DNA of 64,000 nt, taken from positions 59,518,077-59,582,076 of the forward strand of contig CM055092.1 of assembly GCA_029204225.1 (NCBI GenBank), given 5' to 3'. Source of the stretch: Diphasiastrum complanatum (Eukaryota; Streptophyta; Lycopodiopsida; Lycopodiales; Lycopodiaceae). Below are positions 1 through 64,000 of this stretch, in pieces (within the stretch, counting starts at the first letter, position 1; every line of letters starts with the position of its first letter). A program made the translations under genes and the position numbers. The notes beneath the pieces were generated by a model, which did no database searches, was not told the origin of the DNA, and was given only the letters and a program-made list of their open reading frames with translations.

Positions 1-3000
1 TGCTGCCAAAGGAGGAGGACGTGGAGTGGGTGCTGCCACTGGAGGAGCAGCTGGAGGAGCCATTGTGGATGTGGGCACTGCGAGAGAAAACCTGGGCACA
101 GATGGTGGCCTGCCATGGAGACCTGGTGCTGCAGAAGTGGACGGCGATGGAGGAGCTGCAGGCTGTGAATGGCATCGGTGGCACTGGAGGAGTTGTGCGG
201 CGCACATATACCCCCTGAGGAGCTGGAGGAACTGTGGGCACCTCGTGCGGCTGCTCTGGCTGTGACTCTGTGTATGGCATGCTGGCAAGAGATGAAGGGG
301 GTGCCCTGACACTCGGCATCTGCTGGGCCTCTGAATTAAATGTGGCAATCAGGTCGTCCAGCTGGGCATCTGAATACAAATGCTCTGGGCTCTGGGCCTC
401 ATCCTGTGCACCATCCACTGAATCATCCTGTGTACCAACCACTGAATCATCCCGTGCCTCATCATGTGCACCCTGTAGACCCTGCATGGCCTCCCAATCT
501 GTGCAATCAAAGTCATCTGGTGCCTCCTCTGGTGTGTTGTCGTAGTAACGGCCATGACTCTATGCTGCACGCATCCAAACATCTGCGGGACCGGCATCTA
601 AACCACTCTGCCCTCTATCAAGAGCCTCCTCCATGTCGACATAGGTAGGTATGCCACTGGCCCCCCCCTCTGTGCCCTGCCTGTCTGCCGGTATAACCTG
701 CACCATGTGTCCCACCTCTGCCACGTGATGCACCTGTGACCCCTGCTCTAGGCGTGTGCCCGAAACCTGTATCATATGCCTCATCCCGCACTGATCTGGC
801 GAACACAACCCGAATGGGCTCATCCTCATTCTGATCATCCTCTGACACTGGCTCATCTACCTCGTACAATGGAGGCTCTCTCTGCTCAAGCCCAACCTCT
901 CTCTCTCTCATCTCGGCAAGCTCCCTCTCTCTCTCTGCCATCAACTGTGTGCCCAGGTCATCTACAGGCATGGGATGGGTGCTGTCCGTAGGCAAGTCGA
1001 CCTGGCACTCCAAATCTGATATCTTCGTCTGCAAGACCAAAATTGAGTGTGTCAGGAAAACAACTTGATCAAAAATTGAAACCTACATTTTAGTGAGACG
1101 TCAACCAACATGCAATGGGAGAATAGCTTTTCACCTACAATGCGCTCGTAATGATCGGCAGTCTCCTGGCGAGACGTGCGTTGGTGCTACAGAACACCAA
1201 CCGCTCCAACTGACTCACTGACAGCCTTATCCTTCTCCTCGTGTGAATGAGTGCCCATGTGCTCCAATTACGCTCACACACAGAGGCAGCGCAGTCCTGT
1301 GGTACGTGCAATGAAATGGTTCAGCACACGTGCACGGGTGGAACGTCAACGAACACAGCAAGGGAGGATGTGATGAGATGCATACCTGTGAAAGGACCCG
1401 CAGTGCAAGACGCTGTATGGATGGATAGGTGTTGCCGAACATGGTCCACCAGGCAATGGGGAGCTGCCTCCTCTTTGGATCCTGAGCAGCCGGGTGACCG
1501 AACGTGCCCATGCCGAAACGAAATGCAGCGAGCTCCTCCATGAGCCTGATAGGATCCAAACCTATGTGTGGACCCACCCTGTGAATGTACTAAAGCCAAT
1601 CGGCCTCGAGTTCCCTGTCTGCGATCTGTGTCGGAGAGAGGAAGAGGGGATGCAGCATGTGTGCAACGCTGTGGATACTCCTGTGGAAGTAGTTCCACCG
1701 CGTCTCCCATATGAACTTCAGCTTTGTCATCCTGCAATTGAGAGGCATGTGGTTTAGGGCATTACGAAAAAACGTAACATTGATAGAAAAACAAACTAGC
1801 AACCATTGAAAAGATAAAGAACAATTACAACACTGTACCGCTTACCTCTCTGGCTGCAAGATGGGCAGTTGCAGGAACTGTCGAATCTGGTCCATGAGCT
1901 CATACACCAATCCAAGTGTCGACACCTCGCTGTCAGCCATGCGGAGCACAATGTAGAGTGGTCGAAGCAGTCCTGACAATGTCTGTGCATCCCTCCAGAA
2001 CTGGTCTCCCCTCACCGTGGAAGAAAAGTGCTCCCCATCCTCAGTGCGCAGAAACGTACTGGCACACCATAGATCATTGGCAACCATCTATAGAAGTTGG
2101 GCCCTGCACCTGATCAAACGGTCGATGACCACCAAGTCGAATGCAAAGCGTGTGGGCGCTGGCTTACGGAGGTCCAGATGGCTGAACACCCGGAACATGG
2201 CAAGAACACACCTCTTTCTGGTGACAAAAGTCACCAGGAAGAGGGCCTCCCAAACGATGGCTCTAACCCAGGGAAGTGCTCCTATGTCCCCCATCAGAAG
2301 GTCTATGTCGTGCGCTGCACAGGGGGTATGAACAATATGAGGGAACTCGGCCTCTAGCAGTACACCCATCTGAATGCAATTCGTGGCATTGTCCGTCACC
2401 ACCGTGACGACATGCTGTGGGCCTATGGCTAGGATGGAAGACCTGATGACATCAAACATGAACTCTGCAGATATGACTCTCCCCCCCCTGCTGCAATCCA
2501 CTGCCCTCAAAAACTGTGTGCCCATACAGCTGGAGACCAGTATGTTGAGGATCGGCCTCCTCCTAACATCAGTCCAGCCATCAGACATGATTCTGCAACC
2601 GTAAGTGGCCCAGTGCCGACGTAGAGGCTCCATCTCTCTAGACAAGGACTCAACCCTATCCCTCAGCATGTGTGTGCGGACAACCTCTGAACTAGGGACT
2701 CTCCAGCTAGGGCTGACAGACTGTGCAAGGCGAAAGGCCCTTTTGAAGGGCTCAGAGTCAGTGATGGCAAAGGGTAGGTTCAACTCGTAAATCAGACTGG
2801 CCACGGCCTGTGTGGCCTCTCTGTCCATGTGCGGCTGATGCGTGCCGCGAATGGTCTACTGCACAAGGGATCTCCCTAGTGGGTGACGGGTGGTGGACCT
2901 CCAGCACGGTGCACCAACCGTGACGGGAATGGACGATGACGCGACAGGCTGGGCGCTGGTGGATGCATCGTCTGTAGACGTGGAATGGGGAGAGTGGGAT

Positions 3001-3413
3001 GCACTGGCAGGGATGGGTGCAGCAGCATAGGTGGGGTGCACTGGTGGAGGGGCAACATCTGGCATGGGGTACGAAAACTGCTGGCTGAGGAGGTCATCCG
3101 GATGGGAAGGGAAGGAAGAAGGGATCTCTTCCACATCCTCGAAGGCCCCAGCAGTAGCATCCTGGGGCTGCTCGGGTGGCGGAGAGTCCATGAGAAAGTC
3201 GTAGACTGGGGGAGTGCGAGCAGCAGTGGGTGGTGGTGGAACCGCAGTGGCAACTGGCGGACGCGATGGGACGGGATCCACTAGAATCTGAGCAGATGGG
3301 GGTGTGTGAGGCAGAACTGTCTGAGGGGGATGAGGGGCAAAGGGACTGGAGGAGGATGCACTCCCTCTCCTCGTGCGTGCCAACCAAGCAGGCAGCAACT
3401 TTGGGTCAGCCAC
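1..3413 (-). pseudogene. hAT-family transposase gene, decayed, runs off left edge
   Basis: Reading from 3413 leftwards: a Pro/Ser-rich N-terminal stretch (3413-2859), then a DUF659-type hAT core (2855-1846) with SDGWTD, VTDNATNC and PHIVHTPCAAHDIDL, then the hAT dimerisation region (WWTMFGNTYPSIQRLALRVL near 1440-1390, followed by CERNWSTWALIH near 1270-1230), then an acidic coiled tail (EPIRVVFARSV near 830-795) continuing open to base 1. Apparent introns with GT/AG ends lie at about 1297-1385 (89 bp), 1734-1845 and 1030-1143. The frame is broken by four in-frame TAG codons (2856-2858, 2088-2090, near 1594 and near 561). A likely frameshift lies at an 8-G run (minus strand) near 660-667. No BED zinc finger and no terminal inverted repeat were recognised. 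The family call is firm; the exon ends are inferred from splice consensus and frame continuity. Confidence 0.85.
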
Positions 3414-3439
3414 ATAAGGAGCGGTGCAAAACCCAACTC

Positions 3440-3715
3440 CATCTCCCTCTCCTCACACGTTCATTGTCTTGAAAGGATTGAGTAAGCTCTCTCATGAAGC
3501 TCTCCTTCAAATGTCTAGTAATAGGACAAGCATCCACAATCTCTCTTGAGACTCCAAAAATTTGAGCCATGACTTTTGTTAATCTACCAAAAAATCACCT
3601 TGTGTAGTACTTGCACTATCTTCATTTCTCCTACCTTCTTTTATGAATGTTCATATTATTTCATCATGATCCCACGTGCTAGGTGTCCTCTTCATCCTTT
3701 GAGCCAAATCATGTA
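3440..3715 (-). other. eroded coding-like segment upstream of the hAT frame
   Basis: The minus strand reads like broken protein (MKRTPSTWDHDEI near 3690, then in another frame REIVDACPITRHLKESFMRE near 3550-3490) with at least two frame changes and stops. It could be a degraded transposon N-terminus, for example a Myb/SANT-like element, or an upstream part of the hAT unit. I do not recognise the family. Confidence 0.3.
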
Positions 3716-6048
3716 TAATTGAGCTTTTTGCAACAATCTCTGACCAATACTACACATGTTCCTTAATGTGACAACAAAAATGCGCACTTCACAAAGATTT
3801 GAACCAAACACCACAGTCCTAGCATTAACAAGTTTTAGGTTTAGAACATTATATTTACAACCCTATATTGGAACCGTGCCTAATGGTAGAAACATCAACT
3901 TAACATAGAGGTTGTACATATTCAAACCTTATGATTCAGGCATTGACATCACTCGAAAATCCTTTTTGGTATTATCAACTCGTGGGATCATAGAGAATCA
4001 AACTTGAATGGGCAAGCCCAACTCAAGCGTGATACACCACGTGTGGGAAGATCATCGACTGAAAATGGAGGAGCCAAAAATACAATGCATGGATGAGAGC
4101 AATCTTGTCTATTTCACTAAGAACAGAGTCTTCAAACACAAATTGCTAGTATGTCCTCGAAGGGCATCAAGATGAGGACTAGTTATATTGCAAGTGGAAG
4201 AATGCACCAGTGATAGATGATTCGCACAATTTCGGTATATTAGATCTAGCATGGTGGGCAAGTTAGTGGATTCCATTTTTAAAACCATAAATTGTTGACT
4301 GAGTCGGTGGAATTTCTGTTGTGTTTAGCAATGCTTCTCAACTGCTCAGTTTATTGATTGATTAAGGTCATGGAAATCACAAACATAGCCAATACACTTC
4401 AAACAAGTTAGGTAGTAACATGCAAATCTCAAATCAGCCTGTATGATGTTGCAATTACAAATTTGGTGAATGTGTCATTGTCGAGCATAAATGGTATGCT
4501 TTTGTGCATGGGAAACAAATAAGAACTAGCCCTAGTGTGGAGGCTCTTATTGACAAAGGCAACTCTAGAACCGATACGACTCACAGTCACTCCTTGACTG
4601 GTAGAGTAGTATTAGGCACAATTGGAGGCACACCAATGATTCATCAAACCAACCCATCTAGTGATCAAATCACTTCTCGAAGACGAAGAATTCCAACAAT
4701 GATTGTGAATGTGGATTTAAAGCACTTTTTGTTCCAATGAATGTTTTGTGAAGTGCATCACAAGACAAAAACAACTACATGCATGTCGATACAAACTAAA
4801 AACATGTTCAAAATTATGACATGTATTTTACAAAGTACAAAATACCTGAGTAGAGAAGCTAGCCCAAAGAGCTTGGACTCTTCCAAGCTCATCAGCAAGA
4901 ACGCCTGAAAATGAATGTCCAAAATCTACAATTGACACAAATATCTATGCTTAGTGAAATTGATATCAACAATCAATTTATACATTGATCTAATCATTCC
5001 ACCTACGTAAGGCATGTTCAAGTTTCATGACATGAGCAAGTAAAATGAGAAACAATGTAAGACAAGTATGCTAACTACTAAATTAATTGCAAAACAACTA
5101 CTCATAAGAATGCTTGCACAAGCATGCTAGAGTCAAAATATTTACCATAGACAAAGCCATGCTCAGTTATGCCTACTACATAGCACTCAGGCAGTATACG
5201 AACATTTAATTTTTTTCCCAACAGGCCATTCAAAGAGGTGGGTATAAATATCATGTGTATTCAAAATTTCAAATTTCATTGCATCATATGCATATTTGTC
5301 ATAGGCTAAGATGCTAGAGGATGTCAAAGAGAACATTAGGGGAGGCTTGTAGAGAAGGAACCAGATGCCAAAACGAGGACTAGTGAGAGAGGAAGAGCTT
5401 GAAGGAAAGCATGGACTAGAGAGTACAAACTATACATGGGAAGAGGCAACAACTCTATGAAGACTAATGAAGGATGGGAGAGGAGGCAAACTATATCTCT
5501 CCAGTAAAGTTTTGATAACATTGACAAACTCAAGTTAACCCTGCTTGCGTGTTGAACAGCTCATAGAAAGACAAAGTTAATAAGCATGCATAGACTTGGT
5601 GAGAGAAATTTGAGAGGATTAAGTAGGACAAAAAAAGATTTCTTAGGTAGGACAAAAAAAGATCTCTAATTGATATAGGAATCTATGATTTTTATGGTTT
5701 TCTCAAGTCTCTTTAAGCTATTTCCATCCCTTTTGGATCAAGAACCTTTACTGTCACTGTCCATTAGAGAACCCAAGTATCACTTGGAAAAAAGCGAGCA
5801 CACTCCAAACAATAGTTGCAGACAAACTTCTTTCAAAATTTCATACTAGAAACCCAATTTCGACTCCAAATATTCTAGGTATTTGGAGCTCAAATCTAGA
5901 TACATGGTTCACCTATTTATTTTGGAAAATTCAACTTAAGGCCTTCAACAACAAAAAAAATTTGGCTTTTTCTAATTCTCATTACCCAAAACAAACAAAA
6001 AGAGTTATTAGAAGACATCTTTGCATTCTTGTAAATTGAGCAGGACAC
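3716..6048. other. AT-rich interval, no recognisable gene
   Basis: No long open frame or known motif stands out. The best open frame is 4504-4740 (+), with a segment reading GRVVLGTIGGTPMIHQ and an RRRR stretch. Its composition looks protein-like but I cannot assign a family. The rest looks like old, diverged repeat DNA. Confidence 0.4.
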
Positions 6049-6190
6049 TTGGGATGATTTACTACCACAGGTCGAATTTCCTGACAAGAATTCTTTTAGT
6101 GCCTCTATTCAACACACTCCATTCTTTCTAGTATATGGTCAACACCCTCAAAACCCAATAGTATTACAAAACTTGCTCTCCCACATGACA
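6049..6190 (+). pseudogene. Ty3/gypsy integrase fragment
   Basis: A short frame reads DTWDDLLPQVEF and then SIQHTPFFLVYGQHPQNP, the conserved stretch of plant gypsy polyproteins between the integrase core and the chromodomain. It is followed by stops, and no flanking LTR is visible. A second, longer decayed gypsy integrase fragment lies at 57650-58370, but no relationship between the two was tested. Confidence 0.65.
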
Positions 6191-6587
6191 TTAAGGTAGA
6201 AGTTGTCCAAATGATCTTGTAGAGTATTGGCATTTTATTGGGGTCTATTGATTAAATGTGTAGACCTAATTTACTATTTTTTAACCCCTTTATTTGGATA
6301 GGACTACTTTCAGTGGATAAGCTTGAAACCTTCTAGATTTATGCCACATTAGTATCAATAGAGGCAAAGGGTCTCCCATTTCTTAGATCATGCGCTTCTT
6401 GTAGGGGAGTTACATATTTCTGGAGACCTTAGCTAGAAATCTGCTTGAGCTATCGACAGCTACTAATATTCATTCAATTTTTGTACTATGGTATGTGATT
6501 GCTTTGTGAATGCTTTATGTTGCCTTATGTTTTCATTGTTGCTATGGTATGTGATTGTGTTTGTAAATAAGAGCACTTTCCTATCGT
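6191..6587. other. short AT-rich interval without recognised content
   Basis: Two related segments (tgctatggtatgtgattg and ctatggtatgtgattgc near 6490 and 6540) form a loose direct repeat. Nothing else could be assigned. Confidence 0.3.
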
Positions 6588-7330
6588 TTGAATTTTTTTT
6601 TCACACCATCGTCATCCACCATTCTTGACGAACACCGCGACCATTGCACCCCCCACGGTACGATACCGAGTGCCGCTCTCTTCATCAGTCAGAAACCTAT
6701 TCACGTATCCATGCTCCACATCTGCTTCGATCTTCCCGACGCTCCTACCATCGTGTTCTCCGTTGTAAGAAACGTTCCTATGATGATTCTAAAGGGAAAC
6801 ATCTTATTGACCTTCTTTTCAGTGCTCCGCATTTGGACTAATTATGCTGCTAGCTTGTATACCGTCCCTACCGACTCATCTATCTCCATATCTCCACGAC
6901 CATTTGAGTTCTCCTTCTTCACATCTGACATGGTACTTTTTGCAGCCATTAAGAAGATGAAGTCTCACAAGGCCAGAGATATTGAAGACCTTGAGTCTGA
7001 ACTTCTTTCCCATGCCTTTGACTTACTCGCTCCCACCATAGCCACCCTTCTTAATTCTGCAATTGCTTCTGATTTCCCATTATCTTGGTGCACTAACATC
7101 ATCCACCCCATCCATAAGAATGGTGACCCCATGATTCCGAGTAACTACCGCACCATAATGATTGGGCATGTCCTGGTGAAGCTATATGGTACTATACTTC
7201 AGTCTGTCGTGAGCTCAGAGGCAGAGACTAGGGGCAGGTTTCCGAGCCCATTATTCTACGACAGATCACATCTTCACATTGTGGGCCATGATTGAGGAGG
7301 CTAAGCACAGGAGAGAGAGGGTTTACCTCT
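6588..7330 (+). mobile_element. LINE-a: fragment of L1-like LINE ORF2 (start of reverse transcriptase)
   Basis: The frame 6588-7295 carries the region between endonuclease and RT and the start of the RT fingers: [40 protein letters not shown] and SNYRTIMIG, the last being the L1-type RT opening (NYRPI equivalent). The same sequence recurs on the minus strand at 35500-36066. The copy ends just after a segment meaning 'EEAKHRRERVY' at a T run (7330), before the palm domain, so both ends are missing. Upstream of 6588 the frame is not continuous. Confidence 0.75.
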
Positions 7331-7344
7331 TTTTTTTTTTTTTT

Positions 7345-7990
7345 TACAAGAGGACGAGTAATGATGGGCAAGTAATTATAGTGGGTGAGCAATGATGGGC
7401 GAGTAAAATACAGTGGGGGAGTAATGAAGACGAGTAATCACAGTGGGCGAGTAATGGTGGCGAGTTATACTAGGCGCGAGTAATAGCTCTGATGGCAAGT
7501 AATAAATTATAACTCGCTGAGCTCTCAGAAGATAGATCAGTATGTGTGCAGGCCTCAATTCTAATGGCGAGTAAAGATAGCGAACAAAAAATGAAAAAAC
7601 TCTAATGGCGAGTTATAAATCCCTGATGGCGAGTTATAACTGGCAAGAAATAAAAAGGGCGACAATAAAAAAAATGGCGGGAAAATTTAAAATGACGAGT
7701 AATAGCTCTGAACGCGAGTAATAAATTATAACTCACCGATCACCAAGAAGATTCCTCTGAGCTTGCTGATCACTCTGCTCTGATGGCGGATAAAATTGAT
7801 GAGATAAAAGTCGAAAAAATGGTCTGGCGAGTAAAAGGTGGATGGGCGAGTAAAAGTACTGATGGCGAGTTATAACTTATAACTCACCGAGCTCACAGAA
7901 CAATGTCTGGAGCTTGCCTAGCTCTCTGGAGAAGTGGCGAGTAAAGAGGAGAAGGAAAAAGTGAAAAAAAAAAGCCTGTAGGCGAGTAAT
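7345..7990 (-). repeat. degenerate GGCGAGTAAT / ATTACTCGCC repeat field in a retrotransposon leader
   Basis: The six bases gcgagt occur 13 times in about 650 bp, with acgagt three more times, mostly in the context ggcgagtaat, ggcgagttataa or ggcgagtaaa. Spacing is irregular and longer units are partly repeated, for example the block around 'taataaattataactcgc' near 7500 and again near 7720. On the minus strand the motif is ATTACTCGCC. The field lies directly downstream (minus sense) of a tRNA-Asp-type primer binding site at 8066-8082, so it occupies the 5' leader of that element. Confidence 0.75.
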
Positions 7991-8065
7991 AAACCTGTCA
8001 AAAAGAGAGAAAATAATAGAAAAGTGCAAATAGAAAACCACTCCTAAGACTGTTTAGCACCGTCT

Positions 8066-8082
8066 CCCCGGCAACGGCACCA
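8066..8082 (-). promoter_or_regulatory. primer binding site, tRNA-Asp type
   Basis: The plus strand reads ccccggcaacggcacca. This is the 3' end of plant tRNA-Asp including CCA, with one mismatch (gcacca for gcgcca). The element therefore lies on the minus strand: TGGTGCCGTTGCCGGGG follows its 5' LTR, which ends at 8089 with a short A/T spacer. This primer type is typical of plant Ty3/gypsy Tat/Athila/Ogre-like elements. Confidence 0.8.
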
Positions 8083-8088
8083 AAAAAA

Positions 8089-8460
8089 TGTTGGACCCTT
8101 TCCATGTCTCCCTAATCGGTCGCATCTAGAGGGCAAAGAAGGGGTTCTGTCGTGTAGTATCGGGCTTCGATCCAATAGGGAGAGGGCTAAGCGACGAAAT
8201 AGGAGAGGGGATCTAGGCTTGCTAAGGTTGTCAGTCTTAGCTTCGGATTGGATCGTGGAATAGCCTAGATTGGTGTGGCATTCATCTCGGATGCTATTTC
8301 TCTCTTTGGTCTTTTCTCGGTTTCATTTATCTGTGCTTATCTAGGCGTTCTTGGCTCTAGATCTTCTCCTCAAGAGGTTGGTCTTCTCAAGGGAGGTGAA
8401 CAGTGAAAGAAATCCTACCTATGGATCTGAGTGATCACTCCATGGTTTTCTTAGTGAAAA

Positions 8461-8556
<96 letters not shown>

Positions 8557-8822
8557 AAAGAGAAACGGATAGAGTTTTATTACAAAGAGTGGAACTAGAT
8601 CAAATACAAGGGAAATGGCTCCCTCTTATAGATTTGAGAGGTCAGCCCCATTCACTCTGATTGGCTGTTGAAGTTCCATCAGGATCACTATGTTGACCGT
8701 CAAGATCACTTTGTGTTTCTTGAGGTCAAGATGTGTTTCCCAACTTAAGAACTTTAAAAAAGCTAAGTTTAAAATACTTTACTGAATAATTGTGCTCCAT
8801 GGCACTTATTAGCCTAAGGCCC
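8089..8822 (-). repeat. LTR (main part) of the tRNA-Asp-primed retrotransposon, split by another insertion
   Basis: The sequence begins tgttggaccc at the primer site and continues to 8822, where the gypsy element 8823-14661 interrupts it. The remainder probably resumes at 14667 and ends around 14675-14684 (actcaca). It contains the long GA microsatellite at 8466-8553. No coding frame belongs to it. The boundary at the primer site is good; the far end is inferred, and no second LTR copy is in the window. Confidence 0.6.
8466..8553. repeat. (GA)n microsatellite, about 44 units
   Basis: Uninterrupted GA dinucleotides inside the retrotransposon LTR. Confidence 0.97.
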
Positions 8823-9243
8823 AGTTACGAATAGAGCCACAGCTAATCTAGAGCTAAGCTATGAAAGCATCACATAAGCAAGACTTAAGCTATGAAAGCA
8901 GCACATAAGCAAGACTTAACCCTAGAAAGCAGGAAAGAGAGAGATCAATATCATCAGCTGAATAACAAATGACACAACTTCCCTACTTATAGCCAACAGG
9001 AAGCCCTAAAAGGAAGCTTCCGGTGGCTAGGGCCCAACTGGGAGGGAAAATAGTGCACCCTCCAAGAAGGCCCCCACTCTCCTGTAATATGTCCAAATGG
9101 CCTAATAATGAATAATAAGGCCAAAGGCCAACCATATAGTCTATGTGTTACTAATGAATAAAAAAGGGCCCAAGGCCTGCTTATGCATAAAGTAAAGTAA
9201 ATGTAAATGGACGCGGCGAATGTAATGAGCCGAGTCCATAACT
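8823..9243 (-). repeat. 3' LTR of the gypsy element
   Basis: 421 bp. In element sense it starts AGTTATGGACTC and ends TTCGTAACT, with matching inverted ends AGTTA/TAACT instead of the usual TG/CA. It pairs with 14219-14661. Confidence 0.93.
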
Positions 9244-9347
9244 CTCACTGGCACAAAAGAAAAAGACCCAACTGCCGAAAAGAAACTGGATCAAGTAGCA
9301 GCAAGCCCTGGTGCATCAACAGCTAGAACAACATCTGATGTAGAGGA

Positions 9348-10985
9348 CTAAACAAGTGCAGCAAGAGCACAAGCCTGATCCGCAAAAGATGGTGTATGAT
9401 AAAAGACATCAATAGGCTCCCATGTGGCCTCCTCAATAGGACGACCATCCCACTGGACCAAAAACTGAATCTGTCGGCGGCATCGACTATGGTATAGACG
9501 AACTTGTAATATAGCAGCAGGTAAAAATGGAAATAACTCTGGAGCAGTAGGAAACTCAGCATCACAAGGAGCGTCACCCTCAATAGCAGCACGTAATAAA
9601 CTGACATGGAATACATCACAGGCGCGTGTGGAAGCAGGAAGTTGTAAGCGATATGTAACTGGACTAAGAACCTCCAAAATGCGATAAGGCCCATAATAAC
9701 GTCGTGCAAGCTTCTCAGTAGAAGCATGGCCCTAGACAAAATGATGACGTGCAAACCGTAGGCGTAGATAAACCATATCTCCAAGCTGAAACTCAACATG
9801 GCGGCGGTGACGATCAACTGAGGTCTGATAAAGCTGCTGAACATGCTGTAAATGAGAACTGGCCCGGGTAATAAGCTCTCGAGCACCTGATAGAAAAGAT
9901 GCAAGTGTGACAGGTGTATCCTCAGGAGGGAGAGGAATGCCAAGTAAAAGAGGTGCATAGCCATGAGATAATAAAAATGGTGAGACACCTGTGCTGGTAC
10001 TAACAGAGCTATTATAGCTATACTCTGCTAAATATAAATGCTGATCCCAATCCTTCCCTGAAGGAGTAACAAAATGGCGTAAATAATCCTCAAGGATCCT
10101 GTTAAGGACCTCAGACTGCCCATCAGAAGTAGGATGATAAGCAGAACCCATAAAAAGCTCTAAATCCAATATACGCATAAGCTCTATCCAGAATATAGAT
10201 GTCAACTTACTATCCCGCTCAGAAAGGATAGTATGAGGAAATCCATGCAGGCGAAAAATCTCTCATAGGAACAAACGTGCACACTGCTCTGCTGTGATAG
10301 TACTGCGAACTGGTATAAAATGTGCATGTTTCAAGAACCTGTCAACTACCACCATACATGAATCGTGACCACGTTGGGTATGGGGAAGGCCAAGGATAAA
10401 GTCCATAGACATATCAGTCCACTGGCGATGAGGAATAGGCCAACTCTGGAGCAAACCAGCAGATTTAGCATGGAAGTACTTATTACGAAGACAAAAAGGG
10501 CAGGTACGAATAAGTACAGCAAGCTCAGATCGAAGAGAGGGCCAATAGAAATGGTCTTTGAGACGAGCATAAGACTTCTGAAAACCAAAGTGACCCCCAA
10601 CAGGAGAGGAATGAGCATCCGACAACAATTGGGAACGGATACCCAAGGAACTAGGAATACAAAGAGAATCATAACGATTAAGACGGTTGTCAACAATGGA
10701 GTAAACTTGATGAGGACGGGACGAAACAGGTGGGGCAGAACTATAAACATCACGAAAATCAGAACATGTAAGGTATGCTGCAGGTAGATCATCAAACCAT
10801 GGAAGAATAGCAGAAACGAGTGTATTCAACAAAGCTGGAAGATGAGATAATGCATCAGCAGCAGTGTTAGCACGACCAGGACGATATAATATGGAAAAAT
10901 TAAAAGACTGTAAAAACTGCAACCAACGAAATTGACGATCACTAAGGTCACGTTGAGAGGAACTGGACGACGAAGGTGAGTGGCT
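9348..10985 (-). pseudogene. gypsy integrase and chromodomain region (decayed)
   Basis: 10922-10263 begins just after the lost RNase H core (LYRPGRANTAADALSHLP is its tail). It carries the integrase HHCC zinc motif (HSSPVGGHFGF to CPFCLRNK) and the start of the core (WTDMSMDFILGLP). The core resumes at 10205 (SAYHPTSDGQSEVLNRILED). 9677-9348 ends with a chromodomain-like stretch (IQFLVQWDGRPIEEATWEP), the chromovirus hallmark. The frame is cut by TGA near 10262 and TAG near 9732, most simply from CGA and CAG. The role of such domains is insertion of element cDNA into chromatin. Confidence 0.9.
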
Positions 10986-12493
10986 AACCCAAGGAACATA
11001 CGAACATGATGAATATCAGTTGGTATAGGCCAATCCTGGATGGCTTGAACCTTATGAGGGTCCAGACGAATGTGTCCATTACAAACAAAAAAACCAAGAA
11101 ACTCGATCTCAGAAACAGCAAAAGAACATTTAGACAAATTAGCAAATCACTTATGTACAAGTAACTGAAATACAGAGGAAGGATGGAAAACATGCTCAAC
11201 AAGAGACTGACTAAAAATAAGAATATCACCAAAATAGACCAAGACACAATGACCAAGAAGCGGACGCATGACGTTATTCATCAAATTCTGGAACGTAGGA
11301 GGGCCATTAGTAACACCAAAAGGAAGCACACGAAATTCATATAAACCAAGATGAGTACGAAAAGCAGTCTTATGTTCGTCAAAAGGGTGCATCCTGATTT
11401 GGTAATATCCAGAACGAAGGTCTATCTTGGAAAAGACTTTAGAGGTACCGAGCTGGTCAAAGAGGTCATCCATGTGTGGAATAGGGTACTGATTACGAAT
11501 AGTCAACTTATTTAAAGCACGGTAATCAATACAAAGGCGTTTGGTACCATCTTTCTTACTAACAAGGAGAACAGGGGCACCAAAAGGGCTGTGACTAGGA
11601 ACAATGAGACCCTGATCTAACAAGGCAATAATATGGAGCTCAAGCTCATCACGCTCAGATCGAGACATACGATAAGGGGGACGGGAAGGAGGAGCAGAAC
11701 CAAGACGCAAGTCAATATGATGGTTCACGTCACGTAATGGTGGTAGCGTCGTAGGTTCTGAAAAGACAAAAGCATACTGATGTAATAAGTCAGAGATCAC
11801 CTGAGGAACAGCTGCTGGAGTAGAAACTGGAGGAACTGGTACTGCCCGCTGAACACATAATAAGGCTGCACAATGAGCCTTCGGCAGGCTGCGAATAAAC
11901 TGCTTCCCAGTAATCAATTGGAAGTCTCCCTGAGAATCAATGCCAACAAGTGAGTGTGTAACTGCATCATGTACAAATGTCAATGTCTGTTGTGTCAAGT
12001 CCAGTGTAAAGGCTCCAAGAGATGCAAACCAATCAGCACCAAGGATAAGATCATAACGCTCCATAGGAATAATGTAAAGATCTGCCTGTCCAGAAAAATC
12101 TCCAATGCGGTATGGTAAACGCTGAAACATCTGAGAACTAGGAAAAGAATGGGAACTGGCAACCTCAACTGTGAGAGGCTGTGAAGCAGGAACAGGCGAA
12201 GCACGGATCCGACTAGTGATATAACTGCCAATAAAAGAATGAGTGCTGCCAGTATCAACTAAAGCAATAGACTCACGACCTGTAATACGTACACGTAACC
12301 GAATGGAACGAGGATCAGGACGCCCTGTCCAAGTAGCATAGGCAAGTTGAGCATGGCAAGTAGCAGCAAGTAAATTAGTGGAAGGCTCAGAGGATAGGTC
12401 AGGCTCATCAGAAATATGAATGTAGATATTGGAATCATCTGGAGTAGTGCCCTCATGGTAAAAAACAGCAGTAGTAGTAGGGAGAGGCTGACG
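10985..12493 (-). pseudogene. gypsy protease and reverse transcriptase region (decayed)
   Basis: The aspartic protease site ([11 protein letters not shown]) is encoded at about 12235-12270. RT motifs follow: [50 protein letters not shown] and [20 protein letters not shown]. The catalytic box at 11222-11239 reads VYFGDI where active elements have Y-x-D-D, so the first catalytic Asp is Gly. A TGA at about 11148 splits HK from FANLSKC. After MFLGLA the text shifts straight to the RNase H end, so most of RNase H is deleted near 10950-11000. Confidence 0.92.
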
Positions 12494-13537
12494 GCAATCA
12501 CGGGTAAAATGGTCAGGACTCTTAAAACGAAAGCAAAGATGCTTCTGCTGAAGGTCAGCGAACTCTGCAGACGTGTAACGTCGGACAAAAGCAGGTCGAG
12601 GAGTCGGAGACGAAGGGACAATGGAGAGAGCTGGAACAGAAGGGGCAGGTGTAGGGGTAGACGTAGCGGGAAAAGATGAAGCAGAAGGACGTGGTCGGGA
12701 GAAGCGGGAAGGAACGGTGTCAGACTACTTATGCTGTAAAGTACTGGCAAGAGACATCGCCTCAACAAGTGTGGGAGGACGGAAGGAAGAAACATCATAA
12801 CGTAAAGCACCACGAAGCCCAGCAATGAAACGAGAAATAAGCTCAGTGGGCTGTAGATCTGTGAAAAGATAAGAAAGCTCCATAAACTGATCTGTATAAG
12901 AAGCAAGATCACTGGTCTGAGTGAGACTACGGAATGTATCACATTGGCGGTCGAGCCACTGAGGATCAATCATAGCATGACGGAGGCCACAGTGAAAAGT
13001 ATGCCATACATGGAGCCCTTCCCGATTACGATCAGCTCTATAAACTCGCCACCACGTGGCGGCGCGTCCATCTAAATGTAAAGCAGCCAACTGGATCTTT
13101 TGAGGATCAGTCTAAGGGTAGATCTGAAAATATGTGTCAAGCTTAGCAAACCAATTCTCTAATAAGTTCCCGTCAGAGGAACCGGAATAGGTAGCAAGCT
13201 GTAGCCTATCACGAAAGTCTCGAACAAAGTGTGGCTCAGGAAGTGGGGGACGTGAAAAGAAACCAGGAGGTGGGTTAGGTGGAATGAACGGTCCACCACC
13301 AGACTGACTAGCAGAGGAAGATGGAAATCCAAATGGAGGGGGAGTCCCAAATGAAGGAAAAACAGGAGCTTTACCAAGACCATGAGGCTGTAAAGAATCA
13401 ATCTGTGACTGCATAGTAGCAAAGCTTGTCATAACGCTATCGAAGCGAAGAACGAGGCCAGAAAGGGTCTCATCCATGCGACGAAACTGATCGGATAAGG
13501 TTTCTTGAGTAGTCTCACTCGGGGTAGGTGAATGTGC
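12494..13537 (-). pseudogene. gypsy gag (capsid and nucleocapsid) region (decayed)
   Basis: The chosen start is the ATG for MAHSPTPSETTQ at 13537; an upstream ATG at 13594 gives a less typical leader. The capsid region includes ENWFAKLDTYF, then after TAG (about 13113) LAALHLDGRAATWW and DLASYTDQFMELS. A second TAG lies at about 12725. The nucleocapsid zinc knuckle at 12494-12535 reads [14 protein letters not shown]: the second Cys of CCHC is Phe, so zinc binding should fail. Confidence 0.9.
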
Positions 13538-14206
13538 CATAATGATAGTGGAAGGAATAGACAAAAACTTGAGAGAGTGGACTCTTGTCGTCACCCCAAA
13601 TTAGTCTATTAAAACCACTATTATCACAACTAAAAAAAGGACGGCAATCAGCAAATGAAAAAAGTGAAAATGAAGGCTGTAAAACTGCGCTGGACAGCCA
13701 GGAGGCAAGTGACAAATTGGAGTATCAAACGGAGTTGGAATTTCGTGAAATTTGGTTAACGATGGGCAATGGACAGCCTGCAAATTAGGTGTGAAAAGTG
13801 GCTGCAAACGGAGACAAAAACGGACGAAAGTGACAAGTATGAAGCGGCTGGACAGCCTGCAAACAAAAGTGAGAGGGCTGAAAATGGGAGGAGGAACGAA
13901 TGAAAGAGATGAGGGAATTGGGCGTTGGAGAGCCTGCAAACAAGCTGGAAATGGATGATAGAGGGTTGGAACTTGGGCGCCGGAAATAATCTGCTCAAAA
14001 AAAAAAAAAAATTCCGGCCGCCAAATTTAGCGGAAGTACTTCCGCTAACTATCTGCTAAAGCTCCGCCAAGGAAAATGCTTTGACAGGAGCTGGTCCTTC
14101 TCCAAACTGTGCTGAATGTTGCTGAAGCAAAGAGACGAAAGCCCTCAGCAAGGAAAATGGGCACCCAATCAGAAAATCAGATCTAAAATTCAGCAATCAG
14201 GAAAGT

Positions 14207-14218
14207 GCTCTGATACCA
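14207..14218 (-). promoter_or_regulatory. primer binding site, initiator tRNA-Met type
   Basis: The plus strand is gctctgatacca; element sense is TGGTATCAGAGC, immediately after the 5' LTR end TAACT. Confidence 0.9.
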
Positions 14219-14661
14219 AGTTACGAATAGAGCCACAGTTGATCTAGAGCTAAGCTATGAAAGCATCACATAAGCAAGACTTAAGCTATGAAAGCAGCAC
14301 ATAAGCAAGACTTAACCCTAGAAAGCAGGAAAGAGAGAGATTAAGGAGTTTAAAGAGAGAGATCAATATCATCAGCTGAATAACAAATGGCACAGTTTCC
14401 CTACTTATAGCCAAGAGGAAGCCCTAAAAGGAAGCTTCCGGTGGCTGGGGCCCAACTGGGAGGGAAAATAGTGCGCCCTCCAAGAAGGCCCCCACTCTCC
14501 AGTAATATGTCCAAATGGCTTAATAATGAATAATAAGGCCAAAGGCCAACCATATAGTCTAAGTGTCACTAATGAATAGAAAAGGGCCCAAGGCCTGCTT
14601 ATGCATAAAGTAAAGTAAATGTAAATGGACGCGGCGAATGTAATGAGCCGAGTCCATAACT
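14219..14661 (-). repeat. 5' LTR of the gypsy element
   Basis: 443 bp, about 97 percent identical by eye to 8823-9243 apart from a 22-bp insertion near 14341-14362 that repeats the local motif aaagagagaga. Confidence 0.93.
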
Positions 14662-14814
14662 GGCCCAATGTTGGACTCACACACGCAGGATGCCAACTGG
14701 TCGCCTGTTTCTAATACTTCCGACTCTCTACTGTATTTATGTACTATTTGGTCTTATTGCAAAAGCCTCTTGCCATATTCTAGAATATTCCATGTCGTTC
14801 CCAGATTCGGACAA

Positions 14815-15110
14815 CACGATCTGAATTTGATGAAGGACACCAAATGCATGCTGGCCAAGGAGTACAAAATGACTGATATTGGTCCAGCCCACTATTGTCT
14901 CGAAATCGAAATTTTCCGAATTTGACCCAGCCAACTGTCACCCAACAGAGATATCTTACCAACATGCTGAAAAGTTATGGAATGGCTAACTGCAAACCAA
15001 GCCTATTTCCAATCGACCCAGGTTTGAAGCTGCCAAAGGAACAATCTCCTCAAACTGAGGCAAAAAAGGAAGAGATGAAGCAACATTGTTACGCTCTTCA
15101 AAAATACAAT
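14815..15110 (+). pseudogene. Ty1/copia reverse transcriptase fragment
   Basis: The frame 14668-14925 carries DTKCMLAKEYKMTDIGPAHY and CLEIEIFR, then a frame change to 14895-15134 with VTQQRYLTNMLKSYGMANCK and PSLFPIDPGLKLPKE. These match the copia RT thumb (F-MTDLGP-HYFLGIE and I-Q-KYI--LL--FGM--CKP). No LTR is seen. The piece ends before the RNase H region. Confidence 0.8.
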
Positions 15111-15225
15111 TTATTTAAACTAGGAAAACCATAAAAACTATTAATATATCCTACTATATTTTCAAATTCGCATGACCTTTTCTGGCATCAATGTATGTAT
15201 ACTTTCCACGTCCCACCAACTCGCC

Positions 15226-15246
15226 TTGCTCTTCTCTCTCTCTCTA
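15226..15246. repeat. short (CT)n run at the left end of LINE-b
   Basis: gctcttctctctctctctag. It directly abuts the first LINE-b base pair. Confidence 0.8.
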
Positions 15247-16796
15247 GGCCAAAACATAGCGTCTGAGAGAGATAACTCGGTCTGACGGGAAGCCCTGAAG
15301 CATCCAGGTGAAGAAAGTGAATGCGGTAGAACTGACGCTTAACCCGTGATGGATCCAGGTGAGACCAAACAGTATGTATGTATGCTCTGTAGATCTGTTA
15401 GCAAATGAATGCATGAGTCCCATTTGGGAGGTCAGACATAGATAATGCCCAGCTATGTAGAAAGTCCGAAGCATACTGAAACCATGAAGACTTAGCCTGG
15501 CCCGAATCATCCGGCTAAGCATGTGAATCTGCAAACGCGAGATGTCACTCCATGTGTCTCTAGATAGGCCTCGGCACCATGTCTCTGCTGAATACCGTGC
15601 AATTGGAGAAAGAGTCGAAGAAAAAAGAGGCGACAACGTGTATCCGGGTCATGCACGTAATAAGTAGAGGAAAACCTCTCCGTCTAAACAAGAGTAGAGC
15701 GCCCCTTGCGGAGCCTAGCCAATGCAGCTTGTCTAAGAAAAAGCAATGGACCAGAGAAGAGAACACCCAGGTATGTATAAGACGCCACTATCTCTAGAAG
15801 CTGTCCATCAAAATAGAACATAGTGTCTCTCATATGCTGCCTATTGGTGTTAAACACCATAACCTTAGTCTTACCAATGTTCACCATCAGCCCCCATATC
15901 TGACAGAAAGTATACAAGGCATCCAAATGTCGCTGAAGTCCTGCAGCCGAACTAGATACTAGAACCACATCATCTGCATAAAGAAGGATAGGGATAACAA
16001 TATCTGCTAGAGGACAATCATCTCCACCTTCTTCGCGAATGATCTGCTCAAGGTCGTCAATGTATAGAGCAAATAGGTTGGGTGACAAAGGACACCCCGG
16101 CTTTACTCCGACCGTACTATGAATATATGAAGACCATCCATCTCAATCACGGAATCAGGCCAAAACTCTCTCATATAATGTGATGATAGCAGCAATGACC
16201 TCTTGTGAGAAACCAAGGGATGCCAAACGCTGCTTACTATGAGATCAGAGGCAGATACCACTGTCTCTATCGGGACACTCCACTCACGCTTGGTTCCTTC
16301 TTTGCCTATCCAGATTCGAGATGTGTTGATTTACTTTTGCGAGAGATGTTCTCTTTGAGATCTTCACTTCTATCGGATGATCAGGATGTTGGCCACAGCC
16401 AGCCACATATTACAATTTTCTTTCAGAAAAGAGTTAGGGAGTATACTTCGGATAGTGAGATTGACATTCCAGCTCATCGACCAAAGTTCCAGAGTCTTCC
16501 TCGACCTCCAGAGTTCGTCACCAAACCCTAAACCATGTGCCTCACACCAGATCACACAGTTTTTCTCTCCCAGTTAGTGAGTTTTATTCCTCCACGTAGC
16601 TGGCGGTTAAGCTATTGCTTTTGTAACCTCACCATAGCTGGAGGTTAAGCTTTGGTTTTATTTCCAGTTTATTTCTGTTTTTAGTTTTACCTGATAGAAA
16701 TAAGTCCGACATGGACAATGCTCCTTTCTGATGTACTTTTTCTTTGTCTTCTATGCCCAAGGGCACTCTATAGACATTCATATATTCTATTCTATT
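15247..16796 (+). mobile_element. LINE-b: L1-like copy with inverted 5' part (twin-priming type)
   Basis: From about 16240 down to 15247 the minus strand reads ORF2 from [12 protein letters not shown] through the RT palm ([13 protein letters not shown] near 15980), [13 protein letters not shown] and TYLGVLFSG to LRRYV. From about 16241 the plus strand continues the same ORF2 further downstream ([19 protein letters not shown]) to its end at 16531 and then the 3' UTR to 16796. About 0.4-0.5 kb between the two parts is missing at the junction. The plus part contains the PIP-box QPHITIFF (16400-16423) followed by QKRVRE. The RT part has TAG near 15685 where sister copies have CAG. The 3' UTR has the family stem-loops and ends in (TATTC)n(CT)n. 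Confidence 0.88.
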
Positions 16797-16802
16797 CTAT
16801 TC

Positions 16803-16874
<72 letters not shown>
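16790..16874. repeat. (TATTC)n(CT)n microsatellite between two LINEs
   Basis: Four TATTC-like units pass into about 34 CT units. It is the tail of LINE-b and abuts the start of LINE-c. Confidence 0.95.
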
Positions 16875-16875
<1 letters not shown>

Positions 16876-17391
16876 GCGATGGCTGCTCCTCCAACGATGG
16901 CTGCTGCCCTGCCCTAGTCCGCCCTCTTCAACACCATGGCCCCTCCTCCTCCTCGCGCCCCTGCTACTCGTAGGTCCTCAAGATCCCCTGCCACCTCCTC
17001 ACTCACCCCCCTCGCTGACCACTCACCTCATATCCTCACTGCTCCTCCCCCAACCCACCCCCCCTCACTGACCTCTCAGATCTCCCCCTCGCTGATCTCT
17101 CATGCCCTCCTATCGCTGCCACCCCCTAACCCACCCCCCTCGCTGACCCCTCCACCCACCCATCCTCCTCACCCCCTCTCGCTGCCACTCCACCCCCCCC
17201 TCTCGCTGCCCCCTCACCTAACCCCCTCGCTGATCCCTTGCCTCCTCTCACGGTCATTCCAGCCCCCCCCCCCCCCCCCTTCGCTCTCACTTCAGCTCAC
17301 CCCCTCGATGACCCCTCCCTCTCCTGCTATAACTCCCACCCCCCTCTCTGATGGCTCACCACCCCCCCCCCCCTTCGGTGCTGTCCACTGA
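16875..17391 (+). mobile_element. LINE-c, 5' part: proline-rich ORF1 start
   Basis: It begins agcgatggctgctcctcc right after the CT repeat. The open frame 16936-17391 (MAPPPPRAPATRRSSRSPAT) is a Pro/Ser-rich stretch with C runs (17264-17278), like the ORF1 N-termini at 24090-24600 and 39906-40590. It breaks off at 17391 where unrelated LTR-element leader sequence starts. The ORF2 end of probably the same copy resumes at 19090. Confidence 0.7.
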
Positions 17392-18587
17392 TATGGCAGT
17401 GCTACATGCCATGCAGGCAGCACGGCATAACCTGATTCTAAATCAATTCTAGGTCAATATGCAATTCTCCATGAGAAATTACTATATCCTAGCGAGAAAT
17501 TGTCTCTACACAATTCTCATCAATATGCCTATGTACAAACAACTAGTTTATGCATGCAAATAACTTAGTTCAAGGAATACTCTGTAGATCCACAGGATTT
17601 GAAAGTTTGTACAAAAGGTTTTATGATCCCACAAAGATTCACTACATAGCATATCTCTACAGATATCTCATGATCTGTACACATTTCTTTCTTAACCGAG
17701 AATCCTGTAACTTGGTTATCCTCTAAGAGAGAATATTTCTCAAAGTGTGCCATTTCACAACCAAAATCTCAACCGGAGATTAACTCAAAAGAATATATTG
17801 TTAGCATGAATTTCCATCCTTGCATCAACCCACGGATCTTAGTCCTTACTAAGACCAAGTTGATTGCTTCCAGCAAGGAACAGGTTTCAACAAACCCCCA
17901 TCTTGCAATAGAATTCCCAAGTTTTGACACAAATCAATCAGACTTATAATCAGTAACTCTTCTACTACAAGAGTTTCTTCTAATTTCCTTCTCTTACATC
18001 TTCAAACCAGATATCCACTATAATCCTTAAAGGATTTCTGTAATATCAAAATATCCTATCGTTTCTGATTTTTGAAAACAGGTCCGTCATCTCTCATATA
18101 ATAGATTCCTCCTGGAATCTATGATAGATGTTTCTCCTTGATAACTTTCTTTTCTTCCTACTTCTCCCCCCTTTTTAATAGGAAACGACACGAGTTTCCA
18201 AGGGGTGCATATCCATCTAGATTCACCCTAGGAGAAGTTTCAAAGAAAAGTTCCGAGAAAATCTTAGATTTACGAGGTTATTGCGGTCAACTAATCCAGT
18301 TAGTTTTAGATCTTCATTTTGGAATCGCCTGCGTCCCATACCACAGGTTCTTCCTCCATGAAGGCCCTCCACTTCCTGATCAAAGTGTTAGAAAAAATAA
18401 TTACAAGTATATGAAGTTCTCGGGAATTATTAATAAATTCCAACTTCATAAAACAATTTCCATTAATATTTTCTTTCGCCGCTTTTCATAATCTCTACGG
18501 TCACTGAAAGGATAGTAGGTTTCGTCCTAACATGCCTTGAGTGACAGATTTAGAAACGGGGAAGAATGAGTCGGCTTTTTCTTGATC
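17392..18587 (-). other. non-coding leader of an LTR retrotransposon fragment
   Basis: About 1.2 kb without a convincing frame between the LINE-c ORF1 part and a minus-strand LTR. It lies directly downstream (minus sense) of the primer site and LTR, so it is best read as the 5' leader of a truncated element. Confidence 0.5.
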
Positions 18588-18596
18588 TGATACCAA
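18588..18596 (-). promoter_or_regulatory. primer binding site next to LTR
   Basis: Plus strand tgataccaa; in minus sense TTGGTATCAGATC follows the LTR end CTTTACA. It is initiator tRNA-Met-like with divergence beyond the first ten bases. Confidence 0.7.
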
Positions 18597-19089
18597 TGTA
18601 AAGTTCTCAAACCAAGAATTCTATTCTAAGCGTGCCAATCACAAGCAACACAAGGGAAACGGATGGTGGACAAACCAACCCAACCAAACCTAGATCAAAC
18701 GGATCTAGCCCCCAAGCTATGGATCAATCACAAAGAGGAATGAGGCATCACACCAACACCATACGGCTACTAGTCTCACAATCAAGGATACACTAGTGAG
18801 AGCCCAATAGGTATACTTATACCCTCCAAGGCCCATGCACCACTAGTAGTGCACTGTGACACCTCACTGGACACCTCTGCAGCCTATCTGGGCCACGTCA
18901 TCCAGTTGCCCAATGACTCACTGATAGACCCATACAAATCCACCATCATGAGTTTCGGCCTACAACCATTAATTATGACCTTTACACATAAGGGCTCCAA
19001 TTCCCTTATAGTCATAATTAGCTTACGGGTTGTTGGTCTACTGATCTCTAGCATAGACACGCTATCCGAGACTAGTCATGGGCATGACA
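18597..19089 (-). repeat. 5' LTR of a truncated Ty3/gypsy element (TGTCATGCCC family)
   Basis: 493 bp. In minus sense it starts TGTCATGCCC and ends CTTTACA, canonical TG/CA ends. Sister copies are the solo LTR at 38368-38855 and the 3' LTR at 33704-34140. All three share an internal palindrome (here arms 18970-18979 and 19011-19020). Confidence 0.85.
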
Positions 19090-19690
19090 GTTATGGTCTT
19101 CAACACTTCTTGAGCCTTCATGCAACGCCAGGAGCTCACCCTAGATGGACAGGCCTTAGAGGTAGTTTCCTCTTATACCTATTTGGGGATTCTCTTTTCT
19201 GGTCCTACCTTCAGCATGCAACAGGCTGCCACCACCCGACTTGGGAAGGGGCAATCCTCTCTTGTTCAGCTTGAGCAGTTCTACTTCAGGCAGCTCATCC
19301 GAGATGCTCGCAGTAAGTGTAGGCTTTTTGATACTATTGTCACCCCCACAGCCTTATATGCAGCAGAGACATGGTGTCTCGGCCACCCTTCATCACACTG
19401 GGCCGGCATTTCACGATTGCAGACCACCATGTTAGCTCGTATGATTCGGGCGAAGCCCTCGGTTCCATGAGATCCTTCTTGCAGAGTTTGTCGTTCCACC
19501 CATTCAGATATATGTCGCGTTCCAGCTTATCGCATACATTAAGAGAATCCAGGCTCTGCTCGATGAGGATATGAGATATACACAGACAGCACTTGTTTCC
19601 TCACACTTTCTTCATGACCAGGGCTATCAACTATGGTGGTTCTCCCAGGCATCCCATTTCCTCCTTGAGTTTAAAGGTCCTTGTGATGGA
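19090..19690 (+). mobile_element. LINE-c, 3' part: ORF2 downstream of RT palm
   Basis: It picks up inside the family motif KVMVFNTS (vMVFNTS here, with TGA at about 19111), then continues with [28 protein letters not shown] and [13 protein letters not shown]. It degenerates after 19570 and has no 3' UTR, so the copy is cut at both sides. Confidence 0.8.
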
Positions 19691-20489
19691 GAAAGGTTTG
19701 AATGTGCTCACAAATTGCGGAGATACGATGATCCACAATCAGCAGCTACTCATTCATTGCCCCAACTTTACAGCTTCATCACATCAATAGCATTTTGCAG
19801 CTTCATCATTTTCTTTAGACCAACAGTGGTGAAATTTTCTATTTGAGGGCAGGTTATATGCCAAATATTTGCTAATTCATAGTTTTGGGAAATGACATGT
19901 AGTTGGATAGGTACATGTTTCCCCAACATGCAAAACACAGGGAAACGTTCTAGGAAACAGCAAGTGGGAGAAAAACTTTCCTTTATTATGAGCACCATAT
20001 AGCACTTTTTCATCTGGGAAACAGGCTCCCCTGTTGGAGAAACATGTTTTGACTCATGATTTGTGTTAAAACCTTGCATGGATGGAATTCATTAAACATG
20101 GATGGAGTTTCCCATTTCAAAATTGTTTTTTGTTTCTCGTTTCTTGTATCCATTGGGGGCTCTGTGTGAATCATTTCCCAAACTATAAAAGGACAACGGT
20201 TCTGCACCTTGATTTACCTCCATTTGGATGTAAGTCGTCCTAAGTTTTGTTAGGACCCCACATCTAGCATTGGCACAACATTCATAATTCAAAATGCATT
20301 TATCCAGTAACTAAAATAGTGCACACACTAGCTTCCGTAATCAGAATCAGTGACATCTTATAGTGGCCGCTGAGAAGCTTAGCTCTACTTCAATTAGTTT
20401 GAGTTCTAAGAATGTATTTCACTGATTCTCTTCTATCAAAAATCCCAAGCCTTATCAATTCCTTTTGAAGAGGCATACACGCAAAACAA

Positions 20490-20490
<1 letters not shown>
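19691..20490. other. intron-type DNA, no recognisable gene
   Basis: No motif or open frame of note. If DEG7 continues leftwards this is part of its next intron; no further DEG7 exon was recognised between here and base 1. Confidence 0.5.

Positions 20491-20577
<87 letters not shown>
20491..20577. repeat. (TG)n(AG)n compound microsatellite
   Basis: About 27 TG units followed by about 16 AG units, 50 bp from the splice donor of the DEG7 exon 20629-20799. Confidence 0.97.
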
Positions 20578-20579
<2 letters not shown>

Positions 20580-20628
20580 CGTATAACATGCAAACCACTT
20601 AAATATTGCAACAGAGAAGACCTCACAC

Positions 20629-20799
20629 CTGTATCCACTTCAATAACTTCCATATTCATTGCACGGTAACGAGGGCAATCTGCAGCACCAACGTTCAATG
20701 CTACAGACGGATTTGTTACAACAGACTTTCTTGAAGTTGCTTGCAAGCTCCGATTCAAGCCAACTAGATACACAGCATCCCCTCTACTCAAAGGTGGTT
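20629..20799 (-). CDS. DEG7: DEG7 exon 15, last visible: domain 2
   Basis: Two bases of Glu, then [44 protein letters not shown] and one base of the next codon. Donor gtgtga. The next expected segment (FGSSFSG-like) was not found in 1-20600. Confidence 0.94.
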
Positions 20800-22187
20800 C
20801 TGTTGCAACAGAAAACATTGTGAAGGACAGCAGACCAGAAAAGTAATATCAAAAAAACTACATACAGCTAGAAAAATTTTGAGCTGGCAGTGTAATTGCA
20901 CAGAAAACAAGGAAGAACAGCCATACTATAATCTCGATCTTTCTGGAAAAAATATGGTCTATAGAGTTGATGACTTATGAAATAATGAACAAAACCAAAT
21001 ATGAGCTTCTGAAAGGTCAAGTGTATGATCATACTTAGTGTATAGAACCTTTGAAAACTAGCATCTTAGTGAACTTGTATGAAAATTAGACAAATAAAGT
21101 ACTAAATTTACCAGAAAGGAGAGTGGCTGCACGAACTGCAGCAGCACCTGCTGACCCAAGTGCAGCAGGGTCATAAGCAACAAGGGCAAAATTGTGCACT
21201 GGATGTAAAAACACGACCTACACTAGGCCACATAAAAAACTTCATAAGACCATGGCTTTAGTTCTTTATGGTTCATGTTTCAAATCACCAGAAATTTGTA
21301 AAAACAAAAGGTATGAGGACTAGTTCAACCCAAAATAACACTAAGTTGGCAAGTCTATGTATTTTTTTCTACAACAAATAACAAGGCACACCTCTGCAGG
21401 TATTTCAATGGGATATGCAGCAAATGAAAGCATCACATCCGATACAGAAATAGCGACCGTGTTTCGATCCACAGCCACCAAACCAAGGCTCTGAGAGTGA
21501 TGCACAATAACTCCAGTGCCAAAGAAGTGTTGGGCATGAACACCATCAAGCATTGCTGAAGGCGGTATGTGAACCTGTGAGAGTTAGAATAACTGGTTCT
21601 ATGAGTCATTTCCACACATAGAATTGCCAAAAATGTCTTCGAATACAGTTCGATGATTTGAAAATCATAAAAAATTCCAAACTCAGTCATTCTATAACAA
21701 ATAATCTGGACAGTAGCTTTTCAGAAGGACTAATCAAAGAGAAAAATCACGAATGCCAGCAAAGGAGTTTCATATCTTCCGACTTTATAGAGGTCCTCAT
21801 GCTGAAAGCTACCTAGATATGATAAAATAACTATTGTAAAAGCTGTTGTTAGAACCTCAATGTAGCATTTGCCAAATCCCGTCAAACAGGCATACATCAG
21901 AGGGTTTATGCCAATGTTCTATACAAAAGTGATGATGGCTCCCTATGATACCCTTTTTGAAAATAATTTCCCAATGATGACAGGTATCTATCATGTGATT
22001 GATGGAGTATTTTTTGAGATTTAAACTTTGGAAGGAAACATTTGTTTTCAAAATTTTGCTGGCCTGAAAAGCCTGGTCAGCCGTTCCGTAAAGATGCAAA
22101 TATGGGCAAGGGATGCGAGTCCTTATACTGGCTCTAAAAGAAAGATCAATCAATCAATCAATCAATCAATCTCTATCTATCTCTCTC

Positions 22188-22235
<48 letters not shown>

Positions 22236-24216
22236 GTCCTCCATCACCCTCCAGCTCCTCTGGCAAGAAAGACTAGGGGGAGCCCATGCTCTTCCTCTCC
22301 TCCCTCCACACGTCCCTCGTCACCATCTCCTTCCTCCACCCTCACCTCCCTAAGCCACGCTGCTGCGTAGCACTCCACCTCCGCCCCCTTTCCTCCATCG
22401 CCTTCCTCATCTCCTTCTTCCTCTTCTGCAGTACCTGTCCTGGGTCCTTCCTCTTCTATAGTACCTGTCCTCTTTGTCCTAACTAACCCATGTCCAGGGA
22501 CTGAGAACAGAGCTGCACTTGATCAAAGCTGAAATGCCTCAACTTAGAGAAGCTAATAACAAGCTGCAAAAGGAAGTGGCACGGGCACGTGGGCACATTG
22601 AAGCAAGAGCTTAGAGCCCAACCTATTCTTGCCACATCGGAATCATCAAACCACTTCAAAGAACTAGAAGCTAAAATTGAGCAGCAGGAGGAAGCCATGT
22701 CTTGGGCAGCCATGCTCAAGAAAGGGAGTAAGCCTACTACTCCTATCTCCTCGGTTATCTCAACTACTCTTTTAGAGGAGAGACTTTGGGAAAGCAAAGC
22801 TCTCGATATCCGGGTAAAGGGCATTGCGCATACCCAAAATGACATTGAAGAAGCGAAGCGTTTTCTTCAAACCACTTTAGACCACAATAGTGAAGGCCTT
22901 GATACGGCATGGTGAAAAAAAAACAAATAATACCACTCTGATTATTCATTTCACTTCGTCTACTACCCATAGAGATGTCTTACGAAAGAGGGCTAAGTTG
23001 AAAGATACACGAATCTTCATGAATGACAACCTCACATATATCCAAGTGGAAGAAATGCGTCAAGCCTTCCAAGAGGCCAAAGCATTTGGTCGACGTGTGA
23101 TTTATCGGGATGAACAGATTCGTTATCTTGACAGTGCACCTACTAGCTCCCACCAATAGGGAGTTGGGGCCCCCAGGTATGGGAGCATCCTGGGGCCCCC
23201 GTCCACACCATCTACGTATTGGGAATTGTAATGGTATAGACTCTTCATCTAATGTTGGCGACCTTATAGATTTCATCACAAATAGAGATATTCCTATTCT
23301 TTATGGAGACCCATGAGATGGCCCAAATCAGAGGACTATCTACATTCCCAAGTTACAGTTGGGATTCAGTATACAGGATAGAGGCGAGATCCACGAGCGG
23401 CAGAGGTTCAAGTGGCATCGCATGTTTATACAGAGAGTCACTACATTCGATCATAGAGTTCATCAGACATGACAAGTATGCACGATATATCTAGGTCCAC
23501 CTCATAGGACATGATATTGGATTGGCCAGGGATCTCTTCATTGTTGCTTGCTACTTCCCTCCAGAGTCCTCTTCTTATGTAGAGGACATTGGTTCTCCAT
23601 TCACTGATCTCTCCACAAACATTATCAAATTCTCAAATCGAGGGTATGTTCTTCTTATTTGTTGTTTTTAATGCCAGGAAAGCTGCACGACAGGTAGATT
23701 TCCATGATACTACTAACCAGCTATGCATATGAGCCATTGATTATGATGACATGGGAGTTACCAATTACCTCAGCCGACGCCATGGGACCTGTCACTAGTT
23801 ACGATGAATATTTATTGCAGCTAGGAGAAGCTCATGAGTTAGCCATTTATAATGGCCGAGCTTGTTGGCCTGATTCGAGCAGCTACACATGCCACCCTCA
23901 TAGTGGCGGGCATAGTGTCATTGACTATCTCCTGGGTTCACCATCTTCATTCAACCGGTATCACACTTTGAGGTCATTCCCACTACTCTCTCTGATCACT
24001 CTTTTCTAAACTTCCACCTGGGCTCTATCACAATTTCACGATCACCCCGTCCCTTCATTGATCGTACACCCAGATATACCTTCGCCCTGGAGATGGCGCC
24101 CTCAAGGAAGAAGGCCAGCCCTCGCACCATCTCTCCACGGGCCAGCCCTCCACGGCCTAACAGCCCTCCCTCCACCATCGCGCCCTCTCCCCCAACCCTT
24201 GCTGAGGTATCTCCTG

Positions 24217-24248
<32 letters not shown>

Positions 24249-27200
24249 CACTGATGGGCCTCCTGTTGTCTCCTCTGTTGACTTGTCTCCTGCCCCCCTC
24301 GTTGTCCCCCTTGCTGGCTCCGCTCCTGATCTGCCTCGTAATGATTCTGCCCCCCTCGCTGACCACATGCTGGCTCCGCTCCAAATCCCCCCCCCCCCCT
24401 CGCTGATGTATCCCCTTTTGTCCCCTCCATCCCTCCTGCCCCCTTCGCTGTCCCCCCTATTGAGCATCCCTCCTCCTCTTCTTCTTCCCCATTCTCCTCT
24501 TCATCCTCATCCCATACACCTTCTTCTTCACGCTCTTCTTCTTCCTCATGCTCTTCTTCTTTCCCATCTGCTTTATCTTTTTCTATTCCTATCTCCCCTT
24601 CCTCTTCTTCATTTGTTGTTTTTTCTTCTTCCTTGCCTATCAATCCAATAACTCCTCTTATCTCCTACTCTCAAGAACCACACAGTCCCACAAAGGCAAT
24701 GGAGTCCTATTTTGCCTTTAGCCTGAGTGTGCTATTACAAGATATTCAGGGTTTGAAGACCGAATTACACATGGTTAAAACTGAGATGTCTGCTCTCAAA
24801 GAAGCCAAGCTGCATCAAGAAATGGATCTTCTGAGAAAAGAATTCGAATCTCAGCCTCTTCTTGCTACACCTGAACCATCACACAAACTTAAAGAATTGG
24901 AGGACAAAATTGAGAAGCAGAATGAGGAAGCCTTTTCGTGGGCAGCAATTATCAAAAAAGGTAACACACCAAGTGCCCCTATTTCTTCGGTTATTTCAGC
25001 TACTCTTTCAGAAGAGAGATCCAAGGAGCAAAAGCATACAACATTCGAGTAAGGGGCATCGCAAACACTCAAATGCTCTTGAAGAAGCAAAAAGTTTCCT
25101 TGAAAGTACACTTGGGCATCACAATAGAGATTTAGATTCAGCATGGAGAACAACCAGAGATAATGCTACCCTCATCATCAACACCTGCCATCCCCACAGT
25201 GGTGGCCATAGTGTTGTGATTACCTTATGGGATCACCATCAACCATCCCACTCATCCATGATTTTCATGTCTCTCCTACCACTTCTTTGATCATTCCTTC
25301 CTTTCCTTTAGTCTTGGTACTATTTCTTTGCCTCGATAGCTCACCTCCACCATTATCTCGTGCACCCAAATTGACCATTCACTCGCACCTACCTATGAGC
25401 ATTCGCTCACCCCACTGCTCCACATTTTCCCACATCATAAACCGCTTGAAGTGCAAGCTTCCTTCCTTACCACAGCACTCCATACGGCTGCCACTACTTC
25501 CTTCCCTTCTAGACCCCATCATAACAAAAAAAACAACAAACCTAGACCGGTGCGCCCACCTCGGTATGACAATGAGTGTCGTTCCCATCATCACCTTGTC
25601 ACACATGCTCGCATGCACACCCCTCATCTCTTGCAACTCACTCGTCGTCTCGTTACCCGCTTACTTCGGTGTAGAGAGAGTTTACAGAGACAGATTGATT
25701 GTCTTCATGATTTCTGTTCCAGAAGGGGCCTCGAGGTGAACATTGTGAAGACCAAGGTGATGGTCTTCAACACTTCCAGGAGCTTTATGTTGAGATAGGA
25801 GCTCCTTTTGACAATCGGCCCTTAGAGATTGTTCCATCCTACACTTACTTGGGCACACTTTTTACTGGTCCTATATTTAGTATGAGACAAGCAGCTGCTA
25901 GTAGGCTTGGGGAAGGCCATGCTTCCCTTGCCCAGATGGAGAGATTTTGTCTATTCGAGATGCCTCGAGTAAGTGTCGGCTTTTTGACACCATTGTTTCT
26001 CCTACAGCCCTATATGCATCAGCTGCATGGTGCACGAGCCTTACTTCATCTGACTGGACCAGTACCTCAGGATTACAGATCACTATGCTTTCACGCATGA
26101 TTCGGGCTAAGCCTTCAGTACCACATCAGATCATCCTTGCTGAGTTTGCGGTCCCGCCTATGTACCTTGATGCCTTACTCCAGCTCATCACATACATTCA
26201 GCGCGTCAGTGAGTTCCAGTCTTCTGAGCAGAGATATACTCAGGCTGCTCTCATTTCATCTCATCGTCAGTGTGGCTTGGTTCTCTCAGGCCTCCAGACT
26301 TCTTAGCACACCCGGTATCTCTATCACTGCACTTTCTTCAGGTACCCATGACTACATCCGACGATTCATTTATAGAGCTTACCTTGATCGAGCCTGGCAT
26401 GGTCAGTTGGGTGTCAAACCCGACTTTTATCTGCTTCTTTTTTTAAAGACAGATGTATCAGGATCCCCACTTCTACCACTGTACCTACGATTTGGATTAT
26501 CACATGGTCTCAGATTCATATTGGGTCAGCTCCGTGTCTCTTCACACCAGCTTGAGATTGAGATTGGTCGGTGTCAGGGTACCCCACGAGAGGACAGGAT
26601 CTGCCAACTATGTTCCCTAGGTGCTGTAGAGACTGAGGAGCATTTTATTTTCATTTGCCTAGCTTATTATGAGATTCGTGGGGGGGATACTATTGCTTGT
26701 TCAGGGATACACCAGTTACTTTGCGCTCACTTGTTACCTATGGGGATCCAGTTGCACTTATGATCCGAGAGATGTTTCTATTACAACGGGATCTCCAGCC
26801 CCGGCGTCAGATTGCTCCTGGCACACAGCTTCAGATTACCTCCTTTTTCTCCAGACGACATTCACGACCAGTCCCAAACTCAGATGATGATGACAAGGAT
26901 GAGGACACGACTTTCCACAAAGATCAGAGGCAGCGCACCTCCCAGCATTACCCAGCAGCCAGACCTCTTCGTCCTACAATGAGGAGACGTCCTTCCTACA
27001 TTCGACATCGGCAGCAGATCTCAGTTTCACTCCCAAGTGCAGCTTGTATTACATCTTTTTTCAGTAGTAGCAGTAGCAGTAGTAGCAATATCACCTCCAG
27101 GACATGATCTGCGGCTTGCGTCCATTATACATAGCCATTTCTTGCTTTATACCTTTTGGTTTAGTTAAGACTGGTAATTGTGTTTAGATTTATTATGTAT

Positions 27201-30200
27201 GCTTTTCTTTCAGTTTTTGAGACGTTTTTCATATGCTCCCAGATGATCCACATACTTGATATGTACTTATTGGTCTTATATGCCTTTTGGAAAAGACATT
27301 AATAAAGCTTTCTTCTTTCTACTCCATCATTTCCCACATGATAGCTCAGTCACAGCCCCACTTCCTTACCACTTCACTTCACACTGTTGCCTCAGTATCC
27401 TTTCCATCTAAAAACCACCGAGACACATCCACACCATCCCGTCCTACTCGGCCTCCGTGGTTTGATGATGAGTGTCATTCCTTACATCCCCGCGTTGCGC
27501 ACGCACGCATACATGAGCCACTCATTCTACCTATTGTTTGTCAATATCTCCATCGTACACTCTGGCGTAAAAAGCACACCTATAAAGAATGAGAAGGGTT
27601 GTAATTATTGAAATGGCTAAGTCACCAGCTTGTGGTGACCTTTGTAAGTGAATTGCAAATAAACTGCAATTAGTTGGCATTGGACCTCAAAGAGTCGTGC
27701 TTAGCTTTGGCTTGGGGTACTGGGCCATTTATTAGGAGTGGCTAGATCGACCTCCTATAGTAGAAGTTGACTAGTCAGTGTCATATGCTCATTATGACAC
27801 TTGGTCCAGTGAATGAGTGACACGTGTCAAGGTTGCCCGGTCAAACATGACACGTTGCATGCTCGCTGGGACACTTGGTCTTATGTATGAGTGACACATG
27901 TCAACCTACTCACTTGCCTGTGTGTCAGTGTACTATCAAGTGGCAAGTGTCGACTGTGCATGGAATTGGCCATGTGTCGACATTAGGAGAGGTCAAGGTT
28001 AAGGGGTGCTTAAGCATTGTGCATAAGTGAGCCTAGAGAGAGGCATTTCTCATCATAATCTATGCAGCAAAGGTTGGTGGGAGGACACATGATATGCTAA
28101 GTTTTGAGTGAAGTCAGATTAGGAGTTTGACATTTGGAATCAATTTTCAAAGCAAAGGTTGTGTTCAAAATAGGGCTGCAAATTTTTCAGAAATACCCTA
28201 GATGGACCATCGCTGATCAGGAGCATCAAAAGCACGTCAAATTTTGCGAAAATTGGAGCCAACAGAGGAGGACAGTCCAGCACTGAAGGACAGCAAGAAA
28301 GTGGGCAATTTTTGAGCCGGATAACAAATCAAACGAAGTGTAAAAATTCTGATTTTGAGGCTGCAGGTCCAGCACTGACATAGGAGGGACTAGAACCCGT
28401 GATTTCGACCCCAAATCTTCGCTGATATCGCTCAAATAAGTTGTGGTTGGCTGTGTACTATTGTCGCTTAGTGTGGAAGGGCCTTATCTTTGCTGATTTG
28501 GACAGCTAGGAAGCGTCTACGGTACGCTGTACCAGCCAGGACATACCTGGTGTGTTGGATTGGAGACAGAATCAACTACATATCCGACAAGGAAAGTGCT
28601 CTAATACCAAGTTATGAACTGAATCACAGATTTTAGCATCACTGATGAGGCAGCAAAAACTAATCCCTACAAGAATAGCATAGATGCATCACACTGATCA
28701 TGAACATAGCCTTACAACCCATGGATAGCTGAAACCTAATTAGGAAAGTAACCAGTATCATAAGCTTCCTAATGAGAAAATGACAGCCCCATATACACTA
28801 TATAGAAGCCCTTAATGGAACCTTCTAGAGATTAAGGCAACTTAGGGTACTTGGGTCCCATAACATGCCCTTAATGGTAATGGCTCAATACCTAAGGGTA
28901 TATTAGTTAGGGGCTAGTCCCAGTATATAAACGTAAGGGCTTGTAAACTGTAATAAAAAGTGTGTCCAGAAATAATGGTCAAAAGAAAAGTATGAAAAAT
29001 TTGTCCATAACACAGCTCATGTACACTGTTTCCAAAAGTTGAGGTTTTTTTTTTCAAGCTTTTTGATAACATTCCTGCACCAGCCCTGTTCAATTTCCAC
29101 CTGAAAATAGTTGGCACACAAAGGGTAGAGATGCAGTTATTCTAGCTTAGACACAAATCTTCTGCATTATAGGTCCGAGCATTTTTATGTTCTGTGCATT
29201 GCAAGGATTCAGAGTCAAAAGATCCATGACCATATCATACAAGTTTTTTTTTTTAAGCTCCTTGGATGTTGCACCATCAGAAACTATGCTTTAAATATTC
29301 CAGCCAAAAAGACCCATTTCCAAAAAACTGCAATTTTCCCAACTGCTTATAACAAAGTTCCCAAAAGCAGTGTTGTGGAACCTTTCAGCAGCAAAAGAGA
29401 ATACCACTTTCTCAATCTATGAGTAAATTATGATCTAGATGGATAGCAATTATTAGCCAAACAAGGTGACGCAAAAATACAAACCTTCAGTTACATGGAA
29501 AAATTACATGTATCGTTGAAATCTCTGTAGTTAGGTCATAATTACCTCCATCATTACGAGTGTAGGCTCAATAACATGCTCGGCTGTTGAAGCACTACTT
29601 GCAGGTATTGTTACCGTTTCCTCAGCCACTTCATTATCAGCTATGTTATGCTCGAAGTGATCTGAAGTTCCATCAGTGTTTGCGAGTCCATCACCCCCAA
29701 GGAGATTGTTGACCCTTCTCCTCTTGGTTTCGCTTTCAATAATAGGTGCATCACTTGCCTGAACAGATTCACCACTAGAGCCTGTTGCTTCCCCTTCGCA
29801 GCTCTTTTCTACACCATTCACCACTGAGACTGTACTTCCCTCTTTTGTGCTTATGTTGTCATAAGTGGAAAGCAACTGCTGCTGCTCACCATTACTGCTT
29901 CCAAATAGGCTCAAGGAAAAAGCTGATGTAGTTGAGATAGCAGGCTTAACATTCCATAGGCCAGTAGAATCATCACGTACATAAAGCTGAGGGGGAGCGT
30001 ACCATTCATGTCTATCAACTGTCACAAGGACGGACTAGCACACAAAAGAAAGCCAATCCATTTTCATCAGTGAGACAAGTAATACACTTCCTGCTCAAAA
30101 CCTTGGCCACAACCAAATGACACAAAAAAGTATCAAAAGCTTGGACTTCGTTTAATAACCCCTGATCACAGATGATATTACACATTGCATAAATCAAAAT

Positions 30201-33200
30201 CTACTGCAGAAGGTGATGCTATGAGCATGAAGAGACTTGTCAAAATTTCTATGTATTAGCACAAATCAGGGCTACTCCAACGCAAATGATGTTACAAAAA
30301 TAACAGCTATGACTGCCTGGAAGATGCAAGCATGTTCGGGAAATCTTCTATGTATCTTGTACGGCAGACAACGAGCATAACTATTTACAAAGAATCTATG
30401 AAAGAGTGTGTTAAGATCAATAAAGGATAAGGTTAGAATCAATGGCTATAGGGAAACATTAGCCAAGATTACTTGTTGGCTTGTGCATGGATTGACATGT
30501 GCATTGCAATGATTGTAACATGTATCGGTAAAAGAAGCTTATGGCTAGGAGTTAATTACAGGTGGTGCTACAACCATTTAGATAGAACTTTCTTAGAAAC
30601 ACCTAGAGAAGATTGTATGGAAAATGCAGAAGATCCCCTTTTTCTCCTATCAGTGTCCTCCTTAGTTGGCAACTGTAGTCACTTAGTTTGCAACCTGATA
30701 CTACTATAATCTACATCTTCCAGCTCATTCCTGAAGGTATGATTAAGGTTTGTGGAATCAATAAGCGTACACATGCAATTACCTATAGTTGCAGGTTGAG
30801 ATCTAAATCCAGAGTCTCATAATCTAATGTTTGGAAGAAAGTTTTATGTCAGCTTTCTTGCAACTTGTGTAGCTTGGTTGGCAAGAAATTTCCAATTCAC
30901 AATTGTACTGTGTTGGAGTGAGCTGGATGCCAAGCTAGGTTGCAAGTAGTCTTGCTTTTGGTAGATGCTAATTAATCATTAGAGAGCGTATACACAGTCT
31001 ATCTGATTCACTGGCATTGCATGAATGTGTCTACACTTTTGTTTTTTCATGATGTAGGTTGCAGGTGATGCATGCAATCATGTGTATGCATGGGTGTGCA
31101 TTTGTCAGTTTCGGACATGCGCATGACTTTGACGGTTTGATTACAGGTTGCATGCATCTATAGTATTTAACATCATGATTTATTTGTTGTGATTTTGCAA
31201 ACCTATTTTGACATCTATAATTGAGTATGCATCAAAAACGATATCAATAAATAGATCCCTAGGTCAAGTGCTTAATACTATAAAACATTTCATTGATCTC
31301 ACATCCCAAAGTTTTCCATGCTTCCATGAGCATAAAATATAAATTTCTTAGCTAGACATACTGGTTATTGGAATGCTAATGGTACCTTGCTTCTATGACG
31401 GTCAACATAGGTGAGGAACTCCAAAGGAACACGTGCTCCTCTAGAAAGCTTGGAATAAACTGCAATAAAATCATCTAGCACAGAGGTTTCCTCTCCAGCA
31501 AGTTTTTTTATTATGGCATGCTTGGGAACTCCAGCCCTTGATAACATGTACCTACATCCACCAAAAAATGTATCAATTGTTTATGCCTTGCCTATGATGT
31601 TTAAAAACACAGAAGAATATGGTGACAACAAAATCATGATGACTAGAGATTCATGCAGCTAGTGAATCTCTCTTTTGTTACAGAGGGGTTGATTTTGTTA
31701 AAAAAGAAACCAGAAAACCATGAGCTCTGTTTTTGGACCATGGTACAACAAAAATGACCTAAAAGATATAATCGGCACTCAAATACAAAGCATTATGTTT
31801 TGATTATTTAATGCCAACCTTTTCATCCATAAAATATTCTATTGACCGTGTTGTAGGCTAAGTAGTTCTTAAACTTGACAATGGAGATTGAAAGAAAAAT
31901 CTACAACCTAGGTCTCTACACAGGATAATAAAAATTGGATTACTTACCCCGGATCAGCAACATACACAAGGCCACATGTGAAACGGAAATTTCGAGCCTG
32001 CGGCATAGAGGTACAAAGTAAATGGTCCATAGACAAGTTCATCTTTGTAGTTGTAGTCTATAGATCAAAATATTTTCCATTATCAAGGGATATTTAAAGC
32101 TACATAACTACTTAAATTTCATTGAAACAAGCAGCTTTCCATAGATTCATAGTACATATCATACCCATCTACCCATTGCTCCAAGAAAACTTTGCATGTA
32201 CCACACAATTCAGCAAATTAAAATTTCAACTCTTGAATTAAAAATTACAGGTTAAACCTTTGTCTGAAACTACAATTGTTGCTAAATAGAATTTCACGAC
32301 TAAGGAGACAATGATATACATCATCAAAATCTTAGAACAAAAAAAGACGTTGGTGTCCCACACCACTAACGCATTTCCTCAATCAACCTGGCTCCCCTTT
32401 GAGAAAATCTACCAATAGAAAAATTCAAGATAATGAAATATTGTGGCCAGCAGTGTTTCACCCACCATCCTAGTATTGTGACTCCAAATTTAGAGAAACT
32501 ATGCCCCATACATCAGTGGTAATCGCTCCAGAACGATCTAGGCCTAAGGGGTGTTTTCGAAGCAACTTGGATTAGCACAAGAATGAATGCTAAAGCTTGA
32601 AGGAACTATATGGTGCCTAAGGATATCCATCAATGGAAATCATGACATTTAATTAAAGATACCATAACATAAGAAAACATGATAAGAGAGATTCCACTAA
32701 CCTACCACTGGCATGTGAATAGTGATTCTATTTGAAACACCAACAAAGGCCAAGAACATGATTTAAAGCATCAAATTCCTTAATAGAGGGAGGAACTCCT
32801 CATCAATCAAGCAGAAATATCATGATGCAACTTGGCTGAAGATGGTGAAATAGTCATCATAGAAAAGTGCCACACCTGGCTGCCTAGCAAGTCATATATG
32901 TTGCTTGACACTGGACTATAGGCTTGTAGAAAAGTTAGATCTAGTTCTTCATTAGAATAAAAGAGTCACCTAGTCACTCTTCATCTTTGCTGCACACCTC
33001 ATGAAATCGAAACTTTAATTCTTCAAATTTCATACACAAACACATCAATCAAACATACTTCATACGCGCATGTCCAAGAACAGTGGATTGAGTACTTGGT
33101 TCCAAAGAAAAAGTCTAATGCTGGAAGACAAGAGGTGACTTAATCACATGCTTGGAAACTTAGAATGAAATCTCTCTGAATTGAGAAGGAAAGACTGACA

Positions 33201-36200
33201 CTTTCCAAGTCGGCTATCGATCGTCATGTCTCAAGCTAAAGATAATTCTCAAGTAAGAGATTGGATATAGTTGTGAATCAGGGGGGATTCTAAAGTAATG
33301 CGTCCCGGCAAGCATTGCAAGTTGCCCACTTGCTACAAGGGACCATACATAATCCTCAAAAAAAAATTGGATCTTTGGTATACCAAATGGAACTCCCGGA
33401 AGGAAGTCAAGTGCATCCGGTCTTTCATGCGAGTCTTCTCAAGAAAAGCTTGCATGAGGAGGAGCACTTAAGTTCTGAAGATTGATTGCACCTATCGGAA
33501 GAATCGGGTAGGGCTATTTTCGAATCCGAAAGGATATTGGATTCTAGAACTAAGCAAATACATAATTGTATAGGTACTAAGTATTCGGTTCGATGGAAGG
33601 GTCATACGGATGATATGATCATTCTTGGGAACAAGGGAGAGCCTTAGAAAAAACTTACCTAGCTTTAAGATTTGAGGACAGAACTTGGATAAGGGGGGAA
33701 CAATGTCATGCCCACAAAGCTCTGACCTTGGATGTATATCTCGTAAGGGGGTCAGATGGACCTCAACGTGTAAGTTAATTATGACTCTGAGGGGTTGGGG
33801 CCCTCATGGCAAAGAGTCATAATTAATTGTCGGAAGCCTGAACCTCTGATGGTGGATTTATATGGAACTAGCAGTGACTCATTGGTAAGTGGCTGATGTG
33901 GCCCGGTTAGGTTGCCGACATGTCCCAGTGAGGTGTCTCAGTTTACTCTTAGTCTAGGGAGGAAGGGTATAAGCATACCCATAGGCCTCCCTTTGGAGAG
34001 AGCTTAGCTACGTGATGGTAGCTACATGCTGCCAGATTGACATCTCCTACCTTGAATTGTTGCTAGTGTTCCATGGCTTGGGGGCTAGATCCGTTTGATC
34101 TAGGTTTGGTTGGGTTGGTTTGATCCACCATCCGTTCCTTTTTTGTTCCCCTGGTATCATCAGTTTGATCCTTGGAAGAGGATTTTATAATCTCCCTCTG
34201 ATCTCATGGTATACAGAAAATCTGAAGATGAAGTGATCCTTAGTCTCAATCTCCTCCATAGTACAAAACTAGCAAAGTCTCTCTGCTTAAGGTATACCCT
34301 AAAAACGGCCTGTCTCTACCACAAGCTGTTGTGAAGAGACCTTGAGCTGGCCCAAAAGGATTCTATGACCATGCGAAAGACTAGAGTCCAAATAGCGAGG
34401 TAGAGTCGACAAACAAATTGTATCCAACTGCAAGAAATAAGTCCGACAAAAGTCAAGGTTGACCTCCAACTCACCATGCCAAGTACGCTAAACATAAGCT
34501 CGATAAAGGAAGTGGCGAATATACTGATGAGAACCAATAGGGAGATGCGAGATGGGAATGCCGAATGTATCAAGTAGGCAAGAACATTGAGAATACCTGG
34601 GAGCTGATAACCGTGAGATTGAAGATGCTTTGAAGATGTAAGTGCTAGCCGAGAGTATCGCATCAAGCTGAAGTGGTGTGACTGCAAACTCCACAAGGAT
34701 GATCTCGTGCAGAACTGAGGGCTTAGCTCGGATCATATACGATAACATGGTGACCTACAGGCAAGAAAAATTTGAAGAAATACCAATACACCAAGTCTCT
34801 GTAGCAGATAAGGTTGTGGGAGTCACAATAGTATCCAGACACTTACTCGAGGCATCCCGAATAAATCTCCTAAAGCATAACCTCTCGAGTTGGACAAGGG
34901 AAGAATATCCCACAGCGGCTGCCCACCTCATACAAAATATACGTCCGAAAAAAAAGAACCCCAAATAGGTGCAAGATGATACAACCTGCAATGGTTGGCC
35001 ATCGAATATAAGCACCTGACGCTGCATAAAAGCCCTGGAAGTGTTGAAGACAATAATCTTGGTCCTAGAAATGTCAACTCTCGAACCCCAGTTGGTGCAG
35101 AAAGTATAGAGACTATCCAACTAACTCTGAAGTCCCTATATGGTCAGTGAAATTAGAGACACATAATCTGCATATAATTAAATAGCAATCAAAATGTCCC
35201 CAAATTTGCAACCGGCACTACCACACTGATCAATTTGCTCGAAAATACCCAAGTCACTTCTGAAACAACCCAAGACCCTCTCATAAAAGGCCATGACAAC
35301 AAGCATTGTGTCTATGGAAAAAACCAAGTTGCAGATCCTCTAAATAAGCAAGGAGCATGGAACAAAATCAAAGGCATTCTGAAAGTACATGAGCCAGCAA
35401 AAGACCCTCTCACATCTATATTTGGCCTCCTCAATGATAGCCTGAGAGTAAGAATATGATCTGTTGTAGAATAATGAGCCCTGAGCCCAGCTTGACCCAT
35501 AGCAAAAAGTCTCCTAGATTCCGGATCAGAACTCACAACTGACTGTAGAATCGTGCCATATAGCTTTGCAATCACATCACCAATCATGATAGTACGGTAG
35601 TTATCAGGCATCATGGGATCACCACTTTTGTGGATGGGATGGATGATGTTAGTGCACCAAGATGGGGGGAAACCAGAAACAAAGGCTCAGTTAAGTAGTG
35701 TAGCCAGGATGGGAGAAAGTGTATCGGCAACATGAATCTATAGCTCGGATTCAAAATTCTTGATGTCACGAGTGAGATGGCATTTTAATCTCTTAATGGC
35801 CACTAGTACCATTTCAAAAGTAAAAAATGAAAACTCAGAGCGACGAGGAGAAATGGAGATGGGATTGTCAATGGGTATGTTATAAAGTAGTGTAGCCAGG
35901 ATGGGAGAAAGTGTATCGGCAACATGAATCTATAGCTCGGATTCAAAATTCTTGATGTCACGAGTGAGATGGCATTTTAATCTCTTAATGGCCACTAGTA
36001 CCATTTCAAAAGTAAAAAATGAAAACTCAGAGCGACGAGGAGAAATGGAGATGGGATTGTCAATGGGTACATGTCAAGAATGTGGTCACAGTGGGAGCGT
36101 ATGAAACGTCTCCAAAATTATAACCGAAATAACAAATTTAACTGCTAAGAACTGAAATGGGAACTGAAATAGATGTGATGATATATGATATATGAAACAT

Positions 36201-39200
36201 GTGGGAGCATATATACTGCTAAATGTCATGAATACGGTATGACACTATCATTCAATCCTGTCTCGCTGGTGCTATAAAAGGATGTAGTACGGGCTGCAGC
36301 ATGAGGGACCGCTGGTGGTCGCTAGCATCGTCTAGGAGGATGAAGTCTCCTGGTGATAGGTCGGGTAGCTCGTGCAGCAACATGAGTATGAGTGGGGCAC
36401 TGTCTCTGATCTCTGTGGGCATGTAAGTTGTCATCCTCCTCATCATCGTCTAGGTCTCATCCTCTTCTCCTGGAGAAGAAAGGGGTGATCTGAGACTGAG
36501 AAACATGACTCCGTTGGGCTGTCTGACACAGTTCCTATCGCAAAATAAACATGTCTCGTATCATGAGTGCAGCGCATCATGATACGAGACATAGGGATCA
36601 TAGGGCGACAGGCGTGTCACGGAATAGACAATGGTATCTCCCTTTGATCTCGTAATATACCGGGCACCTAAAGATAAAGTGCTCCTCCGACTCCACCTCA
36701 TCCAAGGAACATAACTGACAAATCCACTCCTCTCTCGGGGTACCTTGGAATCTCCCAGTCTCGATAGCTAACTGATGTGAGGATACGCGGAGCTGTCCCA
36801 ATGTAAATCTGAGACCGTGTGATAATCCCGAGTCCAAATAGTGTGGCAAAACTGGGAACCCTGCTATGTCGAGCTCAATGAAATGAGTCCAGTAATAGGC
36901 AGGTTCAACCCCAAGCTATCGCCTCCAAGTACGGTCGAGATATGCCCGATATAAGAAACGCCTGATATAGTGATGTGTGCCTGAGGGGAGCTCTGTAATG
37001 GAGATGCCAAATGACTCAACGAGGAAATGGGATTCCTGTGAGAACCACGACAGTCGGTAGCCCTGATCATGAAGGGAGTGTGAGGAGGCAAGTGATGTCT
37101 GCATATATCTCATGTCTGTACTTGGCAGATCCTGAACTCTCTAAATATATGCGATGAGCTAGAAAGCTGCATCTACCTGAATGGGTGGGACGGCAAACTC
37201 TGCAAGGAGAATCTCGTGTGGAACCGAGGGCTTCGCCCGAATCATACGAGCTAGCATGGTGGTCTGTATTCGTGAAATGCTTGCCCAGTGCGATGAGGGA
37301 AGACCGGTACACCATGTCTCAGCTGCATACAAGGCTGTGGGGGTGACAATAGTGTCGAAAAGTCTGCACTTACTGCGAGCATCTCGGATGGATTTCTTGA
37401 AGCAGTTTCTCACAGAATATCATTATGGCTATCAGCACCTTATATGAGAGGGTATTATTAGCACACTTCAGAGATGGTATCAGCTGGTCGTCTTTTATCC
37501 AGAGCACAATTGGGGTCAAGCAGGGATGCCCACTCCCTCCCACTCTTTTTGCATTGTACATTGATGATCTAGAGCGGATCATCAAGGAGAGTGGTGATGG
37601 ATGTCCACTTGCTGATGTTATTATTTCTATCCTATTGTATGCGGACGATGTGGCATTGTTGTCCTCTACAGCCTCTGGATTACAGTGACATCTTGATGCT
37701 CTCTATGGTTTTTGCTTAGTGTGGGGCTTGACGGTGAATATTGATAAGACCAAGGTAATGGTCTTTAACACTAACCAGCAGCATATGAAAGATGACACAT
37801 TTTATTATGATGGACAGCAGCTGGAGATTGTTACCTCATACACCTATCTAGGTGTATTATTCACCGGTCCCTTACTCACTTTTCGCTCTACTGCTCTATC
37901 TCGCCTGCGTAAGGGGCATGCTGCCTTGGTACCTATGGAGAGAGTGTGTACTACTTACCATATTCATTATCCTGCTTCTAGAGACCACCTTTTCTCTACA
38001 TCGGTCTCACCAGTGGCTATGCACTCGGTGGAGGTTTGCTGCCCAAGGATATCTCAGGGTACTTGGAGAGACATCACTTGCCTGCAGATCAACATGTTAG
38101 GGAGGATGATTCGTGTGAAGCCCATCAGTTCCTCATGAGATTCTTTTAGCAGAGTTCGCCTCACTTCCCATGGTGGTAGAGGCTTTGTTTCAAATTGTTA
38201 CCTTTCTACATCGACTGGAGACCATGGATACTCACAGATACGTGATGGCAGCGCTTACCTCTTCTCAGGCTATAGGTGGACAGCAGGCTAGATCTTCTTG
38301 GTACAGTGATGTGGTGGCTTTCTTTCAGTCATGGGGCTTCTCGATGCTGGATCTCCCACAGGGAACTTATAAAGTCCTAAACGCAGGATACTATCCTAAG
38401 CATGCCAATACAAGCAACAAACAAGGGAACGGATGGTGGACAAACCAACCCAACCAAACCTAGATCGAACGGATCTAGCCCCCAAGCTATGGATCAATCA
38501 CACTGAGGAGAGGGGAATCACTCTAGCAGCATGTAGCTACCAATCACACAATCAAGCATACACTAGTGAGAGCCCAATAGGCATATACTTATACCCTCCA
38601 AGCCCCATGCATCACTAGTAGTGCACTGTGACACCTCACTAGACACCTCTGCATGGGCCACGTCATCCAGTTCCCCAATGACTCACTAATAGACCCATAT
38701 AAATCCACCATCATGAGTTTAGGCCTACAACCATTAATTATGACCTTATACACATAAGGGCCCCAATTCCCTTATAGTCACAATTAACTTACGGGTTGTT
38801 GGTCTATTGATCCCTAGCGTAGACACGCTATCCGAGACCAGTCGTGGGCATGACAGAACTCATGCATTTATCAGACAACAGCTGTATCGTAGATATTGTC
38901 ACATAGTATGGGATCGTCCTGATCATGACAGGGTCAAGCTTACCTTTTATGGCGCACATGTCTTACGCAGAGACAGTTGGGACTTCCTATTAGACCTTTA
39001 GATCTATCTCTTCCTCTCTCTTTTGGGCTCCGATACAAGTTGGGACAGCTACAAGTCTCTTCGCATCAACTTGCTATCGAGACAGGCAGATATTCAGACA
39101 TTTCGAGAGAGCATCGGATATGTCAGGTATGCACATTGGGTGTAGTGGAGGATGAGTTCCATTTTATCTTCGCATGCCCTACATACTATGAGATATGTGG

Positions 39201-42200
39201 TCGATATCATTGTTTGTATCGGGACACCCCCATTACCCTCAGTACCTTTTTGGAGTATCAGGATCCCAGATGTGTCGGCCTTTTGAGAGATGCTTACGTT
39301 GAGAGCCTCTTTGATACCTTTGGAGGGTATTACTGATTCTGGCCAGCATCTTATCACTAGCTTCTTTCAGAAGCATAAGCGCGATGACCTATCAGATGAT
39401 GAGGGAATCATACCGGTGAGAGCGAAGGCCCGGCGTGCTCAGCCACCACCTCCTACCAGATCTACACGAGCCTCCAGACCTACCAAAGCTCCTCGACACC
39501 AGCCACAGATCATAGCTTCTATGGGTATCAGACGTTTTTTCCAAGATTGATATTTTATTCTTCCTTTTACTTTCCTCAGAGCAAGCGGTTAAGCTCTACC
39601 ACCTGTACCCTCATCAGAGCTGGAGTTTAAGCTCTTATATGCTTTTTATGATTTTATGTTCGATGTGTCTTCTGACTAGCTAGAGAGATTTCTATATTGT
39701 TCTTTCCACTTAGACTAGCGATTTTTATGTTGTCCGACATGGATAGTGCTCCTACGAGATATGTACTTATTTCTTCTGTCTTATGTACCCTTGGGCTCCC
39801 AACAGACATTAATATAATTTCTTCTTCTTCTTCTTCTTCTTCTTCTTCTCTTCTCTCTCTCTCTCGCTGCTGCTGGCTGCTGCTGCCTCACGATGGTGAT
39901 GGCTGTTGCTACTGCCTCGCGATGGTGATGGTTGTTGCTACTGCCCTGTCCTAGCTCGCCCTACCCTGGACTACCCCCATCGCTCTCCCCCCTCTCTTCT
40001 CTCGCCCTCCTCTCCCACCTCCATGGCTCGTAGAACCAGGGGGAGCCCTTGCTCCCCCGCTCCTCCCCGACCCCCCCCCCCCCCATCATCCTCTTCCCCA
40101 CCCCCATCCACACCTACTGTCGCTCCACCCCCGTCCGCTCCACCTACTGCTCCCCCCCCCCTCCTCCGCTCCACCTCCCTCCGCTCCATCTGTCCACTGT
40201 CCACCAACTGCCCTCCTCAGCTCCACCCGCTACCCTGCCCTCCCCTTCTTTCGCTCCACCTGTTGCCCACTCGCCCTCCTCTGATCTACCTAATGCCCTG
40301 CCCTACCCATCTGTTGCTCCGCCCTCCTCCTCCGCCCCACCTGCTGCCCTGTCCTGCCCACCTGTTGCCCCTTCTCTCCACTCCCCCTCCACATGCCATC
40401 CTGCTACTGAGCAACAAGTCCCTCCTGCTGCGCAACAGACACCTGCCCCCACTGCTACACAACAGCAATCCCACTCGAACCCTCCCTCATCCCTTGTCCC
40501 TTCGACTCCCATCTCTACCAACGCTGCTCCAGACACCCCCTTCTTGTCTCATGCCGACTACACCTCCTCCAAATCCTTCGAGAATTTCCTAGCCTACCAA
40601 CTGAAAGAATTGAAGACAGGTGTAGCACCGAAGTTGAAAAGGAAGAACCATAAAAATTATTGTTCAACTCAATTTTCTGGGAGTAATCCTACTCCAGCGT
40701 TAAATCGATAAAAAGTACAATACCAGGGACCCAAAATTCCCACTAACTGGGTACTTGCCTGAAGAAAAAATTACCATGAAAAGTAATATTTTATTGCCAA
40801 TTCTAAATCCATGGATCCCATCACATAGACATGACAGTTAGAATAATAAGATTATCTTTCAAACATTCTCCTGGTTAAGTCAGGAGAATAGGTAACTCCA
40901 TTCTCAGTTGTCAATTTAGATAGATTTCCAAAAATCATCTTACCAAATCGACCATTGCTTTGATTACATCAAAAAATTTGCAAGGACTTTATAACTCTGG
41001 GCTATGTAACCATAAAACCTTTATGAATAGCCATGCATCCCCCCAGATGCATTAAATCCTTTTGCAAAAACTATGAAACCATTGCAACCTCAAGGCTACC
41101 GACATGCACTACTCAGTGAACTCACTGAGACATGCAATCAACAGGGTCAGACCTCCCACATTCACATGCATCCAGTTCAAGCTTGGAGAAACAAAAGAGA
41201 AGTTAAATAAAACCTTACGCATGCAAATAAAGCCCCCCCCCCTCCCCTATGAAACCCTAATTAGGGAGCCACATGCCAAACCAGTCTCGCAGCCTCAATC
41301 CCAGCAACTTAGCCTTGCGGCTGTCACAGCTGCCATCGAGTCATTCAATACTCATGTACTTAATTTCAGAACGGGTGTTATAGCAGGATCACACCAAAAC
41401 GAGTCATTCAACACCTTCTCCAGCAGCGAGCATAAGATTGCCACAAACATTTACCTGCAGGGATGTTCTGGGTTTCAACCAGACTCAACAGAGGTTCTGA
41501 CAGTGCGATTAGAAACTACATACTAAGCTTCTTTGCGACCTCTATTCCTGCCCTCAGGATCAGCCAGTAGCAACTTGACTCAGCCAGCAAGAAAAAACGG
41601 ATTCTTCTGGTCTCAATCCGACTGCCCTCAACAACCAACATTCTGGATAGCTTGCTCTAGTACTATTTCAGATTTTTACTATAACACGAGCTACAGCTGG
41701 TCGCTGCTGATGAGGCCACGCATTCATTCCTGAGACAATAAGTTCAGGATTCCAGCAACTGGAGCGCACAAGGGTTTCACTTCTCAGAGGGTTGCTCTCT
41801 CTTCTTCCACAGGCTTGCTTGTATAAATGTGACTCTCTGCAGCTTCGCTCTTCAACAAACAGAGGTTTCAGAAACATGCATCAATGTCACATTGACAAGG
41901 AAAAAGAATTACTGTAGATTTTACAGTTCTAAATTCTTTCAACCATCAGCAAGCACCAATGTGACACTGATACCAATGTAAAGACCACTAGGGAAAACCC
42001 CTAAGATGAAGATAGGAAAACATGAGAGACTATGGAGCAAAACCACCCAACCAATCCTAGATCCCTCTTGGAGAATCCTCCTGGATCTAGACCCCAAGCC
42101 ATGCCAATGTGATAGCAAGAGGAGAAGAGCTCATCAAGTAACCTAGACCAAGTCATCGACGGAATAATCACTACCTCAAAATATAGAGAGTATGCATGAG

Positions 42201-45200
42201 CACATGCACTTCCCATGCAGGTCAACTATAAATAGGTTACAGCACTACATGCATACCTCCTGCCTATATCAGTCACACGTACATGCACTACTCCATATGT
42301 CTCAATTAGAGTGTCTGGGTCCTCTCAAGGTCATTCGTCACCAACAGGCCTCGATGTGGAATAAAATCTAGGCGTGACCAATAATCTCGAACACTGGAGG
42401 GCCAGTCTAGTTTTGACCCACGGCATTTCTGCTTATTCTTCTTCATTGAGATCTCTCCTTCGTGACTTCCCCTTTTCATCCTCAGCTGAGCACCAGGCCA
42501 CATTCCTTTCTCAATCTTTACTACATGTTGCTTCTTCTTCGTATTCCATAAGGCTTAACTCCACTCATAGACCTGTGCATAATAGATGGTATAATACAGA
42601 GTGCTCTGTTATGCAGAAGCAGGTGGTACATGCCATGTTTCATTCTCCCACATCACTTGCTCAAAAAGAAAAAATATACCGCACACTTGAGGAAAAAAAA
42701 GAAGGCATACTTGAAAAAAAAAAGGTCAAAAACTGATAGATGCTCTTGTTTCATCTTCTTCATCATATTTTTGGAAGACCTTCTCTAAGAAGTCTTTTAC
42801 GATTGCTCCTATTCCTATCAAGTCTTGAGTGGAGTATGCTACACGCCTCTATACTACTGATTCTTCCCCTATCACTCTCTCATCAAGACCTACTAATTTT
42901 ACAATGTTCACCCCTTCTTTGATTGAAGATGCTATCAAACGCGCCCAAAATCACAAAGCTGAAGATATTGACTCACTTAGTGCTGATTTTCTCAAACCTG
43001 TGGCTCATATAGTTTCCCCATACATCTCTCACATCTTCAATCAAGCTATTTTGTTTGGTTTCCCTACTGCCTGGTGCACTAATCTGCTACACCCTATACT
43101 TAAAGCAGGTGATCTAATGAATACGGAAAAATTAACGTACTATTATGATTAGTCATATCATGGCTAAGCTTTTTGGCTCGATCCTGCAGTCTATTGTTGG
43201 CTCAAAAGCAGAAGCGGATGTATTACATGCTCTTGGACAGGTGGGTTTCGGGACTGGTTATTCTACTACGGATCAGATTTTTATTTTGTATCATTGAGGA
43301 GGCTAAGCATCAAAAGCAACGAATTTATTGTTGCTTTGTGGATATCCGCAAAGATTTTGACTCTGCACCCAGACATCTTCTGCTTCAGCGCCTGGTCTCA
43401 CTTGGCTTTTCACAGGAGGTTATTGCTTCTATTACCACCTTATATGAGAGGGTTCTTGCTAGACTCAGAGATGGTACAAGATGGTCACCTCATATTCACA
43501 GTACAGTTGGTGTGAAGCAGGGTTGCCCCCTTTCTCCTACTCTTTTTTCGCTCTACATTGATGATCTCGAGCAGATTATCAAAGAGGAGGGTGGTGATGG
43601 CTGTCCTCTTGCAGATATTGTCACACCTATTCTCCTATATGCCGATGATATTGTCTTGTTATCTATCTCAGCCAGAGGGCTTCAGAGACACCTTGACGTC
43701 TTACATGGTTTCTGTCAAAAATGGGGTTTGACGGTAAATATCTCTAAGACTAAGATCATGGTGTTCAACACCAATAGGCAGCATATGCAGGACGATACTT
43801 TTTATTATGATGGACAGCAGTTGGAGATAGTTGCCTCTTACACTTACCTCGGAGTTCTCTTTTCTGGTCTTTTGCTTACTTTTCGACCGGCATCCACAGC
43901 TCGCCTGCGTAAGGGACACACTGCCCTTGTGTAGATGGAGAGACTTTGTACTGCCCTTTATGTTCATGACCCCGCTACACGTTGTTTGCTCTTTTCTATT
44001 ATTGTCTGTCCAGTGGCTATGTATTCAATGGAGGCTTGGTGTCCTGGGCTCTCTACGGGTACATGGAGAGACATCACTTGGTTACAGATTCTCATGCTTG
44101 GCCGGATGATCCATGCGAAGGCCTCGGTTCCTCATGAGATTATACTAGCAGAGTTTGCATCTCCACCTATGGTTGTTGAGGCTATGTTCCGGATTGTCAT
44201 GTTCTTACATAGAGGCTAGTCGATATGGACACTTCCAGATATCTGGTTGCTGCTTATACTTCATCTCAGTCTATTGCTAGTCAGCGGGCTAAGTCATCAT
44301 GGTTTGGGGATCTCTCTGAGTTTCTTGGCAAATGGGAGATATCTATATCGGCTCTCCCTAGTGGGACTCATACTTATATTCGGATCGCAGTTATATCCAG
44401 ACGGTATGGTCGCAGCTGGATCCAGAGAGAGCCAAGATGCATTTTTACGGCACTCATCTCCTACAGTTAGATGATATGGGGCTACCTATCCTACCATTGT
44501 ATCTCTCACAGACATTATCATATGGTCTTCGATACCATATTGGGCAGCTTCGTGTCTCCTCACATCAGCTCACTATCGAGACTGGTCGTTATACTGATAC
44601 ACCCAGACCACAGCGGATTTGCCAGTTATGCTCGATGCAGGAGGTAGAGGATAGGATGAGTCACAATTCATTTTCAGGTGCCCTATTTATTATGAGATCT
44701 GAGGCCGTTATCATTGTCTCTACAGAGACACTCCTCTCTCCCTTGGCTCTTTCTTGGCATATGCAAAATCTAGATGTGTCGGACTCCTATTTGAGAGAGA
44801 TGTTTACGTTACGAGCATCTCTTCTACCTTCCGAGGCAGATGATGTTTATAGTCAGACTCTCATCACACATTTCTTAAAGAAGAGGGATAGAGAGGAGGT
44901 TTCAAAGGATGAGCTTGGTATGCCGACACAACAAAAGGCTGTGAAGACTCAGCAACCACCTTCCAGACCGAGACGTGCAGTCCGTTCATCACAGTCAGCC
45001 AGAGCCTCACGACGGCCTTACCGAGTCGTTCGTCAGCCTCCAACACGCACTTCACAGCCTATCACTCGCTTCTTCAGATCAACCACTCAGTGACTCAGTT
45101 TTTCTAGTGTTTCTTTAGATGAGATCTTTAGATGTTTGCCTCAGCAGAGCGGGTGGTTAAGCTCTTGCCTTTGTACCTTAGCAAAGCGGTTGGTTAAGCT

Positions 45201-45386
45201 CTTGCATCTCCTTCTTGCATGATGTGAGATTGTTGTTTTATTCGTACTTAGTTGACTTTCGATAGAGAGATAGTTTTTAGAAATAAGTCCTCATATGGAC
45301 ATTGCTCCTACTTTGTATGTATTGTATTTTGTCTTTTGTGCCCACGGGCACTTGATAGACATTAATAAACTCTTTCTTTCTTTCTT

Positions 45387-45435
<49 letters not shown>

Positions 45436-48400
45436 TGCCCCCCCAGCCGCACCCTCCCCCAGCCCTCCACCAGCTGAAACCTGCCCCAGCTGCGCCTCCA
45501 CCAGCTGAACCCTCCCCCAGCTGCTGCCTCCTGTATCCCCCTTCTTCAGGTTCTGCCTGCCTGCTGCGCCCTCCCTCAGGTGAAAATTCCCTCAGCTGCC
45601 GCCGTCCCCAGACATGCCTGTCCTGTTTACACCTCCCCCAGCCACGCCTGCCCTGGTTCAAGCCTCCACCAGTCCCGCCTGCCTCAATTGCTGCATGTCC
45701 AGCGCTACCTACCCTGGTTGCTATCTGTCTTAGTTATTGCCTTCCTCTGTTTTCGGCTCCCCTGGTTGCTTGCTACCTATCCAATGCTGCCTCAATTGCT
45801 GCCTTCTCCAGAAAAAGCTCACCTCACTTGCTGCCTTCCCTGATCTGTCTATCTAGCTGTACCCTGCCTTAGCTATTGCCTTCTACCATATATCTGCCTA
45901 ATTTTTTTGTCATCATGGTTTCTTCCAATGCATCATACTCTCACGACGACATTCAAACTCAGCTTGATGACCATCTCATGTGTCTTTGTGAGAAATAGGA
46001 CATCTTCGTTATCTATGAAGTCTATGAAATAACATGTCTGTTACAATGTTTTAGAGACAAAACGTAATGAAGATGGATGGGTCTTTGGGTTGCTCTCACA
46101 CCTCAACTTTATAAACAACTCAAATATGCTTGTATCCACTCGCTCTCGACTATCCATGATATAAATTGCACTTAGAAAAAAACCCTTTGTTGTAAGAAGA
46201 CAACCTACGAGATTAACTAAGGGAGAAGGCTTATCAACTTTCCCTTTAGTTCTTCCTCAGGGGCCTTTGAGAGTGAATTCATTCCTCCTGCACCACCTCC
46301 CACATTAACTGACTTACATAGTTGGATAGAATACACCAAATCTCTTACCATCCCTACTACTTCTCCCATCATCATCTCACCCTCGCCTTCATCTTTCAAA
46401 CTTTTCACCCCCTGCATGATCATCAAACCGATTAAGAACCTCAATACTCATTGTGCCCTGCACGATCACCGAACACATTAAGAACCTCAATACTCATCGT
46501 GCATGAGATATTCAAGATCTAGAAGCAAAGCTTCTTATGCGTGCAAACAACGCAATATCCCCCATCCTAGCTTACCTCTTTAATTATGCAATCACTCAGG
46601 GCTTCCCACTTCCTAGTGCACTAAGGTCATATATCCCATTCACAAGGGGGGTGATCCCATGAAACCAAAAACTACGGCACTATCATGATGGGCCACATCA
46701 TGGCCAAAGTATATGGCTTTGTCTTACAGACAACAGTTAGCAACGAAGCTGAGATCAAACGTTTACATGCTTTGGGGCAGGCAGGTAGCTCATTACTCCA
46801 CTTTTGATCATATGTTCACATTAAGATTCATTATTGAGGCTAAATCTAGACAAGAAGGTGCATATTTGTGGATTTTTGAAAGGCCTTTGATTCCCTTTGG
46901 AAACACTTATCAAGACATTATAGCACCTTAGTTTTCAGTCAGCTACAATATTGGCAATTATGGCTCTATATGAGAGTGACAGGCTATTCCCAATCAAATG
47001 AGGGTATCACACCACCAGTTGATAGTACCATTGGAGTGAAGCAGGGGTGCTCACAATCCCCTATCTTGTTTGGACTTTACATTGATGTTATGGAGAGGAT
47101 AATTGTGCGGGATGGAGGTGAGGGATGCACTTTATGTGACTTGCTGATTTCTATTCTGCTTCAGGCCAATCATGTGGTACTCATGTTAAGGTCCAAAGAG
47201 GGATTAAAGAGACACCTGGATGTATTATGTTCTTTTTGTTCATGTTCGGGATCGACTGTGAACATTGAGAAGACCAAATCTATGGTCTTCAATACCTCTC
47301 GTGCATTCATGCGGACACGAGCTTTTATGAGATGGTCACCCCTTGGAGGTAGTCTCTTCATATATACCTTGGTGTCCTTTTAGCTAATTCAGTTTCCAGT
47401 ATGAGACAGGCAGCCCTTACCAGTTTATAGAAGGGACATGCAACTTTATTTCAAATTGAGAGGTTTTGTTTCAAAGGTGCATACGTGATGCTCCGAGTAA
47501 GTGTCACCTTTTTAATACCATGGTCACTCCGACAGCCATGTATGCAATTGACACTTGGTGTACGAGCCTCACTTCCTCAAAGTGGACCAATATATCCCGT
47601 CTATAGATCACTATGCTTTCACGGATGATCCAAGCGAAACGCTCGATCCCACATCTTTAGATGTCCAGCATATTACAAGATCAGGAGGAGATACTATTGC
47701 TTATACCAAGATACACCCATGACACTTCACTCTCTATTTATATATGCAGACCCATGCTACGTAGCCTTGATGATACGAGAGATGATGATTTTGAGACGAG
47801 ATCTATTAGAGAGCCAGACTTTTACAGACCACCATATGAGTATCATAGAGTTCTTTACAAGACACAGGCAGAGATTTATAGAGGATACAGAGGACAGATC
47901 GGAGCATGAGATAGATTTTATAATGAGAGACAGACGTTGCGTCAGACAATGTCTGTCTCTGATTATAGGCATTAGATCAAGCGCAGCAACAACATTAGAG
48001 ACAGCATAGACCTCATGCTCAGCCTCGTTATAGGCATATAGCTCGACAGAAGAGATCCAGAGATGTGGATATCACCATCACATCCATTTTCAGGAGGGTC
48101 GATAGATGGTGACAGATAGAGATATATCCAGTTACTATACTCCAGTATGCTCTATTTGGAGAGCTCATTTTGATGTTGCCTTATTTAATTATTTTATGGT
48201 AGATTAGTTATATTTTCTTATTGTTATTTATGGAGACGACTATTACACTCCTACAGTTATGACACACTTGAATGTACTGAGTCTTTTGTACCTACAGTTA
48301 CCAGAGAGAGAGAGAGAGACCTGTTGATATGATAGAGGATGAACCACGCCGCCACTAACTTCCAGAAAGAAGTTCGGTGTAATTGAATGTAGGTCTTGAA

Positions 48401-51400
48401 TCTGCAATTCACCAATATGATGAACAAAATAACAAGCAATTAAGAATTTTTTACACCTAGTCTTAATCCATGGAAACTAAGTAAAGGGAACCCTCATCAT
48501 CACAGATCATGAAAGACACATAGCCTCAAAAATTCAAAAGCAAAACTTTGTATGTCAAGATAAGAACTATAATATTACTGCATAGTCCAAAGAGCAAATT
48601 CCTAAAGAACATACAAGCAAAGTGACTGTTATTGTAGCTCCACCTCTTTCCAGCTCAATATCAATATGTTTTCCAACATTGTCGTCTAATAAAACCTCTA
48701 GCCTTAAAAATTGAGTCACCACCTGCCAGTTTTTATAAGGGGCACAAAAATCAGCTTTGATAAACATGTACATTTAATGGCATGTAATTAGAGTAACAAA
48801 AATAAAATTCTATAAAGATATTATAGCCTAACCTATTAATCGATCTTTGAGGCCTGATGCAAATTGCAAATTGAATGACTTGTAGAATAGCCAATGTTGT
48901 CATTCAACGAAGGAGTTGTATGTTCCAAATTTGACTAGATAAAGTTCAAGCAACTCAAAACTTGTGAGACGACAACATAAGGGTACGCTTAAGCCAAGCA
49001 CAAATACGGCTACTTGATTAGCATGAAGGCAACCAATACATGCAACTTGAAGTCCCCCCCCACCCCCCTTTGAGAATATCCTTATAGTATGCAAGTGTCC
49101 ACCAACAAAAGTTCACAAAATCAATTTCTTGAAAGAAATCCTAAAACTTATCTCTTGCTTTTTCTAAAAATAGAAAAACGTACTTCGATATATGCTAATA
49201 GCAAATTGTCAACAAACTGGTTCTTTACTAGTTTCCTTATACATGCAACTTGAAGTTCCTTGGTAACGAGAGGGATGAAAGGGCTTGAGAAAAGTTATAG
49301 AGAGAAAGTAGATTCTAGTAGAGGGAAAACCCATGCTAGAAAGAAATTAAGAGAGAGAAAGAGATGGGAGTCGTTAATGAGAGTAGGTCTTGTAAGAGAG
49401 ATAGAAAGGCAAAAGTTAGTGTAAAGAGGTGATAGGGAAGAGATAAGGAGGGAGTAGGCCGAGTAGAAATATAGAGAGATAGAGAAGGGCGTCTAGAGAG
49501 AGAACACTATGAGAGAGACATCACAAAGCCATGAGAAACATAGAACATAGAAAGTTACTTATCAAGGAAGACTTGTCTTCGAGTGATGATGGAAGCTCCC
49601 CAACTCCAAGCCACTTCTCCAACGCCACAACAGCTAGAATGAGCAAGAAAGAGGGCACCTCACCCCTAGATATATTTGAGGAGGAAGGGATCGGTTGTAT
49701 GCATGGGGTAAGTGCAACTCAAGTGGAACTCAAAAAAAACTATCTAGACTTCAATTTGCATGTGTCATATATGGACAGCACTCAATAGCTACTCTTGGCA
49801 TGCAGGGAGGGGACCCTAGTCAATGGTCAAAAGGGCCCTCTCATGAATAGGAAATGATCTTGGTCAAAGGGAATATGCATGGGGTCATTTTTGAATAAAG
49901 ATAAGGTATATGGTTAATGTGTCAATTGAATTATGAGCCATCTTGTCCTTACATGATATGTAAGTCTTATCTTCGGTAAGGGTTATCGGGGTTGCCAACC
50001 CCCATCTTAATATTATCTAGAAAAGGTTATTGAGGTTGCCAACCCCCAATCATGGTGATAGAAGATCCAAGGGTCGATGTTCCTATCGTTTCAATGGAAC
50101 CCAAACTCATTTCTTGTGGTTACTTTAGAGCCAAATCATGTAGTTGCAATCCAATTCTTGAAAGTTCCTTCAGAACTAAATCATGCGGTTTTCGAGAACC
50201 AAATCATACAGTTTCTTAAAACCAATTCATGCGGTACCAAGTCTTGAGGTTTCTTAATACCAATTCATTGTGAGGCACTTCTTAAAGTACCTGCACACTT
50301 AAACACCAGTGGTTAGTCCTTCCAACCCAAATCGATTGGTTCATAAAATTCATATTGCTAAAATAACACTAGCTTCCTCTAATCCCATCAGGATCCGCAT
50401 GGATGTTTGGCGCCACTCTAAAGAGCACCTGCACACATCATGATGAATGTCATAGATAAAGAGAGCGATAATAATGTTGCCACAAACAAATGTGTGACAT
50501 GCCAGGTACATGGACCGAGAATGCCAACTAAAGGTATCATGATAAACGTCATAGATAAGAAGTGCAATAAGAATCTTTCCACATACAACTCTTTACAACG
50601 ACTTGTAGTATCAACCAAGAATGTAAAATCAAAGGCATCAACATGAATACCATGGCTAAGTAATGCCTTTACAAAACTGTTATATACACCTAGATATGTT
50701 ACCAATGGTGTGGACCCATAGCGTTGTCAAAGAATAGTAAGCCAATGAGGGAGGAATAATACTATTGAAATCATATACTACAACATAGAATGATAAGTTG
50801 TGAATGGATTAAGGATTCCCAAGCATGTTGTATGAACCAGAAATTGCATTGGAACAACAATACATGGATTAAAAGCTATTTCCCCGTGTCGAACAAACTA
50901 GAACTGCAACCAAATGTACTTCTTAGTAGCAAAGACCAAGCAAGTACAACGATTGTGAAATCGATGGAATGACCATCATATTCGACCAACACCACAATAT
51001 TACTAGTGCACAAATGGATACAATGCAATGTCACTATTCGATACAACCAGCAATGCCAAAGGAAAGCGTGAACATGTACCCGATGCCTAAAGCATGAAGA
51101 GTTGTAAATACTTCTGGGAAGGACTTTCACATGCAAAACATATAAACCCAAAACATTAGCTAGTTAAAATAGATACCCACAACTCCAAAACGTATCAAGC
51201 AATTAGAGATAACAAGAATAAATCATACAGATGCAACACAAAAAGGATACGATGTGCCTTCCCAACCATTATTCTGAAACTTCACTACTTTTAAAATACA
51301 AGTGACCACCAACAAAGTCTGTGATTTCATGATCAACTTAAGATCTTACAAATACTTTTGCCAGACCTAGGAACTTTTGAACACTTAGGCAAGCAAAACT

Positions 51401-54400
51401 TTGAAGATGGCATGGCCTATGTCTTGTGGCATGCATGAGGAATCACATAAGAGAGGATAAATATGGTGACACTAGTGAAATACACATAACTGTCAAAATC
51501 TGAAAAGGATTTGCCCAGTAGGATGAACTGGTGGTGACGACACAAAGTGCATGGAGGTTTGGACCTGGGTATATGGAAATTTCGTTGCCTTTACAAAACC
51601 AAGCATATAATCGGATTCTACTAATATATAGAACTTGGTTGCCTTTCCATAAACAAGCATATAATCAGATCCCTTTTGTCGAATAAGCGAACGTCAACTG
51701 GAGTTGTATTTGGGCATTGCTCCACCCCAGTGATGATCTCCCACAGTTCCTTATCCATCAAAATACTCTTCATTTTGAATTTCCAAATGCCTAGTGTTCT
51801 AACACTGGGAGTATCCATAATGCAAACATGAATCTACCACCTGCTTCATCATGTATGTCCTTACAATAAGGGCAACACCCATGATAATCTGAACAAATGT
51901 AGCAGGCTCCCTGCCTGCTGCTTCTTTGATCCTGATGCTTCTGATCAAACATTTCAACTTCATTATCTACAACGACTTGGCATTGTAATGAGATCTACAA
52001 TCAACCATCATGAAGTAGCCACAACTAAAACTCAAAATATTTCTAATGAACACAGGTCAACGTTAAACCCCGTCATGTCAACTATGAAACATATTGTGAA
52101 AGTTGATCTTTGGCAAGTCATGGAAAGAATCAGCACAGTAATCCTATGATCAAAATTTGCAAACACCAATAGACTCTCAGCTATGAAAAAATAATTTAAA
52201 CCATGTCCGGTAACCTTAAAGGAGTTCAAAGATTTATGGCCAAACCTTAACTTGTGTGTTTTCACTTCTTCCTAACACACATGACAGCCACTTGTATAAG
52301 CTATGTGTTTCTAGTATCTTCCATCAGTTGACAAGACCTCCAAGTCCTAGAACCTCTACAATCTTTCTAGAAGGTAGTTAAACAGCGAATCAACCCATGT
52401 TCCCATGACAAGCATATCCCCCATACCAAATACCCCATTCAGAAAGTAATAAAATGGAAATAATAATGCATCAATGAATGTACTCTAGCAAAATCACCTC
52501 GCCATTGACAAGGACAAGGACATCTCCTGGTTCCAGAAGCTTATGAGAAGGACCTCCAGGCACCTACAAAATGAAACCTCAAATTAACAATATGTTGATT
52601 TATGTTTGCACAATCAATTCAATGAGCATAAAAATATTAAAAGGTACTTCAACCAAGTCAAACTGTCATACTCCATACACTCTGATAAGAAAGCATGCTT
52701 TTATTTCTCAGAGAATCACATACCACAGAATCCACAACAAGCATTCCAGTTTCAGTTGAAGGAGATGCCTGCCTGACCATCTGTGAATAATCATTGACTG
52801 TGAGTTTCTGGGTAATAGCAGAGAAACCAAAGCTTCCACCTACCACGAGTGGCTTGTATACCTGCTCCACTATATCAAGTATATATGCTAACGCAAACAG
52901 CAATTATTCACACTATCAACTTACAGCTTCTTTACCTGCTCAGTTTCCCTCTTCAGACCTAATCGCCGTGTCTCATCAAATCCTTTATGCATAAGCGTCA
53001 TCTTTCACAGTACAACGTTCACCTCTCAAGTTAGCTGCCATGTTAAAAACGGTCCTAAGAAACTTTGATGCAACAAGCAATGGAAGCTATTTCAAAGTAA
53101 GAAGTTGATATTAAATTTAAAAACCCTTGGAAGTAAACCAGCACAAAACTCAATGTTTTAACACAACTCTCACCAAAAGAAGCAAATCAGAGAAGTCAAA
53201 CAAGATCAGCTTATACCAAATAATCTCAAAGAAATAACAAAGCCAAAATGAACTGCTAGTTACATAGATGAAGCAATTATTAAAGCAGAAGCAACTGAAA
53301 AGCATCTGACACTAGTTAACCAATCAGCATTCCATCTTGAAAACAAACCTTAGCTTTTTGATAGAGAATATGCTAGGAACAACTCATACAAGAACTATGG
53401 CAGCTAAGGGGCACCTCAAGAACCTGCAAAATGATTAAAAAAAATTGTACAACCAGCTGCTAACTGAGCCCATGAGGGGCCACAATTTACCAATATCAAT
53501 TAGAAACAAATTCATATTCAAGCCCAACAAGTTGGGGGTGCGACTGGTCCCTACCATAGCTGCAGCAAATCGCGATTCGCTGGGTTTTGCGAATCGTGAT
53601 TCTGAGATTCACGATTCGCTGCAGCAAATTGCCAAAAAAAAATTACTTTCCACAAATCTTTTTGGACCTGAAATTTCTCGTATGACAGTCTGAGCTGAGA
53701 AATGTTTCGAGAATATAGAGCAAAACATGCAATACGGATGAACACCTTAAAGGTAGCCGCTAAGATTCCTCAACGATGTTCAAGTGTCAGTTGGGATGAG
53801 GCTAGCAGCAGCCTCTCTATTGTTACTAGGACGCAATTTCACAAGATATTAATAAACTGAAAAACAAATTATCGTGCTCCTGCTCTATCGTAGTTAGTTT
53901 TTGATATTTGGTAATAGAGCAGTAGAGTTCCAGGCCAAGGTGAAGGAAAACGGTTTTGAGAGCAAGAATCATGTGCAAGAAGAGTCAAAACCCAATTTCT
54001 AGCATCACAAGAGTTCGATGCCTGTCAGCCAAAAGGACCAGCACCCAACATTCAGCATATTGAGAGTGCTGGTGCCCAACAATCAGAGGGTAATTTGGTA
54101 GTTGAACGGATCAGCACCTAGTTTTTGGTGACTAGGAATGGGTGGTCACAAGCGGAAAAGGGGTGAACCCTACAAAAGATTGTTTTCTTTTGCTCTACCC
54201 CCAATTGGCTTCATTAACATCTGTAAGTTTTGGAAACTTTTTTGCTTTTAGGGTCTTAAAAATTGACATACAAAAAAAAGTTACAGAACATAGGCCCATG
54301 CACAACCTTATGATATCGTTACAAACAGGTGACAAATAGGTGAGAATGATTCTTATTTACTTTCTTCTAGAAAAAAAAAGAGAAGCTAAAAAAGCTGTTT

Positions 54401-57400
54401 CAAGTGAATTGTCTTCAGCCATTTGGTTGCTACTATGGCAGACTGTAGGGAGAAATCCATCGATTATGGACTTTAACTTATTCCTACAGGAATATCCCAG
54501 GAACTGGGTTGCAGGACCTCATTGGAACCAGAACTGCGATAGCCATCATGCCTTATAATCACATAAGATCCTCAGTATCCAACCATACGTATACGTAGTT
54601 AAATCAATTTTGTAGCTCTACCACAATTGGCTCCATTCCAATATGTACGTAAGCCCATTGTGGCCAAACATATAAATAATGATGACAAATAACCCCCTTA
54701 CTCACTGCCCTGAGAATACAACGAACAAAGAGATCTTGTAACAAAAGTGAAACATAGCTGTCCTCACACATTGTCTTGTGACTACCAAGGACAAACAAAA
54801 AGTGCCAGCACGTTGTTCATTTGCATTACATCCATATTCAAATGCAAGGAACCTCAAATTTCTAACATCAATATGTTGAAGAATAAGGCATCGATAGACG
54901 AGAAAAATGGGCCTGAAGTTCTGGAAATGATTCTAATTAACACTGATATCTCTAAACACACGAGAATCGTACTATCAAAACATTCACATTCAAACGAGGA
55001 TTAAAAAAGTTACCTGTAGTGTGCCTCGCGGAATGTGTACTGGTTGCCAACTATTCTTGGATAAGCTCGATTCAAGTATATCCTCTTGAAAAAATTTCAG
55101 CGCTCTAACAACCTACAGCAAAAGAGTTAGTCTTTTGGTAAAACCATGATATATCAAGCCAAAATGTGTGGCATCTGAAAGTAGCTAAAGTTGATATCAC
55201 AGATCCACATCACATGGTTTTTGAATCAGCGACTTGCACGTGCACACTTGTGAAAGAAGTGCAAAAAAGCATCTTTATCCTTACTGCCACACTACATGGA
55301 GACAGGAAGGCACTAACCATCATCACTTTCAAGCATTCCCTAAATATCTGACAAATTGAATGTCTGCATTACCAAGAGAAACAAAAGTTCTCTAAGGAAC
55401 CTCCTAAATAAAAAAACAGAACACAAACATGTCACTCATGCAAAAGTGCTCTTGTAGCTGTGGCTCATTTCGCAAGAACCAAGACACGTTCAGCCAGTAT
55501 AAAGATCACAAGCAGAGAACTGGAGACACAAAATGTTATTATCCTGAATATCTTTCACCTCCGACTGCTTAGCCAGAAGTGCTCAAATTTCCCAAGAAGG
55601 CTGACGAAGCTTGAATGTATCCTAAAAGAGGTCAAAAATTAAGAAGAGATTCTAGTGAGGTATGTCTTTTGGCAAAACAAAAAATAGAATCAGCCTTTGC
55701 TAAACTACCATATTGGATTGAACAAAGACTAGATAGAAATTAAACCAAGCGATGAAAACGACTAGGCATTAGAAATCAGATGACAAGCTAATTAAACAGA
55801 GAACCCCTCCCATGCGCTATTAAGGTAATCAACGGGTTCCACAAAGAATTAAATGCCCAGTGCTGGGAGATATTTCAAGACATTTTCGTACCGCTTGCGC
55901 TTGCATAGATTTACTAGAACAGAGTGCCACCTATCCAGTAAGAGGAGCAAAGATTGAAGCCTATTTTTTGAGTAGGCTAGAACTAAAAACAGATATGTGC
56001 TATTAGGAGCTTGTTGCTTTGGGCGAATGTGACTAGAGTAATACCAATGTTTAGAATGTTTCTCTACTCACAGTTACTTATTCTCTTGCTATTCGTTGCT
56101 TCATAAATTGACACAAGATCATAAATCAATACTGCTCATCCAGTGATCCAACATCTTACACGTTCCAAAGGAAGGAAATATGCAGAAGCACCAGCAGTTT
56201 TGCTGCCAGCATTAAGTGCTACTGCACATCCCTTGCAGTCGATGACTGGTGACCCACTCGATCCTCCCTTGGTACCAGAAGCGGCCTTTTGACAACAAAA
56301 GACAAACAGTTAAAGCTGCTGCATGCTTCAAGAGCAACATAAAAGGTACTGCAATGTATATTACCTCCACATTTTCAAGGCTCAGAAGTGGCCTTCTAAC
56401 AATCAAAAACTTTTATAATCCATGACACATGATTATGCCATTTGCAAGAAATGACCTAGAAGTTTGGAAAATTAAGAGACTCCAATCATTCAGGCAGCAA
56501 ACATCCAAGACTACTTGACCTCAAAAAGAGAAAATCTCACTTGGCCAACCGTAGCTCTAGGCACTGCCCCAAGGGACAAGTATATACTTTGATCAGATTT
56601 TGATCAGACAATTTCACAATAGAAAAACCTGAAAACCTACTCTCGATAAAATTATACATTTGTTCTTTACTGACCTCAGGAAAAACCTGAAAACCTTCTC
56701 TCGATAAAATTATACATTTGTTCTTTACTGTTTTACACATTAATAACAGATTTATATAGCCCAGCATAGGAAACAGCTGTTCAGTACAGATTCCTGGAAT
56801 CAAATTGCATGCTAAAAACCTCATGCCCCGAAATGCAATAAGGGTTAAGTAGCTCAAAAACACTACAATAAGCTTGCTGTTTAACATAATACTCTAATTA
56901 ATGAACATCCAGCAGTGAAACTTCATTTATGACCATCAATTTGTTTTACTAAAATAAGCAGGCACAACCTGCAAGTGATTTAGATTTGAAACAATAGTAG
57001 AAAAAGACACATAATAAAGCTCAAGTAAAATCCTCTATCACAAAGCATAGTTAAATTGACCTCTTATGAGTGTTGCAATCAAAATTGGAAAATGCAACAA
57101 GTAGTTAAAGCAGACATCAAGAACTAAAAATTTCGAAAGAGGAATACCTGCATGTAGAAAGTGTTGAAGTCATTGTAACCATCCCTACAAGCAAAGGTAA
57201 AAGATTTTAGACAGCTCACGTGAAATGTTGCCAGCAACTGGCCATTCTAAAATTGTGATTCTACTTGGATAAAAAATTAACATGCAATGTCACCTTCATG
57301 CACCTTTCCAATCATGACATGATTGAAGAATAAAATAACATCTGAGCAGCCAGAAAGGGCTGATCTTCAACTGTATTGATGGACCTGATTGACTTCTTGA

Positions 57401-60400
57401 TATCATCTTAAGGTAAGCAATGTTCAGAGGTAAATACAACTCAGACTAAAGGTCAAAGAATAATCAATGTCCAGAAATCCGGATTCATTAAGGAGCAAGA
57501 AATACCATGAATGTGATTAAAAAAACCCAAATGTGCGAATGTTGTGTACAGAAACCCTTGGTTGTGCTCCATTACAGAACATCTTCAAAATTAATCATCC
57601 GAAACATGAGCAAAAAAATATTCTAGAATCGGAAAGGGTCACAATGCAATTTGGGACGTGGTTAGCAAGCTAACCAATATGGTGTAATTTGTTCCAACAA
57701 AGGCTACTATCACGGCTTCGAAGCTAGCTCAACTTTTCCTTGAAAACTTATTGAGGTTGTTTGAATTGAAAAACGATGTCGTTCATCATTGTGATTGCAA
57801 GTTCACTGGCAAGTTCTAGCAATCGGTCTTTGAAGGACTGAAAACTAATATTAGTCTAGCGTCTTCAAATCATCCAGAATCAAATGGGCAAATTGAATGT
57901 ACCAACCAACCGATGGAAGATATGCTTCGAGCATTTTTCCAAGCGACGATCAAATTCAGAAATGTCCCTCCCGATGGTTGAGTTCACGTACAATAGTGCG
58001 AAACACTTTGTGACCAGATTTAGTCCTTTCATGTTGATGTTCAGCTTTTCAGCCATGTTCACTAGTATTTGTCGACTCAAAGGTCTCAAGGTGCAAGCTG
58101 CAAGACCAAGCCCAATTCTATGCTAACCAAAGTCGCTCACCTCAAGAATTTGAGATCGGACATTAGGTGTATCTTAGAATCCCAAAAGATTCTAAGACAC
58201 TTCGAACGGAGAAATATCCAATGTTGTCTCCTAAATATAGCAGCCCTTGCAAGATTGTAATTGGTTCGGTCATTGAGTGGATCTCCCGCTTGGGACAAAA
58301 TTTCATGATGTATTCCATGTTAGTTGCTTGAAAGAACAACGAGATTAAAAAATTCGATGGTCTTGACAACTCCAGTGCATGGGAGTGAGTCAGTAGTGAC
58401 TCTTTGGATGGGCAATAACAAAGCGTTTATCCCTTGATTCTGTACGGTCACCTTCCAAAGGTCGGCTAGTCAATTTCATAATAGAGGTAGAGCTTATTGA
58501 TAGTGAGTTCAACCATTAATAGCTTAGGAGAGACCTTGAGCCCACCCCCCTCATTTTTTTCGAGCCCCTTTCCAAAATCCATTGACGCCTCCAAGCCACA
58601 AACCATAGCACAGTCTATGAGGAAGGCTAACTATAAGATAGTTGATAGGACAGTGGCACATATGTTCTATGGCGTTAAGCTGCCCTTCACCATTGTTGAA
58701 ACCACCCCAGAGAGACCATGGCTAGTGTTTCAAATTCCATGCTAGCTATAGAACCCCGAATACAAAGCTCTTGCACACAAAACACTTAAGGGCAGGCATG
58801 ACAGAGTGTCGGGCCAACTCAACAGGTCAGGGAGAATTCTAGAAGTTCAGTTGATCTATTATGGCATATGGATAGACTGATCTTCGTCAATGGCATCATC
58901 TGCTATGGGCACGTATCGTGTTCTTCCAAGTCATAGATGCCTCTCAAGGGGTAGGACTACAATCACCTAGTTCATCTATGAGCATATCCAAGATGCCATA
59001 GAGGATGTTGGCCCTACCAACGTCATGTAGGTGGTGGTAAATAGGTTGACAACACATCAAATTGCGTTGGGATGGCAAATTGCATCCTACCCCCACATCG
59101 TCTGGATTCCTTGTGCGACCCACTCCATGCACCTGTGACCTCATGTTCTACGAGATATTTTGCCTAGATTAGGTCTCCATGATCACCACCCACAACCATG
59201 TCTATTGTGACATTTGTCATATGGAAGCATTGAGCCCTAGCCACGCTCCACTCTCAAATCGCCTAGGCTAGGTCTCTTGTCCGACATTAAGAGAAGACCT
59301 TGTCCTGCTTGTAATGTGGTCACTAGATATAGCAGAATTGGAGGATATGTGAATAGGCTACATTCAAGGGCTAGTAGGCCTTGGTGCCCAAATATACTAC
59401 ACATCCCATTCCATGAATGCTATGTTAGCTAAAAATTTTGAATATTTAGATATTTGCCTTGCGCAAATCCTCTTAATGAAATAGATTAATTATTTTCCAC
59501 CTTGCAACGAAATTACCCAATGCATGTGTGGGACGTCATGCACGCATGAAGCTAATTATAGTCTAGGTAATCCCCACCCAAGATATGAATCCTAAGTAAT
59601 CTCTATACCCAAGTTATGGTCCAAAACTAAACCTTGCAAGTCTCAAACAATACCTAGTACCTAAAGTACTCAATGGATTGTCTACAAACCAACCATGCCA
59701 CTATGAAAATAAGTAGGCTATCGATTACAAATGTCACCAAAAAAACAATCATTCATTCACTTCCAAAGTACATCCTCTTTCTACTCTACATCAAATATGA
59801 TGCTGGCAAGCTATATTTACAATTCAATGAAGATACTTCAAAATCATGTTGCATTTATAACTCCCTTAATGTGCATAAATGGGCATCACGCAATCATATC
59901 ATCAATAAAGTGATCCTCGGACTCCACCTCAAGTAAGGAACATAACAGGCAAATCCTCTCTTCCTTCAAAGGAATCTCAATCCCAAGCTAACGGGATGAA
60001 ACGTGAAGCTGTCCAGATATGAATATAAGACTGTGAGATAATCTTGAATCCAAATAGCATGGTAGAACTAGGAACCCTGTTATATCCAACTCCAAAAAGT
60101 GATTTCAATAATAGTCAAGTTTGACCTCTAATTGGCCCTGCCGTGCTCAATCAAGATATGCTCTGTACAAGGAACGTCTAATGTAATCATGGGTGACCAA
60201 TGGAAGGTCTATGATAGAAATGCCAAGAGTCTCAAGTGAATGAGATTGTCCCCCAACTATCTCTTTAAACCCTCTCTAGTCATGGAAACCATAACCACAT
60301 CATCTGCATAAAGAAGGATGGCAATCAAAATGTTACCAAGTTTGAAACCTGCACCACCACACTACTTAATGACTCTCTCGAGCTCATCAATGTATAGTCC

Positions 60401-62903
60401 AAAAAGAGTAAGAGAGAGTAAACAACCCTGCCTCACTCCAATGGTGCTCCATGTCTGCTCTGAGATACCTTTGACACTTCGAAAGCAATCCAAATCTCTC
60501 TCATAAAGTGCCATCACTGCTAGAACCGTGTCAATGGAGAAACCAAGATCAGGAAGCCTTTGGATAAAGCCTCTAAATGAGAAGAGAACGTGGGACAAAG
60601 TCAACAAAACAATAGTAAAATTTGTGTCCTATGTATGGCTCCTCAATGATAGCTCGAAGAATGAAAACACGGTCTGTAGTGGAATATTGAGCTCGAAAAC
60701 CTACCTAGAACAATGCATATAGTCTCCCTTTTGTCTTTATCCAAGGACGGTGCCATAAAAGGCAACATCTTTTCATGCTTTGAACCATATAGTTTCGAGA
60801 CTTTGATGCAATATAGTGACAAATGCTTATAGAATCGATTAAATCATCGGTGATTTGGTTACAATGGAGAACGTTCTTTAGTTACTATTGTACACTCAAA
60901 TTGCTCTTGACTATTCTCTTGTGATGCTTTGTGTTGGAAGAAGGAAATGATGCTCGATAGAGAAAAGACTGCATTCGATAGATGCACTATCGGGCTCTGC
61001 GGAATAATCCTTGAAATCATCATAATCTGTTAGATTGATTTCATACAAAATAAAAATTGTTGAAATATTCAATAGTTCAAACAAAACTATAAGAGAACGT
61101 AATCAGATTACAATAGAACATAGAAGCATTCGATCATTCTAACGTCCGATAGAAATGTATGATCAATTCAATAAGTAGCATATACAAATCAAAAGAATCG
61201 CGATAACAAAACATGAGCGGATGCAACTGCATACTCGAAACTATCTCTGAGTATCTGATTGACACTGTCTGACACTTCCGCTGTGTAAAAACATGGGTAA
61301 AATTGCAAACATTGGATAGATGATTAAAGATCGATTAATCGAATGAATCCAACACTTTGCTCAACTAAGACTACCCTCGATCAACCAAAAGACCTCACAT
61401 TGTAGCCAAGTATCATGAAATATCGCTTCAAAGATAGTGAGATCTTGATACTTTTTTACGTCGGACCTTAAGTTCAAAGCACAAGCATCCCTAATGTGAT
61501 TGCTTGCTAATGACAAGGACCGTTGATACATCCTTCACTCCACAATGACCCATGCCACCACCAGGAGTTTATCAACCATGACCAACTGCACCCAATCAGT
61601 TCCAACCACGCCAACAATTTGTCGTTAATCAACCCGTTCAGGCACCGCACGTAAGAAGCACATTAGAACCATATTTCAAATTAAAAAAAACCAAGGATCA
61701 TTGAAGAGTGGAAATTAAAAAAATTACTTGTTACTTGACAAGATGAAGTATTGGTCAAGGAAGACTTTCCAAGCCATGAAAAATTTCAGACTCGGTTAGC
61801 CTTCAAGATGATGTTGCACGTGCAATTTGTGTCAACTCATAAGCATGCTAGAGCTAATAAGTCATGGTTAACTGATAGCCAGTAGCGTGAGGGAGTTCGT
61901 ACTTATGTTGCTCATTACGATGAAATCCTAACAAAAGGTAAGTCAAAACATAATCCATTTGAATGCAATGAGAAGAGCTGATTTGTTGGCTTGCAAACCA
62001 GTCTTCGCCCTTGTAGAGAAAACTTCAAACAATGGAAGACATTACGACTGTAGATTTGCCTTATGAATTAAAGAATAAAGGAAAGTAAGTTGCTGAGTTG
62101 GTAGGTAGATGTAGTACCCTTTTTGGCCAAGCTGGTAGAAGAACCCTTTTTTTTTAAAGAAAGAAAATAAGGGCTTTTGAAAAGACTACTTTTTTTCCAA
62201 GTAAAACAGAAAGAGCCCAGTTTCCAGTAATCAAACAAGCACAACTATAGACTTTGTCTCAACAATAAAGCTAAAGAAGTGCAAATACAAATGTACATAA
62301 GTGTGATGATGATCTTATCGTGATTGATGTTTGCATGAGAATTTGTAACACATTGCAGTTTTGCAGGCTAGATACGATGGCCACCGAATCTTTAAAATAG
62401 ACACAACAACAATCACAAAAGTGATGCTTTCCAAAAAATGGACAAAATGGATAAGTAATCCAACCTTTTGCCCCCTATAGTGGCACAACTGCCTTGAGAG
62501 AAATGGGGCATAATTCATGTAGAGTCAATCTACCTGGAAGAACTGAAACATAGTGGCCAAAATAGTGGTAAGAAAATCGAGCACCTCTGTGGTCTATTTC
62601 ATTTTATTCCTTGTTTAATCTTTACTTTTTAAAATGCTTATTCTGAAAAATAGAAAATATCAAAGATATTCAATGAAGGATAGAGGTGGTTTGACCGGCA
62701 CAATATCAAATAAAGATGTCTACCTCCTCTTGCACGGAAAAGTTGCCTGGCTTCAAAGTTTGAAGATATGCAACCTGAACTAGCCCGAAAGAAGTTACAA
62801 TTGAAAATACAAAAGAAGATAGACGTACAACATTTAAACTATACCTCTTGTAAGGTGGTGCATCTCGATCCAACCTTGCAATAGTCCCTGATAAGATTGA
62901 GAC
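20629..62903 (-). CDS. DEG7: DEG7 (protease Do-like 7) gene, internal part, 15 exons
   Basis: A plant DegP/HtrA serine protease of about 1,100 residues with two protease domains (the second degenerate) and several PDZ domains. In Arabidopsis DEG7 acts in the chloroplast stroma, where it helps remove photodamaged photosystem II D1 protein. Fifteen exons totalling 1,864 bp (about 621 codons) follow each other in frame, each with AG/GT borders, from [19 protein letters not shown] to [10 protein letters not shown]. Visible content: end of protease domain 1 with the catalytic serine motif GSSGSP, the PDZ region, an Asp/Ser-rich linker, and part of protease domain 2. The N-terminal exons (His and Asp of the triad) and C-terminal exons (last PDZs) lie outside the window. 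No frameshift or stop interrupts the exons, so the gene looks intact despite very large introns (5.7, 3.8, 16.3 and 8.0 kb). Confidence 0.95.
21112..21217 (-). CDS. DEG7: DEG7 exon 14: degenerate protease domain 2
   Basis: 35 codons plus one base: [35 protein letters not shown]. The Asp of the triad (VHDF in domain 1) is Asn here (VHNF). Confidence 0.95.
21392..21574 (-). CDS. DEG7: DEG7 exon 13: degenerate protease domain 2
   Basis: 61 codons: [20 protein letters not shown], then [20 protein letters not shown] and YPIEIPAE. Where active DegP domains have TNRHVV, this reads VAVDRNTV, so the catalytic His is absent, as expected for the second DEG7 domain. Donor gtgtgc. Confidence 0.95.
21575..22143. 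other. DEG7 intron DNA without recognised content
   Basis: Ordinary AT-rich intron sequence between exon 13 and the microsatellite that precedes LINE-d. Confidence 0.5.
22144..22232. repeat. (ATCA)n(CTAT)n(CT)n microsatellite at the start of LINE-d
   Basis: Seven ATCA units (atcaatcaatca...), then a TCTA/CT mix, then about 16-20 CT units. LINE-d begins at the next base. Confidence 0.95.
22233..24075 (+). mobile_element. LINE-d, 5' part: ORF1 and endonuclease
   Basis: It starts cctgtcctccatcaccc after the CT repeat. ORF1 has a Pro/Ser-rich start, a helical segment ([20 protein letters not shown]), then an L1-ORF1-like domain ([39 protein letters not shown]). The ORF2 endonuclease follows with many frame changes (DRVYRIEAR-like segment near 23360; [20 protein letters not shown] near 23890-23950; SDHSFLNFH near 23990). 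It is split at 24075 by LINE-e and resumes at 27306. Heavily frameshifted, inactive. Confidence 0.8.
24076..27305 (+). mobile_element. LINE-e: nested copy with internal deletions
   Basis: The start ATG near 24094 ([20 protein letters not shown]) sits after the LINE-d text RTPRYTF. ORF1 is Pro-rich with a 30-C run (24220-24249), then a coiled coil ([17 protein letters not shown]) and ORF1 core ([20 protein letters not shown]). It then jumps near 25180 straight to the endonuclease end ([12 protein letters not shown]), and near 25670 from the RT approach (TRLLRCRES) to the post-palm helix ([18 protein letters not shown]), so two internal deletions removed most of EN and RT. The C-terminal region (ICQLCSL...EEHFIF) and the PIP-box QLQITSFF (26826-26849) with SRRHSR are kept. 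The 3' UTR ends agacattaataaagctttc at 27305. Confidence 0.85.
24220..24249. repeat. 30-base C homopolymer in LINE ORF1
   Basis: Uninterrupted C run inside the Pro-rich ORF1. The complementary strand is poly-G and could form G-quadruplexes. Confidence 0.95.
27306..27595 (+). mobile_element. LINE-d, 3' remainder after nested insertion
   Basis: Continues the LINE-d ORF2 after the endonuclease: [33 protein letters not shown] and [13 protein letters not shown], matching the sister region at 25450-25660. It ends at 27595 without RT. Confidence 0.8.
27596..28597 (-). other. leader of a truncated gypsy-like element
   Basis: About 1 kb without a frame. The last 20 bases before the primer site (aggaaagtgctctaatacca) match the same place in the gypsy element 8823-14661 (aggaaagtgctctgatacca), so this is probably a related element of which only leader and LTR remain. 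Confidence 0.5.
28598..28609 (-). promoter_or_regulatory. primer binding site, one mismatch from initiator tRNA-Met
   Basis: Plus strand gctctaatacca. Confidence 0.7.
28610..29011 (-). repeat. 5' LTR of the truncated gypsy-like element
   Basis: It starts agttatgaac, like agttacgaat of the full element, and probably ends near gtccataac at 29011 (compare gtccataact). It has the same non-TG/CA end type. The right end is inferred. Confidence 0.55.
29012..29545. other. DEG7 intron DNA without recognised content
   Basis: T-rich stretches upstream (in gene sense, downstream) of exon 12; no element motif seen. Confidence 0.5.
29546..30034 (-). CDS. DEG7: DEG7 exon 12: end of PDZ2, linker, start of domain 2
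   Basis: 163 codons, the longest exon here: [20 protein letters not shown], a Ser/Glu/Asp-rich linker with the basic patch ETKRRRV (possible surface or targeting patch), then [12 protein letters not shown]. The linker is the least conserved part of the protein and differs most from remembered homologues. Confidence 0.95.
30035..31385. other. DEG7 intron (1.35 kb) without recognised content
   Basis: Intron between exons 11 and 12. There are several runs of tgcatg/catgca near 31080-31160, with nothing assignable. Confidence 0.5.
31386..31551 (-). CDS. DEG7: DEG7 exon 11: PDZ2
   Basis: One base of Gly, then 55 codons: [20 protein letters not shown], through [15 protein letters not shown] to YVDRHRSK. 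This is the second PDZ domain. Confidence 0.95.
31948..31997 (-). CDS. DEG7: DEG7 exon 10
   Basis: 50 bp: [16 protein letters not shown] plus two bases of Gly. Acceptor gccgcag, donor gtaagt. It joins in frame to exon 11 (G YMLSRAG). Confidence 0.93.
31998..33285. other. start of the 16.3-kb DEG7 intron, non-repetitive part
   Basis: AT-rich, no frame or element motif recognised. In gene sense this is the 3' end of the intron and must hold the branch site for exon 10. Confidence 0.45.
33286..33703 (+). pseudogene. Ty3/gypsy pol 3' end with chromodomain and polypurine tract
   Basis: The frame reads [20 protein letters not shown], then [11 protein letters not shown], and a chromodomain core SVRWKGHT with following D/M residues. 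This is the end of a plant chromovirus polyprotein. Stops interrupt it. A purine tract (ggataaggggggaac, 33687-33701) sits just before an LTR start, so this is the authentic 3' end of an element on the plus strand whose 5' part is missing. Confidence 0.8.
33704..34140 (+). repeat. 3' LTR of the gypsy element (TGTCATGCCC family), right end lost
   Basis: It starts TGTCATGCCC after the polypurine tract and is alignable with the reverse complement of 18597-19089 and 38368-38855 until ccaccatccgttcc. The final about 60 bases of the family are replaced. It contains a perfect 14-bp palindrome arm pair (33775-33788 and 33813-33826). Confidence 0.85.
34180..36070 (-). mobile_element. LINE-f: minus-strand LINE with internal tandem duplication
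   Basis: In minus sense from 36070: [50 protein letters not shown], then a frameshifted RT, then [17 protein letters not shown], the C-terminal half ([16 protein letters not shown]) and YHEIRG near 34210. It has no 3' UTR: it ends beside the gypsy LTR. Near its 5' end, 35693-35877 is repeated at 35885-36069. It is in the same orientation as DEG7. Confidence 0.8.
35693..36069. repeat. tandem duplication, 185-bp unit, offset 192 bp
   Basis: aagtagtgtagccaggatgg begins both copies (35693 and 35885) and the units look identical through caatgggta, separated by 7 bases (tgttata). Confidence 0.92.
36235..37412 (-). mobile_element. LINE-g: minus-strand ORF2 3' half
   Basis: In minus sense: [77 protein letters not shown], then the zinc-like [20 protein letters not shown] with [12 protein letters not shown], and after a frame change the PIP-box QSQITPFF (36475-36498) followed by SRRRG. 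A C-terminal TTSFYST motif lies near 36280. It lies head-to-head with LINE-h at 37412/37415. Confidence 0.85.
37415..39811 (+). mobile_element. LINE-h: 5'-truncated LINE with solo LTR inserted
   Basis: It starts inside the RT ([16 protein letters not shown]), then [36 protein letters not shown] at about 37688, and [20 protein letters not shown]. It is interrupted at 38368-38855 by an LTR, then [62 protein letters not shown]-box QHLITSFF (39344-39367) with QKHKRDD, and a C-terminal GIRRFFQD. The 3' UTR (39551-39811) has the family stems and ends agacattaatataatttc. Confidence 0.88.
38368..38855 (-). repeat. solo LTR (TGTCATGCCC family)
   Basis: 488 bp, flanked by the 5-bp target duplication gaact (38363-38367 and 38856-38860). 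In minus sense it starts TGTCATGCCC and ends ACTTTATA, one change from CTTTACA. No internal region, so the element was lost by LTR-LTR recombination. Confidence 0.93.
39812..39866. repeat. (TTC)n(CT)n microsatellite between LINE-h and LINE-i
   Basis: About ten TTC units then about eight CT units; the tail of LINE-h and immediate left border of LINE-i. Confidence 0.92.
40700..41965 (-). other. non-coding leader of an LTR element fragment inside LINE-i
   Basis: About 1.25 kb. The open frame 41104-41526 (+) has no recognised motif. As at 17392-18587, this lies directly downstream (minus sense) of a primer site and LTR. Confidence 0.45.
41966..41975 (-). promoter_or_regulatory. primer binding site next to LTR
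   Basis: Plus strand actgatacca; initiator tRNA-Met-like start TGGTATCAGT in minus sense. Confidence 0.65.
41977..42380 (-). repeat. 5' LTR of a truncated LTR retrotransposon
   Basis: 404 bp with TG/CA ends: in minus sense it starts TGGTCACGCC and ends CTTTACA. It is a different family from the 18597 LTR but shares the end tgtaaag and the primer type. Confidence 0.75.
45374..45432. repeat. (TTTC)n(CT)n microsatellite between LINE-i and LINE-j
   Basis: Four to five TTTC units then about 20 CT units. Confidence 0.95.
45433..48300 (+). mobile_element. LINE-j: old, heavily mutated LINE copy
   Basis: It begins with a Pro-rich ORF1 start (cacctgcccccccagccg). The RT approach ([19 protein letters not shown]), RT palm ([30 protein letters not shown], then [11 protein letters not shown] where YADD should be) and [18 protein letters not shown] are readable between stops. 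The C-terminal part keeps a PIP-like HMSIIEFF (47833-47856) followed by TRHRQR, then [11 protein letters not shown]. It ends near ttttgtacctacagttacc at 48302, at an (AG)8 tract that is also the DEG7 splice donor flank. Confidence 0.78.
48321..48401 (-). CDS. DEG7: DEG7 exon 9: post-PDZ1 segment, donor next to microsatellite
   Basis: 27 codons: [17 protein letters not shown], then VVHPLSYQQ. Acceptor ttgcag. The exon ends CAG and the intron begins GT(CT)8GG, so the donor runs straight into an (AG)8 tract (48303-48318, plus strand) at the 3' end of LINE-j. The 16.3-kb intron then starts. Confidence 0.92.
48615..48722 (-). CDS. DEG7: DEG7 exon 8: PDZ1
   Basis: 36 codons: [19 protein letters not shown], then [15 protein letters not shown], the final strands of PDZ1. 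The preceding intron is 3.8 kb. Confidence 0.95.
48723..51620. other. DEG7 intron DNA (3.8-kb intron), mostly unassigned
   Basis: Contains a GA-rich stretch (49270-49520) and short direct repeats (gttgccaaccccca twice near 49993-50048; accaaatcatgcggt-like units near 50130-50260). No gene recognised. Confidence 0.45.
51621..51818 (-). pseudogene. Ty1/copia gag N-terminal fragment
   Basis: The minus frame reads [20 protein letters not shown] and [10 protein letters not shown]. The W-F-M--L-D--LW pattern is the UBN2/DUF4219 gag region of plant copia elements. It is isolated and lies in the intron between DEG7 exons 7 and 8. Confidence 0.65.
52498..52563 (-). CDS. DEG7: DEG7 exon 7: PDZ1
   Basis: 22 codons: [20 protein letters not shown], then GE. 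LEPGDVL is the standard PDZ turn of HtrA proteins. Donor gtgatt is weaker than usual. Confidence 0.94.
52724..52780 (-). CDS. DEG7: DEG7 exon 6: PDZ1
   Basis: 19 codons: [19 protein letters not shown], the start of the PDZ domain. Donor gtatgt; the intron to the next exon is 160 bp. Confidence 0.94.
52936..53001 (-). CDS. DEG7: DEG7 exon 5: linker to PDZ1
   Basis: 22 codons: [20 protein letters not shown], then EQ. Both borders keep phase 0. Confidence 0.94.
53559..53629. repeat. inverted repeat GCGAATCGTGA within 12-bp direct repeats
   Basis: Arms GCGAATCGTGA (53589-53599) and TCACGATTCGC (53609-53619), 9-base loop. GCTGCAGCAAAT occurs at 53559-53570 and 53618-53629. It lies in the intron between DEG7 exons 4 and 5. 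Confidence 0.85.
55014..55112 (-). CDS. DEG7: DEG7 exon 4: end of protease domain 1
   Basis: 33 codons starting [13 protein letters not shown] and ending [10 protein letters not shown], the conserved link to the first PDZ domain. Confidence 0.94.
56160..56285 (-). CDS. DEG7: DEG7 exon 3: catalytic serine segment
   Basis: 42 codons: [16 protein letters not shown], then [17 protein letters not shown] and LPLER. GSSGSP holds the nucleophilic serine, so the first protease domain should be active if the upstream His and Asp are intact. Donor gtaaga. Confidence 0.95.
57148..57184 (-). CDS. DEG7: DEG7 exon 2: protease domain 1
   Basis: 37 bp: one base completing Arg, then [12 protein letters not shown]. 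Borders gtag and gtattc. This micro-exon is unmistakable by its match to the family. Confidence 0.93.
57650..58370 (+). pseudogene. Ty3/gypsy integrase fragment
   Basis: Segments in changing frames: [37 protein letters not shown], then [20 protein letters not shown] and [10 protein letters not shown]-like text. These match the integrase core end of plant gypsy elements (HPQTDGQTE...NRCLE). Located in the 5.7-kb DEG7 intron. No LTRs found. Confidence 0.7.
58960..59165 (+). pseudogene. hAT (DUF659) transposase fragment
   Basis: Reads [16 protein letters not shown], then after a stop [10 protein letters not shown], and [15 protein letters not shown], parallel to VVTDNATNCIQMG and PHIVHTPCAAHDIDL of the hAT gene at the left end of the window. 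Broken by stops. Confidence 0.65.
59890..60610 (-). mobile_element. LINE-k: small minus-strand LINE remnant
   Basis: 60607-60362 in minus sense: [48 protein letters not shown], then an internal deletion, and C-terminal pieces down to 59890 ([34 protein letters not shown]). Same family as the others; no 3' UTR. Confidence 0.75.
60611..62844. other. DEG7 intron DNA with one coding-like stretch
   Basis: 61740-61940 (+) reads [40 protein letters not shown] and [13 protein letters not shown] with one stop. It looks like decayed protein but I do not recognise it. The remainder is unassigned AT-rich DNA. Confidence 0.35.
62845..62903 (-). CDS. DEG7: DEG7 exon 1 of 15 visible: protease domain 1
   Basis: Encodes [19 protein letters not shown] plus two bases of the next codon. 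Starts after cag and ends before gtatag. It is the strand leading to the active serine in DegP folds. The exon before it is not in 62904-64000. Confidence 0.93.
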
Positions 62904-64000
62904 CTGCAAAAAAGCACAGCTATTGAATAATTTAAAGATTGGAACGATTAAACCCATGTTTGTATAGCTTGTAAAATTTTGACTGGAAATCAAAACTTGG
63001 TTCTCCAAAAATACAACCTTCCAGAAGACATACTGTATTACATCAATTGCTTTTTCAAGGATTTTGTGTGCAATTGCCAAAATTGATGCTGCCAAGAGAG
63101 CTAAAAGTTAATCACTAAGAAAAAACACAAGGACACATAAAACCAAACCCTTTGACTAAACCTTCTGCCAATGTATGTTTTTTAAGCCTTAGTTTGGAAT
63201 GGCAACCAAATGTAGAAAACTCATCCAGTTCTACACTTTCTCGTATTTTGATTATGCATGTCATAAGCTAAAAAATACAAAACATTCAAATTGACCTCTA
63301 TCTGTACACAATGGGCAAAAAAGAGCACCTTTCACACTTTGTACAAAAATTACAAAGCATATGGACTTCCATTACAAAGAAATAAAACAAGTTGAATAGA
63401 CTTATGGCGCCATCCTCCTCATTTAACCAATCAAAAATAAAGTTTAGCCAAAAAAATTCAGCACATGACACTAGGATGAACAAAGAACAAGCCTTGAAGC
63501 AAAAGCTGAATATAGAAATACTCTAATGTAAATTATGTATTGCTTACAAGAAGTACAACAATGTTGCATTATGCATATCATGGGATTACAAATGTTTTTA
63601 GAAACTTTTTCTTTATGCACATTATGATGTTTAGGACAATACCCAACCTTCTTGATGTTGGTTAATTACAAATTGAAATGTTGCAATCTAAGAAATCTGC
63701 TATGTCCCCTAAAAAGAGCACCACACAACCAAAATGAAAATGGTCTGCAAGTCCACCGAAATTGGAACATTACCAAGCATCTCCTACAAAGACACTCATT
63801 AAGCTCAGAATCATAAGTTGAAGAATGACTAGTAGAGATCCTATTTAGACCACTCTCGAGTGGGCATTTAAGGGAACCTTCCAAGAAGTTAAACTTAGGG
63901 ACAAGATCACCCAGGCTTATCTAGACTCAGTAGGTTCATATAACCAACTAAATGAACTCAGCGCCCAAAACTCAATTAATGGAACCATTACCCATAAATG
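62904..64000. other. DEG7 intron DNA at right edge, no exon recognised
   Basis: The exon expected to precede VSILSG (family text LEIRVVGNDSGEK) was searched for by eye and not seen, so this intron is longer than 1.1 kb and continues past the window. Confidence 0.5.

Follow-up and report, generated by a model that had tools for sequence, protein, structure and literature searches.

For human LINE-1 (L1), contact with PCNA is reported to be required for retrotransposition, a PIP box has been assigned to residues 404-419, which form a helix between endonuclease (EN) and reverse transcriptase (RT), and PCNA is described as bringing host RNase H2 (PMC10830420). A paper from 2025 places PCNA on the wrist of human ORF2p (W1011, I1014) and not on the EN-RT PIP box (PMC7617806). 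The use of PCNA by LINEs is thus disputed even for human L1, and of the statement in an earlier note on the DNA analyzed here, that the EN-RT PIP box of human L1 binds PCNA, the location of the box stands and its role as the binding site is contested. The review PMC5371812 names PIP boxes in human L1 and in the transposases of pogo, Tigger, and Lemi1, putatively also in maize Ac, and calls their role in these transposases unclear; pogo, Tigger, and Lemi1 are comparable to the elements described below in having a PIP box in a transposition protein but are DNA transposons. R2 proteins are stated to have no PIP box (PMC10830420). Among the open-licence papers listed by literature searches, none showed a PIP box at the C-terminal end of a plant LINE protein.

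From a stretch of 64,000 nucleotides of the Lycopodiaceae clubmoss Diphasiastrum complanatum (the window) and from database homologues we conclude, with high confidence, that lycophytes and ferns harbor an APE-type LINE family whose ORF2 (endonuclease, RT, and CysHis C-terminal domain) ends in a predicted disordered tail, which opens with a PIP box of the form Qxx[I/L]T[D/x]FF and would dock on PCNA. Whereas the PIP box of human L1 lies between EN and RT, that of the clubmoss/fern family lies in a C-terminal tail.

A PIP-box-type motif follows the CysHis domain in six window copies

A tblastn search of the window with the Diphasiastrum protein P0001 detected eight copies with a whole or partial CysHis/YYEIRGRY segment and one short fragment. 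All window copies of the LINE family are broken, and those near 34.2 kb and 59.9 kb are decayed or interrupted upstream of the motif site. The ORF2 CysHis C-terminal domain was located by tblastn on the plus strand in copies A (44461..44786, two frames), B (38929..39279), and D (26443..26747, two frames) and on the minus strand in copy E (36601..36906); in copies C and F the end of the domain was found on the plus strand as a YYEIRGRY block (16235..16330) and a YYKIRRRY block (47653..47751), respectively. The reading frame changes within or after the CysHis block in copies A, B, and D. Copy A also retains part of the RT (43152..43931, plus strand; PF00078, E 9.7e-25), and a minus-strand RT fragment adjoins the plus-strand C-terminus of copy C (window 15487-16235), resembling a 5' inversion by twin priming in target-primed reverse transcription.

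All six copies that read past the CysHis domain carry, in register, the motif here called PIP1 or a one-residue variant of it. Translation gives QTLITHFL in copy A (44854..44877), QHLITSFF in copy B (39344..39367), QPHITIFF in copy C (16400..16423), and QLQITSFF in copy D (26826..26849), all on the plus strand, QSQITPFF in copy E (36475..36498, minus strand), and the variant HMSIIEFF in copy F (47833..47856, plus strand). The earlier note had listed these six peptides with the same positions and strands, had placed them at one site after the CysHis segment, and had counted four of them as exact fits to Qxx[ILM]xx[FY][FY]; all of this is borne out, the four being B, C, D, and E, with FL in copy A and His at position 1 in copy F. 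In six-frame translation the window contains 26 matches to the loose pattern Q..[ILMV]..[FYW][FYWL], and five of these are PIP1 sites. As the bare pattern is not rare it proves nothing alone, and the case rests on place and conservation.

PIP1 is frequent and conserved among homologues

A protein search with the C-terminus of copy A yielded four proteins, P0001 from D. complanatum, P0002 and P0003 from Ceratopteris, and P0004 from Adiantum. P0001 is 86% identical to the query over 29% of its length and stops short of the motif site, and the fern proteins P0002, P0003, and P0004 have QTSITDFF, QTYITDFF, and QTTITQFF at the position of the window motif. A profile search gave at least 83 proteins and a search with X-padded P0012 at least 33, two of them already known; in each case about 8000 candidates with most words in common were scored. 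Together with the 6 window copies, 114 database proteins made up a total set of 120 sequences, of which 113 match the C-terminal domain. The motif region was reached by 70 sequences extending at least 25 residues beyond this domain, namely the 6 window copies plus 64 from the database, and removal of sequences at least 80% identical left a non-redundant set of 51. Eleven ORF2 proteins of 1075-1271 residues among the matches to X-padded P0012 formed a long-ORF2 set, which did not include P0103, of 1005 residues, or the composite P0112.

A strict motif at most 40 residues from the domain end was present in 62 of the 70 sequences reaching the region and in 45/51 of the non-redundant set. The eight sequences lacking it are window copies A (FL) and F (His), P0005, whose motif-less tail is apparently frame-shifted relative to P0003, P0064 with Thr and P0091 with His at motif position 1, and P0063, P0066, and P0075, which form one sub-lineage, related to P0091, in which HV[TP]x[IV]IF replaces the motif. 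In a MAFFT alignment that was not anchored on the motif, its columns showed Q in 92%, I or L (pooled) in 98%, and F in 94% and 92% of the sequences, together with a Thr at position 5 (90%) that is absent from the earlier note. The three free positions of the motif have entropies of 2.6-2.8 bits and the adjacent flanks of 2.7-3.7 bits. Tail columns further downstream are conserved as well (for instance G 83%, R 83%, P 86%), and PIP1 is therefore not the sole constrained piece of the tail.

The codons of the motif were compared among copies A-E, the degenerate copy F being left out. For the five motif codons, pairs of these copies show 0, 0, and 26 differences at codon positions 1, 2, and 3, and the flanks differ at all three positions. 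Among copies B-E the motif codons have changed only synonymously, and copy A has Leu at position 8. The Fisher value for this codon-position contrast, 1.5e-12, counts related pairs as independent and serves only as a guide. An accidental string, carried along by shared descent in a recently spread family, might be suspected from the relatedness of the window copies and the 26 loose matches; this reading has a negligible probability in our judgment, as it is contradicted by the codon changes confined to third positions, by shuffled tails, which over 1000 shuffles contained a mean of 0.138 and a maximum of 2 motifs vs 43 in 50 real tails (an earlier subset of 50), and by conservation from lycophytes to ferns.

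Within the long-ORF2 set the strict motif occurs in nine of the ten proteins that reach the region; the tenth, P0091, has HHLITDFF, and P0099 ends earlier. In all 13,243 residues of the eleven proteins there are nine strict motifs, every one at the C-terminal site, and hence none between EN and RT. These results agree with the earlier proposal of a PIP-box-type motif under selection at the ORF2 C-terminus. That the motif might be no more conserved than its neighbors, which the earlier note had named as evidence against itself, is contradicted on homologues, as distinct from the copies of the host genome, by motif columns far more conserved than adjacent ones. Its other concern, young copies without the motif, is answered by proxy, the long ORF2s being strict in 9/10 and P0091 having His for Gln.

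Two predicted fern proteins were recorded separately. P0053 from Ceratopteris contains two full QQTITQFF motifs, at residues 111 and 264. In P0043 (Adiantum nelumboides L7F22_002094) the LINE C-terminal domain and a PIP box, QTHLTDYF, are directly fused with a DNA ligase domain (PF01068, E 2.6e-53), which is either a gene-model artefact or a LINE motif captured by a ligase.

Distribution of the motif in lycophytes and ferns

In a tree of the C-terminal domain from which the tail had been removed, the window copies fall into two lycophyte groups, and 42 sequences, of which all named ones are from ferns, form one supported branch (99/94). The motif is present in all larger groups of this tree. 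The labels for its presence require 6 changes on the tree vs 6.7 when shuffled, and the few losses are thus scattered. Under vertical inheritance the motif would be older than the split between lycophytes and ferns, which occurred over 400 million years ago; horizontal transfer is a possible alternative.

The predicted tail resembles PCNA-binding peptides

In structure predictions the folded C-terminal domain is followed by a tail of low pLDDT with PIP1 at its opening, and this tail is therefore predicted to be disordered and accessible. The fern peptide QTSITDFF is close to the p21/CDKN1A peptide QTSMTDFF/Y. The flanks of p21 are strongly basic, and flank charge is tied to PCNA affinity (PMC6881253), whereas the flanks in the LINE family are weak, with a net charge that is positive in 30 of 46 sequences, zero in 9, and negative in 7, window copies A, B, and C being among these last 16. 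The basic tail that the earlier note had regarded as kept is therefore seen in the 30 positive sequences, but as a family trait it is weak. A TD pair at motif positions 5-6 is present in 35/61 database motif instances, and in known peptides TD ahead of the aromatic residues goes with stronger PCNA binding (PMC6881253).

The same TD pair would be expected of a PIP degron, through which ORF2 on loaded PCNA would be degraded by CRL4-Cdt2 during S phase, making its activity self-limiting; as TD and the required basic +4 residue (K/R) occur together in only 5/61 instances, we regard this as very improbable. Docking of the motif on another partner, such as the 9-1-1 clamp, or packing on ORF2 itself would be conceivable insofar as PCNA binding is deduced from the motif and as the EN-RT PIP helix of human L1 packs on palm and fingers (PMC10830420). 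However, conservation falls on the residues that define the PIP consensus, and the models show no confident contacts for this stretch, which leaves such docking or packing improbable. A comparison of the copy B peptide with PDB chains returned unrelated matches only. Judged by its sequence, the PIP1 peptide most likely has PCNA as its partner.

A second PIP-like motif close to the end of ORF2

Near the ORF2 end, copies A-E contain a second, degenerate PIP-like motif (PIP2), which had been missed in the earlier note. It reads SQPITRFF in copy A (45052..45075, plus strand), in the PIP1 frame and five codons upstream of the stop, SMGIRRFF in copy B (39518..39541, plus strand), in the PIP1 frame and two codons upstream of the stop, and SHQITQFF in copy C (16542..16565, plus strand), shifted relative to the PIP1 frame and three codons upstream of the stop. 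Copy D has AACITSFF (27039..27062, plus strand) and copy E the degenerate AARTTSFY (36274..36297, minus strand), with stops between PIP1 and PIP2; the PIP2-like motif is absent from copy F. Among database proteins, P0006 (TARITSFY) and P0008 (QHTLHAFL) have a PIP2-like site. Because Gln is rare at position 1 and codon constraint is lower than in PIP1, PIP2 is graded as weaker, and it is probably a second site of the lycophyte ORF2.

Possible role of the tail in retrotransposition

A PCNA tether is the best-supported reading of the motif, and all steps beyond the motif itself are ones that we infer. By analogy with the p21 peptide, PIP1 would dock in the pocket of the host PCNA ring, ORF2 would hold PCNA at the target during target-primed reverse transcription, and PCNA might recruit host RNase H2, flap nuclease, polymerase, and ligase, so that the template RNA is removed and the second strand finished. 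In lycophytes the second PIP-like motif could engage a further subunit of the trimeric clamp. In a Pfam scan of four long ORF2s no RNase H domain was detected, which together with the precedent of human L1 makes access to host RNase H2 through PCNA a plausible purpose. PCNA binding might instead steer ORF2 to S-phase replication forks and so serve target choice, not the completion of insertion, much as clamp contacts direct several bacterial transposons to replicating DNA (PMC5371812). We consider fork steering unlikely, since the PCNA contact of human L1 depends on EN and RT activity, suggesting recruitment after nicking (PMC10830420).

It is conceivable, at somewhat below even chances, that a non-L1 LINE lineage independently gained, behind its C-terminal domain, a PCNA-binding tail of p21 grade and kept it from lycophytes to ferns, and that lycophytes added a second site with which ORF2 holds two subunits of one PCNA ring. 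If so, LINEs would have solved PCNA recruitment at least twice and by unrelated means. With a canonical, conserved, and probably exposed PIP tail in another LINE lineage, the PCNA question becomes directly testable, as affinity for PCNA can be assayed on a short tail peptide and the peptide altered while the enzyme fold is left intact. Should the tail bind, target-primed reverse transcription would seem to need clamp recruitment in general, a need met by convergence, and the predicted PCNA-clamp tag would give clubmoss and fern LINEs a simple route to the replication and repair machinery of the host.

Classification of the family and 3' ends of the copies

Exo_endo_phos (PF03372) and RVT_1 were found in one ORF2 in all four proteins scanned (P0084, P0089, P0091, P0105), and precomputed annotation lists endonuclease and RT domains in nine of the eleven long ORF2s and RT only in P0085 and P0096; the broken window copies offer no one-piece example. 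By these domains the family is an APE-type LINE. R2 proteins share the RT and C-terminal fold but differ in their endonuclease, which is of another type than APE. The overall architecture resembles that of human LINE-1 ORF2p, which was the best PDB match of the full P0100 model (Foldseek E 1.8e-31, TM 0.49). In pairwise comparisons the RT shares 22-24% identity with the plant-L1-type RT of P0112 (an RT-only match), and identity to P0111 is about 29% across RT and the CysHis C-terminus; P0111 differs in ending directly after the C-terminal helix, without a PIP tail. The domain zf-RVT (PF13966) was not detected at E 0.1 in four long ORF2s; P0006 scores 16.3 bits vs a cut-off of 27.5, which even P0112 (27.1) does not reach.

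Copies A-C carry 3' microsatellite tails instead of poly(A), located on the plus strand at 45370..45432 in copy A, 39819..39854 in copy B ((TTC)n), and 16783..16874 in copy C ((TATTC)n(TC)n). With an RT so far from the L1-type RT of P0112 and with these 3' ends, the description of the family as plant L1-like in the earlier note is unsupported. According to a review, plant RTE LINEs resemble copies A-C in carrying tandem repeats instead of poly(A) at the 3' end (PMC10741241). The 3' UTRs of copies A, B, and C (45080-45380, 39540-39820, 16560-16790) have in common a repeated GGTTAAGCTC-like block and, judged by eye, a short hairpin-like GCCCacGGGC upstream of the microsatellite; block or hairpin-like stretch is possibly an RT recognition site.

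A repeat of up to about 490 bases occurs in the window at 18599-19090, 33748-34147, and 38370-38856, with 74-89% identity between its copies, and is located inside copy B and adjoining the 34 kb copy. Remains of an LTR retrotransposon (10266-12724, minus strand) comprise aspartic protease, RT, and an integrase zinc-binding domain in two open frames, and a DUF659 domain, typical of hAT-type transposase genes, lies at 2091-2855 on the minus strand (E 4.5e-40).
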